Shown: positions 1 to 64,000 of the stretch, one piece after another
Numbering within the stretch: the stretch's first letter is position 1
Layout of the letters: the number at the start of each line of letters is the position of its first letter
Assembly (NCBI GenBank): GCA_030684395.1
Contig: JAUXTT010000017.1
Location: 186,001-250,000 of the forward strand
Reading direction: 5' to 3'
From: Bacteroidota bacterium
GTDB taxonomy: Bacteria; Bacteroidota; Bacteroidia; B-17B0; Aurantibacillaceae
DNA length: 64,000 nucleotides
Notes under the pieces: model-generated
Databases searched by the model: none
Seen by the model: the letters and a program-made list of their open reading frames with translations, nothing else
What the model was told of the DNA's origin: nothing
Translations under genes and position numbers: made by a program

Positions 1-1766
1 ATATCCATCTTCGCGAAATCATCGTAGGAGATTTCATCTTTTGCAGGTTCTAATGTTATATTTTCTGCAGCGTTTAATTTCTTCGATTCTTCCAGTTTAT
101 TTATTTGAGCTTGTACTTCTGCATCTTCAATTTTAGAAAAAAGAATTTCAGGATGCTCGCTTATTTTATGGCCGGTTGAAATATTATTAGTGTTTTTTGC
201 ATGCGACCATTTCAATGGTGACATGTTCAGCATCTTGAATAATTTCTCACTTGTTTTAGGCAAAAATGGTTCACATACAATTGCAAGGTTCGCTGCGATC
301 TGAATTGAAATATTCATGATGGTGCGTACACGTTTCTCATCCGTTTTGATCAATTTCCAGGGCTCCTGCTCTGCAAGGTATTTGTTACCAATACGCGCAA
401 GGTTCATCATCTCAGCTAATGCCTCACGGAAACGGAATTTATCTAATGATGCAGCAATAGCATCAGGAATCTTTGCGATCTCTTCCAATACAAGCAAATC
501 AGTTTTTGTGTACTCGTTTGCTTCGGGAACTTTTCCTTCATGATTTTTATTCGTTAGCACAACTACACGGTTAATGAAATTACCGTAGATATCAGCTAAC
601 TCACTATTATTCTTTGTTTGAAAATCTTTCCAGGTGAAATCGTTATCCTTTGTTTCCGGCATGTTCGCTGTTAAAGTATAACGCAATACATCCTGTTTAT
701 CTTTAAACTCCAATAAATACTCATGCAACCAAACTGCCCAATTACGTGAAGTGGAAATTTTATCTCCTTCTAAATTTAAAAATTCGTTTGCAGGCACATT
801 ATCAGGTAACACAAATTCACCGTGTTCCATCAACATCGCCGGGAAAATAATACAATGAAAAACAATATTATCTTTTCCAATGAAATGTAATAAACGTGAT
901 TCTTTATCTTTCCAATACAATTCCCATTTTTCAGGGTTTGGAGTATTGGCAAACAATTCCTTAGTTGCAGAAATATATCCAATCGGAGCATCAAACCACA
1001 CATACAACACTTTCCCTTCTGCACCTTCAATCGGAACCGGAACGCCCCAGTCCAGATCACGGGTCATAGCACGTGGCTGTAAACCATCACCACTATCCAA
1101 CCAGCTCTTGCACTGGCCATAAACATTCGTTTTCCAGTCAGTATGTTTTTCAATAAAAGATTTTATTTGTGGAGAAAGTTTATCCAATGGTAAGAACCAA
1201 TTCTTTGTTTGTTTTAAAACAGGCTTGGAACCTGATAACATCGAATGTGGATTGATCAGTTCTGTTGGGCTTAATGAAGAGCCGCATTTTTCGCACTGAT
1301 CACCATAAGCTTTATCATTTGCACATTTGGGACAAGTACCAACAATATAACGATCTGCTAAAAACTGTTTTGCTTCTTCATCATAATATTGCTCGGTTAC
1401 CTGTTCTGTAAAACCATTGGTGTCATATAATTTTCTAAAAAAAGCAGAAGCTGTTTCGTGATGAATTTTACTTGAAGTACGAGAATACACATCGAAGGAA
1501 ATTCCAAATTCTTTAAAAGAATCTCCCATAATTTTGTGGTATTTATCTACCACTTGCTGAGGGGTTATACCTTCTTTTTTTGCTTTGATTGTGATAGGAA
1601 CACCGTGTTCGTCGCTACCACAAATAAACACAACGTCTTCACCTTTACTTCTTAAATACCGAACGTATATATCTGCCGGGATGTAACAACCTGCCAAATG
1701 CCCGATATGAACGGGTCCGTTTGCGTACGGAAGTGCTGCTGTTACAGTATGTCGTTTAAATGCCAT
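1..1766 (-). CDS. metG: methionyl-tRNA synthetase (3' end outside window)
   Basis: Charges tRNA-Met with methionine in the cytoplasm. Translating the minus strand from the ATG at 1766 gives about 588 residues with no stop up to the window edge, so the C-terminal part is missing. The N-terminus reads [18 protein letters not shown] followed by the class I HIGH signature (residues 20-23). A four-cysteine zinc knuckle (CPKC then CEKC, roughly residues 140-160) marks the two-knuckle bacterial/archaeal type, and the KMSKS-equivalent KISTS lies at about 336-340. The tail that would carry the C-terminal tRNA-binding domain common in this group is outside the window. The neighbouring gene at 1861 is divergent. 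Identification is secure from these motifs; only the length is unknown. Confidence 0.97.
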
Positions 1767-1860
1767 AAATGAAATTGAGGTACAAATATAGCAAATAGTT
1801 GGGGGGAATAAGGGTAAATATTGCGGTAAAATGGGCGGAATTTGGTAAATTTACTTAGCC

Positions 1861-2238
1861 ATGAATATCAATTACAAAGAATCATTAAACGAAAAACCCA
1901 ATAAGTATTTATTGGAAATGATCCTCATTAAACAAGAGCAATACGAGCCTGCCGCTTTAAAAATTGCTGAAGAAATATTGTTAGAAAGAAAAGTAAACAT
2001 TAAAGAATACGAAGACAATTTTGAGTTCATTGGCAATGGCATTCGGGATCAAAGCAGAGAACGAATTGAAGAAAACAACAGATCTCAGTTAACCATAGGG
2101 TTTTTGTGTATTGCCGGAGGACTTAGACTGAACCTGCTTTCCCTCTTTGCTTTTGGAGTTAAAGTAGGATTTATTGGAATGACAATAATACTGTATGGCT
2201 TATTTGTCATTGTTAAATATTACATACAACGCAAGTAA
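1861..2238 (+). CDS. small membrane protein of unknown function
   Basis: A 125-residue protein I cannot assign to a family. The first 80 residues are charged and predicted soluble (KYLLEMILIKQEQYEPAALK, then many E/K/R), and the last 45 contain two hydrophobic stretches (LTIGFLCIAGGLRLNLLSLF and VGFIGMTIILYGLFVIV) ending in a basic tail, so it is probably a C-terminally anchored inner-membrane protein. The N-terminal half resembles the tail-length/KYLLEM motif seen in short Bacteroidota membrane proteins, but this is only an impression. The ATG lies about 95 bp from the divergent metG start, so the two share a promoter region. No partner gene is obvious. Confidence 0.65.
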   Translation: MNINYKESLNEKPNKYLLEMILIKQEQYEPAALKIAEEILLERKVNIKEYEDNFEFIGNGIRDQSRERIEENNRSQLTIGFLCIAGGLRLNLLSLFAFGVKVGFIGMTIILYGLFVIVKYYIQRK

Positions 2239-2251
2239 GTTATTCTTTGCA

Positions 2252-3391
2252 TTAAGCATTCACCTTCACAGCAAACAACTCAGTAAGTTTAGCTACAGCG
2301 AAATCAATTTCTTCTTTCGTATTGTATTTGCAAAATGAGAAACGAACAGAAGGACGTTCCATATCAATTCCTAATCCACGCAGTACATGAGAACCTTGAT
2401 TACTTCCTGACGAGCATGCACTTCCTCCTGAAGCTGCTATACCTGCTATATCAAGACTGAACAACAACATCTCAGCATTCTCCGTTTTTGGGAAGCGACA
2501 ATTTAAAACGGTGTACAAGCTGCGTGCATCATCTTCTCCATTAATCTCCGTTCCCGGAATAATAGCTTGAATTTGCTCGCGCATATATGTTTTTAATGTT
2601 TGAATATGTTTTTGGTGTTGCTCCATTTCACGGTAGCAAATTTCCAGTGCTTTTGCTAAACCAACTATACCCGCAACATTTTCAGTACCTCCACGCATGT
2701 TACGCTCTTGTGCACCTCCGTGAATGAATGGGTTTATTTTTAATGAATTGTGTATGTACAAAAATCCAACACCTTTTGGTCCATGGAATTTATGAGCCGC
2801 GCAGGTTACCAAATGAACTTTCATTGCCGGCAGGTTCATTGCATAGTGTCCCATGGTTTGCACTGTGTCACTATGAAAAATGGCATTGTATTTTTCGCAG
2901 ATAGTTCCCACTTTTTCAACAGGCAAAAGGGTTCCGATCTCATTATTAGCGTGCATCAAAGAAACAAACGAACGCTCATTATTTTTCAACAGATCTTCCA
3001 GATGGTTCAAATCAACATTCCCTTTATTATCAATATTTACCCAACTTAATTTGATCTTACCTTCTTTCTCAAGAACCTGTAAAGTATGTTCTACTGCATG
3101 ATGTTCTATTTTAGAACTCACCACGTGTTTGATATTATGTGTAGCAATGGTTTGAACAATAGCCATATTATCAGCTTCCGTTCCACCACTTGTAAAAAAG
3201 ATTTCTGCAGGAGTAACTCCCAATAATTTGGAAACATTTTTACGTGCTGTTTCAATAGCTGAACGTGTTTTTCTTCCGAAAGCGTGAATGGATGAAGGGT
3301 TTCCAAATTCTTCTTTCAGATAAGGAAGCATGGCTTCAAAAACTTCATTGTCTAATTTGGTAGTAGCAGCGTTGTCTAAGTATACTTTCAT
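2252..3391 (-). CDS. cysteine desulfurase (NifS/IscS family)
   Basis: A PLP-dependent class V aminotransferase-fold enzyme that removes sulfur from L-cysteine for Fe-S cluster and thiolated-tRNA synthesis. The 379 residues match the usual family length. The N-terminus is the family start (MKVYLDNAATTKLD), the PLP-binding lysine is in CAAHKFHGPKG (K201), a histidine in HANNEIGT is present, and the catalytic cysteine is in GGSACSSGS (C326) on the mobile loop typical of IscS-like (group I) enzymes. Neighbours give no isc or suf cluster, so whether it serves housekeeping Fe-S or tRNA thiolation cannot be told; I leave the symbol blank. Confidence 0.95.
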   Translation of the reverse strand: MKVYLDNAATTKLDNEVFEAMLPYLKEEFGNPSSIHAFGRKTRSAIETARKNVSKLLGVTPAEIFFTSGGTEADNMAIVQTIATHNIKHVVSSKIEHHAVEHTLQVLEKEGKIKLSWVNIDNKGNVDLNHLEDLLKNNERSFVSLMHANNEIGTLLPVEKVGTICEKYNAIFHSDTVQTMGHYAMNLPAMKVHLVTCAAHKFHGPKGVGFLYIHNSLKINPFIHGGAQERNMRGGTENVAGIVGLAKALEICYREMEQHQKHIQTLKTYMREQIQAIIPGTEINGEDDARSLYTVLNCRFPKTENAEMLLFSLDIAGIAASGGSACSSGSNQGSHVLRGLGIDMERPSVRFSFCKYNTKEEIDFAVAKLTELFAVKVNA

Positions 3392-3495
3392 TTCTTTGCT
3401 TTGTATGTTTTCTCCTCTAAATAAGCAACTAATTTCGGGCTTATTTTTGGGTTGTCAAAGTTAAGAAATTCGCATAATTAGCAATTGGGCGAAGG

Positions 3496-4632
3496 TTAAA
3501 AGTAAGTCAATAAATAGCCTGTTAATGAGGCAAATACAACAATAAAGGCAGTATTTAGTTTTTTGAAGCCAAATACCAGGAATAATGAAGCTAAAGCAAT
3601 GGTTATTGTGCGCCAATCTTTGATACTCTCGATACCTATTTCACTGCAAACCATCAAAATTAAAGCAACCGAAGCGATATTAACTCCATCCAAAAAAGCA
3701 GTAAACCAGGGAGAGGTTTTTAGCTTTTTCATAAATAAATGAAGTACCGCTACAAATAAAAAAGAAGGCAGGAACACTCCTAAAGTTGCCAAAGCCGCGC
3801 CACTAAACCCATTCATTTGGTAACCAACAAATGTAACGGCTGAAAAAACCGGCCCGGGAGTAAATTGCCCAACCGCAATAGCATCAATTAATTGTTGACG
3901 ACTTAATAAACCATTTGCCACTAACTCAGCGTCTAAAAAGGCGAACAACACATAACCACTTCCATAAATAACAGCCCCTATTTTTAAAAACAGGAAAAAT
4001 AATTTTGCATTGGTTAAAGCAGCCGTGGCACCGGTGCTGATTTTTAAACCCAATACCGGCAAAAAACTTTTCACCGAATTATTGGAGGAATTATTTATTA
4101 GTTTATTGATGAATACCGCCAAAAAGCCGGCTCCAAATAACACAGCGAGTTCATTGGCCCCAAAAACAACAGATAAAAAAGCAAGGATCCCGATCAACCT
4201 TAATGCTAAAGTTTTTCCTGCAGTTCTTAGAAGAGGAAGAACAGCACCAATCACAATACTCAGAATAGCCGGTTTAATCCCATAAATAAATTTCTGCACA
4301 TCAGGCAGGTGCCCATACTCTTTGTACATATATGCAATGAACGTGGTAATAAAAACAGCAGGAAATATAAAGCACAAGCCCGCTATTAGTAAGCCCTTCC
4401 ACCCCCCTTTATCATACCCAATATGAATAGCTAACTCCGTGCTGTTGGGTCCGGGAATTAAATTAGTGGCGCCAACCAAATCCAAGAAATTTTGCCGGTC
4501 ATACCATTTTCGTTTATCTACTACTTCTTGTTGCATCATAGCAATATGAGCGGCAGGCCCGCCAAAAGCGGTAGTTCCCAACTTCAAAAAAAGTATGGCA
4601 ATGTCTTTCAACTTATTTCCGGAATCGCTCAA
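3496..4632 (-). CDS. chrA: chromate transporter, two-domain ChrA family
   Basis: Inner-membrane protein of the CHR family, which exports chromate using the proton gradient. The 378 residues contain two tandem CHR domains: the first with FLKLGTTAFGGPAAHIAMM at residues 12-32 and NLIPGPNSTELAIHIGY, the second with the equivalent GAVIYGSGYVLFAFLD and VGQFTPGPVFSAVTFVGYQ. About ten hydrophobic segments are visible. This is the long-chain form. It stands alone on the minus strand, with no chrB regulator nearby, so regulation by chromate is not indicated. Some CHR proteins have unknown substrates, so transport of chromate specifically is inferred from family membership. Confidence 0.92.
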   Translation of the reverse strand: MSDSGNKLKDIAILFLKLGTTAFGGPAAHIAMMQQEVVDKRKWYDRQNFLDLVGATNLIPGPNSTELAIHIGYDKGGWKGLLIAGLCFIFPAVFITTFIAYMYKEYGHLPDVQKFIYGIKPAILSIVIGAVLPLLRTAGKTLALRLIGILAFLSVVFGANELAVLFGAGFLAVFINKLINNSSNNSVKSFLPVLGLKISTGATAALTNAKLFFLFLKIGAVIYGSGYVLFAFLDAELVANGLLSRQQLIDAIAVGQFTPGPVFSAVTFVGYQMNGFSGAALATLGVFLPSFLFVAVLHLFMKKLKTSPWFTAFLDGVNIASVALILMVCSEIGIESIKDWRTITIALASLFLVFGFKKLNTAFIVVFASLTGYLLTYF

Positions 4633-4708
4633 AGGAAAAATATGTTTAAATAGTTTTGGGAGTTTTAAAAATTAGGTTTTTTTAGGCGAACAAGTTTTAA
4701 AAACCTTA

Positions 4709-4752
4709 ATCCCGACGATATTGTCGGGATGAGGTTCCGATAGCTATCGGAA
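4709..4752. repeat. two adjacent intergenic palindromes
   Basis: Stem ATCCCGAC/GTCGGGAT with a 6-nt loop (4709-4730) is followed four bases later by a perfect 18-bp palindrome TTCCGATAGCTATCGGAA (4735-4752). Palindromes of these types are scattered through many Bacteroidota intergenic spaces. Here they lie downstream of the DUF5686 gene and may act as its terminator, although no clear U-run follows. Confidence 0.6.
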
Positions 4753-4798
4753 TTTAAAATGCAGTCTAACAACAAACAGACAATTTTTAGAGCTCCCT

Positions 4799-7276
4799 TT
4801 AGAATGCCATTTGGAACCCGGCTCTGATTCCAAACGGGCTCTTAACCTGATTCTTGTATGTTAAGCGCCAGAAAGCATCTACACGGAAAAACCGGAAAAT
4901 ATTTTCTATCCCCGCACTTACCTCCTGATAAGGAACCGTATTTAAAGAGTGTAAAGAAGACGGGAACAGTAATTCTTTTTTGTTTCTTTCGGTTACACTT
5001 CCAAATAATACTTTATAGGTTACAACTTCTCTCCATTTCAAACGTTTTAATAAAGGAATTTTATTTAAGAACAATCCTTCGAAATGATGAAACATCCAGA
5101 AGGAAGCATATTGATCGCTCGCGAATTCATAATAATTCATCATGTTGTAGGACATGTAATCATATATATAAGTTTGATTACCACCATGTAATTCCATTAA
5201 CGGATAAGGAATATCTCCCCAGATCTTTCCTCCTTCAATAGTGAAATCAGTGTATCCAAGCAATTGTCCGAAACGGATACGGTCATTTAAATTGAATACG
5301 ACTTTGTGATAATCGTACTGGCCTTCATAAATTTGTTTCAAAGATTTGATGTATGTTAATTGGAGAATAGGATATTTAGTTCCTAAACTCGTGCGCGTGA
5401 AATCACCGTTAATGTATTTTTCATCAAATGCAAAACGGGTAGAGAAACGAATTTCGCTGGTGCGTATAAACGGTTTTGCTGCTGAGTCACCGTCTTCTTT
5501 TAAATAGTCATAACTAAATCCACCTACCGGAGATAATTTGCGGTTAACAAATATAATTTTGTTTGAAAAACCCTGGAACCATTCATGGTCGTACCATAGT
5601 TGAGTTTGCTCTACACGTGTTAAACTATTTAACGGTGTTCTTCTGAAGAAAGAAGCGAAGAAGTTATCCTGTGAAAACCCGTTTTGACTTTGTCCTAAAA
5701 TTTCGAGATCACTTTTGTAATTCATTCCTATCAGTTGCCGGTAAGGTTTTTTAGAAAGGAATGTTTTAAATCCTGCTGAATATTTCCATTTCTCATCACG
5801 TGTGCCGTAAGCTACGTAACCACTTAATTCGTACCAACGACTGAATTTACTTGAGGTTCTTCCACCCATACGAAAACGAGGTCCTTCCAGCCGGTTATAG
5901 GACATGAGGTTAAAATACGGACCTATCTCAAAATTTCCTATCGTTCTATATCCAGCAACCAACAAACTAATCACATCTACCCAGGTTTTGTAAATAGGTA
6001 ACTGTTGAATGGTATCAATCATTTTATAGATTTTCTGCTCATTAGCAGTGAGGGAATCGTGCCTTGCTCCGTTCCAAAAAGCATCATCCTTTTTTGTGGC
6101 ACCGTCTTCTACTACAATGTTGTCTCCAAATTTAAAAAAGTCGGCATTTTTAGGTTGGTTGACAATAATTTTTTTGTAAGAAGTTGTTTTTCTTCCATAA
6201 ATACCTACGCCTTCTTTTTTGCTTAATCCAATATCCGGTTTAAAGTCAATAACGAGACGGTCTTTGCCGAGCATCCATACACTATCTACAAAAGAGAATT
6301 CCTGAATAATGCTTGCCGCCGTAATGAAATTAATATTCGCATCATTTGGGATACTCATTTCCAAACGCTTTACACCATGAGTGGAATCAGCTAACCAAAT
6401 ATTTCCGCTAAACAAAAGTTCCTGCTTACGACGTGGTTTAAAACGAATCTGATGGCACCAGTGGCCATCAATCATCAAACTATCTTCAAGATAAAATTTG
6501 TAATTAAAAATCGCGTTATCGCAAATAGGCGATTTGAAGTTTTTTCCGAATACCAAAATGTCGTTATCATATACGTTAATATTCTGATACATATCACCCA
6601 TTACCTGCGAGATACTTTGATTTTCTAGTCCGGTAATTTTACTTGCCTTTATAACTTCTTTCTTTAGTTTCGGATCGTCTCTGTAATAAAATTCAGAAAG
6701 CGTTTCGATCATGAATAAAGGCAGGAAAGGTTTTTCTGAGGAGTTAGTACTGTCTACATTATCAAAAATAAATTTAACCGGCTTAAAGGCTTTTTTATCT
6801 TTTAAATTTTTTGGAATATTGTTAAGATCAAATTCCAGTTTGTTATAAGCCTCATATTGATAGCCTGAAAGTTCGCGTTTATTATTTTGTTCCTTGTGAT
6901 CAATAGCAGCCTTTATCCATTTATGAGCAGGGTTTTCTCCAGGGTTAATAACCACCTCGGTTAAAGAAACTCCTTCCTCGTAAAGTTCCAATGGAACGTT
7001 AATTGTTTGAGTAATGCCTTTTTTTACCGGAGCAGAAAATTTTTTATACCCTACGTAAGACGCAACAACCGAATCGCCCTTTAGAGCGGTTGTAATTTTA
7101 TAGTTACCATCAAAATCGGATGTGGCACCTGCAGTTGTACCTTTTAAAACAACATTTACGAAAGGCAACGGCTCTTTGGTTTTGGAGTCAAATACTTTTC
7201 CGCTTATCACTGTGTTTTGCGCAAAAGCAAAAACGGAGATAAAACAGCCTAAAATTATGAATAGATGCTTACGCAT
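4799..7276 (-). CDS. DUF5686 and carboxypeptidase-regulatory-like domain outer-membrane protein
   Basis: A Bacteroidota outer-membrane protein. I choose the ATG at 7276 (825 residues) because it opens a clean signal peptide (MRKHLFIILGCFISVFAFAQ); an upstream in-frame start at 7333 would put 19 extra residues before it and overlap the neighbouring gene. Residues about 22-110 form a CarboxypepD_reg-like beta-sandwich (ISGKVFDSKTKEPLPFVNVV, then GATSDFDGNYKI), as found at the N-terminus of TonB-dependent proteins. The rest matches the DUF5686 family, with aromatic-rich alternating strands at the end consistent with a beta-barrel ending in GFQMAF (terminal Phe). Its function is unknown; some members are linked to outer-membrane transport or assembly. 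The gene sits alone, 46 bp after the AhpD-like gene on the same strand. Confidence 0.88.
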   Translation of the reverse strand: MRKHLFIILGCFISVFAFAQNTVISGKVFDSKTKEPLPFVNVVLKGTTAGATSDFDGNYKITTALKGDSVVASYVGYKKFSAPVKKGITQTINVPLELYEEGVSLTEVVINPGENPAHKWIKAAIDHKEQNNKRELSGYQYEAYNKLEFDLNNIPKNLKDKKAFKPVKFIFDNVDSTNSSEKPFLPLFMIETLSEFYYRDDPKLKKEVIKASKITGLENQSISQVMGDMYQNINVYDNDILVFGKNFKSPICDNAIFNYKFYLEDSLMIDGHWCHQIRFKPRRKQELLFSGNIWLADSTHGVKRLEMSIPNDANINFITAASIIQEFSFVDSVWMLGKDRLVIDFKPDIGLSKKEGVGIYGRKTTSYKKIIVNQPKNADFFKFGDNIVVEDGATKKDDAFWNGARHDSLTANEQKIYKMIDTIQQLPIYKTWVDVISLLVAGYRTIGNFEIGPYFNLMSYNRLEGPRFRMGGRTSSKFSRWYELSGYVAYGTRDEKWKYSAGFKTFLSKKPYRQLIGMNYKSDLEILGQSQNGFSQDNFFASFFRRTPLNSLTRVEQTQLWYDHEWFQGFSNKIIFVNRKLSPVGGFSYDYLKEDGDSAAKPFIRTSEIRFSTRFAFDEKYINGDFTRTSLGTKYPILQLTYIKSLKQIYEGQYDYHKVVFNLNDRIRFGQLLGYTDFTIEGGKIWGDIPYPLMELHGGNQTYIYDYMSYNMMNYYEFASDQYASFWMFHHFEGLFLNKIPLLKRLKWREVVTYKVLFGSVTERNKKELLFPSSLHSLNTVPYQEVSAGIENIFRFFRVDAFWRLTYKNQVKSPFGIRAGFQMAF

Positions 7277-7322
7277 GTGCCGGATAGAATAAGGCGCTAA
7301 TTTACTGATTTTTTGAGAACAA

Positions 7323-7667
7323 TTAAGCCTCATTCAAAGCCTCCCAATACTCTGCTCCACGGCGTGTGTGCGGAATAACAATGGTTCCGCCAACAATATT
7401 GGCAATAGCAAACACCTCATATACTTCAGCTGTGCTCACCTTTTGCTCATAACATTTTCCCAAATGATATTTTATACAATCATCGCAGCGCAAAACCATA
7501 CTGGCAACCAGTCCCAACATTTCTTTGGTTTTAACATTTAAAGCTCCTTCAGCGTAGGTGTTGGTATCCAGATTAAACAAACGTTTTATCACCAAATTAT
7601 CTTTTCCTAAAATAACATCGTTCATCTTTGAACGATATGCATTAAATTCTTCGATTTGTGAATTCAT
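7323..7667 (-). CDS. AhpD-like carboxymuconolactone decarboxylase family protein
   Basis: A 114-residue cytoplasmic protein when started at the ATG at 7667 (MNSQIEEFNAYRSKMND); a longer start 57 bp upstream adds residues that do not belong to the family. It has the AhpD/CMD core helix with the redox motif CDDCIKYHLGKC (CxxCxxxH), preceded by LNVKTKEMLGLVASMVLRC. Proteins with this motif reduce peroxides or disulfides, whereas true carboxymuconolactone decarboxylases lack the paired cysteines. Likely an antioxidant function, inferred from the motif only. It precedes the DUF5686 gene on the same strand with a 46-bp gap, which may mean co-transcription. Confidence 0.85.
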   Translation of the reverse strand: MNSQIEEFNAYRSKMNDVILGKDNLVIKRLFNLDTNTYAEGALNVKTKEMLGLVASMVLRCDDCIKYHLGKCYEQKVSTAEVYEVFAIANIVGGTIVIPHTRRGAEYWEALNEA

Positions 7668-7818
7668 GAGTAATTTTTGTAGAGCGAAAGATATACATTT
7701 ATTACACACTTGCCCTAACAACACGCTTTGATTTATGAGGAAAAATCAACACATTACACTTCCTAATTACATACCAAACAGGAACATTTCAGCTCTTACT
7801 ATTTAACGGGTAATCCTC

Positions 7819-9489
7819 TTAAATATCCCCTTCATCTTTGTCGTTTTTTAGAATAGAAGGGTTGAGAATGCTGAAAATATAATTTTCGTCGGCATGTTGT
7901 TGCAACACAGCTTTTCTTCCATTTGGTTTCAACCGCTTTAAGTCATAAATATCGGTTCTCCTGTCTGCCATATTACGAACACTTCCGTGAAGTCTTAATT
8001 TTTTCAATGCATCCAAATCCAAATCAGAAACCAAAACCATTTCCGTATTAGGAGTGGTTTCCGCTTTAATTCCATTTGTTGGGAAGGCAAAATCGGCCGG
8101 TGTAAATACACCTGATTGCGCGTACTGAATATCCATGTTGTGTACTTTCGGTAAGTTTCCTATACCGCCTGCAATTACCACGTAACATTCGTTTTCAATG
8201 GCTCTTGCTTGTGCGCAACACTTAACCCTTGTGTATGCATTTTGAGTATCAGTTAGGAAAGGCACAAACAAAATCTCCATTCCTTCCAATGCTAAAATTC
8301 TCGCAAGTTCAGGGAATTCGGAATCGTAACAGATCAGGATCCCAATTTTCCCTGCGTCTGTATCAAACACTTTAAGTTTATGCCCACCAACAATTCCCCA
8401 TGCATTTACTTCGTTTGGGGTTACATGTATCTTAGAATACCGTTCAATAGAACCATCTCTTCTGCATAAATAACCAACATTGTACAACTCGCCCTTTCTT
8501 ACAAAAGGCATACTTCCTGTGATGATATTAATATTGTAACGGATTGCATAGTCGATAAATTTATCTCTCAATGGTTCGGTATAATCTGCCAAACTCCTGA
8601 TGGCTTCAGCTTCCGTTTGATGGTTATAATCTGCCATCAACGGCGCATTGAACAATTCAGGAAATAAAATAAAATCGGAATGATACCCCGCGACGGTATC
8701 AATAAAAAATTCGATCTGTTCACAGAGCGCATCAAAATTATTAAAAGATCGCATCCCCCATTGCACCAATCCTACACGCGCACTACTCTTTGGCCGGTAA
8801 ATACTGTTACTTGGTTTTTCATACAACACGTTATTCCACTCCATTAAGGTTGCAAATTCTTTTGATTCATTATCGCCCGGCATGTAGCCTACAAGCAATT
8901 TTTTTACATGAAATTCGTTTGATATCTGGAAGGAAAGAACGGAGTCGTAAATCTCCTTCATCTTTACCTTATGGATATATTCCTTTGGAGTCATTTCCGT
9001 AGAATAATTGGAATAATTCGGAATACGGCCCCCAAAAATAATAGCCTTGAGGTTCATTTTTTCAGCCAACTCCTTTCTTGCATCATACAATCTTCTCGCA
9101 AGACGGAAACCTCTGTAATCAGGATGTACAAATACTTCTATTCCGTATAAAGTATCACCCTTTAAATTGTGTGTGGTAAATTTAAAATCACCGGTTATTT
9201 TTTGATAGGTGTGGTCGTCGCCAAATTTCTCATAGTCAACAATAATGGACAATGCTGTTCCTACCACTTTCCCATTTACTGAAACTACAAGTTGTCCTTC
9301 AGGGAATATTTCCAAAAGACGCTGGATTTCTTCTTCAGTCCAAATAGAGTCGTGCCAAAATTTATACGATTCTTCCATTGCATCCCTCATGCTCAGGTAA
9401 TCTTCTAAAGTAAGATGGCGTACTTCGATTTTTTTAATTTCAGGAAGAGGTGCCTGATTTTTTCTCTCTCTGCTTACGGTTCGTTGCAT
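7819..9489 (-). CDS. GNAT acetyltransferase fused to carbon-nitrogen hydrolase (nitrilase family)
   Basis: A two-domain cytoplasmic enzyme of 556 residues. I start it at the ATG at 9489 (MQRTVSRERKNQ); an upstream TTG would add nine hydrophobic residues. Residues about 20-200 are a GNAT N-acetyltransferase fold with the acetyl-CoA loop in YRGFRLARRLYDARKELA. Residues about 240-540 are a nitrilase-superfamily domain with the full Glu-Lys-Cys triad: E278 in FPELFNAP, K353 in RYSKIHVTP and C387 in GILICYDSEFPE. The fusion occurs in a conserved family (annotated as bifunctional GNAT/carbon-nitrogen hydrolase) in many bacteria, but its substrate is unknown; amide hydrolysis coupled to acetyl transfer on the same amine is a reasonable guess. 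It stands alone between unrelated genes. Confidence 0.92.
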   Translation of the reverse strand: MQRTVSRERKNQAPLPEIKKIEVRHLTLEDYLSMRDAMEESYKFWHDSIWTEEEIQRLLEIFPEGQLVVSVNGKVVGTALSIIVDYEKFGDDHTYQKITGDFKFTTHNLKGDTLYGIEVFVHPDYRGFRLARRLYDARKELAEKMNLKAIIFGGRIPNYSNYSTEMTPKEYIHKVKMKEIYDSVLSFQISNEFHVKKLLVGYMPGDNESKEFATLMEWNNVLYEKPSNSIYRPKSSARVGLVQWGMRSFNNFDALCEQIEFFIDTVAGYHSDFILFPELFNAPLMADYNHQTEAEAIRSLADYTEPLRDKFIDYAIRYNINIITGSMPFVRKGELYNVGYLCRRDGSIERYSKIHVTPNEVNAWGIVGGHKLKVFDTDAGKIGILICYDSEFPELARILALEGMEILFVPFLTDTQNAYTRVKCCAQARAIENECYVVIAGGIGNLPKVHNMDIQYAQSGVFTPADFAFPTNGIKAETTPNTEMVLVSDLDLDALKKLRLHGSVRNMADRRTDIYDLKRLKPNGRKAVLQQHADENYIFSILNPSILKNDKDEGDI

Positions 9490-9653
9490 AGAAATTAGGT
9501 TAAATAAGATGAACAAGGAAGTAAGAATAAAATAAGTAAATCTAATGTACGAAAAAAAAGAGAGAAAACAAATAATTTAAAATGAATTTAGTTTTAGGCA
9601 GGCATACTATTTTCCCATTTGGGAAATATTTCGGTGAGTGAAAAGTTAAAATA

Positions 9654-10316
9654 TTAATTCTTCGACAAAACATGTATATCCTTCACTTCTATAATTTTCT
9701 TTTCATATCCTTTAAGGGCAGTATTTATCATAGCCGTCCCCAATTGTTTTAAACTACTAATGGAATTGGGAGCCAATAACCGGATCACCGGCAATAACCA
9801 CCCTAAGTATTTATAATAAGTCAATGTATTCCTTAAACCTTTAGTAGGTGACAAAACTCCTGGTCGAAAATTGTAAACCGCTTTGAATGGAAGCTTCATA
9901 AGCTCATTCTCTGTCTTTCCTTTTACACGTGCCCACATGGTTTTTCCTTTTTCGGAGCTATCGGTTCCGGCACCTGAGATATAACAAAAAGTCAGATCCG
10001 AATTTACCCTGCTTAATTCCCTAGCGAAATTTAATGTTAGTATATAAGTGAGTTTGGAAAACTCTTCCTCTTTCATTCCAACAGAAGATACTCCCAAACA
10101 GAAGAAGCATGCATTATATCCCTTCAATTGATTTGCTATCGGACCAATATCATAAAAATCTTTATGAATAATTTCTTTTAGCTTTGGATGCTTTACTTCA
10201 CACGGTTTTCTGCTGATTACTAACACCTCTTCCACATCCCGGTGCAATAAGCACTCATGTAAAACTCCCTCACCTACCATTCCGGTTGCGCCGGTAACAA
10301 TTACCTTAATACCCAT
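9654..10316 (-). CDS. NAD(P)-binding Rossmann-fold protein (atypical short-chain dehydrogenase)
   Basis: A 220-residue cytoplasmic protein with the N-terminal dinucleotide motif VTGATGMVGEGVLHE (GxxGxxG form), followed by an alternating alpha/beta pattern. It resembles the small NAD(P)H-binding proteins related to HIM1/OXR1-associated and YwnB-like families, with FCYISGAGTDSSEKGKTMW and YNFRPGVLSPTKGL in the places where such atypical SDR proteins carry the active-site region. The classic YxxxK pair is not apparent, so catalysis is uncertain; it may bind NADPH as a sensor or act as a reductase. The divergent DoxX-like gene at 10424 shares its upstream region, suggesting joint regulation. Confidence 0.82.
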   Translation of the reverse strand: MGIKVIVTGATGMVGEGVLHECLLHRDVEEVLVISRKPCEVKHPKLKEIIHKDFYDIGPIANQLKGYNACFFCLGVSSVGMKEEEFSKLTYILTLNFARELSRVNSDLTFCYISGAGTDSSEKGKTMWARVKGKTENELMKLPFKAVYNFRPGVLSPTKGLRNTLTYYKYLGWLLPVIRLLAPNSISSLKQLGTAMINTALKGYEKKIIEVKDIHVLSKN

Positions 10317-10423
10317 GGTTACATTGTTTTAAGTTTTTTTATTACAACAAACATTAATACAAACGAATATAAGGAACTTCACCAACATAATAACGTAAAC
10401 AGTAATAAGCAAAATTCATTATC

Positions 10424-10849
10424 ATGGGAACAGCAATTTTAAAACTCAACAAATGGGCAAATGCACATACCAATATAGGTATTGATGCATTGAGGGTGTT
10501 GCTTGGAGCTTTCCTGTTTTACAAAGGAATGTTCTTACTTGGCAACACGGAAGAGTCGATGAAAATTTTAAAGTCTATGCCCGGACTGGGAGGTAACCTC
10601 TTTTTAATTCACTATATCGCCATGGCACATATTTGTGGCGCTGTATTTATTTGTATTGGTTTGTTAACACGTTTATCAAGCGTAATTCAACTTCCTATTT
10701 TAATAGGGGCTGTGGCTGTTAATTTTGTTGGCGAATTTCACGTGGCAAATTTATTGCAGGCAAGTGCATGCTTATTGACCTGCCTGTTTTTTGTTATTTA
10801 TGGTTCCGGTAAGCACTCAGTTGATCACAGCTTGAAACTGCATATGTAA
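10424..10849 (+). CDS. DoxX-like integral membrane protein
   Basis: A 141-residue protein with four hydrophobic helices (about residues 20-37, 60-80, 86-105 and 110-130) and the family signature LRVLLGAFLFYKGMFLLGN near the N-terminus, with the AHICGAVFICIGLLTR segment in the middle. DoxX/SURF4-type proteins are inner-membrane proteins linked to redox metabolism or to quinone and thiosulfate oxidation in a few cases; the role of most members is not known. It is divergent from the NAD(P)-binding gene at 9654, with a 107-bp shared intergenic space, and is followed by a hairpin at 10902-10924. Confidence 0.82.
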   Translation: MGTAILKLNKWANAHTNIGIDALRVLLGAFLFYKGMFLLGNTEESMKILKSMPGLGGNLFLIHYIAMAHICGAVFICIGLLTRLSSVIQLPILIGAVAVNFVGEFHVANLLQASACLLTCLFFVIYGSGKHSVDHSLKLHM

Positions 10850-11335
10850 CAAGTTGAACCTATGAAATACTTCGTGAGTGTTAACCGAATTTTGTTGCTA
10901 TAAAGCCACCCTAAGTGTGGCTTTTAGCTTTTAAGCCAGTGCATATTTCCCCATTTAATTTTCAAGGTTAAAGTTTTCGTTACTCACAATCTTTCATAAG
11001 AACAATTGTATTGAATCTTAAACTCTTGCCATTTGCAAACAACCTGAGTAATCCCAAAACATGCCGTTTCTTCTACAAAAATGAAGCATGCACTTATTTT
11101 CCCTGAAATTTCAAAAGTTTCACACATCTACCATATTCACTGAATTTTTCTTCATTTTACCATTTAATGAATAAGTATAAATACGCATCTAAAAACACGT
11201 ATTCGTACGTATAGGATAAAACATTGTTTTACAGTAATTTAGTAGTAGGCTAAAAGATTGATTTACGCGATGAGGACTTCAGATCCAGAAATTATGTGCG
11301 GCCCGTTTCTCATCAGTTATAAAAAATTAAACAAG
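10850..11335. other. intergenic region before the hybrid kinase gene
   Basis: 486 bases with no convincing coding frame. It holds the terminator-like hairpin downstream of the DoxX-like gene, and then AT-rich DNA that should carry the promoter of the kinase gene. Codons upstream of the chosen kinase start (11258-11335) are open but lack family similarity. Confidence 0.6.
10902..10924 (+). terminator. hairpin downstream of the DoxX-like gene
   Basis: Eight-bp perfect stem AAAGCCAC/GTGGCTTT with a 7-nt loop, followed by a T-rich tail (TTAGCTTTT). It lies 53 bp after the stop codon. The U-run is interrupted, so termination is probable but not certain. Confidence 0.6.
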
Positions 11336-12769
11336 ATGAAACCTTTAAAAATCCTACTTCTTGAAGATTCTGAATCGGACGCAGATATTCTTGAGCGCGT
11401 TTTGAGAAAATCGGGGATCGAATTTTCTGTTAAACAGACCGACACCCGCGAAGACTACAAACAAATGTTAATGGATTTCAAACCGGATCTGATTCTTTCT
11501 GATCATTCTATGGGACCCTTTAATTCATTTGAAGCATTAAAAATTTTTAAAGAAAGTGCTCTTGAAATTCCCTTCATCCTTGTTACCGGTACGGTTTCTG
11601 AAGAGTATGCTGTTAGGGTATTGAAAGAAGGAGCTGATGATTATTTGTTAAAAAATAATTTGACCCGCTTGCCAAATGCAATACTTCACGCTCTCAAAGA
11701 AAAGGAAGCAGAGAGAGAAAAAAAAGAAGCGAATGAGAATCTTAGGCTGCTTTTCCAAAATATAGGGGAGTTCTTTTTCTCCATTGACACTGTCAATAAT
11801 AAATACCATCTGGCATCTGATTCCTGTATAAAAATTTACGGACTTCCAAAAGAGAATTTTTATAATGACACTTCTCTTTGGTTAAGCCTTGTACATCCTG
11901 AGGACAAACACTTATTTGAGGAAGAAAATTTCAAATCGATTACAGAAACCATTTGGCTTGAATACAGGATTATCCGCCCCGACAATAGTATTTGCTGGGT
12001 AGAAAGTAAAATAGTACCAACTTTCGGCGATGAAAAAAAATTAATCAGAATAGATGGCGTTACATCTGATATTACTTCGAGAAAAAACGCCGAAAAAAAA
12101 CTTGAAGTTAAATGTGAAGAATTAAGCACCCTGATCTATCACTTGTCTCACGATCTAAAAGGGCCTGTTGCTTCCACTGCCGGATTGGTAAACCTTTCAA
12201 AAACAGAAATTACTGATCCAACGGCTACAAAATATTTAAGTATGATCGAACAATCGAATAATGCCCTAAACAGGATACTGAACGGGATAATTCAGGTTGT
12301 TTCGGTTGAAACTATAAACGATTCGTTTACAAAACTAAATTTAAAAAACATTGTTGAGGACATTATTAACCTGCATCAAATTAATCCTGAAACAAAAAAA
12401 GTACAATTCATAACCGAGGTGGACATTGATGCGGACTTCCTTTGCCACGAACAATCCATTCATAGTGTTTTATCCAATGTAATAAACAATGCAGTTTCCT
12501 TTCGCAGAGCAACTGATCCGTTGGTAAATGTTTCTATTAAAAAATTAAGTGATTCTATTTGTATCAAAATCAAAGACAACGGACATGGAATTGAAAAAAA
12601 ATATCATGAGAAAATATTTGATGTTTTTTTCAAAGCTAATGAGCATTCAAAAGGATCGGGACTTGGTTTATATATTGTAAAGCGGATTATTGAAAAGCTG
12701 AATGGTAAAATCACACTTGAGAGTAACCCTGAAAAGGGAACCACTTTTACTATATACTTACCTTTATAA
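11336..12769 (+). CDS. response-regulator/PAS/histidine kinase hybrid
   Basis: A 477-residue soluble signalling protein. Start: the ATG at 11336 opens the receiver domain directly (MKPLKILLLEDSESDADILE); an open frame 78 bp upstream has no matching sequence. Residues 1-125 are a receiver domain with phosphoacceptor D56 in LILSDHSMG and the conserved lysine in DDYLLKNNL. Residues about 140-265 are a PAS/PAC domain. The kinase core has the H-box LIYHLSHDLKGP (H272), an N-box (SNVINNAVSF), DNGHGI and the G2 motif GSGLGLYIVKRI. There is no membrane segment, so it is cytoplasmic and probably receives a phosphoryl group or a second input rather than sensing outside signals. No cognate regulator gene is adjacent. 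Confidence 0.93.
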   Translation: MKPLKILLLEDSESDADILERVLRKSGIEFSVKQTDTREDYKQMLMDFKPDLILSDHSMGPFNSFEALKIFKESALEIPFILVTGTVSEEYAVRVLKEGADDYLLKNNLTRLPNAILHALKEKEAEREKKEANENLRLLFQNIGEFFFSIDTVNNKYHLASDSCIKIYGLPKENFYNDTSLWLSLVHPEDKHLFEEENFKSITETIWLEYRIIRPDNSICWVESKIVPTFGDEKKLIRIDGVTSDITSRKNAEKKLEVKCEELSTLIYHLSHDLKGPVASTAGLVNLSKTEITDPTATKYLSMIEQSNNALNRILNGIIQVVSVETINDSFTKLNLKNIVEDIINLHQINPETKKVQFITEVDIDADFLCHEQSIHSVLSNVINNAVSFRRATDPLVNVSIKKLSDSICIKIKDNGHGIEKKYHEKIFDVFFKANEHSKGSGLGLYIVKRIIEKLNGKITLESNPEKGTTFTIYLPL

Positions 12770-12907
12770 TTAGTTTTTCGATCCGATCAATAATCATATT
12801 GATTTAATCTTCCGAACATAAGCCTTTTTTTATTAGCGTAAAAGTAAAGCGATAGGATAAACTATAGGCGGTTAAAAAATAATCCGATCCAACATTCGGG
12901 TACAGGC

Positions 12908-13339
12908 TTACTTTTTTTTCTTTTGAAGTTTTTTTGGAGCTTTCTTTTGTTGAGGTAATGCCTCCCGCAACTGCTCAACTTCATGAGCGAGTTTTTTCAC
13001 TATTTCAGTAAGCCCTTCAAAATCCGACTTATTAACGAAACCGTATGAACTTGGTCTTTCAGTTACTATAGAAATTTGCTTTTCCTCAAAAAATTCACTT
13101 ATCGGAACCTTAAGCAATTTGGCTAATTTAAAAAGGTACTCGGTATTAACGTCAATCTCTCCCCGCTCAATTTTACCAAAATTGCCTCCACTCATTCCAA
13201 TCTCTTCGGCCACATACTCTTGGTTAAACCCAGCCAGTTGACGGTACTTTCTGATTCTATCTCCTACTTTTTTGCTCACACACAAATTTCCGCTGCACAA
13301 ACCTAAATTAATAATCAATATGTAATACATATTTGTCAT
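12908..13339 (-). CDS. XRE-family helix-turn-helix regulator
   Basis: A DNA-binding protein of up to 143 residues. The HTH_3 domain spans about residues 25-80 (VGDRIRKYRQLAGFNQEYVA, then EEIGMSGGNFGKIERGEIDV), with the recognition helix around SGGNFGKIERG. A variable middle is followed by a hydrophilic heptad-like segment (LTEIVKKLAHEVEQLREALP) that could dimerise and by a lysine-rich tail. The first 21 residues (MTNMYYILIINLGLCSGNLC) look unlike the family, so the true start may be the in-frame GTG at about 13276. Regulatory target unknown; the gene at 13410 is divergent and could be one. Confidence 0.85.
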   Translation of the reverse strand: MTNMYYILIINLGLCSGNLCVSKKVGDRIRKYRQLAGFNQEYVAEEIGMSGGNFGKIERGEIDVNTEYLFKLAKLLKVPISEFFEEKQISIVTERPSSYGFVNKSDFEGLTEIVKKLAHEVEQLREALPQQKKAPKKLQKKKK

Positions 13340-13409
13340 TTAAAGACTATTTATGTATTTTTGAGACAATAATCCAATCTTTCTTGTCTTTCACTACAAA
13401 AACATTAGC

Positions 13410-13943
13410 ATGGAAAGCGGCCAAACAACATCGACCCTAAAAAACATAAAAGAACTCATTGCCATTCTTGAACCTTATGCCCCAGTATGGCAGGAATGGA
13501 AAGAAAGCGGAGCCTGTATTTTAAGTAAACAGGAAATTGCGCTGCTTCAAAATTACTTAGCCACGGGTTCACATTTAAATTCCTGTTTGGAGTTTGGCAT
13601 CTCCATCTCAGATGCAACAGACACGCTGAATCGAATCAAACTCATGTTGTGTTGGGACTCCCTGAAACTTGGAAGCTGGCTAACCGAACGTATGCTCGAA
13701 AAACAAGGAATCATTACCTATGAATCGCAACAGGACAAGTTCCTGAATTCTCCACTGATCTTTTTACACATGCCTTACGATCTAAAAATCCGGTTAAGGT
13801 ATTTATCAGAATACACTATGGGTGATATACTGGCAAAATATACCGAGATTAAATTAAGAGCTCACTGGTCGTTAACTGATGAATTAGTCAATGAATTGAA
13901 AGAACTGCTTAAGCAAAATAATTGTTTGAGTCTATTAAAATAG
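13410..13943 (+). CDS. conserved hypothetical protein
   Basis: A 177-residue, mostly alpha-helical soluble protein that I do not recognise. It lacks a signal peptide and membrane segments. The middle contains ISDATDTLNRIKLMLCWDSL and the C-terminal part is rich in leucine and lysine (LTDELVNELKELLKQNNCLS). The segment SKQEIALLQNYLATGSHLNS could be a helix-turn-helix of the sigma-region-4-like kind, which would make it a DNA-binding protein, but this is weak. It is divergent from the XRE regulator with a 70-bp gap. Confidence 0.7.
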   Translation: MESGQTTSTLKNIKELIAILEPYAPVWQEWKESGACILSKQEIALLQNYLATGSHLNSCLEFGISISDATDTLNRIKLMLCWDSLKLGSWLTERMLEKQGIITYESQQDKFLNSPLIFLHMPYDLKIRLRYLSEYTMGDILAKYTEIKLRAHWSLTDELVNELKELLKQNNCLSLLK

Positions 13944-14021
13944 GCATTATGCTTCTTGATTAAAATAAGACCAAAAAACCATCTGTAAATTCAATATATT
14001 TGCCTTCCCTAAAAAGAACAA

Positions 14022-16505
14022 TTGAGTTTCGATCCATTCACAATACAACTCCCTGTAACCGAAATTATTTCTGATGTAAGAAAAGAACTTGCTGCAGGAA
14101 ACACACTTATCATAAATGCCCCTCCTGGTGCAGGAAAAAGCACATTACTTCCATTAGCTTTGTTTGAAGAAAATTGGCTCCAAGGAAAAAAGATCATTAT
14201 GCTGGAGCCACGTCGTTTGGCAGCAAAAACAATTGCTTCACGAATGGCTTCTTTATTGGATGAAGAAGTAGGGCAAACAATTGGTTATCGCATTCGGTTT
14301 GAAAGCAAAATAGGCGCAACAACAAAAATAGAAGTAGTAACTGAAGGAATTTTAACCCGCATGTTGCATCACGACAATGCTCTTGAAAATGTTGCGCTTG
14401 TAGTATTTGATGAATTTCACGAACGTAATTTACATGCTGATCTTGCGCTTGCTTTGTGCAGAGAAGCACAGCAAGTATTAAGGCCAGATCTGAGAATATT
14501 GATCATGTCGGCAACATTAAATATGCCGCAATTAAAAGCATTATTAAATGCGCCTGTTATAGAAAGTGAAGGAAGACAATATCCTGTTGACGTTATTTAT
14601 GCAGGTGATGCTGATGAAACCTTGTTGCCTGAATTGACTGCCCGTATTGTTTACAAAGCAGTGCAGGAGCATGAAGGCGATGCTCTGGTATTTTTACCGG
14701 GTGAAGCAGAAATAAAAAAGTGTGCTGAACTTTTAGAAACACAATTGCAAAATTTCTGTATTCATCCATTGTATGGAATGCTACCTCAGCACGAACAGTT
14801 TCTTGCAATCGTTCCAAACAAATTCGGGAAAAGAAAAATTGTATTGGCTACTTCCATTGCAGAAACCAGTTTAACCATAGAAGGCGTAAGAATAGTTATT
14901 GATTCGGGTTTTGGAAGAAGTTCCAAATTTGACATTCGTTCAGGCTTATCTCGCTTGGAAACAAATCGCATTTCAAAAGATGCTGCTGATCAAAGAGCAG
15001 GACGAGCTGGCCGATTAAACAGTGGTGTGTGTTATCGTATGTGGACATTAGCTACACACCAAAGATTGGCTGAGCATCGTGTGCCGGAGATAATGGAAGC
15101 TGACCTTGCTTCATTAATGTTAGATATGGCAAAATGGGGTGTGAGCGATATTACTCAATTAACATGGTTAACACCTCCGCCTAAAACCTCTTTGAATCAG
15201 GCTTCTGATACTTTACATCAAATTACCGCACTGGAGAACGGAAAAATTACAGAGCACGGAAAACAAATTCATCAATTGGCCTGTCATCCCCGTATTGCGC
15301 ACATGTTATTAATGGCGGCTGATACGAAGATGAAACAGTTGGCAACCGATATTGCTGCTGTGCTCGAAGAAAGAGATCCTTTGCCTCGCGACAGTGGTAT
15401 TGATATTAATATACGTATTGAAGCTTTACGCAGACAGAGAGGAAATAAAAGTTTAGGAAATAAATTTTCACGCATCGAAAAGAATGCGATTTCTTATCGT
15501 AAGTTATTGAATCTGGACGCAGACAATAGTGCTTATGATTCTCACGATACAGGTTTGCTGCTTGCATATGCTTATCCCGAACGAATTGCTTCTGCTAAAC
15601 CGGGAAACAATGCCCAGTTTCAATTAGCCAACGGAAAAATTGCAACAGCCGGGCATCGTGATGATCTTGCACACGAGGCATGGCTGGCAGTTGCCAATAT
15701 GGATCTGCGTGATGGTTTAGGGAAAATATTTTTAGCCGCTCCCTTAAATCCAAAGGATCTTTTACCGATGGTGAAAGAGCAGGAAACTATTTTGTGGGAC
15801 ACACGCAAAGGTGGATTGGTGGCAACAAAAGAATTAAAGATCGGAAGCATTGTTTTACAATCGAAACCTATTAATCATTTTAAAGAAGAGCTGGTGATAG
15901 AAGCTATTTGCAAAGCCCTAGAGAAAGAAGGAGAAAATTTGCTTGACTTTAATGAGGACATGAAGCAATTGCAAAACCGGATCCTGAGCCTGAAGATCTG
16001 GAATCCTTCTGACAGCTGGCCTGATGTGAGTACAGAAAAACTGTTAAACACAACAAAAGAATGGTTGGCTCCTTATCTTAAAGGTGTAAAAAAAGCCGAG
16101 GACTTAAAACGTATAGCTATTTCGGAGGCATTGTACCATTCCCTTGATTGGGAGATACAAAATCAATTAAACACATTGGCTCCTTCTAAGTTGGAGGTGC
16201 CAAGTGGTTCAAAAATTCATATCGAATACTTTGCAAATGGAGCTACTCCTGTTCTTTCAGTAAGATTGCAGGAGGTGTTTGGATTAAGTGATACTCCCAC
16301 ATTAAACAATGGAAAAATAAAAGTAGTGATGCACTTGTTATCGCCGGGATACAAACCTGTTCAGGTAACTACCGATCTAAAAAGTTTCTGGAATAATCTT
16401 TATCACGAAGTAAAAAAGGAATTACAACGCAAATATTCTAAACACAGCTGGCCTGATGATCCATGGACTGCCGATGCTGTAGCAAAAGGGAGAAGTAGGA
16501 AGTAA
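14022..16505 (+). CDS. hrpB: ATP-dependent helicase HrpB
   Basis: A DEAH/RHA-type superfamily 2 helicase of 827 residues, the normal HrpB length; its cellular role in bacteria is poorly defined. Motifs in order: Walker A NAPPGAGKSTLLP near residue 33, Ia LEPRRLAAKTIA, TEGILTRML, DEFH box FDEFHERNLHADL, MSATLN (III), LATSIAETSLTIEGVRIVID (V) and DQRAGRAGR (VI), followed by the HA2 region and the HrpB-specific C-terminal domain ending in HSWPDDPW. The start is the TTG at 14022: a stop lies four codons upstream in frame and the next Met is inside the helicase core. The gene stands alone, convergent with the FGE-type gene at 16521. Confidence 0.95.
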   Translation: MSFDPFTIQLPVTEIISDVRKELAAGNTLIINAPPGAGKSTLLPLALFEENWLQGKKIIMLEPRRLAAKTIASRMASLLDEEVGQTIGYRIRFESKIGATTKIEVVTEGILTRMLHHDNALENVALVVFDEFHERNLHADLALALCREAQQVLRPDLRILIMSATLNMPQLKALLNAPVIESEGRQYPVDVIYAGDADETLLPELTARIVYKAVQEHEGDALVFLPGEAEIKKCAELLETQLQNFCIHPLYGMLPQHEQFLAIVPNKFGKRKIVLATSIAETSLTIEGVRIVIDSGFGRSSKFDIRSGLSRLETNRISKDAADQRAGRAGRLNSGVCYRMWTLATHQRLAEHRVPEIMEADLASLMLDMAKWGVSDITQLTWLTPPPKTSLNQASDTLHQITALENGKITEHGKQIHQLACHPRIAHMLLMAADTKMKQLATDIAAVLEERDPLPRDSGIDINIRIEALRRQRGNKSLGNKFSRIEKNAISYRKLLNLDADNSAYDSHDTGLLLAYAYPERIASAKPGNNAQFQLANGKIATAGHRDDLAHEAWLAVANMDLRDGLGKIFLAAPLNPKDLLPMVKEQETILWDTRKGGLVATKELKIGSIVLQSKPINHFKEELVIEAICKALEKEGENLLDFNEDMKQLQNRILSLKIWNPSDSWPDVSTEKLLNTTKEWLAPYLKGVKKAEDLKRIAISEALYHSLDWEIQNQLNTLAPSKLEVPSGSKIHIEYFANGATPVLSVRLQEVFGLSDTPTLNNGKIKVVMHLLSPGYKPVQVTTDLKSFWNNLYHEVKKELQRKYSKHSWPDDPWTADAVAKGRSRK

Positions 16506-16520
16506 CCATTCTGTTTTATT

Positions 16521-17885
16521 CTAATACAATTTCCAAAAATTCTCTACAAATTTATCCAACTTAGCAACATCACTATCACTTGTAGATTTGGTTGTCCAGC
16601 AAACCCTATACAGCTTTCCATTCTTTTTATACTCTATACTGCTATAGTGTCTTAAATAATTTTTATCTATGGAAGCTACTTTTTCATCAAGCGTCCACAT
16701 GCTTTCCAAATTCAGTTTATCAGCGGAATTAAACAGATCTGTGATCAGCTTGTTTGGTTTTTTTTCAGGCAGAGTATTCTGTTCTCCTAGATTGAGTTCA
16801 TACATGTTTGCACTATTCTCAAAAACACAAATTCCTTCGGGATAGTTCCCTGTTTTCACTAACAAATAATCTCCTGCTTCGGCAGGTTTAAATTTATTGG
16901 TGTCGTTTTTTATTAATGAACTTATCACAGGAGTCATAGTTGAACCATCCACCACTTCAGCTATCAACCTTAAACCCAACCATTTTTCCGGTTTATTGTA
17001 ATATTGAATTGCTTCAGGCGAACATTCTTTCGCTACCTGCAAATAGCTACCACCCTTTGCAATACCTTTTTCGCTAGTCATTTCTGCGGCATTTCCCGGC
17101 ATATTATACAAACCAATCCAATTTGGGTTATAACCGTATACCATATAAAGCTCGTTTCCAAAATACTTACTTGCAAATAAATTTTCCTTACAGGTATCTT
17201 TCCCCGCACAATTGTACAGAGCACATCCCTTTTCGTTTTTTCCGGCATATAATTGTGCTATTGCTTTCGGACATAGTGTTTTGCTTTTGTAGGTACATGC
17301 TTCCATTCCTTTTCTTTCAATCTCTTCAAACTCTTTTGATGTAGGTAATCTGAATACTATTTTTCTGTATGGGTTTTCTTCCTGATCCGTTAACTTTTTG
17401 TTGCATTTTTCTGTACACCAATCCGCAAAAGCATTTGCCTGCTCGTAGCCAATGCCCGTAATTGGTCTATTATAAGGGTTAAGTGCGGAATTATCTACGT
17501 CCTTAATTTTTTCTTTCGGAGGATAATTGTTTTGTTCCAAAAATTTCTTTTCATTTATCCAGCTTATTTCTATTGGGTTTTCCGGGTCATTTTTTTTAAA
17601 CCCCTTTTCAGTGTTTATGAATGGATACAAAACACATTCCTTTGAAGGAATCAGTTCTTTCATCTCGTCTTCGGAACTATAGTTTGATACGTCCTCCAAA
17701 AAAGTTAAATAATCGTCAACAGAAACTTCCGTTCGACCTATTGCCAGACGGCCTTTTTCAAGAACCACAAAGCCCCACTGATCTTTTTTCAATTCTGGAT
17801 TCAGGGTAAAAATCGCTTCATGTTTTTGTGAGTAAGCTGATAAAAACACGAAGCATAGAAAGAAAAGAGGAATGATCTTATTCAT
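16521..17885 (-). CDS. SUMF1/formylglycine-generating-enzyme-type exported protein
   Basis: A 454-residue protein with a Sec signal peptide (MNKIIPLFFLCFVFLSAYSQ). The middle is an FGE-sulfatase domain: GRTEVSVDDYLTFLEDV, NPYNRPITGIGYEQANAFAD, FRLPTSKEFEEIERKG, YNMPGNAAEMTSEKGIAKGG and WLGLRLIAEV. This fold in Bacteroidota includes the gliding lipoproteins GldJ and GldK, but this protein lacks a lipobox and is not close enough to be called either. The last ~120 residues are a different, unrecognised domain. Several cysteines (CTYKSKTLCPKA, GCALYNCAGKDTC) suggest disulfides. Catalytic cysteines of true formylglycine enzymes are not apparent, so it is probably structural or carbohydrate-binding. 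Confidence 0.8.
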   Translation of the reverse strand: MNKIIPLFFLCFVFLSAYSQKHEAIFTLNPELKKDQWGFVVLEKGRLAIGRTEVSVDDYLTFLEDVSNYSSEDEMKELIPSKECVLYPFINTEKGFKKNDPENPIEISWINEKKFLEQNNYPPKEKIKDVDNSALNPYNRPITGIGYEQANAFADWCTEKCNKKLTDQEENPYRKIVFRLPTSKEFEEIERKGMEACTYKSKTLCPKAIAQLYAGKNEKGCALYNCAGKDTCKENLFASKYFGNELYMVYGYNPNWIGLYNMPGNAAEMTSEKGIAKGGSYLQVAKECSPEAIQYYNKPEKWLGLRLIAEVVDGSTMTPVISSLIKNDTNKFKPAEAGDYLLVKTGNYPEGICVFENSANMYELNLGEQNTLPEKKPNKLITDLFNSADKLNLESMWTLDEKVASIDKNYLRHYSSIEYKKNGKLYRVCWTTKSTSDSDVAKLDKFVENFWKLY

Positions 17886-17977
17886 GATTTAAGGGCTAGA
17901 ATTTAATGTAGTGTAAATATAAAGGAAAATAATTCACTGATTATCAGCATTGATACGGATGTTGTATGAATCAAAGA

Positions 17978-19528
17978 TCATAATATGCCTTTTGGAATAA
18001 CTCTTCGGGCATAAGTCTTTTTCAGTTTTTCCATACCTGCTGCTCCATCAGGATTAAAATTAAAAGTCGTTTCCCATGAGTTTTCAGGTTTGAATTCTTC
18101 GTTCATTCCTTTTAAAACACTGGCTGAGATCTTATCTGAATAAATAATCGTTACACATTCCGTATTTAAGTTGGCACTTCTTGGGTCGAGATTAAATGTT
18201 CCTATCACTGTGATCTTTCCATCAATCACCATCGACTTTGCATGTAATCCAAAAATGGGGGTATAATTTAATTCCTTTTGAAGAGCACCTGTCATCATCT
18301 TAAAACGTTCTTTTGAATCAGGCTTAAATTCAAAAACACGAACTCCTGTTTCTAACAATTCTTTTCTATCTTTTTGATATCCGGAAAAAGCTTCGAGATT
18401 ATCAGTAGAAGCGAGGCTATTCGTTAGGATTCTAATTTTAACTCCTCTTTTTGCTGCCTCACTAAACAATTTTTTTCCAAGTTCAGTAGTAACCAAATAT
18501 GGTGATTGAATCTCAATAGATGTTTTTGCGCACTTTACCAAACTGATCAAAGAGTCAGTTGTGATGCCCCCTTTCTTAATTTCTTTATAAGCGTTTTTCC
18601 CGGGTAAGTCAGAAACAAAATTCACGCTATCTAACCAAACAAGATCTCCCGATGTTTGAATGTCTTTAAATGCTTCAGGTAGTTTCTTCATTTTTTCCCG
18701 AACCTGCGGCCAGAAATTTTCCGGGTTACAAGCGTATTGATGCAAACGGTCAAATCTTGTACTATCATTAAAATCTGTATTCGGTTCATCAACAAGATCT
18801 GTAATAGGAACGCTCAATGTATCGCTCCAAAAAATTTCAAATGAAGCTTGTACATTCTTAACTGTCTTTCCAAGTAATAACACATCTCTATCGCGAAAGT
18901 TGTATTCGTGATCGTAATCAAAATACTCGTCTGCAATGTTTCTTCCTCCGGTTATTACAACTTTCCCATCAACAATAAATGTTTTATTATGCATCCGTTG
19001 ATTCGCATTTCTAAAGTCGGTTCCAAACTTCTTTATCTTTTGCGCAATGTTTTTACCAATGTTAATTCCCGGGTTGTAGATCTTAATTGAAATGTTTTCG
19101 TGCGAATCCATTGCCAGAATATCGTGTGCACTCGCATCTACTAAAATATCATCCACAAGTATTCTCACTTTCACTCCCCTGTCAGCGGCTCTTACCAAAT
19201 AATCACAGGCAATTAAACCCACATTATCGGTAGAAAAAATAAAATACTGAATATCGATTGTGCCTTCCGCATACTCACTCAGCCATGCACGTGTTATCAT
19301 AGAGCCATCTCCATCTTCCAGCACATAAACACCCGTTTTATCTTTCATTAATTCAGCAACAGGCTCTAGTTCTTTTGAAAGACTAAGGGAATCGTTACGG
19401 TGAATGCTTGAGCAAAAATCTTTTGTATAAACGGGGATTTCTTTTGGTGTTTCGGAGCAGGAGGTTAAATAGAAAGCGCTTACAAAAAAAAGAAAAGTTT
19501 GAATTGTTGATCTTATACAAATAATCAT
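17978..19528 (-). CDS. phospholipase D family lipoprotein (cardiolipin-synthase-like)
   Basis: A 516-residue phosphatidyl-transferase-fold enzyme with two HKD motifs. The first is in RMHNKTFIVDGKVVITGGRN with the downstream IADEYFDYD; the second in FGLHAKSMVIDGKITVIGTF followed by NLDPRSANLNTE. The N-terminus is hydrophobic and ends in a lipobox-like LTSCSE, so it is probably an exported lipoprotein facing the periplasm. The two-motif arrangement fits cardiolipin synthase or a YmdC/ClsC-type phospholipase. There is no partner gene, so substrate specificity is unknown. Confidence 0.9.
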   Translation of the reverse strand: MIICIRSTIQTFLFFVSAFYLTSCSETPKEIPVYTKDFCSSIHRNDSLSLSKELEPVAELMKDKTGVYVLEDGDGSMITRAWLSEYAEGTIDIQYFIFSTDNVGLIACDYLVRAADRGVKVRILVDDILVDASAHDILAMDSHENISIKIYNPGINIGKNIAQKIKKFGTDFRNANQRMHNKTFIVDGKVVITGGRNIADEYFDYDHEYNFRDRDVLLLGKTVKNVQASFEIFWSDTLSVPITDLVDEPNTDFNDSTRFDRLHQYACNPENFWPQVREKMKKLPEAFKDIQTSGDLVWLDSVNFVSDLPGKNAYKEIKKGGITTDSLISLVKCAKTSIEIQSPYLVTTELGKKLFSEAAKRGVKIRILTNSLASTDNLEAFSGYQKDRKELLETGVRVFEFKPDSKERFKMMTGALQKELNYTPIFGLHAKSMVIDGKITVIGTFNLDPRSANLNTECVTIIYSDKISASVLKGMNEEFKPENSWETTFNFNPDGAAGMEKLKKTYARRVIPKGIL

Positions 19529-19761
19529 GCACAGAAAATTTTAGTTCGTAAATTAAAGATCGAAGTTAAACTTTCTGCTTAATATATTTTCGAACTATAT
19601 AATCTCATTATGCTTTTCGGAAGAAAACCATCAACTCAGCATTTCCTCTTTATTGGTGTCCGAGAAAAGGCACAAGCATCACCTTTGCTAATTATGTTTT
19701 CCAAATATTCCATCCTGCTTCTTTATCCATATGACTAGCTTTTTTTATTTGTAACATTTGG

Positions 19762-20268
19762 TCAAAAAACGAGCTCCATTTTAATATCGGCACGAATAAA
19801 TTCGGAACTACCCAAAGAAATTTCTTTGAAACCTAACCGATAATACAATTCAATCGCTTTCGCAGAGCCCTTGGTGTTTGAGAAAAGAACAATGCTTTGA
19901 GCTCCAAGCTCCTTAACTTGTCTAACAGATTGCTCACCCAAAATTTTGCCAATGCGTAAACCACGGTAATTTTCATCTACTGCAAACTTTATCATTTCAT
20001 AAACTCCTTTGCCTAGATTAAGATATGCACATGTTCCAACAGGCTGACCTTTGTACAAAGCAATGTATATTTTTCCACCGTCTTTTAGTATGTATCCTTC
20101 CGGGTCTTCTACCGTTTTAATATCTTCTTCTTCCATCACATACGAACGGGTGATCCACTGTTCGTTTATTTCTTTAAAACGCAGGCGGTGTTCGGATGTA
20201 TATTCAACGATCTGAATAAAGTCCATCGAATGATTGTTGGTTTGTTGTGTTGTGACTTGGAGTATCAT
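19762..20268 (-). CDS. GNAT-family N-acetyltransferase
   Basis: A 168-residue cytoplasmic acetyltransferase. The acetyl-CoA motif is in VDENYRGLRIGKILGEQSVR (R/Q-x-x-G-x-G/A), preceded by GTCAYLNLGKGVYEMIKFAV and followed by the typical final strands ELYYRLGFKEISL. The start at 20268 leaves a gap of nine bases after the MarR-GNAT gene, so the two are probably co-transcribed; an alternative ATG at 20226 (MDFIQIVEYT) is possible. Substrate is unknown. Confidence 0.88.
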   Translation of the reverse strand: MILQVTTQQTNNHSMDFIQIVEYTSEHRLRFKEINEQWITRSYVMEEEDIKTVEDPEGYILKDGGKIYIALYKGQPVGTCAYLNLGKGVYEMIKFAVDENYRGLRIGKILGEQSVRQVKELGAQSIVLFSNTKGSAKAIELYYRLGFKEISLGSSEFIRADIKMELVF

Positions 20269-20277
20269 ATTTTGTTT

Positions 20278-21231
20278 TTATAATTGTTTGAACATTATTT
20301 TTTGTGTACGTTTTAAAACAAACATCTGTGGAGGTGCTTTTGCTTCTTTGAATCCCAAACTGTAATACAACTTATGAGCTTCCTGCATGGTATTGGTGGT
20401 TTGTAGCCATAATTCGGACGCATTGTTTTCCTTGCAACGATTGATACAGCGTTCGATTAGTTTTGTTGCAATTCCGGTGTTTCGCATTTCGGGGTTTATA
20501 TAAAGCTTACAAAATTCGAATGTGCTTTCATTAAGCCTTTTTAACGCAACACAACCAACAACTTTGTTTTTGTTTAGTGCAAAGAAAACAAAACCTCCAG
20601 TTTCTATATATGCTTTGTTAGGATGGCTGATTGTGAATTTATCATCATCTTCCAGCTTGCCTTCCAAAACACCATTTAACCAGGGTTTAACCAACTCATT
20701 GAAACTATTTTTTAGTGAAGGCTTGTAATCAAGAATAGTAATTTGCGGAGCTTCCGGTAATTTCTGAATACGTTCATAAAGCGACATTTTTCCCACCTCC
20801 TTTTCAATGCGGCTTATAATATTAATAAAGTTGGGATGACCCGCGGTCATCATTTGTTCAAGGCTTTGAGCAATACCTTTCCAAACCGGTTCTAATTTTG
20901 GTAAGAGGTTTCTTCCTTTTGTTGTAAGGCTAACATGTTTCGAGCGTGCATCGTTTGGGTTAGGATTTATTTTTACATACCCCGCCTGCTCAAGCTCTCT
21001 TACAATATTTTTTACGGTGATGTGAGTAAAACCAATGGAAGCTGTAATATCCTGCATGGTTAAAGGTGTGCCCGCCTGCAACAAAGTATGGTAGGTGGCA
21101 AACCAAGTGGCCCTGAAATTTATTCCCAGCTCGGTGTAAAGTTTATCACCCTCGCCCTGAAGTCGTTCCCCAACTCTTCTCAAGCGGGTTGCTCCTGCCA
21201 GGTATCCGGTTTTTGAAATGCTATCTGTCAT
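20278..21231 (-). CDS. MarR-type regulator fused to GNAT acetyltransferase
   Basis: A 317-residue two-domain protein. Residues about 1-145 form a MarR winged helix (FATYHTLLQAGTPLTMQDIT, then ASIGFTHITVKNIVRELEQA and PNDARSKHVSLTTKGRNLLP, the wing). Residues about 165-310 form a GNAT domain with LYINPEMRNTGIATKLIERC and LYYSLGFKEAK. MarR-GNAT fusions are a recurring family in which the acetyl-CoA-binding domain may sense or modify a metabolite or a regulator. It is followed nine bases later by a separate GNAT gene, so the pair may act on one pathway. Autoregulation is possible but no operator was picked out. Confidence 0.9.
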   Translation of the reverse strand: MTDSISKTGYLAGATRLRRVGERLQGEGDKLYTELGINFRATWFATYHTLLQAGTPLTMQDITASIGFTHITVKNIVRELEQAGYVKINPNPNDARSKHVSLTTKGRNLLPKLEPVWKGIAQSLEQMMTAGHPNFINIISRIEKEVGKMSLYERIQKLPEAPQITILDYKPSLKNSFNELVKPWLNGVLEGKLEDDDKFTISHPNKAYIETGGFVFFALNKNKVVGCVALKRLNESTFEFCKLYINPEMRNTGIATKLIERCINRCKENNASELWLQTTNTMQEAHKLYYSLGFKEAKAPPQMFVLKRTQKIMFKQL

Positions 21232-21327
21232 CAGTATGAAATATATTTCACAATATTATGAAAGTACTTTCATATATTTAAGAAAAAAATATAATACACT
21301 GAAAATGAAACAATTAAAAATTTGAAT

Positions 21328-21912
21328 TTAAGCCGATTGGAGTGCTTCTTTTATTTTGAGGGTCTGTTCGATCAAAGAACATTCCTCGTCATTATGAATG
21401 ATATAAGTAGCCAGCGGAATTTTTTGCTCATCATTCATCTGACTTTTAAAACGTGTAATTACTTCAGCTTCAGTCAGGTTGTCACGTTTCGCAATTCTTT
21501 TTGCCCTAAGTTGTTCTGGCGACACTACTAAAATAGAAGCATCGAGTGTTTTGTAAATTCCGGTTTCAAATAACAATGCAGATTCTTTTAAAACAAAAAT
21601 GTGCCCTTGTTTTGTTGTTGCCCATTCAGCAAAATCTTTTTTTACAGCCGGATGAATAATGTTATTGATCTGTTGAAGTAAGTCTGTATTAGAGAATATT
21701 TTGTTGGCAATAAACTTTTTATCTATTTGATGATCGCTGAGGTAAGCTTCTTTACCAAGCAAAGCAATTACTTTTTCTTTTATTTCCGGCACATAATACA
21801 TCTCTTTTGCACGATCATCCGAATAATAAACGGGAACTCCCATCACTTCAAATATCCGTGCAACGGTAGATTTTCCACTACCAATGCCTCCTGTGAGTCC
21901 GATTGTTTTCAT
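21328..21912 (-). CDS. coaE: dephospho-CoA kinase
   Basis: Last step of coenzyme A synthesis: phosphorylates dephospho-CoA with ATP. The 194 residues start with MKTIGLTGGIGSGKSTVARI (P-loop GGIGSGKST at residues 8-16). The substrate-binding DDRAKEMYY and the LID region with RAKRIAKRDNLTEAEVITR are in the right places, and HPAVKKDFAEW is conserved. It is the last gene of a four-gene operon (EVE domain, tsaE, GSCFA, coaE), overlapping the preceding stop by four bases. Confidence 0.96.
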   Translation of the reverse strand: MKTIGLTGGIGSGKSTVARIFEVMGVPVYYSDDRAKEMYYVPEIKEKVIALLGKEAYLSDHQIDKKFIANKIFSNTDLLQQINNIIHPAVKKDFAEWATTKQGHIFVLKESALLFETGIYKTLDASILVVSPEQLRAKRIAKRDNLTEAEVITRFKSQMNDEQKIPLATYIIHNDEECSLIEQTLKIKEALQSA

Positions 21913-22883
21913 ATTGTAAATATTTTTTGTTCCTTACCAAAATCCAAATGAGCAAATTTCCTTTTTAGTTCATCACACTTTTTAAAATAGGTCTCTTTAA
22001 ATTTTTTGTGTGCCTCACTACTCTCATTAAATGGTTTGTGTGAAGCTGCATTTAAAATTAAGTCCAATTCACTTATCAACTCTTTTGTGCCTGAACCAAA
22101 ACATACTTCACTTAATCTTTCCCAAACATAATCGATAGCTAATTGATTTGGATGAACCATGTCGGCTTCAAAAAACCGGTAATCACGTAATTCATCGTTT
22201 ACAATTTCGTATGATGGGAAGTAAAAACAATGTTCGTGTGCGGCAACTAATTCATGAACAGCTTGCAGTAAAATAGCTTTACTCAGGTTGTTCTCTGCAA
22301 CACCATCTCTGATATAACGCACAGGACTCGCTGTAAAAACAATATTTATACCGGGATTGATCTCCTTAAGGTTCTTTACTAATTTTTTATATTGATCAAT
22401 AACTTCTTCCTTACTTAATATTATTTTCTGAAATTGCTTTTGTGGAATTTTATGACAGTTTCCAACAAACAAGCCTGACTCAATGTGTTTGTATATAAAT
22501 GCAGAGCCGAATGTGATGAACAAATGTTTGCATTTCTTTAACAGTTCATGAGCTTTTGAAATTTGCTTATTGATCTCATCTAAACAGTTTTTTTTGTCGC
22601 TATTCGAAAACCGACCGTGATGATTAAAACTGTTCCAGCTTTCGTTTGCATAAAAAAGATCTTGCTCAGTGTAGGTTCTTTTTTCTACACAATCGAAAAT
22701 GCTCCTGGCTATACTGTGTGGGTTGTACAGAATGCCATGTGTATTGCTTACAATATCAAATTTATATTTCTCAAATAAAGATGCAATATTTTCCGAAAAG
22801 CAGGAGCCTGCAAAAAACAATTTACCATCGGGGTTTATTTTCGATGCAAAAGGTGCTATGTCAAACTCCAGTTTAAATTTCAT
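21909..22883 (-). CDS. GSCFA-domain protein
   Basis: A 324-residue protein with the namesake motif FFAGSCFSENIASLFE near residues 24-39, which in this SGNH-hydrolase-like family carries the nucleophile-like serine. A second conserved region reads FTASPVRYIRDGVAENNLSK and a third DMVHPNQLAIDYVWERL (D-x-x-H, the catalytic pair of SGNH-type esterases). No signal peptide is visible, so it is probably cytoplasmic. Esterase/acyltransferase activity is inferred from the fold, the substrate is unknown. It overlaps tsaE and coaE by four bases each, so translation is coupled. Confidence 0.88.
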   Translation of the reverse strand: MKFKLEFDIAPFASKINPDGKLFFAGSCFSENIASLFEKYKFDIVSNTHGILYNPHSIARSIFDCVEKRTYTEQDLFYANESWNSFNHHGRFSNSDKKNCLDEINKQISKAHELLKKCKHLFITFGSAFIYKHIESGLFVGNCHKIPQKQFQKIILSKEEVIDQYKKLVKNLKEINPGINIVFTASPVRYIRDGVAENNLSKAILLQAVHELVAAHEHCFYFPSYEIVNDELRDYRFFEADMVHPNQLAIDYVWERLSEVCFGSGTKELISELDLILNAASHKPFNESSEAHKKFKETYFKKCDELKRKFAHLDFGKEQKIFTI

Positions 22884-23302
22884 TTTCCGGTTAATTGTGC
22901 GGTAAGATAACGTGTTTCTCCTTCTGCACGCATACTCACTTCAACATATCTGTTTGGCATGAGTGGCATGGCAACTTCAGGCCATTCAATAAAGCAGTAA
23001 TTTCCACTGTTTACGTATTCTTCAAAACCTATATCCAAACATTCATCTGTGTTTTTCAAACGATATAGGTCGAAATGATAAATAATGTCAATTGCTCCTG
23101 TGTATTCGTTCACAATAGAGTAAGTAGGGCTGCTCATCGAATCCATTACCCCCAAAGCATTGCACATCTCTTTTATCAAGGTTGTTTTTCCTACGCCCAT
23201 TTGTCCGATAAAAAGAAAAACGCTTCTTTCCGGAAAAGCCTTTAAAAGTTCCCGTGCCAGCTTCGGTAACTCACCAGCGGATGTAATCGTTCTTTCCAGC
23301 AT
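22880..23302 (-). CDS. tsaE: tRNA threonylcarbamoyladenosine (t6A) synthesis ATPase
   Basis: Subunit of the TsaBDE complex that adds threonylcarbamoyl to A37 of ANN-decoding tRNAs. The 140 residues fit the family. Walker A is GQMGVGKTTLIKEMCNALG (residues 33-51), the switch is SSPTYSIVNEY, and the C-terminal CFIEWPE is the conserved tryptophan-acid motif. It begins one base before the EVE stop and overlaps the GSCFA start by four bases. Confidence 0.95.
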   Translation of the reverse strand: MLERTITSAGELPKLARELLKAFPERSVFLFIGQMGVGKTTLIKEMCNALGVMDSMSSPTYSIVNEYTGAIDIIYHFDLYRLKNTDECLDIGFEEYVNSGNYCFIEWPEVAMPLMPNRYVEVSMRAEGETRYLTAQLTGK

Positions 23303-23709
23303 TATAATCCGCCTAACATCAATACTCTGTCAAATTCATCTTTGGTAACTACTCCAACTGATAAGCGTGATAATTTTACCAATTGCATATTTTGCAAAAG
23401 AGGGTCTTTTTTCACATCCGCTAAATAAACGGGTTTCTTTAGTGTTTTGAATGGGGAAAAATCTACACTTAGCCATGCTGTTTCTTCCGTTGTTGGATCC
23501 TGATAATGCTCTTTCACCACTTTGGCTACTCCAACAATACATAAACCAATATTGCTGTGGTAAAACAAAGCAAGGTCGCCTTTTTTCATTGATCTTAAAT
23601 TATTACGGGCAGCATAATTTCGTACCCCGGTCCAATCTGTTTTTTTATCTTTCAATAATTGTTCCCAGCTATATGCATCCGGTTCGGATTTAATTAACCA
23701 ATAGTTCAT
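23302..23709 (-). CDS. EVE-domain protein
   Basis: A 135-residue cytoplasmic protein with the EVE (PUA-like) fold: MNYWLIKSEPDAYSWEQLLK, then TDWTGVRNYAARNNL and MKKGDLALFYHSN. EVE domains of this group (like the YTH-related thymocyte nuclear protein family) bind modified bases in DNA or RNA. It is the first gene of the EVE-tsaE-GSCFA-coaE operon and shares one base with the tsaE start; the link to a tRNA modification gene fits a nucleic-acid-binding role, but the target base is unknown. It is divergent from the YbaB gene. Confidence 0.93.
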   Translation of the reverse strand: MNYWLIKSEPDAYSWEQLLKDKKTDWTGVRNYAARNNLRSMKKGDLALFYHSNIGLCIVGVAKVVKEHYQDPTTEETAWLSVDFSPFKTLKKPVYLADVKKDPLLQNMQLVKLSRLSVGVVTKDEFDRVLMLGGL

Positions 23710-23802
23710 TTTCGTAATTTTCTATGTTATTACAAAAATAACTTTTTATTGCTTCCTAAACAGGAATGGAGTATTTTTGACCACTTATTTAAATCAAAGA
23801 AA

Positions 23803-24117
23803 ATGTTCGGAAAATTAGGTGATATGATGGGAAAGCTTCAGGAGGCGAAGAAAAAAATGGCAGAGACAAAAGCGAAACTGGCAACCATTGAGATGTCGGC
23901 AGAAAGTAAGGACGGTAATGTAAAGGTAGTTGTAGATGGGAATCGTAAGATAAAATCATTGAAAATATCGGAAAAACTTCAGCAAGGGTCAAATGCCGAA
24001 CTTGAGTCTCAGATTTTATTTACCCTTACCGAAGCCATTGAAAAAGCTGATGCTGCAAACGAAGCTGAGATGAAGAAGATTGCTATGGGAATGCTGCCCG
24101 GAGGTGGCTTGTTTTAA
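23803..24117 (+). CDS. YbaB/EbfC-family nucleoid-associated protein
   Basis: A 104-residue DNA-binding protein starting at the ATG at 23803 (MFGKLGDMMGKLQEAKKKMA); a start 54 bp upstream is not conserved in character. The long N-terminal helix is followed by MSAESKDGNVKVVVDGNRKI, a hallmark strand pair, and a C-terminal helix ending in a GMLPGGGLF tail. YbaB proteins bind DNA as dimers and are frequently next to recR or dnaX; here no such neighbour exists, but the family assignment is firm. Confidence 0.92.
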   Translation: MFGKLGDMMGKLQEAKKKMAETKAKLATIEMSAESKDGNVKVVVDGNRKIKSLKISEKLQQGSNAELESQILFTLTEAIEKADAANEAEMKKIAMGMLPGGGLF

Positions 24118-24153
24118 GAGTTTCCTCTCCTTTTATGGAGTTGATTAAGAAGT

Positions 24154-24468
24154 ATGAGTGAAATTGAAAACAAAATAAACAAAGACCTGATTTTAAGGGA
24201 GCGTTTGGCATTACAGAGAACTGTTTTGGCCAATCAAACTGCTTTACTGTCTTTTCTAAGAACAGGTCTCTACTTTTTGGTTGCAGGATTAAGTATTGGA
24301 AGTATAATAAAAATTAAAAACAGCTGGGTTTTCGAGCTATCTTTTTTTGTCGCAGCGTCTTTGATTGTTATTATTGGCGTAGTAAATTACTATAGACAAA
24401 AGCTTAAAATTAAGGACAGTGAAAAACACATTGGGGATTATAAGTTTGAGTATTTGAAAAGAGATTAA
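24154..24468 (+). CDS. DUF202-family membrane protein
   Basis: A 104-residue inner-membrane protein. The charged start RERLALQRTVLANQTALLSF (with the conserved RT/LR/NERT-like motif) is followed by two hydrophobic helices (FLRTGLYFLVAGLSIG and LSFFVAASLIVIIGVVNYYR), the topology of DUF202/YidH-type proteins. Function is not established. It lies 36 bp after the YbaB gene on the same strand. Confidence 0.82.
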   Translation: MSEIENKINKDLILRERLALQRTVLANQTALLSFLRTGLYFLVAGLSIGSIIKIKNSWVFELSFFVAASLIVIIGVVNYYRQKLKIKDSEKHIGDYKFEYLKRD

Positions 24469-24597
24469 TTCTCTAATTCGCTACAAAACAAGCAGTTGTT
24501 GTTCCACAAACACTAGTCTGTTAATTTCTATTTTTAAATATCTACCGTTTTCTCTTTTTTGCCCGTAGATTAGTTACAACCAAACTACTATTCTTAT

Positions 24598-25962
24598 ATG
24601 GCGAAAAAAGTAAGTAAACCCGCTTCAACAAGTGTCCTTCACGGAAAAAAAATATTTGTACTCGACACCTCTGTTATCATCTACGATCACACAGCTATCA
24701 GAAATTTCAAGGAACACGATGTTGTAATACCCATAACTGTTTTGGAAGAGTTGGATAATTTCAAGAAGGGAAATGATTCGAAAAATTTCGCCGCACGCGA
24801 GTTCTCCAGGTATTTGGATAAACATTCGGAAGGGCATTCTTTGCAGGAATGGACAAACATTGGAGGAAAAAACAATGGCTTGTTTAAAATCGAAATGAAT
24901 TATGGAAGCAAAGTTGATTCAGAAAAAATATTTGGGGAAAGAAAAGCCGATCATAAAATTTTAAACTGCGCACTGGTTGTTGCAGAACAAAACCCAACCA
25001 GAAAAGTTATATTGGTTACTAAAGATATCAATCTCCGTTTAAAAGCTAAATCTCTTAGTCTTACCGCCGAAGACTATGAAACCGGTAAGATCAAACATGT
25101 TGAAGAGTTATACACCGGAAGAACACTTATAGATAAAGTATCGGTTGATGCTATTGATGTGATTTATGAGCAAGGTGCGGTTGGAATAGAAGTAACACAT
25201 AAAAAGAACCGACCTACAGCTAATCATTTCTTTATTTTAAAGAACGGACAAAAATCAGTGTTGGCAACTTATGATGCAGAAAACTCAGTGTTAAGAAGAG
25301 TTCAGAAATCTGCCTGTTTTGGAGTAATGCCGAAAAATGCTGAGCAGGCCTTTGCTTTGGATGCTATTTTGAATCCGGCTATTAAGCTGGTTACTATACA
25401 AGGTGTTGCGGGAACAGGAAAAACTTTGTTGTCGTTAGCGGGAGCATTGGAGCAAAGAAGAGATTTTCATCAGGTTTATTTAGCTCGGCCAATTGTGCCA
25501 CTAAGTAATAAAGATATTGGTTACCTCCCCGGAGATATCAAATCGAAGTTGAATCCTTATATGGAACCTCTTTGGGACAATTTAAAATACATCAAAAGTC
25601 AATTCAACGAAAGAGAAAAAGAATACAAATTAATTGATGAGATGGTGGAAAAAGAAAAACTGGTTGTTTGCCCGCTCGCTTATATCAGAGGAAGAAGTTT
25701 GAGCAACGTGTTTTTTATTGTGGATGAAGCGCAAAATTTAACCCCACATGAAATTAAAACCATCATTACCCGTGCAGGTGATAATACTAAGATTGTTTTC
25801 ACAGGTGATGTAAACCAAATTGACACGCCCTACCTGGATGCACAAAGTAACGGGTTATCATACTTAATTGATAAGATCGCCGACAAACCAATTTATGCGC
25901 ACATTACTTTGGAAAAAGGTGAAAGAAGTGCATTGGCTAACCTCGCGAACGACCTATTGTAA
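24598..25962 (+). CDS. PhoH-family ATPase with N-terminal PIN domain
   Basis: A 454-residue protein in the YlaK/PhoH2 class. Residues about 18-150 are a PIN ribonuclease domain (FVLDTSVIIYDHTAIRNFKE, a conserved aspartate VTKDINLR and the acidic triad residues). Residues about 250-450 are the PhoH P-loop ATPase with QGVAGTGKTLLSLAGAL (Walker A), IVDEAQNLTPHEIKTIITRA (Walker B) and FTGDVNQID. PhoH2 proteins have sequence-specific RNA helicase/nuclease activity in mycobacteria; the same is likely here. It stands alone. Confidence 0.95.
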   Translation: MAKKVSKPASTSVLHGKKIFVLDTSVIIYDHTAIRNFKEHDVVIPITVLEELDNFKKGNDSKNFAAREFSRYLDKHSEGHSLQEWTNIGGKNNGLFKIEMNYGSKVDSEKIFGERKADHKILNCALVVAEQNPTRKVILVTKDINLRLKAKSLSLTAEDYETGKIKHVEELYTGRTLIDKVSVDAIDVIYEQGAVGIEVTHKKNRPTANHFFILKNGQKSVLATYDAENSVLRRVQKSACFGVMPKNAEQAFALDAILNPAIKLVTIQGVAGTGKTLLSLAGALEQRRDFHQVYLARPIVPLSNKDIGYLPGDIKSKLNPYMEPLWDNLKYIKSQFNEREKEYKLIDEMVEKEKLVVCPLAYIRGRSLSNVFFIVDEAQNLTPHEIKTIITRAGDNTKIVFTGDVNQIDTPYLDAQSNGLSYLIDKIADKPIYAHITLEKGERSALANLANDLL

Positions 25963-26113
25963 TTATAGTATGTTAGGAAAAATAAAGAAGAAACACCCAT
26001 CAGGATGTTGATCATGCTTTTGCATTTTGTTTGTGCGATATTTAATAGGTTGACAAAGATTTTTGAAGAAAAAAAGAGTAAATTTGGCTATATTCACCTA
26101 ACTTAAAAATAAA

Positions 26114-26644
26114 ATGAAATTTTTTTTATCAGTATGTGCGATCGTTGTAATTATGCTATTAATTTCTTGCAATGGCAAAAAGATAGACAGTCCACTCGTT
26201 GGAAATTGGAAATTGGAAAACACGGAATTTGTAAATGACGGAAAGTATGTGGATGTAAATAAGTCAGTAGACTCTGTAAATAAAGAGGGTTTGGCAAAGA
26301 CTGTAAAAGAAACGTTAGACACAACCGGTGGTCGTATTGTAACGCCTGCAGACAGTGCCGGCATAGAAGGTGCTATTGAAGGTGCGAATATGGTTTCTGG
26401 TCTCACAAAAGGTTTTATGGGATTATACAAGTTAGAGTTTAAATCTAATGGAACTGTTAAGAAAAAAATTCTGTTTAGCTCTCAAGATGCGGATTACACA
26501 ATTAGTCCGGACGGGAAAACGGTTAGCTACACACTTGAAGGAGAAGAAAATAATATGGAAATTATATCAGTAACAGATAAAGCTCTTGTGTTGAAAAATA
26601 AGTTTACTTATACAGTTTTGACTTTCAAAAAAATTGAAGATTAA
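26114..26644 (+). CDS. lipocalin-like lipoprotein
   Basis: A 176-residue exported protein. The lipobox ISC at residues 17-19 (MKFFLSVCAIVVIMLLISCN) marks a lipoprotein, and the mature part begins with the pattern SPLVGNWKLENTEFVNDGK, as in small Bacteroidota lipocalin-like proteins of the DUF4923/lipocalin_6 type. Function is unknown. The segment is followed by AT-rich DNA and a strong terminator. Confidence 0.8.
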   Translation: MKFFLSVCAIVVIMLLISCNGKKIDSPLVGNWKLENTEFVNDGKYVDVNKSVDSVNKEGLAKTVKETLDTTGGRIVTPADSAGIEGAIEGANMVSGLTKGFMGLYKLEFKSNGTVKKKILFSSQDADYTISPDGKTVSYTLEGEENNMEIISVTDKALVLKNKFTYTVLTFKKIED

Positions 26645-26794
26645 ACTGTTTTTGGATTTTATTTTGTCATTTAGTAAGTAGCGAAGGCCTATTGCTGAAC
26701 CGATAAAAAATCGCACGGTGATTTTAAATTGTTGCCGCAAAACAAGCGAGTTTTGCAGAGGTCTAATTGTAATTAATATTTAATTTAGAACAAC

Positions 26795-26840
26795 AAAACC
26801 CTGAGCCATCCTGAGCTTGTCGAATGGGGCTCAGGGTTTT
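26795..26840 (+). terminator. terminator hairpin carrying a CCTGAGCTTGTCGAA repeat
   Basis: A 13-bp perfect stem AAAACCCTGAGCC/GGCTCAGGGTTTT followed by a T-run. Its loop includes CCTGAGCTTGTCGAA, a sequence found repeatedly in intergenic spaces of many Bacteroidota and other bacteria. Sits 150 bp after the lipoprotein stop. Confidence 0.75.
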
Positions 26841-26948
26841 TTGTTAAGTATTGTTGCGCCGGGCTTTTCTATAAAGAATAAGAAGCAGTGTTATAACAAT
26901 CGTAAAGAGCATCAAAATTCTGCTGAGGATCAATCCCGTATGTTAAAA

Positions 26949-27235
26949 TCATAAATTGTTTGGTCGGGTCCCTGCAGAAACCACCGATACATAGTAAAGA
27001 TCGGTCGGGTAATAGGGCAATTTAAAAAAGTTCAATATCCGCAACGATTCGCATTTGCCATCCCCATCGGTTTCCACCTTCATCGAAATATTTTCGTTTT
27101 TTCCTGTTTTCTGATCTCAACAGCAGCTTCCAGTCCTTTGGTAACGGTTGTTGTATAATCGGCATTGACATCTACAATGGTAATCGATCCACTCATATTG
27201 AGTGCATGTTGTGCTGCAGCCGATAAAAGACGGAC
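26949..27235 (-). pseudogene. possible decayed gene fragment
   Basis: On the minus strand an open stretch reads VRLLSAAAQHALNMSGSITI and continues to IRKQEKTKIFR, where a stop occurs. In another frame reading resumes with KTGKNENISMKVETDGDG, then LPYYPTDLYYVSVVSAGTR and a stop at 26949. The plausible amino-acid composition on both sides of one frameshift near 27100 suggests a remnant of a longer gene. No start codon is visible and no family is recognised, so the call is tentative. Confidence 0.35.
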
Positions 27236-27274
27236 TGATAAAAATAGAGTAGACTAGACAGTTTTCATAAATAA

Positions 27275-27303
27275 AAAACCCTTCTTGTTTAGGGAAGGGT
27301 TTT
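27275..27303 (-). terminator. terminator for the DUF4412 gene
   Basis: Ten-bp stem AAAACCCTTC/GAAGGGTTTT with a 9-nt loop. On the minus strand it is followed by a T-run and lies 23 bp after the DUF4412 stop; the stem has A/T tracts at both sides, so it could act in either direction. Confidence 0.75.
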
Positions 27304-27325
27304 ATAACGTGTGTAATAGAATATA

Positions 27326-27958
27326 TTATTGCTCAAATTTTTTGTAATCAGCAGGAACTGAAACCTGAGTTAATTCCAACCCTTTTTTGTCAATTTTAGT
27401 CATTTCCAGTTTACTTACTGTTTTTCCATCCAATGTAGACTCAAAAGAAGCCATTGGCATCGATCCTTTCGGAAGATCTTTGATCTGGTTAAAATAAATA
27501 GATTGTTTATCTTTTCTGTTCCACATTTTTACAACAGGAACAAAGAAATCAAATTTATCGGAAGTGATCCAGTAACTAATTTGAGTGTTTTCGTCAGTGT
27601 TTTTCACAACATATTCAGTACACTTCTTTCCTAAAACTGTTTTTGTGTTTTTAGTTTTAGTAACCTCACATTTACCTTTGATTACCGGAGGAGTTTCTGA
27701 TTTATGCTCTCCCCACACTTTACGTGCCGGGTTAACAAATTTTATTTGTTTATTGGTAAGGTCAAAAACAAAGCTTCCTTCTACTTTACCTGTTTTTTTA
27801 CCCAATTGATCCAGCTTCACATGGTCGCCTTTTACATAATAAACATTAGTAGTTGTATCTTTTTTGGTTTCCATCTTAAACTCAATACTTCCCTCAAACT
27901 GTGCGAAAGTTGATACAGAACAAGCCAGAGCGGCTACAAATAGTGCGATTTTTTTCAT
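27326..27958 (-). CDS. DUF4412-like exported protein
   Basis: A 210-residue secreted or periplasmic protein starting at the ATG at 27958 (MKKIALFVAALACSVSTFAQ), the clear signal peptide; an in-frame start ten codons upstream lacks it. The mature part fits the DUF4412 type: FEGSIEFKMETKKDTTTNVY, then YVVKNTDENTQISYWIT and TLDGKTVSKLEMTKI, a beta-rich series of strands. Function unknown. It is divergent from hemB with about 140 bp between the two starts. Confidence 0.85.
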   Translation of the reverse strand: MKKIALFVAALACSVSTFAQFEGSIEFKMETKKDTTTNVYYVKGDHVKLDQLGKKTGKVEGSFVFDLTNKQIKFVNPARKVWGEHKSETPPVIKGKCEVTKTKNTKTVLGKKCTEYVVKNTDENTQISYWITSDKFDFFVPVVKMWNRKDKQSIYFNQIKDLPKGSMPMASFESTLDGKTVSKLEMTKIDKKGLELTQVSVPADYKKFEQ

Positions 27959-28099
27959 TTTAACTGATTTTTGGGTTAGGTAATACAATTACCGTGCTAA
28001 AAATTTTAGCTAATATAGAAAGATGATTTAATAAATCAAAAACTAAGTGCAATTTTATATTTTTTAACTTTGTTACCATATTGTTATAAAATACTCCCC

Positions 28100-29071
28100 A
28101 TGTTAACACATCGCCCCCGCAGAAACCGAAAATCGCAAGCAATCAGAGATTTAGTAGAAGAGACTACAGTAAGTGTAAAAGATTTTATTTTCCCTTTATT
28201 CTTAATTGACGGGAAAAATAAAAAGACAGAGGTAAAGTCAATGCCGGGTATTTATCGTTTGTCTTCTGATTTACTGCTAAAGGAGATCGAATCCTGCATG
28301 AAATTAGGAATCTATACATTTGATGTATTTCCCAATTTAGTGGAGAAATTGAAAGATAAAACAGCAACAGAAAGTTGGAACCAAAAAGGCTTGTATTTAA
28401 AAACCATTCGTGAGATCAAGAAAAAACTTCCGGAAGCAGTTATTATGACCGATGTTGCGATGGATCCATACAGCAGTGATGGACATGATGGTTTGGTTGT
28501 AAATGGTGAAATTAAAAATGATGAAACATTAGAGATCCTTGCAAAGATGGCATTAGCACAAGCAGAAGCCGGAGCTGATATTATAGGACCGAGTGATATG
28601 ATGGATGGCCGTGTTGGATATTTGCGTGATGAGTTGGATAATGCAGGTTTTACAAATGTTTCTATAATGAGTTACACTGCTAAATATGCAAGCGGGTTTT
28701 ATGGTCCTTTCAGGGATGCATTGGAAAGCGCGCCACGTTTTGGAGATAAAAAAACCTATCAGATGAATCCCGCAAACGCAAAAGAAGCATTGATAGAAGC
28801 ACAATTGGACATGGAAGAAGGTGCAGATTTTTTAATGGTGAAGCCCGCTTTGTCTTATCTGGATATTATTAAATCATTGAACGATAATTTTCCTTTACCT
28901 ATTGCAGCATACAATGTAAGTGGTGAATACGCTATGGTGAAAGCAGCTGCAGCAAAAGGCTGGATAGATGGTGACAGAATCCGTGATGAAATGTTGCTAA
29001 GCATAAAACGTGCAGGAGCAAAAATCATTCTAACCTATTTCGCAAAAGAATATGCACAAAAACATAAATAG
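28100..29071 (+). CDS. hemB: delta-aminolevulinic acid dehydratase (porphobilinogen synthase)
   Basis: Condenses two 5-aminolevulinate molecules to porphobilinogen in tetrapyrrole synthesis. I use the ATG at 28100 (323 residues, MLTHRPRRNRKSQAIRDLVE); the extra ten residues from 28070 are not typical. The Schiff-base lysines are in SIMSYTAKYASGFYGPFRDA and DFLMVKPALSYLDI, and the metal/substrate loop is in MTDVAMDPYSSDGHDGLV, where Asp/Ser replace the cysteines of zinc-dependent enzymes, so it is likely the magnesium-dependent, non-zinc form. GPSDMMDGRVGYLRDELD is also conserved. The next gene starts inside its last 20 bases. Confidence 0.96.
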   Translation: MLTHRPRRNRKSQAIRDLVEETTVSVKDFIFPLFLIDGKNKKTEVKSMPGIYRLSSDLLLKEIESCMKLGIYTFDVFPNLVEKLKDKTATESWNQKGLYLKTIREIKKKLPEAVIMTDVAMDPYSSDGHDGLVVNGEIKNDETLEILAKMALAQAEAGADIIGPSDMMDGRVGYLRDELDNAGFTNVSIMSYTAKYASGFYGPFRDALESAPRFGDKKTYQMNPANAKEALIEAQLDMEEGADFLMVKPALSYLDIIKSLNDNFPLPIAAYNVSGEYAMVKAAAAKGWIDGDRIRDEMLLSIKRAGAKIILTYFAKEYAQKHK

Positions 29072-29996
29072 ATTTTTACTCAGCAGTATATTATTGTTAG
29101 TATGTGTTTTTGGAAAAGCACAAACCGATACATTATCTGATCAGGGTCAGGCCGATTTGCTATACGGTGCTAGTTGGGTTTCTGATCCGCACGATAGAAT
29201 TATCGCTTTAAATGATCTTCTCAAATCAGGACGAATAACCAAAGAAGGTTACATTGCCGGAATTTATGTTCGACTTGCAGAAACAACCAAAGATCTTAAT
29301 TATGACCTCTTGGATGAATGTGGTTATGAAGATAGCTTAAGTGGGGAGTGTAAGGTGGTATTTGATGAGATCTTTACATATTATGACAAAGCATTATCAA
29401 TATGTGAATTTTGTGCGCCCGCAAATATTTTATCCCGTTATGAGTTGGAAGAAGATTATTCTTATTATGAAAAACAAGCCGAAAAGGATATGGCAGCGCT
29501 GAAAGAATTTGGTTATAAAAAGGAACGCATTGGAATTCCTTTGGGAATAAGTTATACCAAAACTCCTAAAAGTGATTTTATTGGAATTGAGCTTTCACCT
29601 GTGGGATTTCTTCAAAGCAGATACAAGATGAAAAATCTTAATAAGAAAACAGGAAAAAAGGAAGTTGTTGATTCAAATCCAATACCTATAAATTATCAGG
29701 CATTCACTTGTGGTTTCAATAAAAATATTACACGGCAAGGATATGAAGTTTGGTTTTCGATGGGTCAGTTAACAGCTCCTTTAATGATCAATCCAGTTAA
29801 GTTTGGCTTTACTGAAAATTACGTGAGCAATGAAAAAGCACATTGGTTCTACCGTCCCGAGTTAGGATTAGGTTGGGGAGTTTTTTCTGTGAATTGCGGG
29901 TATAACATGGTTTTCAAAAAGGCTTTCAGAAGGGATGATAATAAATGGTTTTTAACTGCAAGGATAAGTTACCCTATTTTTAAAGCTTTTGATTAA
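29052..29996 (+). CDS. exported protein of unknown function
   Basis: A 314-residue protein with a signal peptide (MHKNINRFLLSSILLLVCVF, cleaved near GKAQ). The start lies 20 bases inside hemB, so the two are translationally coupled. Residues 60-150 are helical and acidic (LNYDLLDECGYEDSLSGECK), with a possible CxxC in CEFCAP; the last 150 residues alternate hydrophobic and polar positions and end in ISYPIFKAFD, consistent with outer-membrane strands. I do not recognise the family. Confidence 0.75.
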   Translation: MHKNINRFLLSSILLLVCVFGKAQTDTLSDQGQADLLYGASWVSDPHDRIIALNDLLKSGRITKEGYIAGIYVRLAETTKDLNYDLLDECGYEDSLSGECKVVFDEIFTYYDKALSICEFCAPANILSRYELEEDYSYYEKQAEKDMAALKEFGYKKERIGIPLGISYTKTPKSDFIGIELSPVGFLQSRYKMKNLNKKTGKKEVVDSNPIPINYQAFTCGFNKNITRQGYEVWFSMGQLTAPLMINPVKFGFTENYVSNEKAHWFYRPELGLGWGVFSVNCGYNMVFKKAFRRDDNKWFLTARISYPIFKAFD

Positions 29997-30003
29997 AACG
30001 GCT

Positions 30004-30723
30004 TTACATTTCTGTTCTTGCTGAAACAGTAATAATATTATCATTCAAAGAATCACTTTCAACCAACCCATCTTTTAATCTTACAATACGATGTGCATGT
30101 CTTGCAATGTCTTCTTCGTGAGTTACTAAAATAATAGTATTGCCTTTTTTATGGATCTCTTCAAACAAACCCATAATTTCTACAGAGGTTTTTGAATCTA
30201 AATTTCCCGTAGGTTCATCGGCAAGTATGATAGCAGGCTTGTTTACCAATGCACGTGCAATTGCTACACGCTGTCTTTGTCCGCCCGATAGTTCGTTTGG
30301 TTTATGTGTCATACGATTGGCCAAACCAACTTGAGTTAAAGTGTCAGCTGCTGTTTTTTCGCGTTCAGTTTTTCCTATGCCTGCATAAACAAGTGGAAGT
30401 GCAACATTTTCTAAAGCGGTAGAGCGGGGCAAAAGATTGAACGTTTGAAATACAAATCCAATTTCTTTGTTACGTACTTCTGCCAAAGCATTGTCGAGCA
30501 TTTTTGCAACTGAAATATTATTCAAAATATATTCTCCGGAGCTGGGTGTGTCCAGACATCCTAAAATATTCATAAGTGTGGATTTTCCGGAACCGGATGG
30601 CCCCATCAAAGCAACGTATTCGTTTTTGTGTATTTTTAAAGAAACAGATTTAAGCGCATGAATCTCCTCGGTACCAATGGTGTATTTGCGTGCAATATTA
30701 CTTAAACTGATTATTTCTTCCAT
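30004..30723 (-). CDS. ABC transporter ATP-binding protein (LolD/MacB type)
   Basis: A 239-residue ATPase. Walker [21 protein letters not shown] (residues 42-61), Q-loop [20 protein letters not shown], signature [16 protein letters not shown], Walker [16 protein letters not shown] and the H-loop [13 protein letters not shown] are all present. The A-subdomain and SGGQRQRVA with [16 protein letters not shown] place it in the LolD/MacB/FtsE group that drives lipoprotein release or efflux. The permease partner is not in this window; such ATPases are often orphaned from FtsX-like permeases, so the substrate is unknown. Confidence 0.94.
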
Positions 30724-30879
30724 AGATGCAATGTTTTAGGAAATCACTACCACTCAAAAGTAAGGGAAATTAACTTGCTTTCGATTACTGGAACTTCTAA
30801 AAATTAGATTTTTTTACTGTGAGCAAATTTTTTAAACGAAGTGGAATGCAAAAAAACATATTGAAAGAGGGTCAAAGGT

Positions 30880-30901
30880 GGCTGAGCGCGCAGTCGAAGT
30901 C
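30880..30901 (+). repeat. GGCTGAGCGCGCAGTCGAAGTC intergenic repeat
   Basis: A 22-base match to the CTGAGCGCAGTCGAA-type element that recurs between genes in many Bacteroidota. Only one copy is seen here, next to the candidate sRNA terminator; a related CCTGAGCTTGTCGAA copy lies in the terminator at 26795. Confidence 0.55.
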
Positions 30902-30977
30902 AAAAAAAATCCCGCCTTTAACAGCGGGATCTCGTAAGTCTTTCGACTTACAACCTATGAAACACTAACTAAAACCT
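30902..30977 (-). ncRNA. candidate small RNA of about 76 nt
   Basis: On the minus strand, TTTG (31013-31010) is followed after 20 nt by TACTTTTA (30989-30982), close to the Bacteroidota consensus TTTG-N19/21-TAnnTTTG (last base differs). Downstream comes GTAAGT-cgaaag-ACTTAC (perfect 6-bp stem) and then ATCCCGC-N8-GCGGGAT with eight Ts, a textbook intrinsic terminator. No gene is transcribed leftwards through this site: the ABC gene starts 180 bp further on and the right neighbour is on the plus strand. This suggests an independent short transcript. Boundaries are estimates. Confidence 0.45.
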
Positions 30978-31090
30978 GAGGTAAAAGTATACGATAAATC
31001 ATTACAAACCAAATTTAACTCAACGATTATTTGTTAAAATTTCATAATTACCTGTTTTACAGCACTTAAAAGTTAATTTTGTTCTCTGCT

Positions 31091-32686
31091 ATGTTCAAAC
31101 AAAATACCAGTATAGTAACCATTTTAGTAAGTATTTCAATACTTGCACTTATTGGTGTTCAGATTTTCTGGATCAACAGTGCTATTGAACTGCGTGAAGA
31201 CGAGTTTAAATCGTCTGTTAAAGAAACCCTGGATAACGTAGTCGCCAAGCTGGACAAGACATCTACGGCAGCAAAAATTAAAAAGAACATCCGTCTTAGA
31301 AAACAAGGCATCCGAACCTATCCTGCAGATTATTCTCTTAAAAAAGTATTGTCGACTGATACAATGAAGAACAAAGTAAACAATTTGTTCGAAAAAGATA
31401 AAGTAAACGTTAAGGTTTTCGAAGAGTTAACTACCGATTCTAATGGCATAATAACAACTTCTTATAACAAGTATGAAGGCGATACTTTAGAAGCAAATAA
31501 TATTTTGGGGCCGGTAATTTCCCAAAACAATTCGCAGGGCGATGTAGAGAAATTAAAGCTTGAATTGATTCAGCAACGTACTGAAATGGTGAATGATTTG
31601 TTCGAAGAGTTGGTGAGTATAAATATTTACAAAAACTATAAACCGCAAATTGATACTGTTTTGTTGGATTCACTTTTAAGAGCCGAACTTCTGCTAAATG
31701 GAATCACAAGTAATTATTTGTATCGCATCAACGTGGATGAAACAAAAAGTATTGGAGACTTTGAGCGTTCGGTTCATGAGTGTGATACATCAGGATGTTA
31801 TTTCAAAATTAATCTTGCGCCAAACAACGCATTTATGAAGCCAACCTTTTTATCTGTATATTTTCCAAAGCATACACGGTACATTCTTAAAACTTTGTGG
31901 GCAATGTTGGCTGCTTCCGGACTCATTATTCTTATCCTTACTTTTTCGTTTTATTACACTATAGCTACAATTCAAAAACAGAAAAAACTTTCGGTCATCA
32001 AAAACGATTTCATAAGTAATATGACTCATGAATTCAAAACTCCTATTTCAACGATTTCTCTGGCAAGCGAGTTTTTGAACGACGGTACTGTTATAAAAAC
32101 ACCCGAAAAAGTGGAACGTTATGTACGCATGATAAAAGACGAAAACAAGCGTTTGAGTGTTTTGGTAGAAAGTATTTTGCAAACGGCGATTTTGGATAAA
32201 GGCGATTTTAAACTGAAAGTAGTTGAAATTGATATACATGAGATTATTAATCAGGCTATTCAGAATATTCAGTTGCAGGTAGAGCAAAGAAAGGGTACCA
32301 TTATACCTAAGTTTTTTGCCACCGAACCGAAAATATTTGCAGATAAGGTTCATATTACTAATATTGTATTTAATTTAATGGACAATGCCATTAAATATTC
32401 GAAGGAAATTCCGGAAATAACCATTACAACTGAGAACGTTACGAATGGCATAGTTTTTTCGGTGAAAGATACGGGAGTTGGAATTAGTAAAGATAATTTG
32501 AAGAAGATCTTTGATAAGTTTTATCGCATTCCAACAGGTAATGTGCACAATATCAAAGGATTTGGTCTAGGATTGAGTTATGTGAAAGCAATTGTGACCA
32601 AACACGGAGGAGATATTTCGGTTGAAAGTGAAATAAATAAGGGAACTACATTTAAGGTGTATCTTCCTGTTAAAAATGACGTATAA
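31091..32686 (+). CDS. rprX: sensor histidine kinase, RprX-like
   Basis: A 531-residue membrane sensor starting at 31091 (MFKQNTSIVTILVSISILAL). The first transmembrane segment is at residues about 8-28, a large periplasmic domain of ~240 residues follows, and the second segment (AMLAASGLIILILTFSFYYT) precedes the kinase core. H-box: SNMTHEFKTPISTISLA (H313). N-box NLMDNAIKYS, then KDTGVGIS and GFGLGLSYVKAIV. The response regulator follows 19 bases after the stop. The arrangement and length are those of the Bacteroides RprX/RprY system, hence the tentative symbol; the ligand is unknown. Confidence 0.92.
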   Translation: MFKQNTSIVTILVSISILALIGVQIFWINSAIELREDEFKSSVKETLDNVVAKLDKTSTAAKIKKNIRLRKQGIRTYPADYSLKKVLSTDTMKNKVNNLFEKDKVNVKVFEELTTDSNGIITTSYNKYEGDTLEANNILGPVISQNNSQGDVEKLKLELIQQRTEMVNDLFEELVSINIYKNYKPQIDTVLLDSLLRAELLLNGITSNYLYRINVDETKSIGDFERSVHECDTSGCYFKINLAPNNAFMKPTFLSVYFPKHTRYILKTLWAMLAASGLIILILTFSFYYTIATIQKQKKLSVIKNDFISNMTHEFKTPISTISLASEFLNDGTVIKTPEKVERYVRMIKDENKRLSVLVESILQTAILDKGDFKLKVVEIDIHEIINQAIQNIQLQVEQRKGTIIPKFFATEPKIFADKVHITNIVFNLMDNAIKYSKEIPEITITTENVTNGIVFSVKDTGVGISKDNLKKIFDKFYRIPTGNVHNIKGFGLGLSYVKAIVTKHGGDISVESEINKGTTFKVYLPVKNDV

Positions 32687-32704
32687 CCATAAAAACAAAA
32701 GGGT

Positions 32705-33406
32705 ATGAATACAGAAAAATTAAAAATCTTATTGGTAGAAGATGATCCGCATTTGGGAACTCTTTTGCAGGAATACCTCGACGCTAAAGGCTATGATACC
32801 AAATTAGGAAAAGATGGTAAGGAAGGTTACGATTTGTTCTGTAAGCAGGATTACGATTTAATATTGCTGGATGTAATGATGCCGGTTAAAGATGGTATCA
32901 CCTTAGCAAAAGAAATCCGTGTTACCAACAAGCATGTTCCTATTATTTTCCTTACAGCCAAGTCGATGAAGGAAGATACTATTGAAGGCTTTAACGCAGG
33001 TGCTGATGATTACATGACCAAACCTTTCAGTATGGAAGAATTATTGGTTAGAATTCAGGCCGTGCTGCGTAGAAGCAACAAGCAGATTTCTATGAGCAAC
33101 GAACAAACAGACTATGTTTTGGGTTCATACAAATTCAATACAGAAAAACAATTATTAGAACATAATGGCATTCAACAAAAACTTACTACTAAAGAAGCTG
33201 GTTTGTTGCGTTTACTTTGTGTGCATATGAATGATGTATTGGACAGGAACTTTGCATTAAAAACGATCTGGCATGATGATAATTATTTCAACGGGCGCAG
33301 TATGGATGTTTATATCGCCAAATTGCGTAAATACCTGAAAGAAGATCAGAAAGTGGAGATCATTAATATTCACGGAAAAGGCTTTAAATTACTGGTGAAT
33401 TCGTAA
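32705..33406 (+). CDS. rprY: OmpR-family response regulator, RprY-like
   Basis: A 233-residue regulator with a receiver domain (ILLVEDDPHLGTLLQEYL, D56 in LILLDVMMPVKDG, conserved T/S in IFLTAKSMKED, K in DDYMTKPFSMEELL) and a C-terminal winged-helix DNA-binding domain (TTKEAGLLRLLCVHMNDVLD, then RSMDVYIAKLRKYLKEDQKV). The receiver sequence resembles RprY of Bacteroides closely, and the gene directly follows its kinase. Target genes are unknown. It is followed by a terminator. Confidence 0.93.
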   Translation: MNTEKLKILLVEDDPHLGTLLQEYLDAKGYDTKLGKDGKEGYDLFCKQDYDLILLDVMMPVKDGITLAKEIRVTNKHVPIIFLTAKSMKEDTIEGFNAGADDYMTKPFSMEELLVRIQAVLRRSNKQISMSNEQTDYVLGSYKFNTEKQLLEHNGIQQKLTTKEAGLLRLLCVHMNDVLDRNFALKTIWHDDNYFNGRSMDVYIAKLRKYLKEDQKVEIINIHGKGFKLLVNS

Positions 33407-33451
33407 TTTTACCCCTGCTTGCCTATAAGTAGGTCTATAAAAATCATAAAG

Positions 33452-33478
33452 AATACCCTGAATTTTCGGGGTATTTTT
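33452..33478 (+). terminator. terminator after the RprY-like gene
   Basis: Stem AATACCC(T)/(G)GGGTATT with a loop of about 8 nt and a T-run (33474-33478), lying 46 bp after the regulator stop and 16 bp before the folB start. Confidence 0.75.
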
Positions 33479-33493
33479 ATTAGCAGAAATAAC

Positions 33494-33844
33494 ATGCATT
33501 TAATTACAGTAGAAGGGATAAACGTTTACGCCTATCATGGTTGCCTGGAAGAAGAAGGAAAAATAGGTGGAAATTACAAGGTTGATGTATACATGAAAAC
33601 CGATTTTTCGGAGGCCGCTTTATTGGACGATCTTACCAAAACTATCGATTATGTAGAGGTTTACGATATAGTGAAGACAGAAATGGCAATCCGTTCAAAA
33701 TTAATTGAACATGCAGGGCAACGGATTATGGACAAATTGATGAGCCGGTTAAAATCTCTTAAATCCTGCAAAGTACGGGTAACCAAATACAACCCACCTA
33801 TGAATGGGAACGTAGAAAAAGTGAGTATAGAAATTGAGTCCTAA
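33494..33844 (+). CDS. folB: dihydroneopterin aldolase
   Basis: Converts 7,8-dihydroneopterin to 6-hydroxymethyl-dihydropterin in folate synthesis. The ATG at 33494 gives 116 residues and begins MHLITVEGINVYAYHGCLEE, the typical start with the GxxxxHG and Glu of the family; a frame open further upstream crosses the terminator and is rejected. TIDYVEVYDIVKTEM (with the conserved Y/D) and EHAGQRIMDKLM follow, and the C-terminal strand VRVTKYNPPMNG carries the catalytic lysine. No other folate genes are adjacent. Confidence 0.95.
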   Translation: MHLITVEGINVYAYHGCLEEEGKIGGNYKVDVYMKTDFSEAALLDDLTKTIDYVEVYDIVKTEMAIRSKLIEHAGQRIMDKLMSRLKSLKSCKVRVTKYNPPMNGNVEKVSIEIES

Positions 33845-34000
33845 TATTTTGTAATTTCAGTAAAATGCTTACTTTTGTAGGCCTGTTTGTGGAGCAATCT
33901 AAAAAACAGAAACAAAAGGTCCTGTGACTCCGCCCCTTTTAGGTTCGGACAGGCGAGCGGCAAGGCAGAGCAGAAAAAGCTCTTTAAAAAATGAACAAAA
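33845..34000. other. spacer between folB and tRNA-Cys
   Basis: Contains the degenerate tRNA-Cys-like copy described separately and no gene. Confidence 0.5.
33918..33984 (+). pseudogene. degenerate partial tRNA-Cys copy
   Basis: The 15 bases ACAAAAGGTCCTGTG occur here (ending at 33926) and again at the true tRNA (ending at 34009). Further on CGAGCGGCAAGGCAGAGC (33953-33970) matches CGAGCGGCTAGGCAGAGC of the tRNA, followed by AGAAAAA and GCTCTT where the tRNA has an anticodon loop CTGCAAA. The anticodon position lost T33, a 25-bp insertion sits before the D-arm and the T-arm and acceptor 3' half are absent, so it is not functional. Confidence 0.6.
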
Positions 34001-34074
34001 GGTCCTGTGGCCGAGCGGCTAGGCAGAGCTCTGCAAAAGCTCGTACACCAGTTCAAATCTGGTCGGGACCTCCA
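34001..34074 (+). tRNA. tRNA-Cys (GCA)
   Basis: Acceptor GGTCCTG/CGGGACC, anticodon stem GAGCT/AGCTC with loop CTGCAAA, anticodon GCA, T-arm CCAGTTCAAATCTGG, discriminator T and an encoded CCA at 34072-34074. No intron. A degenerate copy lies 80 bp upstream. Confidence 0.95.
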
Positions 34075-34132
34075 ACTGAACCGCATAACATACTGATTGT
34101 TATGCGGTTCTTTGTTTTACTAGAGTTTACAG

Positions 34133-34318
34133 TCAATTGATATCTGTGGTTTTCACCTTTTTCAGTTCAGTAGCTGCTTGCTTGTATTCTTTCAGGTCGA
34201 GTAGTTGATTAATAAGGCTAAAGTCCCCTATATCCTTTTTACAATCACACTTATTCTGAGCAACGGATCCGATGAAAAAACCGCCAAGGAAAAGTATAAA
34301 TAAGAATTGTTTGGTCAT
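34133..34318 (-). CDS. small exported protein
   Basis: A 61-residue frame with a clear signal peptide (MTKQFLFILFLGGFFIGSVAQ) followed by a short mature part NKCDCKKDIGDFSLINQLLD and then EYKQAATELKKVKTTDIN. The two cysteines form a CxC motif. It could be an intact small secreted protein or a truncated larger one: the mature part resembles the opening of a TPR-like helix pair. Not recognised; no close neighbour on the same strand with a short gap. Confidence 0.5.
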   Translation of the reverse strand: MTKQFLFILFLGGFFIGSVAQNKCDCKKDIGDFSLINQLLDLKEYKQAATELKKVKTTDIN

Positions 34319-34386
34319 AACAATAAATTGTCCGGATGAATAGGGATGGCAATGGCTCTAAATTACGCAAAAAAATTATTTCTTTA

Positions 34387-34977
34387 CTACCTCTTAAGCC
34401 ACCCCGTAACACTCATCCTTCTTTGCGTGGTCAACAAAACTTCATGTTCAAGTTCGTTGCTTCTGAAAAATACTGTTTTACCTTGCGTAGGTGGGATTTT
34501 TTGATTGTTGTTTTCCTGATGAATCATGAGTTGCCCACCGTCATCTCCTTTCCAATCAGCATTCAGGTAAGAGATCATGGAGTATTGCCTTCCTGAATTA
34601 TTTTGAAACTGATCTATGTGTTTTTTGTAAAAACTTCCGATCTCATAAAGTGAATAGTGAAATTCATATCCGGTGACCCCGGCATAACAAGTCCTGTTCA
34701 GGTATTTTACGAAATCGTCAATCTGATCAAAAAATTCGTTCTCATATTGATCTTCATGTTTTCTATCTAGCCAATAAATAGAATCGCTTCTTACCTCGGC
34801 ATCATGGTTAAGCTTAAATGCATTTCCGGTACCGGCTACCGATAATAATTTTTTACCGTTCAGTGAGAGGAGGTTTTCTTTAAGATGATTTGCCAGTTCT
34901 TTACTTAAAAAGTGCTCGGAGATCCCGATCTTATTTTCAATAAAACTATTTATGAGTGTTTCGAAATTGTTTTCCAA
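34387..34977 (-). CDS. 2OG-Fe(II) oxygenase family protein
   Basis: A 196-residue cytoplasmic enzyme of the non-haem iron, 2-oxoglutarate-dependent dioxygenase superfamily (PKHD/prolyl-4-hydroxylase type). The iron ligands are HxD in FYKKHIDQFQNN and the distal His in NELEHEVL, and the 2OG-binding Arg is in RRMSVTGWL. The jelly-roll strands QYSMISYLNADW and GGQLMIHQE are typical. Substrate unknown. Confidence 0.9.
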   Translation of the reverse strand: MENNFETLINSFIENKIGISEHFLSKELANHLKENLLSLNGKKLLSVAGTGNAFKLNHDAEVRSDSIYWLDRKHEDQYENEFFDQIDDFVKYLNRTCYAGVTGYEFHYSLYEIGSFYKKHIDQFQNNSGRQYSMISYLNADWKGDDGGQLMIHQENNNQKIPPTQGKTVFFRSNELEHEVLLTTQRRMSVTGWLKR

Positions 34978-35170
34978 TAGGAAGGTAGGTAAAGTAATGA
35001 ATCTGAATATACAGATTTGATAAAGGTAATTTAATTATGGAGTGAAAAACCAGGAAAATAAAAATACTGGTGTCAGGGACCGGCTGGTTATTTTATAAAC
35101 CAAAGGTTCGTTACTAACGAATAGGAGCGGAAGTAGCTGCAAATCCGGTAATAAATTTCACCTTTTCTTA

Positions 35171-35785
35171 TTAAACTGAGAATCGCAATACCTCCTTAAA
35201 TTTATCAATCATACTTTCGAGTTTTATTTTTGTTGCCGTAGAGGTGGATGTACAAATAGTACATTTAATTTCTCTCTTATCAAATGTAAACGAAAATGAA
35301 AGTCCGTGTGAAGGTTTTACCGGTGCTGAAAATGCGATGTTATGTAACTTTAAATAATTACAAAAACCGTGATACGTGCTGCTTTTAGCGGAAAAACCCG
35401 ACAAGATAATCAGTTTTAGTTCGGGGTGTTTTTTCAGAATACTGATGATATCATTGTACTCAATGATACTGATGTTGGTATCCAGAGAGCTGTTCCCGAT
35501 TCTGGAAATGGTTTTACCCATATTTTGAACCCCTATTTTCATGCCTTCCATTAACCTTTTTCTTTCCTGCACCGCTTCACTTCCATCAAAATGGGTCAAT
35601 TGGTAATTAGTATATAGTGCCGCCAAAATTCTCCAAAAGTGATTTCTTTTATTTGGATAATAAAACTCGTAATTTCTTTTGTCAGGGTGTGGTGGATAGC
35701 TACCAAGAATTAAAGTATCCATGACCGGAATATCATAATACCAATTGGGATGTTCTTCTATATTGATATTATTACCATTTTTCAT
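35171..35785 (-). CDS. uracil-DNA glycosylase superfamily protein
   Basis: A 204-residue protein with the motif MDTLILGSYPPHPDKRNYEF near residue 20, a variant of the GxxPG/water-activating motif of UDG-fold enzymes, followed by YYPNKRNHFWRILAALY as in the Mug/UdgX-like group. The segment SGFSAKSSTYHGFCNY and PVKPSHGLSFSFTF would be the DNA-intercalating end (the HPS-like motif being SHG). Excision of uracil or deoxyinosine from DNA is likely but the substrate is inferred only. Confidence 0.75.
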   Translation of the reverse strand: MKNGNNINIEEHPNWYYDIPVMDTLILGSYPPHPDKRNYEFYYPNKRNHFWRILAALYTNYQLTHFDGSEAVQERKRLMEGMKIGVQNMGKTISRIGNSSLDTNISIIEYNDIISILKKHPELKLIILSGFSAKSSTYHGFCNYLKLHNIAFSAPVKPSHGLSFSFTFDKREIKCTICTSTSTATKIKLESMIDKFKEVLRFSV

Positions 35786-35845
35786 GTTGCTCTATTATAG
35801 CTTTTCTGGGATCAGTTAAGCTGTTTTACCTGAAATAAAGGTATA

Positions 35846-35875
35846 AAAAAGACCGATGCAATTACATCAGTCTTT
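35846..35875 (-). terminator. minus-strand terminator beside the tRNA-Glu fragment
   Basis: Stem AAAGAC-c-GATG / CATC-a-GTCTTT around CAATTA with one mismatch, followed on the minus strand by a run of T. It directly abuts the tRNA-Glu 3' fragment, which is where a tRNA's own terminator would be expected. It might alternatively serve the LytTR operon to its right. Confidence 0.6.
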
Positions 35876-35888
35876 GTAGCCCGTACGG
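35875..35888. repeat. putative left attachment site (tRNA-Glu 3' fragment)
   Basis: TGTAGCCCGTACGG is identical to the 3' end of the intact tRNA-Glu plus one flanking base (59601-59614). Beyond it only AACCCGTG recurs at a slightly different spacing. A 14-base match in the same orientation on both sides of a gene block is what integration into a tRNA 3' end leaves behind. Confidence 0.5.
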
Positions 35889-36017
35889 AAGTTGATAACC
35901 CGTGGATTATCAGGGGTTATCAAGATTGAATCGCTCGTAAAATCAAGTGTTTCAGGGTGTTTTGCAAATATCCTTTTTTGGTGAAAACCGATGAAAACTG
36001 AGATGAAACGAGAAAAA

Positions 36018-36038
36018 TATCCACCTAATTATCCACCT
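36018..36038. repeat. paired TATCCACCT repeat, left end
   Basis: Two direct copies of TATCCACCT start at 36018 and 36030 (12-nt period). The right end has the same arrangement at 59524 and 59536 in the same orientation. They resemble integrase arm-type sites; TTATCCACC is also one base from a DnaA box. Confidence 0.5.
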
Positions 36039-36117
36039 GTTGTATAAATGGTTCGATTGCAAGTAGTACTACTTGGTTTTATAGGGGGGCACTTTCGTGG
36101 GAATATCCATTCATTAT

Positions 36118-36882
36118 TTACTTAACCTCCCTCAACCTTTCCAACACTTCTGGCTTCTTTCTTCTGGCTACTTCAAAAACTTTATCATTCATCATTTTTA
36201 TAATGAATGGCTCGCCTTTACTATACTCTTTAATGTGAGTGGCATTAATCATAAAGGTTTTGCTGATTCTAATAAAAGTCGATTTAATACCAAAGTAATC
36301 TTCAAAATCTTTTAAGTTTTTAGGTGTAGTAAAAATCTCTCCTGTAATCATTGTTAAGTGACAATACCTTCCATCTCCTTCAATAAAAATAATACCTTGC
36401 TCACTTAGCATTTTTACCTTTTCTCCACTATGTATGGCAAACTTTCTATCTGTAACGTCTGTTTCTAAATTATGCAATAAATTAATAATTTGGGCCTGAT
36501 AATTAGTTTTCTGTCCAATGTTTTTAATGGCTTTACCAACAGCATAATTTAGATCATTAATCTCTACTGGTTTTAATAAATAATCCAATGCATTAAATTT
36601 GATGGCTGTAATAGCGTAATGGTCATAGCTAGTTACAAATATAATTTCAAATGGGACCTCATCAAATTTTTTTAAAAGATTAAAGCCATTTGCTCGCGGC
36701 ATTTGAATATCTAAAAACACTAGTTGCGGTTTTATTTCGACACATAAGCGATAGGCTTCTTCAACATTTGACGCCTCTCCTATTATTTCAATTTCTGTAT
36801 GATTTTTTTTAAGGAGTTTTGTTAAGACCTCTCTACTGTTTTTTTCATCATCAACCAATATTGCTGTAATTTTGTCACACAT
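36118..36882 (-). CDS. LytTR-family response regulator
   Basis: A 254-residue transcription regulator. The receiver domain begins AILVDDEKNSREVLTKLLKK with phosphoacceptor D58 in LVFLDIQMPRANG and conserved lysine in DYLLKPVEINDL. The C-terminal LytTR DNA-binding domain (about residues 150-250) includes EGDGRYCHLTMITGEIFTTP, IRISKTFMINATHI and EVARRKKPEVLERL. It follows its kinase with a 3-bp gap. Its likely operator, ACCGTTTAG, matches the LytTR consensus [TA][AC][CA]GTTN[AG][TG] and occurs in identical 21-bp elements upstream of the protease and adhesin genes. Confidence 0.94.
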   Translation of the reverse strand: MCDKITAILVDDEKNSREVLTKLLKKNHTEIEIIGEASNVEEAYRLCVEIKPQLVFLDIQMPRANGFNLLKKFDEVPFEIIFVTSYDHYAITAIKFNALDYLLKPVEINDLNYAVGKAIKNIGQKTNYQAQIINLLHNLETDVTDRKFAIHSGEKVKMLSEQGIIFIEGDGRYCHLTMITGEIFTTPKNLKDFEDYFGIKSTFIRISKTFMINATHIKEYSKGEPFIIKMMNDKVFEVARRKKPEVLERLREVK

Positions 36883-36885
36883 ATT

Positions 36886-38862
36886 TTAACTTATTAATGG
36901 TAAAAATAATTCGACACGTGTACCTATTGCTTTTTGCTGCGCATCGTATAAGTCTAGTATTGAAATTTTTATATTTTTGGTATTTTCTAATTTATTAATC
37001 ATTTCAATTCTTTCTTCTGTTAATTTCATTGCTAATGGGTCATGAAGTGATTCATTCTTAAATTGATTTGAACGAACCCTTCCAATTCCGTTATCTTCAA
37101 TAGATACTAGTAATAAATTATTTTTATTTTGAATTTTAATTGTCAACTTACCGTTTCGTTCTTCCTCTAAATTCATTAGTCCATGTAAAATCGCATTTTC
37201 AACATAAGGTTGTATTAACATTGCTGGAATTTTAATGTCAAATTCATTCAATTCATCAGAAATGTTTAATTCATAACTAAACTTATTATCAAATCGTAAT
37301 TGTTCCAACTCCACATAAAGAGCGAGGGTTTCTATTTCTATATCTAATGTAATATCATCTTCTCTAGAGTTATTTAATACCATTCTAATGAGTTTACCAA
37401 ATTTTGCCAAATAATTATAGGCAGCATCTTCATGTTTATTAAGTACGTAATTTTGAATACTATTAATAGAGTTAAAAATGAAATGAGGATTCATTTGAGA
37501 TAGCAGCATCTTTTGTCTAAATAAATCAGAATTCTGCAAAGCAATAATTGCTTTTTGTTTTTGAACTTTGTATAGAGAAAAAAGTCCTACAAAAAGAACA
37601 ATAAATAGTGAGGCTAAGATAATCATCATATTGTTCTTTCTGATATTTTCTGTTTCACTATCCTGCTTCATTTTATTAATAAGTTTTTCATTCTCTGTTT
37701 TCAGTAGCAGTTCTTTTTTATCGAACATAAATTTGAGCTCACTTTTTAATATTTTTTCATGAATTTCTTTGTTCAAAAGATCTTCTGAAGTTGCTCTATT
37801 AAGTTCATACATTTCCAAAGCTTTTTTATAGCTTTTTATAGCCTTATAATCGAGATATAAATTTTTACTTATTCTAACAATTTCCACTTTGTCTTTGGAC
37901 TTATTAAGTAAATCTAAAGAATTTTCTCCATATAGTATTGCACTGTCATATTTTTTTAGAACGGCATATGTTTCTGAAATAAGCATATTTGAGGTTGCCA
38001 TTCTTATTGTATCATTTCGGTTTTTAGCAATTTCAAAACTTACTTTAAATTGATTGATTGCTTTTGTGAAGTCTTTTTTAGCTATATAAACATAGGCTAT
38101 ATTATTACTAATATCTATTGCATATTTTTCTTTACGCAGACTATCCAAAACTAAATTACTTTTTTGAAAATAGCTAATAGAGATTTCGAAATTTTTAAGC
38201 GATAAATAGCAGCGAGCTGTTCGAAAAAGGGCTTCATACATGCCGTCAATGTACTCGATTTTCTTTGCATAAATGTATGCTTTATTATACATGTCTATTG
38301 ATTCTCTATACTCATTTTGAGTAAAATAGATTGATCCAAGACTCATATACACTTCATTAACGCCTTCATAGTCATTTGTTTTTTCAAAAAGTAGCAGTCC
38401 TTTATACAAACAATCAATGGCTAAATTCAATTTTCCATTTTCGATGTAAGCCTTTGCAATTCCTAGGTATGACCACGCAGTTTCATTTTGCATATTAATT
38501 TCCGTGTAAATTAGGATGCATTTTTTGAATAGGGGAATCGACAAAGAACTTTTATTGTTATTAACGAAATCGATAGCCTCATTTTGAATTGCAATTGAAT
38601 AATATTTTAATATTACTTGCTTTACTGTTTTATCAGTTAGTGCTTTCTGTAGCATTTTTTCGGACGAGACTTTCATTTCCATATTGTATTTTTCCCATTC
38701 ACCATCAGGTAATTCATTAATCAGTGAATTTAAAGTTTGTAACTTTAAGGTATCGCTGATTTTGAAGGACAATACTTTTTTTAGTGAATCTGTTTTTTTG
38801 TCTTGAGGCAATCCGAGAAAACAACAGAAGCACAACTTTAACAAAAATATTTTTTTTAGCAT
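36886..38862 (-). CDS. TPR-containing LytS-type sensor histidine kinase
   Basis: A 658-residue sensor starting at the ATG at 38862 (MLKKIFLLKLCFCCFLGLPQ, signal peptide); a start 45 bp upstream would disrupt it. Residues about 60-400 are tetratricopeptide repeats (for example NETAWSYLGIAKAYIENGKL, GVNEVYMSLGSIYFTQNEYR), then a transmembrane helix (MMIILASLFIVLFVGLFSLY), then a His_kinase (PF06580) domain with QMNPHFIFNSINSIQNYVL (H460) and a HATPase with NAILHGLMN and DNGIGR. The sensor domain is outside the cytoplasm, so protein-protein contacts may trigger it. It precedes the LytTR regulator. Confidence 0.93.
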   Translation of the reverse strand: MLKKIFLLKLCFCCFLGLPQDKKTDSLKKVLSFKISDTLKLQTLNSLINELPDGEWEKYNMEMKVSSEKMLQKALTDKTVKQVILKYYSIAIQNEAIDFVNNNKSSLSIPLFKKCILIYTEINMQNETAWSYLGIAKAYIENGKLNLAIDCLYKGLLLFEKTNDYEGVNEVYMSLGSIYFTQNEYRESIDMYNKAYIYAKKIEYIDGMYEALFRTARCYLSLKNFEISISYFQKSNLVLDSLRKEKYAIDISNNIAYVYIAKKDFTKAINQFKVSFEIAKNRNDTIRMATSNMLISETYAVLKKYDSAILYGENSLDLLNKSKDKVEIVRISKNLYLDYKAIKSYKKALEMYELNRATSEDLLNKEIHEKILKSELKFMFDKKELLLKTENEKLINKMKQDSETENIRKNNMMIILASLFIVLFVGLFSLYKVQKQKAIIALQNSDLFRQKMLLSQMNPHFIFNSINSIQNYVLNKHEDAAYNYLAKFGKLIRMVLNNSREDDITLDIEIETLALYVELEQLRFDNKFSYELNISDELNEFDIKIPAMLIQPYVENAILHGLMNLEEERNGKLTIKIQNKNNLLLVSIEDNGIGRVRSNQFKNESLHDPLAMKLTEERIEMINKLENTKNIKISILDLYDAQQKAIGTRVELFLPLIS

Positions 38863-38934
38863 AAGCGAGTTCAATATTTTTTTTACGAAAGTAAATATAA
38901 TTTGCATGTTATTTATTTTATGATTGATGTGTGC

Positions 38935-38955
38935 AAATATGTTCTAAACGGTATA
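38935..38955 (-). promoter_or_regulatory. LytTR box upstream of the metalloprotease and the kinase operon
   Basis: 21 bases AAATATGTTCTAAACGGTAT plus A are identical to 40378-40398. The minus strand of 38944-38952 reads ACCGTTTAG, a perfect LytTR consensus. The site lies between the divergent kinase (73 bp from its ATG) and the protease (133 bp from its ATG), so it may regulate both. Confidence 0.7.
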
Positions 38956-39087
38956 GGAATAAATAAATCCCTTTTTCTTCTTTTGGATCTCTTCTTGTTT
39001 GTGTCAAAAATGTTGTAAGTGGTAATTTAGTTAATTTGAGATATTTTAATTTTGACTCAATAATTATTCATATTAAATAACTGCATT

Positions 39088-40290
39088 ATGTCAAAAACAC
39101 ACACTTCATTTTTAATTGGGGCTTTATTAGTGTTCAATTTCATTAAAGGGCAAGTAGTTGCCACAAATGATACAATTCCTGTAATTGTTCATATTATCAA
39201 TGCCAATGAAACATATGGCACAGGAACAAATCTGGATTCTGTTCAGGTTTATTCTCAGTTCAAGATTTTAAATAATGATTTTAATGGCAATGGACTTAAT
39301 GTTTCAACAGTACCTGCTATTTGGCAATCACTAGTAGCACATACAGGTATTACATTTGTTCCAGCACTATACGACCCTCAAGGTAATCTATTACCTGAAA
39401 AAGGAATTCATAGAGTACCTTATACTTCAATCGATAGTTTGGTGGCTCCAGGCTTAGGATATTCTCAATCAACTATTAATAACGTAATTAAGCCGGCAAC
39501 CATTTGGGATGTTAATTTATATTGTAATATTTGGGTGTTAAAGTTAGCTAATGGCCTTAATGCTTACAGTACTTTCCCTGATAGTACAGGATTCGCGTGG
39601 ATAACAGGCTCAGTTGGTAATGCTTTAAATGATGGGCTCGTTATAAACTATAAAAATTTTGGTGATACGCTTAATGTGATGAATCCCTATAATAAAGGTA
39701 GAACCGCAACTCACGAAATGGGACATTGGTTAGGGTTAATACATATGAATGACTATTGTTCTAATACACCTTATCTAAATGATATTTGGCCAGCAAATTA
39801 TAGCGCTATTAGTTCTATTTTTTCACCACACGTTTATCCAATGCAAGGCACAGAATGTGCCGGCGATACTCACGGTGCCATGTTTATGAATTTCATGTGT
39901 CTCGATTACGATTCAACTCTTGTGATGTTTACGCAAAATCAAGGTGATACGATGCAGTATGCATTACGCAACGCAAAATACAAACACAATTTAAAAAACT
40001 CTTGGGTGCATAAACCGTTTAATGCAACAGGTTTAAAAAACAAAAGCGAACAAAATTTTAGTGTCTACCCAAATCCGTCAAATGGCACTATTCATTTAGG
40101 GAATTTTACTAATGGCAATTCAATCGAAAAAATTGAAATACAAAACATTCAAGGGATAGCTATTTCTTTTGAATGGGATAAAATTAGTCAAGTAATTAAT
40201 TTTAATGATGAAGACGGGATTTATTTTATAAAATTAAATACCAAAAATGGGATTTTTATTAAAAAGCTTTTAATAAACAACACAAAATAA
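39088..40290 (+). CDS. M43-family zinc metalloprotease with T9SS sorting domain
   Basis: A 400-residue secreted protease. A short signal peptide (MSKTHTSFLIGALLVFNFIK) precedes a pro-region and the catalytic domain with HEMGHWLGLIH (HExxHxxGxxH, H209, E210, H213, H219), the zinc signature of cytophagalysin/pappalysin-like M43 proteases; the Met-turn MFMNFMCLDYD is present. The last ~80 residues are a type A T9SS C-terminal domain (FSVYPNPSNGTIHLG, then GIYFIKLNTKNGIFIKKLL), so it is exported through the outer membrane and probably anchored or released. It has a LytTR box upstream and precedes the adhesin gene. Confidence 0.92.
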   Translation: MSKTHTSFLIGALLVFNFIKGQVVATNDTIPVIVHIINANETYGTGTNLDSVQVYSQFKILNNDFNGNGLNVSTVPAIWQSLVAHTGITFVPALYDPQGNLLPEKGIHRVPYTSIDSLVAPGLGYSQSTINNVIKPATIWDVNLYCNIWVLKLANGLNAYSTFPDSTGFAWITGSVGNALNDGLVINYKNFGDTLNVMNPYNKGRTATHEMGHWLGLIHMNDYCSNTPYLNDIWPANYSAISSIFSPHVYPMQGTECAGDTHGAMFMNFMCLDYDSTLVMFTQNQGDTMQYALRNAKYKHNLKNSWVHKPFNATGLKNKSEQNFSVYPNPSNGTIHLGNFTNGNSIEKIEIQNIQGIAISFEWDKISQVINFNDEDGIYFIKLNTKNGIFIKKLLINNTK

Positions 40291-40323
40291 ATTTTAAAAT
40301 TGATTTATTCGTTTTTACTGTTT

Positions 40324-40361
40324 AAAGCAAAGCCTGAAATTAAAATTTCAGGCTTTGCTTT
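40324..40361 (+). terminator. terminator after the metalloprotease gene
   Basis: A near-perfect long stem AAAGCAAAGCCTGAAAT/ATTTCAGGCTTTGCTTT with a 4-nt loop followed by a run of T. It lies 34 bp after the protease stop and 17 bp before the second LytTR element, so the adhesin gene needs its own promoter. Confidence 0.85.
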
Positions 40362-40377
40362 TTTTTATTTCTGTGCG

Positions 40378-40398
40378 AAATATGTTCTAAACGGTATA
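40378..40398 (-). promoter_or_regulatory. LytTR box upstream of the adhesin gene
   Basis: Identical 21-base copy of the element at 38935-38955, with ACCGTTTAG on the minus strand (40387-40395). It lies 72 bp before the adhesin ATG and after the protease terminator, in position to control only the adhesin. Confidence 0.7.
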
Positions 40399-40469
40399 TA
40401 CTAAAATTTATTATTGACTTAGTTTAGCTACTTGAATTCAAAAAAATACAACATTTAAATCTTGCATGT

Positions 40470-43400
40470 ATGCTACAAAAAATTACAATTTCAATCTTAC
40501 TACTTTTAACTTCAATTATTACAAATGCCCAAACGCAGTTTTGGAGTGACACCTTTGAAGATGCTGGTGCACCAAGTTCTGGAACAAGAACTCCTTCAAC
40601 AACGTTTTATGCTTCTAACGAACGCTATTTTAATAGAGTAACAACTGCACAGGTTAATACAACACTTGCTTATACTTCATTCGAAGGAAGCAAGTTTTTT
40701 GGAGGTGCAGATATTGATAACCTAACTGGGCAAAATACCCAGTCTTCTCATCAAAATGTTACATGGTCATCCATTAACATTTCCGGAAAAACTGGGCTTT
40801 CGTTTAAGGGTTTATTTGCTATTGGCAACTCAGCTAATTTTGACCATTTTCCAGGCTCATCCCCTATTGATTATATGTTAGTTGAGTATAGAATTGATGG
40901 TGGAGCTTGGACTAATGCTATACGCTTTTTTCCAAATATTGCAAATAGTGGCGCAGGTGCACTTGCACTTGAAACAACTGGGGATTCACTTGCTGCTGGT
41001 GAGGGCGCAGCTCTTAACGGCACCTTTACGGAATTTACTTACAATATATCAGGTACAGGAACGCTCCTTGATTTAAGGTTAAAATGTGGAGCTAATGGAA
41101 CATCATTTGAAGAAGTTGCAGCAGATAATTTTCGTTTATTTGAAACTCCTGCTTGTTCAAACCCAGTTATAGGACCCCCTCCGACAAATGCTTCAGTTTG
41201 CTCTTCAGGAAACACTGCATTTACAATCGCATCAACAGGAGCAACATCATGGCAATGGCAACTAAATACAGGATCAGGTTTTAACAATATTGCCAATGGT
41301 GCACCCTACTCTGGTGTTACAACACAAACATTAACCATAACAGGGGCAACAACAGGCATGAGCGGTTACTTATACCGTTGTATTGCAACAAGTGGCGCTT
41401 GTAATACTACTTCCTCTCAAGCAACTTTAACAGTTTCAAATCCTTCCTTAACCCTTTTATCCCAAACAAATATTTCTTGTAATGGAGGCTCAAACGGTGC
41501 GGCTTCAGTTAATGCAGCAAGCGGTGGTATCCCATCTTACACATACAATTGGACACCTGGAAATCCAATCGGCGACGGAACAGTTTCAGTTACTGGTTTA
41601 ACAACAGGTACTTGGACATGCACAGTTACTGATAACATAGGCTGTACTGCAACCGCAACAGTTAATATTACACAACCAACCGCCCTTTCACTTACATCAA
41701 ATACACAAACAAACGTTTCTTGCTTTGGTGGATCAAATGGTACAGCAAGTGTAAATGCTGCTACAGGTGGTGCTGGTGGATATACATACAACTGGACCCC
41801 GGGCAACCCAACAGGTGATGGAACAGTTTCTGTAACTGGATTAACTGCCGGAACCTGGACATGTACTGTTACAGATGCAAACTCTTGTACAACAACTCAA
41901 ACATTTAATATTACTGCGCCTACAGCATTAGTAGCATCTGCTTTATCGCAAACAAATGTTTCTTGTTTCGGTGGAAGTAATGGAGCTGCATCAGTTTCTG
42001 TTAGTGGTGGTACAACTGCTTATTCTTATAACTGGACACCGGGCAATCCAACTGGCGACGGAACAATTTCTGTTACTGGCTTAACTGTCGGTACTTGGAC
42101 ATGTACAGTTACAGATGCAAACGCCTGTACAACTACTCAAATAGTTTCTATTACACAACCAACTGCAATAACTGCATCAATTTCTTCAACTACAACTTCT
42201 TGCGTTGGTAATACTGGTACTGCTACTATAAGCGCAGTTGTTGGTGGAACAGGTGCTTACACATATTCTTGGGCTCCTTCGGGTGGAACCACGGCTTCAG
42301 CTACTGCTCTAGGTGCAGGATCATATACTTGTACTATTACAGATGCAAATTCTTGTTCAATTACCAAAACAACAAACGTGACAACTGCAAGTGGCCCTGC
42401 TTTAACTTCTGCTTCTCAAACAAACATTTCTTGTTTTGGTGGTAGTAATGGATCTGCTAGTGTAAATACAGCAACAGGTGGAACTAGTCCATACACATAT
42501 AACTGGACTCCTGGTAATCCAACTGGCGACGGAACAATTTCTGTCACTGGCTTAACTGCTGGCACTTGGACTTGTACTGTTACAGATGCTAACGCATGCA
42601 CAACAACTCAAACATTTAATATTACACAACCAACTGCACTTGTTGCTTCAGCTGCTTCACAAACAAATATTTTTTGTTTCGGTGGATCTAACGGAGCTGC
42701 ATCTGTTTCAGTTAGTGGTGGTACAACTGCATATTCATACAACTGGACACCAGGCAATCCAACTGGCGATGGAACTGCATCTGTTACTGGCTTAACTGCT
42801 GGTACTTGGACTTGTACGGTTACTGATGCAAATTCTTGTACTGCAACTCAAACATTTAACGTTACACAACCAACTGCACTTGTTGCTTCGGCTTCTTCGC
42901 AAACAAACATTTCTTGTTTTGGAGGATCTAACGGAGCTGCATCTGTTTCTGTTAGCGGTGGTACAACTGCTTATTCTTATAACTGGACTCCAGGTAATCC
43001 AACAGGCGATGGAACTGCATCAGTTACTGGTTTAACTGCTGGTACTTGGACTTGTACTGTTACCGATGTAAACTCATGTACAACAACTCAAACTTTTACA
43101 ATTACTGCGCCTACTGCATTAGTAGCGGCTGCTGCTTCACAAACTAATATTTCTTGTTTTTTAGGGCCAAACGGAGCTGCATCAGTTTCTGTTTCAGGAG
43201 GCACAACAGCATACTCTTATAACTGGACTCCAGGAAATCCAACAGGCGACGGAACTGCATCAGTTACTGGTTTAACTGCTGGTACTTGGACTTGTACTGT
43301 TACAGATGCAAATTCTTGTACTACAACTCAAACTTTCACAATTACACAACCAAGTGCTTTAGTTGCTACAACTGCATCACAAACTAATATCTCTTGTAAT

Positions 43401-45266
43401 GCAGGAAGTAATGGCACTGCAAGCGTAAACACAGCAACAGGTGGAACTGGCCCATACACATATAACTGGACTCCTGGTAATCCAACAGGAGACGGTACAA
43501 TCTCTGTAACAGGATTAACAGCTGGCACTTGGACTTGTACAGTTACTGATGTAAACTCTTGTACTGCAGCACAAACATTTGCAATTACTCAACCCACAGC
43601 TATAGTAGCATTTAATTTATCGCAAACAAATATATCTTGTAATAGCGGAAGCAATGGTGCAGTATCAGTTTCAGTTAGTGGTGGTACAACTGCTTATTCA
43701 TATAACTGGACACCTGGCAACCCAACAGGCGATGGAACTGCTAGTATTACTGGTGTAACTGCCGGCACTTGGATTTGCAATGTGACGGATGCAAACGGAT
43801 GTACAACAACAACAAGTGCAACAGTTACTGAGCCAGCTCTTTTATCTGCTAGTTCAGTATCAACCGCAATTCTTTGTAATGGAGGAGCATCAATTATAAC
43901 AGTAAGCTCAACAGGCGGTAGTCCTTCTTATAGCGGAATTGGAACGTTTACTGTAACAGCAGGCATGTATTCTTATACGGTAACAGATGCAAATGGATGT
44001 ACTGCAACAACAAACATAACAGTTGTAGAACCAACAGCAATCACAAATTCGCAAACATTAAATTTATGTGCTGGACAATCAGTTACTGTTGGTTCAGCCA
44101 TTTATACCACAACAGGTATTTATACAGATGTGTTAACAGCAATTAATGGATGCGATTCATCAGTTACAACTAATTTAACTGTTAATCCCGCAATTGTAAG
44201 TTCACAAACACAAACACTTTGTTCGGGACAATCCGTTACAGTTGGTTCTAATACTTACACAACTAGCGGAACCTTCACTGATGTTTTAACCGCAACTAAT
44301 GGTTGCGATAGCACTGTAACAACAAATCTTACGGTTAATGCTGCTATTGTAAACACTCAAAATATTACATTGTGTGCTGGACAATCCTTAACAGTAGGAT
44401 TAAATACTTATGCTACAACAGGAAATTATACTGATGTTTTAACCGCAGCTAATGGATGCGATAGCACTGTAACAACAAATCTCATAGTTAATGCTGCTAT
44501 TGTAAACACTCAATCCGTATTACTTTGTTCTGGTCAATCAATTGTAGTTGGATCAAATACTTATTCCTCTTCAGGCGTTTACACCGATGTATTGACTGCA
44601 GCTAATGGTTGCGATAGCACTGTAACAACAAATCTTACTGTTAACGCACAGATATTGTTTACACAAAACGTTGCTGTGTGTTTTGGAGGAAGTATTACTG
44701 TAGGCACAAATACTTATTCAGTTACAGGAACATATACTGACAACCTTACAGCCGCTGCTGGCTGCGACAGTATTGTAACAACTAACTTAACAGTAAATAA
44801 TATAATTGATGTTACAACTACATTAAATGACTTAATAATAACAGCAAATGAATCTGCCGCAACATATCAGTGGATTAATTGCGATAATAGCAACGCTATA
44901 ATTCCTGGCGAAACAAGCCAAAACTTTACTGCAACTTCAAATGGTAATTATGCAGTTATAGTTAGTCAAAATGCTTGTTCGGATACAAGCGCCTGTGTAA
45001 ACATTTCTAATGTTGGAATTAAAGAGGTTAATAGTTTAACAGGAATTAAATTATACCCTAATCCTACTAATAGTTCATTTACAATTTCAGGAGTTGAATT
45101 AAAAACAACGATCAGTATTTATAATATAATTGGTGAATTAATTAAATCGACTCAAACAGAAAAAAACAATACAATAATTGATTTAACTGATTATTCAACT
45201 GGAATTTATTTCATCAAAATAAAAAACAATGACGGAGAAGCAATTAAAAAATTAATTAAGGAATAA
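40470..45266 (+). CDS. giant SprB-repeat cell-surface adhesin with T9SS sorting domain
   Basis: A 1598-residue secreted protein. Signal peptide MLQKITISILLLLTSIITNA. Residues ~22-228 form a jelly-roll-like N-terminal domain; 229-325 look Ig-like (WQWQLNTGSGFNN, CIATSGACNTT). Residues 327-~1190 hold eleven SprB-type repeats of about 78 residues, each with QTN-I/V-SC, YNWTPGNPTGDG and TGLTAGTWTCTVTDANSC. Five repeats of about 50 residues follow, with CxGQS-x-T-VG and TDVLTAxNGCDSTVTTNLTV. The C-terminus is a type A T9SS domain (LYPNPTNSSFTISGVE, YSTGIYFIKIKN). SprB-type proteins serve gliding or adhesion. A LytTR box lies upstream. Confidence 0.93.
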   Translation: MLQKITISILLLLTSIITNAQTQFWSDTFEDAGAPSSGTRTPSTTFYASNERYFNRVTTAQVNTTLAYTSFEGSKFFGGADIDNLTGQNTQSSHQNVTWSSINISGKTGLSFKGLFAIGNSANFDHFPGSSPIDYMLVEYRIDGGAWTNAIRFFPNIANSGAGALALETTGDSLAAGEGAALNGTFTEFTYNISGTGTLLDLRLKCGANGTSFEEVAADNFRLFETPACSNPVIGPPPTNASVCSSGNTAFTIASTGATSWQWQLNTGSGFNNIANGAPYSGVTTQTLTITGATTGMSGYLYRCIATSGACNTTSSQATLTVSNPSLTLLSQTNISCNGGSNGAASVNAASGGIPSYTYNWTPGNPIGDGTVSVTGLTTGTWTCTVTDNIGCTATATVNITQPTALSLTSNTQTNVSCFGGSNGTASVNAATGGAGGYTYNWTPGNPTGDGTVSVTGLTAGTWTCTVTDANSCTTTQTFNITAPTALVASALSQTNVSCFGGSNGAASVSVSGGTTAYSYNWTPGNPTGDGTISVTGLTVGTWTCTVTDANACTTTQIVSITQPTAITASISSTTTSCVGNTGTATISAVVGGTGAYTYSWAPSGGTTASATALGAGSYTCTITDANSCSITKTTNVTTASGPALTSASQTNISCFGGSNGSASVNTATGGTSPYTYNWTPGNPTGDGTISVTGLTAGTWTCTVTDANACTTTQTFNITQPTALVASAASQTNIFCFGGSNGAASVSVSGGTTAYSYNWTPGNPTGDGTASVTGLTAGTWTCTVTDANSCTATQTFNVTQPTALVASASSQTNISCFGGSNGAASVSVSGGTTAYSYNWTPGNPTGDGTASVTGLTAGTWTCTVTDVNSCTTTQTFTITAPTALVAAAASQTNISCFLGPNGAASVSVSGGTTAYSYNWTPGNPTGDGTASVTGLTAGTWTCTVTDANSCTTTQTFTITQPSALVATTASQTNISCNAGSNGTASVNTATGGTGPYTYNWTPGNPTGDGTISVTGLTAGTWTCTVTDVNSCTAAQTFAITQPTAIVAFNLSQTNISCNSGSNGAVSVSVSGGTTAYSYNWTPGNPTGDGTASITGVTAGTWICNVTDANGCTTTTSATVTEPALLSASSVSTAILCNGGASIITVSSTGGSPSYSGIGTFTVTAGMYSYTVTDANGCTATTNITVVEPTAITNSQTLNLCAGQSVTVGSAIYTTTGIYTDVLTAINGCDSSVTTNLTVNPAIVSSQTQTLCSGQSVTVGSNTYTTSGTFTDVLTATNGCDSTVTTNLTVNAAIVNTQNITLCAGQSLTVGLNTYATTGNYTDVLTAANGCDSTVTTNLIVNAAIVNTQSVLLCSGQSIVVGSNTYSSSGVYTDVLTAANGCDSTVTTNLTVNAQILFTQNVAVCFGGSITVGTNTYSVTGTYTDNLTAAAGCDSIVTTNLTVNNIIDVTTTLNDLIITANESAATYQWINCDNSNAIIPGETSQNFTATSNGNYAVIVSQNACSDTSACVNISNVGIKEVNSLTGIKLYPNPTNSSFTISGVELKTTISIYNIIGELIKSTQTEKNNTIIDLTDYSTGIYFIKIKNNDGEAIKKLIKE
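41448..44038 (+). repeat. array of eleven SprB-type repeat units
   Basis: About 234-bp coding units in tandem inside the adhesin. Units 2, 3 and 5-10 are very similar at the DNA level, with stretches such as GGTACTTGGACTTGTACTGT repeated; units 6-8 are the closest, unit 4 and unit 11 the most diverged. This suggests recent homogenisation by recombination within the central array. Confidence 0.85.
44039..44800 (+). repeat. array of five CxGQS repeats
   Basis: Five units of about 150 bp, each coding roughly 50 residues ending in NGCDSTVTTNLTVN. They follow the SprB array directly, and DNA of the middle three units is nearly identical over GATAGCACTGTAACAACAAA. Confidence 0.8.
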
Positions 45267-45291
45267 AATTATTAATATCTATCAGAAAATC

Positions 45292-46398
45292 ATGAAAAAA
45301 ATTATTTTACTAGCAATGTTTTCAATTGCATTAATAAGTCAGGCTCAAGTCGGAGGATTACTAAAAAAAGCCAAAGATAAGGTTTCTAAAAAAGAAGAGC
45401 CTGTAAATGCTTCTCCTACGAATACAACTAACACTACAAAGTCAAATGAGACAAAGGAGCCAGAAGCTAAAATTAATTCAGAAGTACAAGAGAAGAAAAC
45501 GGATGGTATAACAAGCCCAATGCACCAAAAATACATGAACAAAATTGTATTTGCTTCTAAAACGGAAAACTTAGCATTTAAAGAGGAAATAGAAGCCGAG
45601 TTTAAATCTGAATTTAACTTAGGGGAATTGATTTACTTTAGAGTTTATCTAAATAATTCATTGTTAAATTATATTGAACCTATAGTAAAGGAAACGGAGG
45701 ATGCAAAGGGTAAGAATGCTACATTTAAAATGGTGTTCTATATTGACAATATTTTAATTGAGAATTTAAAAAATGACGACATTTCCTTAACTGAATTGAG
45801 CCCAAGTGAAAAGGGAACAAGAACTACTTTCAAAGGAGCGTTTAAGTCAGAATACGATGCTGACCAAATGATTGGAAAAGATGTATTTAAAGAATTAGTT
45901 AGAAAGCAGGACGCGAAATTAACAGCAGGTAAACATCAGTTGCGTATGGAGATTATCCCAATTTATATAGATCCTATTAATTCTAATAATTCAGTTAAAG
46001 GAAATGTGGTTGCTTCTGGTAGTATTACTTTAAATGTAAAAGAAGTTATTGTTAATCCGTCAGACCCAAATGTTTGTATGCCTAAAGCGGTAAAGTCAGA
46101 TCCTGCACTTGAAGCTAAGATGTCGAAATATTACTTCAACGAGTTTAAAACCAAATGTGATGTTGTGAAAATTTATTCAGACAATTGGGTAATTGAAAAA
46201 AACAAGCTAACAGGTGTAAATATGAGCAGACATATTGATGCCTATTTTGGATACAAAGACGCCAATGGAGCTTGCTATAAGCAACTTTATATTGTTTCAC
46301 AAGAATATGATGGAACTAAATTTGTAGATAAGATGGATTTTCTTGGAAATTATTTCCCAACTGAAATTAACTGTAAATGCCTGCAAATAAAACCGTAA
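45292..46398 (+). CDS. exported protein of unknown function
   Basis: A 368-residue protein with a signal peptide (MKKIILLAMFSIALISQAQV). A low-complexity linker rich in E/K/T/N (residues 30-75) is followed by two beta-rich domains, one with FGYKDANGACYKQLYIVSQE near the end. A cysteine pair (CKCLQIK) closes the protein. I do not recognise the family. It follows the adhesin by 25 bp and could be co-transcribed, but its role is unknown. Confidence 0.72.
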   Translation: MKKIILLAMFSIALISQAQVGGLLKKAKDKVSKKEEPVNASPTNTTNTTKSNETKEPEAKINSEVQEKKTDGITSPMHQKYMNKIVFASKTENLAFKEEIEAEFKSEFNLGELIYFRVYLNNSLLNYIEPIVKETEDAKGKNATFKMVFYIDNILIENLKNDDISLTELSPSEKGTRTTFKGAFKSEYDADQMIGKDVFKELVRKQDAKLTAGKHQLRMEIIPIYIDPINSNNSVKGNVVASGSITLNVKEVIVNPSDPNVCMPKAVKSDPALEAKMSKYYFNEFKTKCDVVKIYSDNWVIEKNKLTGVNMSRHIDAYFGYKDANGACYKQLYIVSQEYDGTKFVDKMDFLGNYFPTEINCKCLQIKP

Positions 46399-46432
46399 CA
46401 AACATTATTAGCACTTAACCTATAAAACAATT

Positions 46433-47010
46433 ATGGAAACAAAATTTGAAATAGAAATTCATTATAATGCGCAAAAAATAAAACGTATATTAACGATACT
46501 CATTATTTTGATTGTTCTTAGTGCAATAGCATTCATAATAGGCACTGTTTTTTGGGATGAATATACTCATATGGAATATGGCACATCACTTAGGTTAAAA
46601 CAAGGAGCACGTGTTGCAGGTTGCCTGTATGGGCTTGTAATATTGGAAGATATTTAGGAATAATTTCAATTATATCATTTGTAATTATTTACTTAAAAAG
46701 CAAAAAGAAGGAAGCAGTCTTGGCTCTAAATAAAGATGGAATGTATATAAATCAAAATGGAATTAAAGATGCATTTTTAACTCGGAAAGAAATTGCTCGC
46801 GTTGAAAAAACAGTGCCAGCTTCCGGAGGCTTAGCTTTGAGTATTTACTTTGTTGATAATTTAAAGATTATTGAAAATGCAAAAGGAATTCAGAAAACAA
46901 TGCTAAAAGAAAATTTGAAATATGGAAAGCCTTTTAAAATTGAAAGTAATCTTTATGTTGGTGATTTTAATGAGTTTTACAATAAAGCAGTTAGCTTTAA
47001 AACGCAATAA
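46433..47010 (+). pseudogene. frameshifted STM3941-like membrane protein gene
   Basis: The first frame (46433-46657) reads METKFEIEIHYNAQKIKRIL with one hydrophobic segment and ends VAGCLYGLVILEDI. The second frame (46621-47010) resumes GIISIISFVIIYLKSKKKEA with a second segment and continues DGMYINQNGIKDAFLTRKEI to SNLYVGDFNEFYNKAVSF. Together they have the layout of STM3941-type proteins (two membrane helices followed by a PH-like beta domain). One indel around 46625-46655 separates the halves. Homology is judged by overall pattern, so the family name is tentative; the frameshift itself is clear. Confidence 0.55.
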
Positions 47011-47113
47011 GATATCTTAAAAAAGATAATAGAATGAATTATTTGGAAAAAGTCGGTTCATTTTAAATAACCTTTTTAAATAAGCGAAAGATATAACCTA
47101 TTAGTAGAAAACA

Positions 47114-47524
47114 ATGGAAGAAATAGTAATTAAAGAAGCTCAAGCCCAATATTTAAAATCAGCCGTGAATTTGATTGATGGTTTTTTGATTTTAACTAAT
47201 AAAAGAATCATATATTCAGGTACACAAGCTCGTGTAAAATTTAATCACGGTGCTGTTGGTAACATTGTAAGGGATAAAATGGAAAAAGCGATGGGTTATG
47301 ACATTAACGAAGAAGAAACTATTTTTGACATTCCGCTTTCTGACGTTAATCACAAATTTAAAAGATATGGATTCTCTAAAAGACTTGTAATAAGCGATAA
47401 ACAAAACGTTGAATATAAGCTTATGCTTATGGTAAAAAAGGCAGAACGTGACGAATGGCCTAATGCCATTGATAATGCAAAAATCGGAATCGGAAGTAAA
47501 AATTCATGGCAAAAGCGCAAATAA
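47114..47524 (+). CDS. small PH-like domain protein
   Basis: A 136-residue soluble protein. The segment VNLIDGFLILTNKRIIYSGT is typical of bacterial PH-like domains, followed by a beta-strand-rich region (RYGFSKRLVISDKQNVEYKL). No signal peptide. Function unknown. Its last 19 bases overlap the start of the decayed panE-like gene, so the pair may once have been one operon. Confidence 0.7.
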   Translation: MEEIVIKEAQAQYLKSAVNLIDGFLILTNKRIIYSGTQARVKFNHGAVGNIVRDKMEKAMGYDINEEETIFDIPLSDVNHKFKRYGFSKRLVISDKQNVEYKLMLMVKKAERDEWPNAIDNAKIGIGSKNSWQKRK

Positions 47525-48469
47525 TTATTGCAGGAATTGGTGGTGTTGGTGGCTACTTTGGCGGACTATTAGCCAAACACTATCATGATAGCAAAAATGT
47601 TGAAATTTTCTTTCTCGCACGTGGACAACACCTCGAAGAAATTAAAAAAAGCGGTTTAAAAGTAATTAAAGGTGATGTTGAATTTATTGCCAAACCTACT
47701 TTAGCAACAAACAACCCATCAGAAATTGGCATTGCAGACCTTGTTATAATTACTACAAAGACTTTCGACCTTGAGACAATAATACAACAATTACAACCCT
47801 GCATTAGCCAGGATACAATTATTTTACCATTACTCCATGGAGTTGATAGTAAGCAAAGGATAGAAAAAAATACTTACTGGAAATTTGGTTTTAGAGGGCT
47901 GTGTCTATATCGTTTCTCGCCTTAAACAAGCTGGCGTAATTGAAAATAGTGGCAATGTACAATTGCTTTATTTTGGCAAAGATAATTTTGTAAATGAGTG
48001 ACTATTTTTTCTTGAAGAAATGTTTAAACAAACAAACATACAAGCAACGTATTCAAGAAATATTTCTACTATAATTTTGGGGGAAATTATTTTTCTTTCG
48101 CCCACAGCAACAATAACTTCTGCGTTTGACAAATGTATTGGTGAAATTCTTTCTGATAAAGATAGTTTGGCAATCATGACTTTATTAATTACAGAAATTA
48201 CTAAAATAGCAAAAGCCAAAAAAATTACTGTTTCTGAAAACATAACTGAAAAGACCTTGATGAAATTGAAATCTTTGCCATTTGAAACAACAACTTCAAT
48301 GCATACAGATTTCATCAACAAGGAAATGAAAACAGAACTAGAATCTTTGATTGAATTTGTTATTAAAGAATCTGAAAAGTCTAATATACCAACACCAACC
48401 TATTTAAGATTATATGAAATTCTTGAGAAGAAGGTTAGTTCCTCTAGCATAAGCAATCATTCTATATAA
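47506..48469 (+). pseudogene. decayed ketopantoate reductase-like gene
   Basis: The first part (47506-47925) encodes the Rossmann opening IIIAGIGGVGGYFGGLLAKH and continues to a stop after RGLCLYRFSP. Around a seven-A run at 47864-47870 the frame shifts: in the other frame it continues as GNLVLEGCVYIVSRLKQAGV, meets a TGA at 47999-48001, and then runs MFKQTNIQATYSRNISTI to ILEKKVSS at 48469 as in the C-terminal dehydrogenase domain (PanE/ApbA). Two disabling changes mean it is a pseudogene. It would have reduced 2-dehydropantoate or a related keto acid. Confidence 0.8.
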
Positions 48470-48480
48470 ATTTAATTCAG

Positions 48481-48816
48481 ATGAGTGATATAACTAAAGA
48501 AGCTGCAAAAGAATGGATTACAAAAACCTGTGGAGAAGGTCGGCTAAATTTGGTTGATATAATTTATGATAATAAACCTGAAAACATCGAAATAACAATG
48601 GTTTTTAATAAATGGGCAGGATTAAAAGTTGATTTCATAGGGAAGGATGTGATTTTTGAGGAACTACTTGAAACTATATACTCGATAAGCGAAAAAATGT
48701 GCACAATATGTGGGAAAAGTGGAAGACGTGTAGTTATTGGTGGCGTGGAAACAACATTATGCGACCAGCATTATAATTCTATAGAAGGAAAAGAAAAATA
48801 CAGAGCTGAAAAATAA
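48481..48816 (+). CDS. small zinc-ribbon-like protein of unknown function
   Basis: A 111-residue soluble protein with no signal peptide. A C-terminal CTICGKSGRRVVIGGVETTL followed by CDQH gives a CxxC-x(17)-CxxH pattern that may bind zinc. The N-terminal half (WITKTCGEGRLNLVDIIYDN) is not recognised. It begins twelve bases after the panE-like remnant and may be an intact bystander. Confidence 0.65.
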   Translation: MSDITKEAAKEWITKTCGEGRLNLVDIIYDNKPENIEITMVFNKWAGLKVDFIGKDVIFEELLETIYSISEKMCTICGKSGRRVVIGGVETTLCDQHYNSIEGKEKYRAEK

Positions 48817-48858
48817 GTTGAACTTGAAATATTTAAAATTTTATAAAAGAAATAAACA

Positions 48859-49377
48859 ATGAGACTCTCAGGAATATTACTTAATGTGAATAGAACTGTA
48901 CAAGATTCTGAAATTCTTTTGTTGGTAAATGAAGCAACAGAAGAAACTCCTGAAAATTCACATTTTGAAACAATTACATCTGATGAATTTGAGGGTGTAG
49001 GAATTCTTCGCATTAATAATACTGTTTTAATATTAGAAAAAAGTATTGCCCACGGATGTTCTTTTGATGAAATTAAGCCTTCCATATTTGATGATGAATT
49101 GGCAGCATTATCTTCTGATGGACAAGTGTTGTGCTTTTTAATAAATTCATATTCTGATACGTATGCTTATTCCTACTTTAAAAATGGCGCGCGCCTTTCA
49201 TATAAAGGTTCAGTTGGTGCAGAAGACTTGCCAAACGCATTAGAAAATGAAGATTTGGGTAAAGTAGAAATGACAGAGTCTGATATTATTGCTTTGATAG
49301 AAAAAATTGGCAGTTTTTATTTCGATGATTTGTGGAAGTTAGAAGCATCACAAGTATTGGCATACCACACTTTGTAA
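48859..49377 (+). CDS. hypothetical acidic protein
   Basis: A 172-residue cytoplasmic protein, rich in acidic residues (EATEETPENSHFETITSDEF). It contains a long alternating stretch (QVLCFLINSYSDTYAYSYFK) and a C-terminal helix (IIALIEKIGSFYFDDLWKLE). The look is that of small immunity-type proteins found near Bacteroidota secretion islands, but I find no motif. It follows the previous gene by 42 bp. Confidence 0.6.
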   Translation: MRLSGILLNVNRTVQDSEILLLVNEATEETPENSHFETITSDEFEGVGILRINNTVLILEKSIAHGCSFDEIKPSIFDDELAALSSDGQVLCFLINSYSDTYAYSYFKNGARLSYKGSVGAEDLPNALENEDLGKVEMTESDIIALIEKIGSFYFDDLWKLEASQVLAYHTL

Positions 49378-49449
49378 ACATGAATTAGAATAACACTAAA
49401 ATATTTATGTAACTCACGAAAAAAACGAAATAATTAATCATAAACAAAA

Positions 49450-50937
49450 ATGCACAAACTAAAAATTCTATTCTTTCTTTTCCTATTAAGCATAACTTCT
49501 TTTGGACAAGTAGAAAAATCATCTGATTTATATAAACTAATTAGGGAAAAAGACAGTCTACTTTTTACAATTGGATTCAATACATGCGACATCAAACAAT
49601 TTGATAATCTTGTCAGTGAAAATTTTGAATTTTACCATGACCAAGAAGGAGTTACAAATTCAAAAGTGGCTTTTATATCAGGAATCAAAAGTGGACTTTG
49701 CAAACTTCAATATAAACCCAAAAGAACTTTAGCCGAAAACTCTATGGAGGTTTACCCTTTGAAAAAGGAGGGTGTTTTGTATGGTGCAATTCAAACGGGG
49801 ACACATAATTTTTATGCGATTGAAAGTGACAAATCAGAATACCTAACAAGTGTTTCTAAATTCACGCATGTTTGGATGCTGGAAAATGGGAATTGGAAAC
49901 TTACAAAAGGTTTAAGTTATGACCATAAAGATTTTGAAAAACCTTTTGATGAAAAGCTTTTGTTTACGAATAAAAATGAAACTGAAAGATGGCTAAAACA
50001 AAAATATATTCCAGCATTAGGTATTGGTTTTATTAAAGATGGTAAAATCGAACAAATAAGTGTGTTTGGAGAATTAGAAAAAGATAAACCTGCCCCTGTA
50101 AATACAATTTGGAATGTTGCATCCATGACAAAGCCTATCACTGCTCTTGTTGCGTTAAAACTAATAGATGCAGGTAAATGGGATTTAGACGAACCTATTT
50201 ACAACTATTACACCGATCCAGATGTTGTAAACGATCCTAGAGCGAAAAAATTAACCACACGAATAATTTTGAGCCATCAAACAGGTTTTCCAAATTGGAG
50301 AGGAAATAACGCAGACGGGAAATTATCCTTCGAATTTGAACCCGGAACAAAATATCAATACTCAGGAGAAGGCTATGAATATTTACGAAAAGCAATCGAA
50401 AAGAAGTTTAAAAAGTCATTAGAAAAATTAGCAAGTGAATTAATTTTTAAACCATTAAAAATGAATGATACAAGGTTCACTTGGGATAAAAAAATGGATT
50501 CTACACGCTTTGCTAAATGGCACACTGAAACAGGAAAACTTTATGAAACGCACAAAAACACAACTGCCAATGCAGCAGACAATTTACTGACAACCGTTGG
50601 AGATTATTCCAAGTTTTTGGTTCATATATTGAATGGAGCTGGCATATCAACTAAACTATACAATGAAATGATAGCTGAACAAGTTAGAATAAATGACACT
50701 AAACATTGGGGTTTAGGTTGGTGGATTGATGAAAATATAAACAGCAATAAAGATTTTGCGCTTGTTCACGGAGGTGATGATATTGGTGTTCATACCATTG
50801 CATTTATTGTCCCAAAAACAAAGCAAGCACTTTTGATTTTTACAAACTGTGATAACGGAACAGATGCTTTTGAAGAAATACTTGTAAAGTTTTTAGGGAA
50901 AGACGGAGAAGGAATACTGAATATTGAGATGAAATAA
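49450..50937 (+). CDS. serine hydrolase (beta-lactamase fold) with SnoaL-like N-terminal domain
   Basis: A 495-residue exported protein (signal peptide MHKLKILFFLFLLSITSFGQ). Residues about 25-160 are a DUF4440/SnoaL-like cone (IREKDSLLFTIGFNTCDIKQ, MLENGNWKLTKGLSYDHKDF). Residues ~190-480 are a class C beta-lactamase-type domain with SxxK in ASMTKPITA (S225, K228), a Y-S-G motif (KYQYSGEGYEYL) and the HGG box in LVHGGDDIG. This combination hydrolyses esters or D-amino-acid amides in some members; antibiotic inactivation is not implied. The two-domain layout is a recurring fusion. Confidence 0.88.
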   Translation: MHKLKILFFLFLLSITSFGQVEKSSDLYKLIREKDSLLFTIGFNTCDIKQFDNLVSENFEFYHDQEGVTNSKVAFISGIKSGLCKLQYKPKRTLAENSMEVYPLKKEGVLYGAIQTGTHNFYAIESDKSEYLTSVSKFTHVWMLENGNWKLTKGLSYDHKDFEKPFDEKLLFTNKNETERWLKQKYIPALGIGFIKDGKIEQISVFGELEKDKPAPVNTIWNVASMTKPITALVALKLIDAGKWDLDEPIYNYYTDPDVVNDPRAKKLTTRIILSHQTGFPNWRGNNADGKLSFEFEPGTKYQYSGEGYEYLRKAIEKKFKKSLEKLASELIFKPLKMNDTRFTWDKKMDSTRFAKWHTETGKLYETHKNTTANAADNLLTTVGDYSKFLVHILNGAGISTKLYNEMIAEQVRINDTKHWGLGWWIDENINSNKDFALVHGGDDIGVHTIAFIVPKTKQALLIFTNCDNGTDAFEEILVKFLGKDGEGILNIEMK

Positions 50938-50995
50938 TTATTTGATGATGTAAGAATAAAATGTAATTTATATAAACTGATATTAAAATTAAAAC

Positions 50996-51400
50996 ATGAC
51001 AGTAGAACAAAAATTTAAAAAAGCCTCAAAATTGGAAGGAGTGCTAATCATTATCGGAGCACTAAGTTTTATTTGCTGCTACGTTTTTACGCTATTGCAT
51101 TTAGGGTTTAGAAGTCAATATGGAGTCCATAAACAATGGCAATTTTTAAGCACTCAACAATTGTGGATGATAAATGGCGCGCTTGGCTTACTTGGTGGAA
51201 TCTTCTTAAACTATAAGAAGCCAATCATTTCTGGAATCTCAGGATTAGTGGCCAGCATAGGTATTACAAGCTTTAGCCTTCTTTATTTATCTTGGAGAGA
51301 ACAGGTTGAACATATTGAATCGATTATTATGCTCGGAATAGGAATAGTACCAGGTGTGTTTTTGTATAAAATTTTAAATCGAGATAAAAAACGCAATTAA
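50996..51400 (+). CDS. four-helix membrane protein of unknown function
   Basis: A 134-residue protein with four hydrophobic stretches (ILIIIGALSFICCYVFTLLH after VE at the start, then MINGALGLLGGIFLN, ISGISGLVASIGITSFSLLY, IIMLGIGIVPGVFLYKIL). No signature motif. It follows the serine hydrolase by about 60 bp on the same strand and may be co-transcribed. Confidence 0.7.
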   Translation: MTVEQKFKKASKLEGVLIIIGALSFICCYVFTLLHLGFRSQYGVHKQWQFLSTQQLWMINGALGLLGGIFLNYKKPIISGISGLVASIGITSFSLLYLSWREQVEHIESIIMLGIGIVPGVFLYKILNRDKKRN

Positions 51401-51446
51401 GACTCTTAAAAAACAAACTGAATATTTTGCATTAAAAACTGTAAAG

Positions 51447-52040
51447 ATGAAAAAAGGGGCACACATATTTCTTATTATATTATCGATCAGTACATTTTTG
51501 TTTTCCTGTACTAATGCAGAGGAAGTAGAAGTCACTAAAAATGAAAAAATGGAAAATTTGGGTTTCGAAGACATGCCAAATTCAGAAACCAAAAGTATAA
51601 CCATTGAAACTAAAAACACAGCAGATCAACTTGAATTAATCACAAAATTGCGGGCAAAATTAGAAGAGGATGATTTTGATTTTGAACAACAAGAAGTCAC
51701 AAGATTCCCCGGCTTCAGCAATTGCGAAGAAAATACTACAATTTCAATCACAGGAAATGGATTGCGTCAATATTTTGCAAGAAGCAGAAAACCAGAAAAA
51801 AACACCACTGACTTTTACCCTGATTTTATAATACAAGTTTTCGAATTTCAAAATGAACAAATCGCGCAGGAAAAATTTGAAATCATGCACAAAGCCATGC
51901 ATTCTAAAGGCAGATTTTGTAATGGTAAGGCCCCAATGGTTTTAGTGATCAATAATAACGAAGTGTTTTATTTCTTTACAAGAGCAGAAATGTTTCGTGG
52001 CTACATCAATGAATATAGCGAATTCGTAGAAATGCTATGA
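51447..52040 (+). CDS. lipoprotein of unknown function
   Basis: A 197-residue protein with a lipobox FLFSCTN after a hydrophobic stretch (MKKGAHIFLIILSISTFLFS). The mature part starts with an acidic linker and contains two long helical segments (LELITKLRAKLEEDDFDFEQ, QIAQEKFEIMHKAMHSKGRF). No family recognised. It follows the membrane protein by 46 bp. Confidence 0.72.
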   Translation: MKKGAHIFLIILSISTFLFSCTNAEEVEVTKNEKMENLGFEDMPNSETKSITIETKNTADQLELITKLRAKLEEDDFDFEQQEVTRFPGFSNCEENTTISITGNGLRQYFARSRKPEKNTTDFYPDFIIQVFEFQNEQIAQEKFEIMHKAMHSKGRFCNGKAPMVLVINNNEVFYFFTRAEMFRGYINEYSEFVEML

Positions 52041-52238
52041 ATAGATTTAATGCAAATTGGTAAATGGAATGCTTGAAAGCTGAGAACGACAAAAATAGTT
52101 TTGGATTAGACCCATTTAAACTAATGGTGTCTGCCAAGTTTGGCATGATAACATTCATCGTGTAGAGATGGTATAAATAAGTTAGCAGTAATTGAACCAG
52201 AATTAATCAAGGGTGTACAACAATAGTAAATCAACAAC

Positions 52239-53258
52239 ATGAAAAAAAATTTAGCTACACTCATATTTCTGCTTAGTTTCACATTAGTTGATACTTTGGC
52301 CCAACCGGGAGATGATGACCATAAAATCCGATTGAAATATTTCCATGCAATTCAAGACTCCATTCAAAAGTATCCAGACAATCTTTTCTATAAATGGGTA
52401 CGTTTGGATTTGCTTTTCAATCCCCTCTTTGAAATTCAAACAAAACCAACTAAAAAAATAGAGAATTTTCTAAGTAAATCAGCCCATTTTAGTCTATACA
52501 TTCAAGATTCAATTGTACATTCAAGCAGGCCACATTATATGTCTTCTGCGCTTATTATTACTAAAACTTATAATCCAGCAAAGACTTTAGGTGATTTCTT
52601 ATTAAAGAATCAAGATGTGCTCATTGCAGATTTGACCAAATTAATTGAGAATAATTTGAAATTTGAGAATAGATTTATGAACTCCATAGGTCAATATAAT
52701 CCAACAGCAAATAAATCTAACTTTCTGTACAAACGAGGACAGTTCTACTACTTAACAGGTGAAACTGAAAAAGGACTTACTGACTTTACATCTGCATTAA
52801 ATTTTTTTCCTAAAGATGATTTGACAAAAAGAATTTACACTTCATTAGCAGCGTATTATTATAATATTGAAAAGCCAGTGCAAAAAGAAAACTACGAGTT
52901 GGCATTAAAATTCATTAGCCTTGTTGAACCTGCCATAGAAGATAATTCATATAACAAAGGTGCAGAACCGCAGTTATATCGCTACGAAAGAGAGAAGTTG
53001 GAACTTATGAAAAGATACAATGATTCTACTTCATATGTAAGTTATCTTCAAAATAGATCGGTAGGATTTTTGAATTATTACTATTCACTTATGGAAATAG
53101 TAAATGGTGAAGACAGACAAGACTTTGCAATGGACGAAGCATTTGCAAGAAGTAGAGAATATGAATTAATGATTTATGACTATTTGATTGAATTGAATCC
53201 AAGTACTGGCGCAGAAGAATTCAAAAAGCACAAGAAATTGATAATTGAAAAAATATAA
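52239..53258 (+). CDS. exported TPR-like protein
   Basis: A 339-residue protein with a signal peptide (MKKNLATLIFLLSFTLVDTL). Several helical pairs resemble tetratricopeptides (FLYKRGQFYYLTGETEKGLT, TSLAAYYYNIEKPVQKENYE). The 198-bp space upstream shows no other gene. Function unknown; the TPR character is an impression from residue pattern rather than a certain match. Confidence 0.65.
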   Translation: MKKNLATLIFLLSFTLVDTLAQPGDDDHKIRLKYFHAIQDSIQKYPDNLFYKWVRLDLLFNPLFEIQTKPTKKIENFLSKSAHFSLYIQDSIVHSSRPHYMSSALIITKTYNPAKTLGDFLLKNQDVLIADLTKLIENNLKFENRFMNSIGQYNPTANKSNFLYKRGQFYYLTGETEKGLTDFTSALNFFPKDDLTKRIYTSLAAYYYNIEKPVQKENYELALKFISLVEPAIEDNSYNKGAEPQLYRYEREKLELMKRYNDSTSYVSYLQNRSVGFLNYYYSLMEIVNGEDRQDFAMDEAFARSREYELMIYDYLIELNPSTGAEEFKKHKKLIIEKI

Positions 53259-53261
53259 CTA

Positions 53262-53414
53262 ATGCTAACACAACCTTTGATAAATGTAGTGCAGAACGAA
53301 AATAAAAGTTTGCTTGTTAGGAATTATGAATTGCTATCAGAAGTACAATCCGTAAATGAAAACAAGTACTTTTTTATAAATATGCTCACTTGGACAAAAA
53401 TAATTTCTGAATAA
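53262..53414 (+). pseudogene. duplicated 3' gene fragment
   Basis: This 50-codon frame (MLTQPLINVVQNENKSLLVR onwards to NMLTWTKIISE) matches the last 50 codons of the gene at 55094 (PVINAVHDENKSLIVRNYEF through DMLTWTKIIFN) at both protein and DNA level, including the following linker and ATGAAAAAACTA. It is a truncated copy lacking signal peptide and N-terminus. Confidence 0.75.
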
Positions 53415-53420
53415 ATTAAA

Positions 53421-54413
53421 ATGAAAAAACTACTTGCTATATCACTTCTTTTATTTTCATTAAATGGAGCTTGTCAATCGTTCCAAAAAACGTTCATCCG
53501 AGAATTTGTTCCAAATTCTAATGCTAAAATTAGCTGTAAATATGAGTTTAGCTTAGATAGTACTTTTTTATATGAGCAAAAAAATAGTTCATTAGTAAAT
53601 GGGGTAAGTCAGCAAACGATAATAAATTCATATACAGGCACCTATAAAACTTATGGTGATACTATAAAATTATTAAGTCTCAATGGTGAAATTTTAGAAC
53701 CCTCTGAAGAGCATTGCTTAATAATAGATTCCATTTTAAACGGAGTAATGGCTTTAAGTAATACGCATAAACTAACAGACTATTTTTACGATGAAAGTTT
53801 GTGGATTATTAAAGGTAAGTGGGGAGAATATAATATGATCTGGGGATATTATACCGAACAAATTGATTGTAGTAAAAAGGACTCAAGTTACGATTATAAA
53901 CGAATAGCCTTGGTTGATTTAAAATACGCTGATACAACTTATTATTGTATCCCAGCGAGTAATGATAAATTAAAATTTAATTTGAGTTTCTATGCTAAAT
54001 ACTTTTCTGTGCTCAATTATTTAATACTTATTCCTTTTTCTGAGAAAGGCGTTTCACAACGACCTTGCAGATGTTATGACAATGACATGTACATAACCCA
54101 TTGTCTTCATGGTTGGTCTGAGAGGATGTCTACATCACCTATTTTAGGTTCTCAATATGATGACAATGGCAGGTTGATACAGTATTGTCTTTATGGTGGG
54201 TTTGAGATGAGCTCTATCCCAACTGTTTTAGGTTTTGAATATTATGATAATACTGATTTAATAAAATCTTCGGCTGTATCTGGCCCAATTGAAATTGATA
54301 AAAAAGAGTATAAAACATTTAAGTATGATAATGAAGGAAGGCTTATTGAATTTAATATTCATTATTATGAAAAGGGAGAATTGACGCATAGTTATAAAAT
54401 AATTTATTTGTAA
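53421..54413 (+). CDS. exported protein of unknown function
   Basis: A 330-residue protein with a signal peptide (MKKLLAISLLLFSLNGACQS). Repetitive tyrosine/asparagine-rich segments near the end (QYDDNGRLIQYCLYGGFEMS, YDNEGRLIEFNIHYYEKGEL) resemble short YD/RHS-like or lipid-barrier strands (YDNEGRL). It starts 6 bp after the duplicated fragment, and its first codons are the same MKK(L) as in that family, so the fragment may have donated its 5' end. The stop is followed by 1 bp before the next ATG. Confidence 0.7.
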   Translation: MKKLLAISLLLFSLNGACQSFQKTFIREFVPNSNAKISCKYEFSLDSTFLYEQKNSSLVNGVSQQTIINSYTGTYKTYGDTIKLLSLNGEILEPSEEHCLIIDSILNGVMALSNTHKLTDYFYDESLWIIKGKWGEYNMIWGYYTEQIDCSKKDSSYDYKRIALVDLKYADTTYYCIPASNDKLKFNLSFYAKYFSVLNYLILIPFSEKGVSQRPCRCYDNDMYITHCLHGWSERMSTSPILGSQYDDNGRLIQYCLYGGFEMSSIPTVLGFEYYDNTDLIKSSAVSGPIEIDKKEYKTFKYDNEGRLIEFNIHYYEKGELTHSYKIIYL

Positions 54414-54414
54414 A

Positions 54415-55050
54415 ATGAAAAAACTAATAATCTTACTTTTATTCATTGCCACAACTCCAATTTTTGGGCAAAGCGATAGTCTAAATCAAGCCAAAATTGA
54501 TAGCTTGTGTAATGTTTTGCCTCTAAATTTATCATCAACTGAAGTTATTCGTTATGGATTAACCTACGATACTTGGGTAAGCAATGACGATTTTGGCATT
54601 AGTATCGCAAATGGCTGGAGACGCGACACTTTGAATGGCGATAAAGGAGTGCATAGAAATCCATTCACTTCTTCCGACAATGACAGATATGAAAAAAACC
54701 AATTTAAAGATTCTAACACCGATTGTCGATATTATAGATATAAAAAAGGGAGAAAATATACTGGAAAAGTATCAGATACTCTTTTTTCAATATACCAAGG
54801 GGAAATTATTTTCAATACAAATTGCATTAATGGAATGATACAAGGCAAAGGAACTTTAATATTACTCAGCACCAAGCAAATAATAGCAAGCTGTAGTTTT
54901 GAAGATGGAGAACTAATTGGCGAGTGTATTTCCGTGAATCGAAAAACAATGGGTGAATATCGATTCACTTATGTAAAAGGTAATTTTCAGTGGACAAAAA
55001 TGATTGAATTGGATAAAGATGGAAAAGTCATATTAGTTGGAGAGCAATAA
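54415..55050 (+). CDS. exported protein with MORN-like segment
   Basis: A 211-residue protein with a signal peptide (MKKLIILLLFIATTPIFGQS). The middle carries GISIANGWRRDTLNGDKGVH and YKKGRKYTGKVSDTLFSIYQ; the end has GKGTLILLSTKQIIASCSFE and DGELIGECISVNRKTMGEYR, a variant MORN-type repeat (G-x-G-x-L). A paralogue with the same architecture is at 55643. It begins 1 bp after the previous stop, so translation is coupled. Function unknown. Confidence 0.72.
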   Translation: MKKLIILLLFIATTPIFGQSDSLNQAKIDSLCNVLPLNLSSTEVIRYGLTYDTWVSNDDFGISIANGWRRDTLNGDKGVHRNPFTSSDNDRYEKNQFKDSNTDCRYYRYKKGRKYTGKVSDTLFSIYQGEIIFNTNCINGMIQGKGTLILLSTKQIIASCSFEDGELIGECISVNRKTMGEYRFTYVKGNFQWTKMIELDKDGKVILVGEQ

Positions 55051-55093
55051 GATTGAGAATGTTCCCAATTTTAATCCTTAAAAAATGAACAAA

Positions 55094-55636
55094 ATGAAAA
55101 AACTAATAATCTTACTTTTACTTATTGCCACAGCTCCAATTTTTGGGCAATCATCTAGTTCTGCAGAATTTGAAATAAATCTGATTGTCAACAAAAACAG
55201 AAAAGATTTTGAAAACATGCAGATGTATTACATTTCAGGAACTGGAATTACAAACTGCCAACTTCAAATAGATTCCACCGAAAATAGTAATTACTGTAGT
55301 GTTAAACTTTACGGAAGCTATGTTTATTTTGGTGGTGGAAATGCTATATTTCCAACCTTTATCATTTCAGAAACGAAGAACAATGTCATTCAAAATTATC
55401 TGATTAAGGTTGATTTTAGCGCTGGACCCGTTTCAAACATTAAAACTTCCGAACCCAAAATTAATCAAATAGCAATTTCACTATATCCATCACAACCTGT
55501 GATAAATGCTGTGCATGACGAAAATAAAAGTTTGATTGTTAGGAATTATGAATTTCTTTCGGAAGTACAATCCATAAAGGAAAATAAGTACTTTTTTATA
55601 GATATGCTCACTTGGACAAAAATAATTTTTAATTAA
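55094..55636 (+). CDS. exported protein of unknown function
   Basis: A 180-residue protein starting at the ATG at 55094 (MKKLIILLLLIATAPIFGQS), three codons downstream of an alternative ATG. The mature part (INLIVNKNRKDFENMQMYYI) is beta-rich and unrelated to its neighbours, although the signal-peptide DNA is almost identical to that of the genes at 54415 and 55643. The last 50 codons recur as a fragment at 53262. No family recognised. Confidence 0.7.
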   Translation: MKKLIILLLLIATAPIFGQSSSSAEFEINLIVNKNRKDFENMQMYYISGTGITNCQLQIDSTENSNYCSVKLYGSYVYFGGGNAIFPTFIISETKNNVIQNYLIKVDFSAGPVSNIKTSEPKINQIAISLYPSQPVINAVHDENKSLIVRNYEFLSEVQSIKENKYFFIDMLTWTKIIFN

Positions 55637-55642
55637 ATTGAA

Positions 55643-56167
55643 ATGAAAAAACTAATCATCTTCATGTTCCTGATTGCCACAACTCCAAGTTTCGCGCAAA
55701 ATGATAGTGCCAGGATGTATAAAGGCAATGTGAATCATATAATTGTTTTAAACCCCAATGGTGAATCCTTAATAAAATTCCCTAAGAAAAAAAGAACCTA
55801 TAACGAATTTGTTGGAAATTATGCAATTGAATACGGCTTTAAGCTAGCAGAAGGATGGAGAAGAGACTCTTGTAATGGTGGATATGGAAAAGAGATGGGT
55901 GATAATCCGTATATAGATTTTATTAAATGTCAATTTATAAAGACAGATTACGGAAGCAATTTTGTTTATTTTTATTATAAAAGAGGTAAAAGATATTCTG
56001 GAAAAATTAAAGAAAAATTTAACTTGCTAGGTGGTTCTCGACAGGAAATAACTTTTCGTGCAAGATGTCGGAATGGAAAACTTCAAGGAAAAGGGACGCT
56101 CACAATATCTGAAACGAAAGAAATTGTTGCAGAATGTTTTTTTGAAAATGGAGAATTAGTTGGTTAA
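55643..56167 (+). CDS. truncated paralogue of the MORN-like protein
   Basis: A 174-residue frame with signal peptide MKKLIIFMFLIATTPSFAQN. GFKLAEGWRRDSCNGGYGKE and YYKRGKRYSGKIKEKFNLLG match the equivalents at 54415; CRNGKLQGKGTLTISETKEI and AECFFENGELVG end at a TAA where the paralogue continues with ECISVNRKTMGEYR. The reading frame beyond the stop is still similar for another 42 codons (next entry). Probably no longer complete. Seven bases separate it from the preceding gene. Confidence 0.65.
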   Translation: MKKLIIFMFLIATTPSFAQNDSARMYKGNVNHIIVLNPNGESLIKFPKKKRTYNEFVGNYAIEYGFKLAEGWRRDSCNGGYGKEMGDNPYIDFIKCQFIKTDYGSNFVYFYYKRGKRYSGKIKEKFNLLGGSRQEITFRARCRNGKLQGKGTLTISETKEIVAECFFENGELVG

Positions 56168-56293
56168 TGTGTTTTCGTGAATCGAAAAACAATGGGAGAA
56201 TATTGATTCACCTACGCAAAAGGAAATAGTCAGTGGACAAAAATGATTGAGTTAGATAAAGAGGGAAAAGTTATTTTAGTTCGAGAGCAATGA
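56168..56293 (+). pseudogene. remnant C-terminus of the truncated paralogue
   Basis: In the frame of the preceding gene, 42 codons after the stop read CVFVNRKTMGEY, a second stop (TGA in place of CGA at 56207) and then FTYAKGNSQWTKMIELDKEG to VILVREQ and TGA at 56291. The gene at 54415 reads CISVNRKTMGEYRFTYVKGN here. So a GAG-to-TAA and a CGA-to-TGA change cut an otherwise preserved tail. Confidence 0.75.
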
Positions 56294-56326
56294 AATAATA
56301 GGGAATTAATCCACAAAATTAACATT

Positions 56327-57055
56327 ATGAAAAAACTAGTATCCATTATTATAAGTTTCACTTTAGCATTAAATTCATTTGGTCAAGAACCTGCTGAACA
56401 AATAAGGTTAATCATAATAGATTCTTTAGGGAAGTTAATTACTCCCGATATTTGGATTAAAAGTAAACACATCAATATGAATGATGTGAAAGTAATTGAA
56501 TCTAAAGAAGAACATTTAATAATCGACTCAATTCCTAAATTTCAATTTGGCTCCATCGTTTTTAACGGAAGTTCTTATACCATTTTTCCAATAATTGGTG
56601 GTCATTGGCTAGACAATGAATATAATATCAAATTCTCTTTTGAAAATAAAGTCATGAATATCAATCTAATTACCAACGGTAGTTCTTTTAGTGACACCAT
56701 TACATTTAGAAAAGGGAATTTTGTTTACCTGCATCACAGTCTTAATTACAGTAATTCGCATTCGTTAATAGCAGCATGGCCTAAAGATTGTGATTTTATA
56801 AAACATACAAAAGAAAAAATCATTCAATTAAATTCCAATAGTGAAAGTGATTTTTGTTCTTTGAATTGTGAGGGAACAATAAAAGAATTAGATTCTAAGT
56901 TGACAACAATTCTATTAAAGAACATTAAATATTTTCCTGAATTTTTAATAATTAACAATTTACCTTTGGGGGTTCTTATTTGGAATAAGGAACGCCTTCA
57001 AGTCTGTTACTTTTCAGATAATTTTATTGAAATATTAAGAAAGAATTACTACTAA
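56327..57055 (+). CDS. exported protein of unknown function
   Basis: A 242-residue protein with a signal peptide (MKKLVSIIISFTLALNSFGQ). Mixed beta-strand character with VNLITNGSSFSDTITFRKGN-like segments and three cysteines in the second half (SDFCSLNCEGTIKE). No family recognised. It lies 33 bp after the remnant, on the same strand as the whole cluster, which probably forms one transcript. Confidence 0.7.
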   Translation: MKKLVSIIISFTLALNSFGQEPAEQIRLIIIDSLGKLITPDIWIKSKHINMNDVKVIESKEEHLIIDSIPKFQFGSIVFNGSSYTIFPIIGGHWLDNEYNIKFSFENKVMNINLITNGSSFSDTITFRKGNFVYLHHSLNYSNSHSLIAAWPKDCDFIKHTKEKIIQLNSNSESDFCSLNCEGTIKELDSKLTTILLKNIKYFPEFLIINNLPLGVLIWNKERLQVCYFSDNFIEILRKNYY

Positions 57056-57065
57056 AAGCAGAGTG

Positions 57066-57089
57066 ATTGAATATTATAATTTATAGAAT
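57066..57089 (+). repeat. 24-bp leader repeat, copy 1
   Basis: ATTGAATATTATAATTTATAGAAT just before the ATG at 57088 recurs with one mismatch at 57878-57901, in the 5' space of the next gene. It may mark a duplication of the 5' end of the gene at 57088; copy 2 is followed by a ten-codon frame beginning MKNRTYF. Confidence 0.6.
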
Positions 57090-57882
57090 GAGAAAAATGA
57101 AAAAATATAGTTTAATAATCTTACTCACTTGTGTTTTGATGAAATCGCATGCACAATATCCTTCTGAGATTTCATTCGAAATAAACCAACAAAAATTTCT
57201 GGTAAAAGTAAATTATACAACTAATTTTAAAACAGTTGTTGCTTTTTTTAGAGATTCAGTTCTGATTAAAAGCGACACATTATTGCATAACGAATTTACA
57301 AAATTATACTTTCGAGGATTTAATAAAGACACATTGGTAAATATAAGATTGATTGGATTTAAAAACGGATACAAAAATGCTGAATATGTATATGCAAGTA
57401 AATATATCGAAATTGAGAAAACACTTAGTCTCGACTTAGATCCTTCATATTATGATAAATATTGTAAATTGTATGAGTATAACAAAAAACTAAATAATTT
57501 TAATTCGGTTAATGGATTTGACTGGATACGTAATCCTGAATTTCTTAAAAGTAATCCTCATTACTTTACAAGTACCCAAAGGTTTGATTGTGAACAGTTG
57601 TCATACATCACAACACTATTCCTTATAAGTAATCTTAAAATTTACCCAAAAGCACAAATGAATCAAATGTCTGCAAACGATTCTTTTGGAACAATGGTAG
57701 TTGAACTATACGAAATTGATAAGAAAAACGAAAATAAAAAAACAATGATAGATAGGCAGGTGAAATGCACTATGCAACCTGTTTGTTATGGACCTTCGCA
57801 TGTTTCCCACTTTAATGATGGGTTATATTGGGAAAAGCATTGTGTAGATTTTAAAGCATATAGGCTACTTGGGAGTAATTGA
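57088..57882 (+). CDS. exported protein of unknown function
   Basis: A 264-residue protein if started at 57088 (MRKMKKYSLIILLTCVLMKS); an ATG at 57097 (MKKYSLI) is equally plausible and an upstream TTG is rejected. After the signal peptide the chain is acidic-basic mixed with ISFEINQQKFLVKVNYTTNF and a distal HFNDGLYWEKHCVDFKAYRL, with no recognised family. It shares a 24-bp leader with the space after it. Confidence 0.68.
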   Translation: MRKMKKYSLIILLTCVLMKSHAQYPSEISFEINQQKFLVKVNYTTNFKTVVAFFRDSVLIKSDTLLHNEFTKLYFRGFNKDTLVNIRLIGFKNGYKNAEYVYASKYIEIEKTLSLDLDPSYYDKYCKLYEYNKKLNNFNSVNGFDWIRNPEFLKSNPHYFTSTQRFDCEQLSYITTLFLISNLKIYPKAQMNQMSANDSFGTMVVELYEIDKKNENKKTMIDRQVKCTMQPVCYGPSHVSHFNDGLYWEKHCVDFKAYRLLGSN

Positions 57883-57901
57883 ATATTATAATTAATAGAA
57901 T
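57878..57901 (+). repeat. 24-bp leader repeat, copy 2
   Basis: ATTGAATATTATAATTAATAGAAT, one mismatch from the copy at 57066. The ATG at 57909 opens a frame of only ten codons (MKNRTYFIHL) before a stop, perhaps the trimmed start of a lost gene. Confidence 0.6.
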
Positions 57902-57967
57902 TTATAAAATGAAAAATAGAACCTATTTTATACATCTTTAAAATAATTAATACAGAAAAATAATTCT

Positions 57968-59407
57968 ATGAAAATTTTTATCTTCATTCTTGCTTGCCTT
58001 TTAATCTTTGTTAATAACTATGCCCAACCAGGTTATCCGCCAGATAAATATGTGAACTTAGATGATATACCAGATTCTGCCGAAATTGTATATACGAGCT
58101 TTGTACACCCTTCGAATATTTATGGCGGCTATCAGATTTACTATTTTATTGATTCGAGTACAACAAAGTTCAAAAATCTATCTCTTTTAAAAGAAATCAC
58201 ATTAGACTTGAACTTTATCCCGCAAGAAATGATTGATTTCGGACAGAATATCGAAATTTTGAAAATGAGGAGTAATCACTATAAAATGTCGAATAACATC
58301 GAAAATGCGCAGCTTCATGATACTATCAAAAATTTACTTTTGCTGAATAAACTTCCAAATCTAACAACTGTTTATATCAGTGGGTTTTACATTGATGAAG
58401 AAAATCAACTAGTTAATAATGAATTACGTATAGCACAAAGCAATAATCAGAGTCGATTTTTTTCTTTTGTAGATGTAGAAATTTTAAACATTAGCGAACA
58501 CGTACTTTGCACGAAGTTATACTTGCACACAACGAAAATCAGCAATATTAAGGGTCTTGTTCAAAATACTTTTATAAAGGAAATGTATTTATCTAAACTC
58601 AACTTTATTAAATTGCCTGAAAATTTACCTCCTTCACTTGAAAAGCTCGAAGTAAGTAATTGTGATTCATTGACCGATATTTCAAATTTATCAGAATATC
58701 CAAAATTATCATCTTTCATTATTCATACAGGCTCAAAAATAAAACAGTTCCCTAAAAAACTTCAATCTGAGATTTTTTCAACGATTGAAATCGATTATAT
58801 TAGACCAGAACGTGTTGTTGAATTTATGGAGTTTATCAGCAATGCAAAAACAATTGAATGGCTTAAAATTGGAACATGCCGAGGGGAAGGAATCGGTAAA
58901 ATTGATGTTGATTTCCGAAACAATAAGGTTACAATTGGAACACTAGATATTAATGGAAATTGCTTTGATTCAAGAGCCCCAATTCAACTAAACGGAATAG
59001 ATAGCCTTTCGGTAACAAATTTATATTTGAATGGAGTTTTTGATGAAATTCCTGCCTTTTCAAAAATAAAAGACCTGCGTAAATTGTATTTTGGTTCATG
59101 TTATCCTATGAATAAAGAAACTATGGAAGAACTATTTAAATTAAAAAATCTCTCAGAATTCAGAATTAGCAATATTAAAGTTAATGTAATACCAGAGCGT
59201 TTTTTTAAAAATAACACAAGTCTAGTGAGTTTATCAATTGTAGGGTCTGAGATCAAAAACTTATCCTTTCATAATTGCATTTTGATCAATTTAAGACACT
59301 TTCATATAGCTGGGAATATGAATCTGGAAAAAATTCCAAAGAAAATGTATTATCCCAATGCTTATTTAAATTTGTACGGGAATAAAAAAGAAAAGTACAC
59401 GAATTGA
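57968..59407 (+). CDS. exported leucine-rich-repeat-like protein
   Basis: A 479-residue protein with a signal peptide (MKIFIFILACLLIFVNNYAQ). Residues about 60-470 show an irregular L-x-x-L-x-x-L pattern (EMYLSKLNFIKLPENLPPSL, NLSEFRISNIKVNVIPERFF, TSLVSLSIVGSEIKNLSFHN), as in leucine-rich repeats of the diverged, BspA-like kind. It would form a solenoid for protein binding on the cell surface or in the periplasm. No T9SS sorting domain is visible. It is the last gene before the right end of the putative island. Confidence 0.75.
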   Translation: MKIFIFILACLLIFVNNYAQPGYPPDKYVNLDDIPDSAEIVYTSFVHPSNIYGGYQIYYFIDSSTTKFKNLSLLKEITLDLNFIPQEMIDFGQNIEILKMRSNHYKMSNNIENAQLHDTIKNLLLLNKLPNLTTVYISGFYIDEENQLVNNELRIAQSNNQSRFFSFVDVEILNISEHVLCTKLYLHTTKISNIKGLVQNTFIKEMYLSKLNFIKLPENLPPSLEKLEVSNCDSLTDISNLSEYPKLSSFIIHTGSKIKQFPKKLQSEIFSTIEIDYIRPERVVEFMEFISNAKTIEWLKIGTCRGEGIGKIDVDFRNNKVTIGTLDINGNCFDSRAPIQLNGIDSLSVTNLYLNGVFDEIPAFSKIKDLRKLYFGSCYPMNKETMEELFKLKNLSEFRISNIKVNVIPERFFKNNTSLVSLSIVGSEIKNLSFHNCILINLRHFHIAGNMNLEKIPKKMYYPNAYLNLYGNKKEKYTN

Positions 59408-59523
59408 TACACCAACATTACGCATTAAAAAAAATTGAGTTCGATAGCAGAAATAGTATTAAAACACAAACAAAATGAAAACTACACTAATTTTAAGAAG
59501 ATAATTTAATCTAAGTTAAAAAT

Positions 59524-59544
59524 TATCCACCTATATATCCACCC
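59524..59544. repeat. paired TATCCACC repeat, right end
   Basis: TATCCACCT at 59524 and TATCCACCC at 59536, the same 12-nt period and orientation as the left-end pair at 36018 and 36030. Confidence 0.5.
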
Positions 59545-59552
59545 GATAAACT

Positions 59553-59591
59553 AAAAAACTCCTGTAAATACTTGATTTACAGGAGTTTTTT
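59553..59591 (-). terminator. terminator of tRNA-Glu
   Basis: A 17-bp stem AAAAAACTCCTGTAAAT/ATTTACAGGAGTTTTTT with a 5-nt loop. It lies 11 bp downstream of the tRNA 3' end on the minus strand and works in both directions. Confidence 0.85.
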
Positions 59592-59602
59592 AGTTTTAAC
59601 TG

Positions 59603-59674
59603 TAGCCCGTACGGGAATCGAACCCGTGTTTCGTCCGTGAAAGGGACGCGTCCTAACCCCTAGACGAACGGGCC
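59603..59674 (-). tRNA. tRNA-Glu (TTC)
   Basis: Minus-strand cloverleaf beginning GGCCCGTTCGTCTAGGGGTT, anticodon stem CGTCC/GGACG with loop CTTTCAC (anticodon TTC), T-arm ACGGGTTCGATTCCCGT and acceptor ending ACGGGCT with discriminator A; CCA is not encoded. The first acceptor pair is a G-U wobble in this alignment. Its 3' end is duplicated at 35875-35888. Confidence 0.94.
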
Positions 59675-59770
59675 ATCTTATGTTTAGTGTAAAAACTTCA
59701 GATGGTAAAGCCAAATTTTTCATTTGGGAGTGCAAATGTAGAACTTTTTTTAATCCCTACAAAAATTTCT

Positions 59771-60466
59771 TTAAAAATTTAAGTCATCCCCAAACGTAGC
59801 GTCGTTTTGAAACCTGAAACCCAGTCGTTTACCCGTTTTTAGCTTATCGCTTTGGATACGCTCCTGGATCTCATTTAAGGAAATTTCCTTTACTGCCTCG
59901 GTAGGTGGCGTATAAAGGTCGAAACTGATACAATAGATGATCAATTCATTTACAATATCCTTTATCGCTTCTTTTGAAATAGGAGCTGGAGAAAAATTCT
60001 GATACTTAAAGCCTAAGTTTGGTTTTGATTCCACAAAAAAACGTGACTCCTGATTAACAAAAATCCGCGCAATCAAATATCCCAAATCGTTTAAACGATT
60101 ATACTTAAAACTATCGGACAGGAAATTGTAAACGTAAATAATACCGCAATAAGAATTGTTGTGATTTTCTTTCACATAACCGGTTTTAAACATCGGATGC
60201 GATTTATCAAATTCAAATACATTCGTATGCATATAAAACACCAGTACATCACCCGCTACTTTCAACTCTACCTGATAATCACCAATAGAATCGTAATCAA
60301 CATGTATCCGGTGATCTATGCCTTTTGCTTCTTCTTTCAATTCGTCACATATCTCGTTCACCACTGTTTTGAATTGCTCAAAGGCTGCTTTCGTATTACG
60401 ATATACATTTTGTTTCATTACTGACTTTTCTTTCAGTAATTGAGTTATTTGATCTTTTTGTGACAT
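59771..60466 (-). CDS. conserved hypothetical protein
   Basis: A 231-residue soluble protein with no signal peptide or membrane helices. Starts MSQKDQITQLLKEKSVMKQN, a helical N-terminus, then alternating strands (YQVELKVAGDVLVFYMHTNV) and the segment FQNDATFGDDLNF at the end. I do not recognise a motif; the sequence character suggests a conserved Bacteroidota cytoplasmic protein. It is separated from proS by 36 bp and read in the same direction, so co-transcription is likely. Confidence 0.72.
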   Translation of the reverse strand: MSQKDQITQLLKEKSVMKQNVYRNTKAAFEQFKTVVNEICDELKEEAKGIDHRIHVDYDSIGDYQVELKVAGDVLVFYMHTNVFEFDKSHPMFKTGYVKENHNNSYCGIIYVYNFLSDSFKYNRLNDLGYLIARIFVNQESRFFVESKPNLGFKYQNFSPAPISKEAIKDIVNELIIYCISFDLYTPPTEAVKEISLNEIQERIQSDKLKTGKRLGFRFQNDATFGDDLNF

Positions 60467-60502
60467 GTTTTAGTTTTCCTTTCCGATTGTTTGCGCAGTT
60501 TA

Positions 60503-61975
60503 TTAATATGCAATAGCAAACAACACCCGTTCTTTACTTCTCGCTCCTGTCAAAATACATTTTCCTTCTTCCTGAACATTATTCAAAGGTATACACCTAA
60601 TCGTTGCTTTTGTCATTTCCTTGATCTTTTGCTCTGTTTCAGATGTCCCATCCCAATGAGCCGCAACAAATCCACCTTTTGTTTCCAAAACTTTTACAAA
60701 TTCATCCCAGGTTTCAACCCTGGTAGTAAGCTCGGTTTTGCGTTTCAGTGCAATCTGATATAAATTGTCCTGAATATCTGATAACAATTGAACGATTTTT
60801 GTCTCAATTCCTTCAATAGAAACAGTTTCTTTACTTAATGTATCCCTACGTGCTATTTCAACCGTTCCGTTTGCCAAATCACGTTCTCCTACAGCAATAC
60901 GCACAGGTACGCCTTTCATTTCGTACTCGGCAAATTTCCAACCCGGGCGCTGCGTATCACGGTCATCAAATTTTACACTGATCCCGAAATTTTCCAGTTT
61001 TTTCTTTAAAGGAAGTACAACTTCTCTAATTTTATTCAACCCTTCTTCGCCTTTATAAATAGGCACTATAACTACCTGAATAGGGGCAAGTTTTGGAGGC
61101 AGTACTAAACCATTGTCATCACTATGGCTCATCACTAAAGCTCCCATCAAACGGGTAGAAACACCCCAGGAAGTAGCCCACACATAATCCAGCTTGCCTT
61201 CTTTACTGGTAAATTTTACATCAAACGCTTTTGCGAAATTTTGTCCCAAAAAATGAGAAGTTCCTGCCTGCAATGCCTTTCCATCCTGCAACATTGCCTC
61301 AATACAATAAGTATCTAATGCCCCGGCAAAACGCTCGTTAACTGTTTTCACCCCTTTTACGACCGGAACAGCCATAAAGTTTTCTACAAAATCAGCATAA
61401 ACATCAAGCATTTTTCTGGTTTCCTCAACTGCTTCTTCAGCCGTTGCATGAGCCGTGTGTCCTTCTTGCCAAAGGAATTCCGCAGTACGTAAAAACAAAC
61501 GCGTACGCATTTCCCAACGTACTACATTGGCCCATTGATTTATTAAAAGTGGAAGATCTCTGTATGATTGAATCCATCCTCTGTAAGTATTCCAGATAAT
61601 GGTTTCAGATGTAGGACGAACTATCAACTCTTCTTCCAGCTTGGCATCCGGATCAACAACTATAGAACCGTCGGGTGCGGTTTTTAAACGATAATGTGTT
61701 ACAACTGCGCATTCTTTAGCAAAACCATCTACGTGGCTTGCCTCTTTGCTAAAAAACGATTTGGGTATAAACAATGGGAAATATGCGTTTACGTGACCGG
61801 TGTCTTTGAACATTTTATCCAGGGCTGCCTGCATCTTTTCCCAAATTGCATAACCATGTGGTTTTATAACCATACAACCTCTAACCGCGCTATGTTCAGC
61901 CAGGTCAGCTTTCAACACTAACTCATTGTACCACTTCGAAAAGTCTTCCTTTCTTGTTCCTATTTCCTTACTCAT
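60503..61975 (-). CDS. proS: prolyl-tRNA synthetase (archaeal/eukaryotic-like short form)
   Basis: Charges tRNA-Pro. The ATG at 61975 ([20 protein letters not shown]) gives 490 residues, typical of the archaeal/eukaryotic-like type found in Bacteroidota, which lacks the editing domain of the long bacterial type. Class II motifs: motif 1 in [20 protein letters not shown], motif 2 [20 protein letters not shown], motif 3 in [20 protein letters not shown], followed by the anticodon-binding domain and the C-terminal zinc-binding-like region ending in a tyrosine (LFAIAY). An in-frame start 63 bp upstream is rejected. Confidence 0.96.
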
Positions 61976-62070
61976 AAAAATTACAAAAATTCGTTTTAAT
62001 TGGTCTAAAATTTGTACTTTAGCTACGAATCCCCACACAAAAGTAATGTTAATTTTAAATTAATTGAGCA

Positions 62071-63303
62071 ATGAAACGCAGTAGTGTATTTTTAATCGGG
62101 GCGATTGTGTGTGCGGTAGTATTTTCTTCGTGTGATGCACTTAAGAAAATGCAAACTTCCGGGAGCGATGACGTATATCTTGATCCAAAAAAGGATCGTT
62201 CAGCATTTTACAAAGCAGATGAACCAAAAGTTGCTGTAGTAGAGGAGAAAACAATGACCCCGGTTCCCGAAATGGATCCAAACAATCCGTATTACAAGGA
62301 CCCAACTTATAGCCCTGATGATTATTATGATAATCAATATGCATCCCGTTTAAAACGTTTCCATAATCCTACTTATGGGTTGGGTTATTATGACAGTTAT
62401 TACACCAATTCTTATTTCTACAACCAAAATCCTTATCAATATGGTGTAAGTATCTATAACGGATATAATTTTTGGGGACCCTCTTACAACAATTACATGT
62501 ATGTACCTAACTACAATTGGGGCGGATGGTATGGCTACGGGTCTAATTTTGGATACAACAGTTATTGTGGAAGCGGATGGGGATGGAATTCTCCGTATTA
62601 TGGATACAATAGTCCGTACTATAGCAATTGGTACAATCCTTATGGATATAACAACAATTATTACGGATATAACAGCTGGAACAATCCATACAACAACTAT
62701 TACGGCAACAACTATGGATATAACAATGCTTATGATTATAACAGTAATGTTTATTATGGTCCGCGTGTATCTCACTCCGGCTCAAACTCTCGTCAGGTAA
62801 TTAATCCGGGAATGGGTTTGGTTCAAAAAACCGCTTCTCCTAATACGAATTCGGAACCTAAAACCGCAGTAGCAGGACCAACAGACATCAAGCGTTTTGA
62901 ACACATCACTGTTCCCAAAGAAACCTATACAAAAAATCCGCTTGGTGAATCTACTCCGAGAACACTTCATTCAAACGAAAATGTTATTGGCTCTCCGCAA
63001 CCAAAAACTGTTACTCCGGTAAAAGGTAAAGACGGGTCTCAACCTGTTAAAAGTGAAGGAAACCTTAACGGTGGTAATCAGCCTAAACCAAAAAAAGGAT
63101 CCTACAATAATCAGCCTATTTCTATTGACAACTCTAATTCAAGTCCCGGGAATAATGGAACATCTTCTCCTAAAAAGAATGATTGGTTTAAATCGGAACC
63201 AATAAAAAGTAACAGCGGTTCAGGCTCACCCGGTTATAGTTCACCAAAAAGTAATAGTAGTGGTGGGAGTTCAAAACCTTCAGGTGGTTTAAAACCGCGT
63301 TAA
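62071..63303 (+). CDS. tyrosine/asparagine-rich lipoprotein
   Basis: A 410-residue protein with a lipobox VFSSCDA near residue 21. The middle (about residues 85-240) is extraordinarily rich in Y, N, G, S and W (for example GYNSPYYSNWYNPYGYNNN), a low-complexity segment. The C-terminal third is proline-, serine- and glycine-rich (NNSPGNNGTSSPKKNDWF type). It is probably an outer-membrane-associated, extended surface protein. No homology is recognised. It is divergent from proS. Confidence 0.82.
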   Translation: MKRSSVFLIGAIVCAVVFSSCDALKKMQTSGSDDVYLDPKKDRSAFYKADEPKVAVVEEKTMTPVPEMDPNNPYYKDPTYSPDDYYDNQYASRLKRFHNPTYGLGYYDSYYTNSYFYNQNPYQYGVSIYNGYNFWGPSYNNYMYVPNYNWGGWYGYGSNFGYNSYCGSGWGWNSPYYGYNSPYYSNWYNPYGYNNNYYGYNSWNNPYNNYYGNNYGYNNAYDYNSNVYYGPRVSHSGSNSRQVINPGMGLVQKTASPNTNSEPKTAVAGPTDIKRFEHITVPKETYTKNPLGESTPRTLHSNENVIGSPQPKTVTPVKGKDGSQPVKSEGNLNGGNQPKPKKGSYNNQPISIDNSNSSPGNNGTSSPKKNDWFKSEPIKSNSGSGSPGYSSPKSNSSGGSSKPSGGLKPR

Positions 63304-63331
63304 TAATCGTATCACCTAATACAAAATTACA

Positions 63332-64000
63332 ATGAAACGATTATTTTCGATACTAGTGGTGGTTTGTTTTATCCCATTTAAATCACATTCTCAAAACGAT
63401 ATTGACATGTTGCGTTATTCGCAAACTACTTTTGGTGGCGATGCCCGCTTTTTAGCAATGGGAGGAAGTATGGGTGCTTTAGGTGCCAATTTATCTACCA
63501 TCAACTTTAATCCTGCCGGTATGGGATTATACCGAAAAGGTGAGTTTGCCCTTACTGCCGGCATGCGTTTTTCAAATGTAGAAGCCACGCATTACGGAAC
63601 ATCCACTAAAGATTTTAAAGCTAATGTTCCTTTAGGGCTTATTGGATTTGCTACTGCATGGGAAGAACCAAGTCCGTATCATGATGAGAAAAGTAAAAAA
63701 CGTTTTAAGGATTGGAGCCGCAGACATGCAATAGGTTTTACTTATAATAAAATTGCAAACTTTAATTATAACACAACTATTCAGGGCACTTCTAAAGACG
63801 AAACCATTATTGCGGATTTTCTTGGATCAGCGCAAACATTTCAACCGCAGAACCTTAGTCCTTTTTATGAAGGCCTTGCTTTTAATACTTATTTAATAGA
63901 TACTTTTCCGGGAACACTTACCGAGTATGGAACTTATTTTGACACGCACAAACCATACAATCAAAGCAAAACAATAAACACTACCGGCTCTTTAGGTGAA
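63332..64000 (+). CDS. outer-membrane protein transport-like beta-barrel (truncated by window edge)
   Basis: The first 223 residues of a protein that continues past the window. A signal peptide (MKRLFSILVVVCFIPFKSHS) precedes TTFGGDARFLAMGGSMGALG, ANLSTINFNPAGMGLYRKGE and FALTAGMRFSNVE, a pattern of the OmpP1/FadL/TodX-like outer-membrane barrels of Bacteroidota. The NPAGM motif is characteristic. It follows the lipoprotein gene by 28 bp and is likely co-transcribed with it. Confidence 0.8.
   Translation, partial: MKRLFSILVVVCFIPFKSHSQNDIDMLRYSQTTFGGDARFLAMGGSMGALGANLSTINFNPAGMGLYRKGEFALTAGMRFSNVEATHYGTSTKDFKANVPLGLIGFATAWEEPSPYHDEKSKKRFKDWSRRHAIGFTYNKIANFNYNTTIQGTSKDETIIADFLGSAQTFQPQNLSPFYEGLAFNTYLIDTFPGTLTEYGTYFDTHKPYNQSKTINTTGSLGE

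Follow-up and report, generated by a model that had tools for sequence, protein, structure and literature searches.

A 23.7-kb island at tRNA-Glu in a Bacteroidota genome, very probably an integrated element that lost its integrase

The DNA stretch analysed here (64,000 nucleotides, hereafter the window) contains the 14-bp sequence TGTAGCCCGTACGG in two exact copies on the plus strand, at 35875-35888 and 59601-59614. With up to two mismatches allowed, these were the only two sites in the window, against 0.07 expected. The 12-mer TAGCCCGTACGG, which is part of the repeat, occurs only twice in the whole 4.87-Mb genome, answering the concern that the sequence might be common elsewhere. The right copy lies within the 3′ end of an intact tRNA-Glu (TTC) gene, identified by ARAGORN on the minus strand at 59602-59674. 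Folding revealed strong terminator-like hairpins on the minus strand at both ends. The left one, at about 35848-35875, is followed by a T run and folds with -14.9 kcal/mol (z -7.5); the right one, at 59548-59596, has a 22-bp perfect stem, folds with -27.3 kcal/mol (z -10.7) and is homologous to the right ends found in the family genomes G069, G076, G058, G011 and G067. The original prediction of a tRNA-Glu island thus had the repeat and its coordinates exactly right, and the intact tRNA gene and the separate terminators were confirmed as well. Its description of the 204-aa left neighbour as "UDG-like" was not borne out, as a Pfam search with this protein gave no match at E 0.01. In our interpretation, the left copy would be the attachment core, duplicating the tRNA-Glu 3′ end, and the tRNA gene would be the restored target. 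The left hairpin would then be the native tRNA-Glu terminator, displaced to the far end of the island, and the right hairpin its element-borne replacement.

The cargo begins with two minus-strand genes, encoding a LytTR response regulator (36118-36882; PF00072, PF04397) and a TPR sensor histidine kinase (36886-38907; PF06580, TPR). The plus-strand genes that follow encode an M43-type metalloprotease (39088-40290; PF05572) and a 1598-aa SprB-repeat surface protein (40470-45266; ten stretches of PF13573), both with a type IX secretion tail (PF18962). Next come three ORFs with no informative family match (45292-47524), a ketopantoate reductase-like gene (47506-48469), a serine beta-lactamase-fold protein (PF00144) with DUF4440 (49450-50937) and eight ORFs (50996-57882) that matched no Pfam family, several of which have secretion-type N-termini. 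The last gene, where relatives carry an integrase, encodes a leucine-rich-repeat-like secreted protein (57968-59407) with weak LRR matches and no homologue at E 1e-20 in the 86 other family genomes. The content had been described as partly decayed. The ketopantoate reductase-like gene agrees with this, being split into two ORFs in different frames (PF02558 at 47506-47925, PF08546 at 48020-48469) and likely frameshifted; no other decay was visible in the cargo. Three adjacent ORFs at 54415-56167 start with a near-identical signal-peptide-like stretch (MKKLII...ATTPIFGQ) and are possible tandem paralogues. Among the Pfam-scanned cargo ORFs, none matched a relaxase, a coupling protein or a type IV secretion gene. 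A PADLOC search for defence content gave weak partial matches only, which we rejected as domain cross-hits.

The base composition changes at the predicted boundaries. Median ORF GC is 0.32 in the interval versus 0.37 outside, and GC3 is 0.24 versus 0.34 (p 2e-9), with a range of 0.18-0.30 for cargo ORFs and 0.27-0.41 for the flanks. Across the left boundary GC3 drops from 0.35 (35171-35785) to 0.26 (36118-36882), and across the right boundary it rises from 0.27 (57968-59407) to 0.35 (59771-60466). The interval had been called AT-rich, and this holds apart from the total GC of the SprB-repeat gene, which is high (0.39) although no ORF has a lower GC3 (0.18).

A second feature shared by both ends had been overlooked. 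It is a pair of 8-bp direct repeats in the same orientation, TATCCACC-N4-TATCCACC, found genome-wide only at 36018-36037 (spacer TAAT) and 59524-59543 (spacer TATA), both on the plus strand; by our own arithmetic from base composition, about 0.001 exact twin repeats would be expected in the genome by chance. The left twin repeat recurs in loci L059-L061, and the right one is identical in G069. The distance from core to twin repeat is 131 bp on the left and 59 bp on the right. The left spacer (35889-36017, plus strand) begins with AAGTTGATAAC, common to other left ends in the form nnGTTnAnAACnC. Directly after the left core, at 35892-35923, there is also a 13-nt inverted repeat, TTGATAACCCGTG / CAGGGGTTATCAA, which is partly conserved among other left ends and is perhaps a further protein site. 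Sites of lambda-type tyrosine recombinases lie next to the integrase gene and have a core with short repeated arm sites on its two sides, unequally distant from it. The sites described here resemble them in their core, their unequal putative arm sites and the integrase gene found nearby in relatives, whereas the putative arm sequence TCCACC and its 12-bp pitch are their own. From the position and conservation of the twin repeats, we infer that they are arm-type sites bound by the integrase.

The same ends were found in family relatives. Counting the window's own genome, 5 of 87 family genomes contain the exact twin repeat. In G002, G098 and G102 it belongs to left ends in which a hairpin is followed by the core, nnGTTnATAAC, about 131 bp and then the twin repeat. 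A search with this left-end pattern revealed a second copy in G002 and further ones in G011, G058 and G069. A match in G014 was discarded, there being no twin repeat behind it. Besides the window's own left end, there are thus seven other cases in six genomes. All eight directly follow a minus-strand hairpin and have the identical core, after which they diverge from the tRNA; the core-to-twin-repeat distance is 131-132 bp in seven of them and 141 bp in G011. The shortness of the repeat, previously considered a weakness, is therefore no objection, since exactly the same core in eight left ends makes it normal for this element group. At six tRNA-Glu right ends the corresponding distance is 59-61 bp, adjoining the element-borne terminator. 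In G069 both ends lie on one contig, about 105.7 kb apart, and at the right end the integrase start is followed by the twin repeat, the terminator and tRNA-Glu. A left-end scan of about 85,000 species returned six stretches, which match the family genomes already found, and the element group has been found only in this one Bacteroidota family.

Other loci vary around this layout. Inside one genus, g2, tRNA-Glu has very different trailers and neighbours (L144-L173, 3′ side), as expected of an integration hotspot. In G011, a 4.7-kb remnant (L084, contig C86, 4236-8989) has its two ends, together with tRNA-Glu and a pseudogene of the integrase; the hairpin that precedes the left end is almost the same as that at the right end, which suggests a tandem insertion or a captured terminator. 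In G018 (L091, contig C78), a right end with the core TAGCCCGTACGGG has no tRNA beyond it and an integrase split over two frames, and is perhaps a secondary site. In G008 (L036, contig C211), a different tandem repeat, TTCGAGTGTATT twice at about 13790-13870, lies beside tRNA-Glu and perhaps represents the arm sites of another integrase; the same stretch contains a homologue of the M43 protease.

The relatives identify the enzyme that is missing from the window. In G069, the protein adjoining tRNA-Glu is a tyrosine integrase with domains PF00589 and PF13102. Its relatives in G076, G067, G058 and G065, with 62-91% identity, adjoin the same kind of right end, located at tRNA-Glu in the first three and at tRNA-Gln in G065. 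At the G065 locus (L089, contig C64) the integrase is 62% identical and a similar twin repeat is present, but the tRNA is tRNA-Gln (TTG), i.e., the target has changed. The integrase begins about 50 bp inside the right twin repeat in G069, G076, G067 and G058, and it is present in all tRNA-Glu relatives with intact elements wherever the right end was read; in G011 it is a pseudogene with about ten stops. The absence of a recombinase in the island had been noted before, and we indeed found no recombinase or transposase, serine recombinases included, among the Pfam-scanned window ORFs, and no PF00589 match anywhere on the window's contig. A relaxed tblastn search detected no integrase remnant in the window. 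However, the window's arms, terminator and tRNA align with the relatives' right ends, with only the integrase start and gene missing. The scar at 59408-59523 retains AATTTAATCTAA, common to the window and G069, so that part of the integrase upstream region is still recognisable. What had seemed a weakness of the case is thus resolved by the relatives with the same right end. Because no remnant is left in the window, it is from the shared right end that we infer that the island once carried this integrase.

We further compared occupied and empty sites. The comparison was made on relatives' left ends of the same kind, as a search for an empty site with the window's own left flank or from its species found none. 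The left end on contig C2 of G002 (occupied) and the intact tRNA-Glu locus of G097, which has no twin repeat, align over 1,521 bp with 98.3% identity, up to exactly the last base of TAGCCCGTACGG, where the alignment stops. G097 represents another genus of the same family, and contig C2 (L076) comes from a bin with 66% completeness and is possibly misbinned, which would not affect the sequence comparison. The trailer CTACTTTCG adjoins intact tRNA-Glu in G043, G096, G097 and G099, and left ends in G002, G098 and G102. This shows directly how a left end of this kind comes about, namely through insertion at the core, and identifies the preceding hairpin as the native tRNA trailer. The empty-site check suggested by the original prediction therefore succeeded in relatives, with the break exactly at the core. 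In G001, of the same genus as the window, tRNA-Glu precedes the same downstream genes, yet neither a left end nor a twin repeat is present. The left-side gene order is not comparable with G001, because a response regulator further left and tRNA-Glu are on separate contigs there. The 204-aa left neighbour, tried as a synteny anchor, had no homologue in 40 relatives, and a search for an empty site for G069 via its right neighbour left the left flank unmatched at the tRNA-Glu loci recovered.

Taken together, the conserved ends, their fixed spacing, the relatives' integrase, the occupied/empty pair and the GC3 switch support the predicted tRNA-Glu island. We conclude that 35875-59614 is very probably an integrated 23.7-kb element that has its attachment sites as ends and has lost its integrase by deletion, similar to a CIME. 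In the proposed mechanism, a tyrosine integrase of the G069/G076/G067/G058 clade would bind the core and the twin TCCACC arm sites, 131 bp away on one side and 59 bp on the other, and join the circular element to the tRNA-Glu 3′ end at a 12-14-bp core. The element would supply a core copy and its own terminator, so that the tRNA stays functional, and the native terminator would be displaced by 23.7 kb. A later deletion would have removed the integrase gene, while the two attachment sites stayed behind with the arms and the cargo. A related integrase acting in trans, or accretion, might in principle mobilise the stranded island, which we presume could still move. It may also be composite, because many diverse elements may use this tRNA.

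The cargo ORFs are mostly open and both attachment sites appear complete, their core and arms being exact, as they would in an active or trans-mobilised minimal element that consists of attachment sites only, never had its own integrase and depends on a helper. This explanation is unlikely, as the window's own genome contains no close homologue that could serve as helper (the best match to the G069 integrase is a partial protein with 32% identity), the intact tRNA-Glu relatives all carry the integrase where the right end was read, and the recognisable upstream region points to an integrase once in place. A decayed prophage at tRNA-Glu is less likely still. Although the attachment sites are built similarly to those of phages, and distant relatives of the integrase occur in phages (about 21-28% identity), the cargo consists of secreted and signalling proteins, and no phage structural or replication gene is among its Pfam matches. 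A viral collection search found neither the right end nor the integrase, and IMG/VR contigs gave no confirmed integrase relative. Taken alone, a 14-bp repeat is short enough to be a chance or gene-conversion copy, the AT-rich block then being ordinary variable chromosome. We give this reading almost no credence: the core and the twin repeats at both ends are unique, seven more left ends have the same layout and the empty site stops at the core, so that the recurring ends and the occupied/empty pair already refute it.

The preferred reading, an integrated element that lost its integrase, has a close parallel in CIMEs, cis-mobilizable elements that have lost their integration and transfer genes and kept attL and attR (PMC5704250). 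The window likewise keeps attL and attR in a tRNA 3′ end, with no integration or conjugation genes found; it differs in that its mobility is putative, a conjugative parent is only a possibility and its host belongs to the Bacteroidota, with relatives known as uncultured MAGs. In the 105.7-kb element of G069, ten proteins were scanned, with no conjugation gene among those ten. In Chryseobacterium and Elizabethkingia, ICECspPOL2 and ICEEaIII insert into the tRNA-Glu-TTC 3′ end, which makes this a demonstrated ICE site in Bacteroidota (PMC8694125). The 18-bp direct repeat of ICECspPOL2, ATTCCCCTACGGGCTACT (PMC8694125), spans the same tRNA part as the window core, a likeness in insertion site; its 116-kb size and its type IV secretion and resistance genes (PMC8694125) are its own.

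The kind of element is thus already known, and its attachment system appears to be undescribed. A broader proposal, towards which we lean less than away from it, is that these loci may define an undescribed Bacteroidota element group. Its putative twin TCCACC arms would lie at fixed, unequal distances and its main target would be tRNA-Glu; it would bring a portable replacement terminator for the tRNA and include persistent cargo derivatives with attachment sites only that relatives could re-mobilise. The loci represent decay stages at one tRNA, from a large element with integrase (105.7 kb) through one that lost it (23.7 kb) to a remnant (4.7 kb). Integrase-less islands become diagnosable by arm-site pairs and fixed spacing, without needing the integrase, and the element group gains a searchable end signature in a host family known here mainly from metagenome assemblies.

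Follow-up and report, generated by a model that had tools for sequence, protein, structure and literature searches.

The closest described relatives of the system analysed here, as judged from the regulator architecture, are the LytS/LytTR systems YpdA/YpdB of E. coli, AgrCA of S. aureus and AlgZR of P. aeruginosa. Two-component control is also tied to type IX secretion in P. gingivalis, where PorXY-SigP governs the secretion machinery; the PorXY regulator is not a LytTR protein. The LytTR family is large and poorly studied. Characterised LytTR sites have a 9+12 bp spacing (PMC4847170, PMC6193735), and those of YpdB consist of two ~9-bp boxes with 11-13 bp between them (PMC4847170). In the LytTR Regulatory Systems HdrRM and BrsRM, direct repeats with a 12-bp spacing are located just upstream of the system's own promoter, and a membrane inhibitor is found instead of a kinase (PMC6193735).

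The locus described in this work, found in a 64-kb stretch of DNA (the window) from a bacterium of the Bacteroidia, combines several of these features. Its predicted operator resembles the YpdB sites in having two boxes, shares the box CCGTT with the AlgR site CCGTTCGTC, and shares with HdrRM and BrsRM the position of the direct repeats just upstream of the system's own promoter, a layout that hence suggests positive autoregulation. Unlike in YpdA/YpdB, AgrCA and AlgZR, the sensor kinase carries TPRs and the predicted targets are type IX surface proteins, an A-tract separates the two boxes, the second of which is reduced to ACA, and the operator is used in both orientations and at two fixed distances. 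Unlike in the LytTR Regulatory Systems, the adjacent partner of the regulator is a histidine kinase, and the regulator contains a receiver domain; the difference from PorXY-SigP lies in the LytTR regulator and in the type IX surface proteins as predicted targets. The TPR kinase also exhibits a weak match to the FimS kinase of Porphyromonas (E 6e-11), with a score of 41 bits that leaves it outside the NCBIfam FimS family (cut-off 600). A literature search revealed no described operator of a LytTR two-component system that targets type IX proteins. The site reported here provides a testable wiring diagram, and with the operator defined to the base, together with the promoter geometry, regulons of surface adhesins and proteases become predictable from sequence and directly testable.

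Genes of the module

The module comprises the following features (positions refer to the window):

36118..36882, minus strand: LytTR response regulator, receiver (Asp58) and LytTR domain (Pfam Response_reg 2e-20, LytTR 6e-10; family alignment)
36886..38862, minus strand: LytS-type TPR sensor kinase (Pfam His_kinase, TPR_12)
39088..40290, plus strand: M43 metalloprotease with a type IX sorting domain (Pfam Peptidase_M43, Por_Secre_tail)
40324..40361, plus strand: intrinsic terminator in the protease/adhesin gap (18-nt arms that are 100% complementary, followed by a T run)
40470..45266, plus strand: giant SprB-repeat adhesin with 9 SprB stretches (Pfam SprB 3e-73, Por_Secre_tail 2e-15)
45292..46398, plus strand: secreted protein of 368 aa with a signal peptide, 26 bp after the adhesin

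The Pfam searches bear out the identities that the first-pass annotation had assigned to the regulator, kinase, protease and adhesin, and the strong terminator that it had placed between the latter two is real. Both the receiver and the LytTR DNA-binding domain of the regulator score above the gathering cut-offs. LytTR regulators are numerous in Bacteroidia genomes, and the present genome encodes dozens of candidates. The kinase consists of a signal peptide, TPRs, one membrane span and a His_kinase domain with NPHFIFN and the N and G boxes, and its start is probably at 38862 (MLKKIFLLKL..) rather than at 38907, because the -7 box predicted for its operon (see below) falls between these two positions. 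The protease contains HEMGHWLGLIH, which corresponds to the HExxHxxGxxH motif of M43 metalloproteases. The C-terminal sorting domain (Por_Secre_tail) identifies both the protease and the adhesin as type IX cargo. For the product of 45292..46398, a probable operon partner of the adhesin, the Pfam search reported no family.

The repeated element and its counterparts in homologous loci

The starting point of this analysis was a 21-mer, AAATATGTTCTAAACGGTATA, said to occur exactly twice (38935-38955 and 40378-40398, both on the plus strand), 133 bp before the protease ATG (39088) and 72 bp before the adhesin ATG (40470), and to contain ACCGTTTAG on its minus strand. Distances and minus-strand match are as claimed, and the count holds for the window as well as for the entire 4.87-Mb genome. 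With up to 3 mismatches allowed, we found no third match in the window (0.01 expected from shuffles) and nothing beyond the two window copies in the whole genome. Exact matches to the 14-mer core are likewise confined to the two window places, and the nearest 14-mer with one mismatch elsewhere in the genome (L003) falls inside a coding sequence.

Two simpler search strategies were discarded. The strict 21-mer search of 87 genomes of the family returned matches mostly by chance, and the loose pattern AAWAYGTTNNNNACGGTA showed no genome-wide enrichment over a reversed control; regulon prediction from a single pattern therefore fails.

The regulator has close homologues in 15 of the 87 family genomes (46-63% identity) and further ones in a few other Bacteroidia families (67-48% identity). 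The de novo motif search in the upstream regions of 22 homologous kinases, with the window excluded, reported a best 18-mer motif with a log-likelihood of 135 (58-68 in 12 dinucleotide-shuffled sets), which is the same element as that noticed in the window. A scan of genome contigs detected only distant regulators (identity up to 44%) and was left out of the motif. Eleven more distant LytTR operons, paralogues from the window's own genome, yielded a different, weak motif. At a threshold of at least 17 bits, the matrix has 25 matches in 376 kb of homologous loci (0-1 expected), all except one of them intergenic and located at the kinase/regulator operon or at an adjoining cargo gene (24/25). 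The motif is absent upstream of two homologous kinases (L127 and L130).

Of the 15 genomes that encode a close homologue of the regulator, 14 have an operator site (E<=0.01), vs 22 of the 72 that do not, an association (p=8e-6) that arises partly by construction; among genomes outside the training set that encode a regulator homologue, 5/6 have a site (p=0.017). In two loci the kinase-proximal operator is accompanied by a near-copy ahead of a type IX protein (1123 aa in L114, 782 aa in L115), and a third (L250) contains a set of three operators that are nearly identical and of which at least two precede type IX cargo operons. These duplications indicate that the layout of the window is a recurrent design. 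The comparison shows a predicted operator with its box spacing and promoter spacing, its recurrence and its association with the regulator subfamily.

Two further observations were made in these loci. In the genome encoding the closest regulator homologue (67% identity), the ORF in the kinase position is just 192 aa long and the operator is intact (L247 4341-4919). Similar-looking proteins of ~500 aa are found behind the operator in genomes of different families (L318 4885-6360 and L323 2829-4382); a Pfam scan of the L318 protein, the one of the pair that was scanned, reported no family.

Predicted operators, promoters and their proposed assignment

The predicted operator spans 24-25 bp (TGTGCtAAAAAcGTTgTtAACGGTA) and reads ACCGTTnAC-N12-ACA on the other strand, towards the kinase; the alignment of about 20 loci gives the 30-base consensus ttACCGTTaACAAcGTTTTTa.CACATtt in the kinase sense. 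The conserved ACA starts 21 bp after the ACCGTTnAC box, i.e. after a 12-bp spacer, and because this is the standard LytTR spacing, the predicted site is a paired LytTR direct repeat with one strong and one reduced box. Two ~9-bp boxes 11-13 bp apart, as expected of such repeats, are found in the alignment, the second being strongly conserved only as (C)ACA and counting as weak. The earlier view that each element contains a single box is therefore wrong. We also considered the inverted repeat AACGTT-nnn-AACGGT as the core and dropped it, since the conserved CACA in the wider alignment suits a LytTR direct repeat better; the inverted-repeat appearance comes from AACGTT being palindromic by itself.

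Promoters of Bacteroidota contain a -7 box, TAnnTTTG (PMC9723704). When 20 loci were searched for this box with at most 1 mismatch, it was found to start 35-38 bp after CACA on the kinase side in 12/20 loci (about 1.6 expected) and 23-25 bp after GGT on the cargo side in 17/20 (about 0.8 expected). The site thus directly precedes the promoter of the presumed regulated operon, as is characteristic of LytTR direct repeats. The window holds three predicted operators, two of which were seen in the first-pass annotation:

38886..38893, minus strand: TACTTTCG, predicted as -7 box for the kinase-regulator operon; 36 bp from operator A on the kinase side
38930..38953, minus strand: operator A (first 21-mer), direct repeat towards the kinase; place, orientation and -7 distance as in about 20 homologous loci
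39000..39024, plus strand: operator B, a degenerate third copy; top match in the window, 23.4 bits (PWM from other genomes)
39047..39054, plus strand: -7 box TAATTTTG of the protease, exact TAnnTTTG, 23 bp beyond operator B
40372..40396, plus strand: operator C (second 21-mer), canonical N12; 22.0 bits (held-out PWM)
40420..40427, plus strand: TAGTTTAG, predicted as -7 box for the adhesin gene; 24 bp from operator C on the cargo side

Operators B and C rank first and second in the 64-kb window with a PWM built from other genomes and the sister system L051, without the module's own sites. Operator B was also matched by the whole-genome model described below (E=1e-5), to whose training set it belonged. 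Operator A shares the 21 bases with operator C and has a poor ungapped PWM score; relative to the consensus it is one base short in the spacer before CACA and is counted as N11 or N13.

A weaker operator-like match (16 bits) was noticed at 46391-46417, at the end of the gene that follows the adhesin and in the opposite orientation.

Of the three predicted operators, A would most naturally belong to the kinase-regulator operon, B to the protease and C to the adhesin. Each gene would then have its own site, as originally proposed; however, the first 21-mer is not the best candidate for the protease site, as operator B is closer to the gene and has the exact -7 box. A competing interpretation, near the original one, is that operator A serves as a shared bidirectional site for the kinase operon and the protease, with B as an auxiliary element. 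In the relatives, the kinase-proximal operator is usually also followed by a -7-like box 23-25 bp towards the divergent gene, and operator A indeed has TTCTTTTG at 25 bp on the protease side. Nonetheless, TTCTTTTG lacks the A of TAnnTTTG, while operator B is followed at 23 bp by the exact TAATTTTG and is itself typically spaced from the ATG, and we consider the shared site possible but rather unlikely. Operator A is more likely the autoregulatory site of the kinase-regulator operon than the protease site, although its one-mismatch -7 box on the protease side means that it may contribute to protease transcription too.

Our preferred explanation, which we regard as highly probable, is that the adjacent LytTR regulator uses the elements as operators and through them activates its own operon, the protease and the adhesin; control of the protease and adhesin by the neighbouring LytTR pair, as first suggested, accordingly appears very probable from the comparison. 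The TPR domain would sense an extracytoplasmic signal, upon which the LytS-type kinase would phosphorylate Asp58 of the regulator, and the regulator would bind the operators as a dimer. From operator B it would activate the M43 protease and from operator C the SprB-repeat adhesin, while the location of operator A at the kinase-regulator promoter implies autoregulation, so that activation from A would create a positive feedback. We infer binding, dimerisation, phosphorylation, activation and feedback from the gene and site arrangement, and the sign of regulation from the operator position.

The opposite sign, i.e. that the regulator binds the operators and represses the cargo promoters until a signal relieves the repression, seems improbable. 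In its favour, the distance from the end of the ACCGTT box to the cargo-side -7 box is 23-25 bp, from which we infer that the ACCGTT box would overlap the -33 region. On the other hand, the spacing between operator and promoter is fixed, inspection of the sequence revealed no -33 box at the right distance in the cargo promoters of the window, and where LytTR direct repeats ahead of -35 elements have been tested, they activate (PMC6193735).

Still less probable is that a different regulator, perhaps a global one with no connection to the neighbouring LytTR pair, acts at the element. This idea draws on genomes of the genus g10, in which many sites occur and no close homologue of the window regulator is found at the cut-off used; by our account, another family member must therefore use the g10 sites. 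It is opposed by the LytTR box spacing of the motif, its occurrence at promoters of the window regulator's subfamily, the different motif obtained from other LytTR operons, the co-occurrence of site and regulator across genomes, and the failure of the loose pattern to show genome-wide enrichment. A functionless dispersed or duplicated repeat, for which the 21-bp identity of the two copies might speak as a sign of recent duplication, can practically be dismissed, as the flanks of the copies are unrelated and the site is kept in several Bacteroidia families with a fixed promoter geometry, which already contradicts it.

Operator dialects and predicted targets elsewhere

To cover the operator together with the -7 region, a 60-position sequence model was used, with E-values that are rough. 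In the module's own genome it matched the window sites, two sister kinase promoters and four further places: C13:52176, C33:46429, C5:96550 and C16:291313. The best of the matches outside the window, C13:52176 (L313 3177), is located ahead of an operon whose five genes encode large secreted proteins, and has no -7 box at the usual spacing; a similar-looking counterpart of this operon, as judged from gene order and N-terminal sequence, is preceded by the same operator in another genus (L321 2219). C33:46429 and C5:96550 are also located upstream of secreted proteins. The notion of a self-contained module is thus only partly tenable, as related operators also precede genes for other secreted proteins at further places in the genome.

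Three sister regulators are encoded in the same genome, and the operators differ in dialect between systems (ACCGTTTAGAACAT in the window, ACCGTAAATAACGT in L051 and ACCACACACAAGGT in L052). The coexistence of sister systems with distinct dialects makes the DNA specificity of the LytTR domain approachable. The genome G074 (genus g10) contains about 14 near-identical sites that share a dialect (TTGTGCTAAAAACCCGTTTAACGGTAG or ...ACTGCTTTAACGGTAG; L331-L340), mostly ahead of genes for secreted or type IX proteins and many of them ahead of type IX or lipoprotein genes, including one for a SprB protein with 15 stretches; three of these sites lie within 2 kb in L333. It is an even bet, in our opinion, whether a single architecture (TGTGC-A-tract-ACGGTA with two fixed promoter distances) serves as the LytTR code that controls the secreted surface proteome across a broad Bacteroidia lineage, ranging from three-promoter modules to regulons of at least 14 genes, with a dialect per genome or sister system that would insulate paralogous regulators, and possibly driving a small RNA in one sister system.

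The sister system L052 has a near-exact operator pair of about 26 bp, TTTGTGTCAAAAACCTTGTGTGTGGTA, at C16:291313 (L324 3305-3450) and C33:60745 (L258). At C16:291313 the operator is followed at 23 bp by an exact -7 box, TAAATTTG, after which there is no open reading frame, and ~100 nt further on by a strong, terminator-like hairpin. Rfam reported nothing at this locus, which we propose as a candidate LytTR-controlled small RNA.

Follow-up and report, generated by a model that had tools for sequence, protein, structure and literature searches.

Truncated paralogous remnants left by partial tandem duplication are a general feature of bacterial genome evolution, and chimeric genes arise by homeologous recombination between a resident gene and a homologue gained by horizontal transfer. 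Neisseria pilS, the CdiA/Rhs orphans and TpsA provide examples of silent 3' cassettes and orphan tips, and the pilS and vls cassettes rewrite expressed genes by gene conversion. The locus compared here with these systems lies in a 64,000-nucleotide window (the whole stretch of DNA that was analysed) of a Bacteroidota bacterium. It contains a short fragment, F, which is probably what is left of the 3' end of a second, now dead copy of gene A. F lies in a cluster of small exported orphan genes that is confined to this species among the genomes examined and has probably been rearranged by homologous or short-homology recombination. The locus is filed as a local recombination mosaic of known kind. 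Genes g1, g2, B1, A, B2, C, D and E of the cluster all lie on one strand, between a beta-lactamase-family gene (49450-50937) and its neighbours on one side and tRNA-Glu/proS on the other. The features are as follows.

52239..53258, + strand: g1, exported protein of 339 aa with a weak TPR-like match, ending with its stop codon at the left edge of F
53259..53414, + strand: F, 3'-end fragment of an A-type gene, with homology firm from 53269 and no signal peptide
53415..53432, + strand: linker and ATGAAAAAACTA start common to the A-to-B2 junction; right breakpoint at 53432
53421..54413, + strand: g2, exported orphan protein of 330 aa, beginning with the shared 12-mer; B1 starts 1 nt downstream
54415..55050, + strand: B1, exported B-family protein of 211 aa, complete
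54412..54471, + strand: B1 DNA encoding the signal peptide; identity 95% with the A segment and 82-83% with the B2 segment
54897..55108, + strand: B1 tail, linker and A start, 80% identical to 56140-56341
55085..55636, + strand: A, full-length exported orphan protein of 183 aa, with an alternative start at 55094
55491..55654, + strand: reference copy of the repeat (A tail, linker and B2 start), from self-BLAST
55643..56167, + strand: B2, chimeric B-family gene of 174 codons to an in-frame TAA; the core is codons 47-173
56168..56293, + strand: B1-like tail behind the B2 stop, with a second in-frame stop (TGA) inside; presumably untranslated
56327..57055, + strand: C, exported orphan protein after the second copy of the B-tail junction, beginning with the shared 12-mer
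57061..57104, + strand: third junction repeat, linker and ATGAAAAA before D, 86% identical to 57873-57916
57094-57882, + strand: D, gene between two copies of linker and ATGAAAAA
57873..57916, + strand: linker and ATGAAAAA behind D, where the start meets a stop after 10 codons

No Pfam or NCBIfam family scored above cut-off for g1, g2, B1, A, B2 or C, and the predicted structures were poor (mean pLDDT of 44 for A and 34 for B1), too low for a fold search. Within g2, two tandem 84-nt copies of 73% identity occupy 54071-54238, and the last bases of the gene resemble the end of A (AAAATAATTT), in sequence too AT-rich to judge. Elsewhere in the window, a ketopantoate reductase is split over two ORFs (47506-48469, ApbA N- and C-terminal halves) and looks frameshifted. 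A 40-nt repeat of 85% identity containing AAATATGTTCTAAACGGTATA (38916-38955 and 40360-40398) precedes neighbouring exported-protein genes (39088 and 40470) and is possibly a shared promoter or operator. The gene at 40470-45266 encodes a 1598-aa protein with many near-identical repeats, which we take to be a surface-type protein with a C-terminal sorting-like end.

Self-BLAST aligns 53269-53432 with 55491-55654 over 164 nt at 89.6% identity (E of about 2e-58 for the cluster and 3e-57 for the whole window), the latter segment comprising the last ~48 codons of A, a 6-nt linker and the ATGAAAAAACTA start of B2. This bears out the preliminary description, in which the end of gene A, its linker and the following start were reported to recur at about 53262-53430, and the pairwise alignment of the two segments proposed there has sharp edges and no gaps. 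The boundaries are sharp because ungapped identity at an offset of 2222 is 14-20/20 across 53260-53439 and drops to 3-10/20 outside. On the left, the end can be placed only to within ~17 nt (53252-53269). The alignment reaches the stop codon of g1 (TAA in F, TCA at that place in A), and the left edge of F is indistinguishable from the natural end of g1. The right end is the last base of ATGAAAAAACTA (53432), within the start of the next gene. Also correct were the statements that the copy lacks a signal peptide, F being a 50-aa ORF (53262-53414) without one, and that different genes follow the two copies: g2 (53421-54413) and B2 (from 55643) show no likeness past MKKL. The claim that recombination used the shared junction held in that the homology stops at ATGAAAAAACTA and that the same layout is found at the B1-to-A and B2-to-C junctions, but use of the junction is something that we infer; the 12-nt shared start at the right edge could be the remainder of a longer homology rather than the crossover site.

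A search of the whole genome with the A protein matched only A itself, F and the signal peptide of B1. F keeps ~48 of the 183 residues of A, all from the C-terminal end, as a truncated duplicate does. Across 48 codons, 16 base changes separate the two copies; they fall in 14 codons, 11 of which have an altered residue, and the 13 of 16 substitutions called protein-changing are base changes located in residue-changing codons. The corresponding dN of 0.11 and dS of 0.17 come from just 16 base changes, too few for certainty. Such changes are about what drift would give and what would be expected without strong constraint, with no clear selection on F. F is best read, on this sequence comparison, as a fossil of a second A gene and is presumably without function. 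Like the products of partial tandem duplication, it is a 5'-truncated copy near a full gene, showing few signs of constraint, with tail and linker repeated; unlike them, several repeats here end at the same gene start, and the next genes are unrelated, not paralogous.

The F/A repeat is one of several junction repeats of the cluster, all packed into 5 kb. The 212 nt of 54897-55108 (B1 tail, linker and A start) recur at 80% identity as 56140-56341 (B2 tail, linker and C start); A and C, which stand behind the two copies, are unrelated, and this repeat also ends at the 12-mer. A third pair, 57061-57104 before D and 57873-57916 after it, consists of linker and ATGAAAAA at 86% identity. As a control, the same self-BLAST was applied to 21 other stretches of the same genome (418 kb), of which seven contain the 12-mer and several were chosen for the 12-mer or for an attC-like site. 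No recognisable repeat of tail, linker and start was listed in these control stretches, where repeats lie inside repetitive genes, between paralogous genes and in a few other places. Four control pairs are unclear: two glycosyltransferase-like gene starts, a hairpin-like element flanking a gene, a partial gene copy and a non-coding pair. In the partial copy (L073:1443-2972, on contig C7 of this genome, G000), a 215-nt 5' part of a small gene recurs at 91% beyond a neighbouring gene, presumably KilA-N-like. Partial gene copies are therefore not rare in this genome, since the control stretches contain them, and the form of tail, linker and start was seen, within what was sampled, in the cluster alone.

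The order F-(g2)-B1-A-B2-(C) is compatible with two A-B units into which g2 and C were inserted at gene starts. Removal of g2 from start to start would join F to B1 as A is joined to B2, which follows from the definition of the repeat and is not separate evidence. An account close to that of the preliminary description has a modest chance of being right: ~164 nt were copied from A to behind g1, and a second full A never stood there. The repeat is short, begins near the g1 stop codon and ends at a gene start, and partial gene copies such as the 5' piece of L073 exist elsewhere in the genome. However, copying of a segment leaves unexplained both the same colinear pattern at the B junction and the gene order that fits two A-B units.

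Relatives do not supply breakpoints, because on the proS side of five of them (L046-L050; a genome of the same genus, whose proS has 92% identity, plus four further members of the family) just proS and its two neighbours match, and none of g1 to E is found. No relative of A was detected in 87 genomes of the family, 395 of the class, genome contigs (searched by patterns) or viral contigs. Four of 394 genomes matched A outside its own genome, two at the signal peptide (G350 and G116) and two over short stretches with stops inside (G014 and G454); these were treated as chance or signal-peptide similarity and rejected as relatives. For g2, no match was found in 394 other genomes, and g1 had weak matches in two of 246 others, over residues 135-239 only, with no full-length relative. 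Among the genomes examined the cluster is species-specific, and since no relative carries A, neither an ancestor with two units nor the truncation of F is seen anywhere.

Signal-peptide-coding DNA is shared between genes whose mature products differ. The segments of A and B1 are identical at 57 of 60 nt, and the B2 version is 82-83% identical. Mature A has no detectable homology to B1, B2, g2 or C (best E of 0.15), and the whole genome holds no other good match to the A/B1 segment (next best E of 9e-4 over 26 nt). Signal peptides have thus been exchanged between different mature proteins of the cluster (A/B1 and B2). The suggestion in the preliminary description that signal peptides could be moved in this way is therefore partly right: it holds for the cluster, but fails at the F junction, where only MKKL is shared: no signal peptide moved there, because the breakpoint precedes the hydrophobic part of the g2 signal peptide.

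The 4.87-Mb genome has 21 exact copies of the 12-mer ATGAAAAAACTA, five of which form the consecutive gene starts of g2, B1, A, B2 and C within 2.9 kb. Only g2 and C are independent cases, because the clustering of B1, A and B2 is partly shared descent. In 474.8 kb of sequence from the same genome, 20 signal-peptide-like ORFs (15 + 5) have ATGAAAAAA followed by a codon other than CTA; extrapolation to the genome gives ~205 such starts, whereas starts with CTA outside the cluster number 16 at most. CTA would thus follow ATGAAAAAA in ~7% or less of cases outside the cluster, and the chance that both g2 and C carry it would be ~0.005, both figures being rough estimates. The suggestion that CTA is common after ATGAAAAAA (9/35) was dismissed because several stretches had been chosen for holding the 12-mer; equally, its count of 0/15 in stretches without the 12-mer is true by construction and is not evidence.

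B2 consists of a B1-like signal peptide, a core of the type found in genome G288 and a B1-like tail behind an in-frame stop. The core is 90% identical in nucleotides to the gene of G288, a genome of a different family, over 126 codons (dN 0.07, dS 0.29). At informative sites, those that distinguish B1 from G288, B2 agrees with B1 by 20:1 in codons 1-20, with G288 by 121:16 in codons 47-173 and again with B1 by 55:5 in codons 174-217. Fisher tests gave p=3e-28 for core versus tail and p=1e-14 for signal peptide versus core, sites at which B2 matches neither (6, 8 and 6 in signal peptide, core and tail) being left out. The right junction lies at ...TTGG (~56163-56167): the 50 nt before it equal G288 exactly, the sequence after it is B1-like, and TAA follows at once. 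The left junction can be placed only within codons 21-46, where neither parent fits (9:9, with 12 sites matching neither). B2 is clearly a chimera, different parts of which side with different relatives and which has a sharp right junction; its signal peptide is of the resident type and not that of G288, because codons 1-20 side with B1. Like other homeologous chimeras, B2 has a core of G288 type between resident signal peptide and tail, with its right crossover in a conserved stretch, but unlike them it is truncated by a stop immediately after the crossover.

Over 38 codons, with the stop codon left out, the tails of B1 and B2 give a dN of 0.06 and a dS of 0.53. The tail was therefore under protein-level selection for most of its history and not junk throughout, so the two stops in the B2 tail must be later. 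The B1/B2 event is older than the F/A event. The F junction is the weakest example of the process, and the A/B1 signal-peptide DNA and the B2 hybrid are strong ones.

The proteins encoded by integron cassettes are often exported (PMC10963911). The cluster could be viewed more broadly as a gene-swapping locus built on a uniform start, at which coding regions are swapped or inserted start to start and arrivals, including those from integron cassettes, receive a resident signal peptide. With the same ATGAAAAAACTA at the start of consecutive exported genes, and the whole signal-peptide DNA common to some of them, in-frame swaps would keep translation and export. This broader reading is unlikely.

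A profile of B1 and B2 matched four places in three of 394 other genomes of the class; the B family was found neither in genome contigs or viral contigs nor in plasmids (searched with the B1 protein). In G288 the B-type gene stands among ~130-nt repeats ending in CTAACA...CGTTAG, ends that we take to match the core-site rule of integron attC sites. An attC-like model was built from 12 such repeats of G288 and G227, which score 88-126 bits, and it also finds two sites outside the building set: another G288 site (66 bits) and a site immediately preceding the B gene of G129 (51.5 bits). Three of the four B-family places outside the genome under study adjoin attC-like sites, on both sides in G288 and on contig C47 of G227 and on one side in G129; the fourth, on contig C58 of G227, is without such a site. 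The B gene of the G288 type looks cassette-borne, the word integron being a reading of the sites alone. The regions L082 (G288:C136:1-8541) and L084 (G227:C47:1-12000) are cassette-like arrays of genes parted by ~130-nt repeats with attC-like ends, with nine and four attC-like sites, respectively, at >=66 bits; the L082 genes presumably include Fic/Doc-like and PIN-like ORFs.

Like integron gene cassettes, most of these relatives adjoin attC-like sites, but the cluster itself has none: in 45000-60000 the best score was 13.7 bits with filters off. That the cluster is the remnant of an integron cassette array whose attC sites were lost is consequently improbable, even though its outside relatives adjoin such sites in three places of four and other sites occur elsewhere in the same genome (best 51.4 bits, on contig C26), since the linkers from F to D, 1-43 nt long apart from the dead tail behind B2, are also too short for attC. 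On C26, the region L095:6266-13553 has attC-like sites of 51.4 and 38.1 bits and three weaker ones beside a reverse-transcriptase-like ORF and orphan ORFs, and is possibly a small cassette array.

F shares with silent 3' cassettes and orphan tips the form of a 3' fragment without a start or signal peptide near a full gene. On that model F and the tail behind B2, both 5'-truncated, without start and signal peptide and within 2.3 kb of a full gene, would be retained as a source of sequence for gene conversion at the 3' ends of A and B1, and an exchange between B2 and B1 at the tail boundary has happened. The model is nevertheless very improbable. There is one fragment per gene and one partial copy of A in the whole genome, F lies upstream of the full gene, and the F/A substitutions are scattered, with no converted blocks or other sign of conversion at F. 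No variation within the population is known, and no second isolate of the species was found. Signs of toxin/immunity pairing are also absent from the cluster. That lysine-rich, AT-rich gene starts came to resemble one another by chance or convergence has negligible probability as an explanation: although MKKL is a common start of exported proteins, the repeats of 164 nt at 89.6% and 212 nt at 80% reach far past the start, which refutes a chance origin for them and leaves one possible for the 12-mer at g2 and C alone.

The favoured reading of F as the remnant of a second A copy fits a history that we infer (its ancestral order, order of events, recombination pathway and horizontal transfer of the core) from the observed repeats and their edges, the B2 chimera and the shared signal-peptide DNA. 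Most economically, the ancestor would have had two A-B units, A1-B1-A2-B2. A1 would have lost its front to become F, fused behind g1; g2 would have entered between A1 and B1, directly where B1 starts, and C would occupy the site at which another A was due to begin. The crossovers would have used sequence common to the genes, namely, the gene start ATGAAAAA(ACTA), the DNA coding for the signal peptide, and the B-family coding motif FENGELVG. By an exchange of this sort, B2 would have obtained its core from a cassette-type B relative that had been acquired horizontally.

Lineage-specific exported proteins are often without known relatives, and here one hybrid can be read base by base: in B2, the signal peptide and tail are resident, and the core is near-identical to a gene from a cassette-like locus of a different family. 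Should swaps anchored at gene starts prove common, they would offer foreign genes a simple way of becoming secreted proteins.
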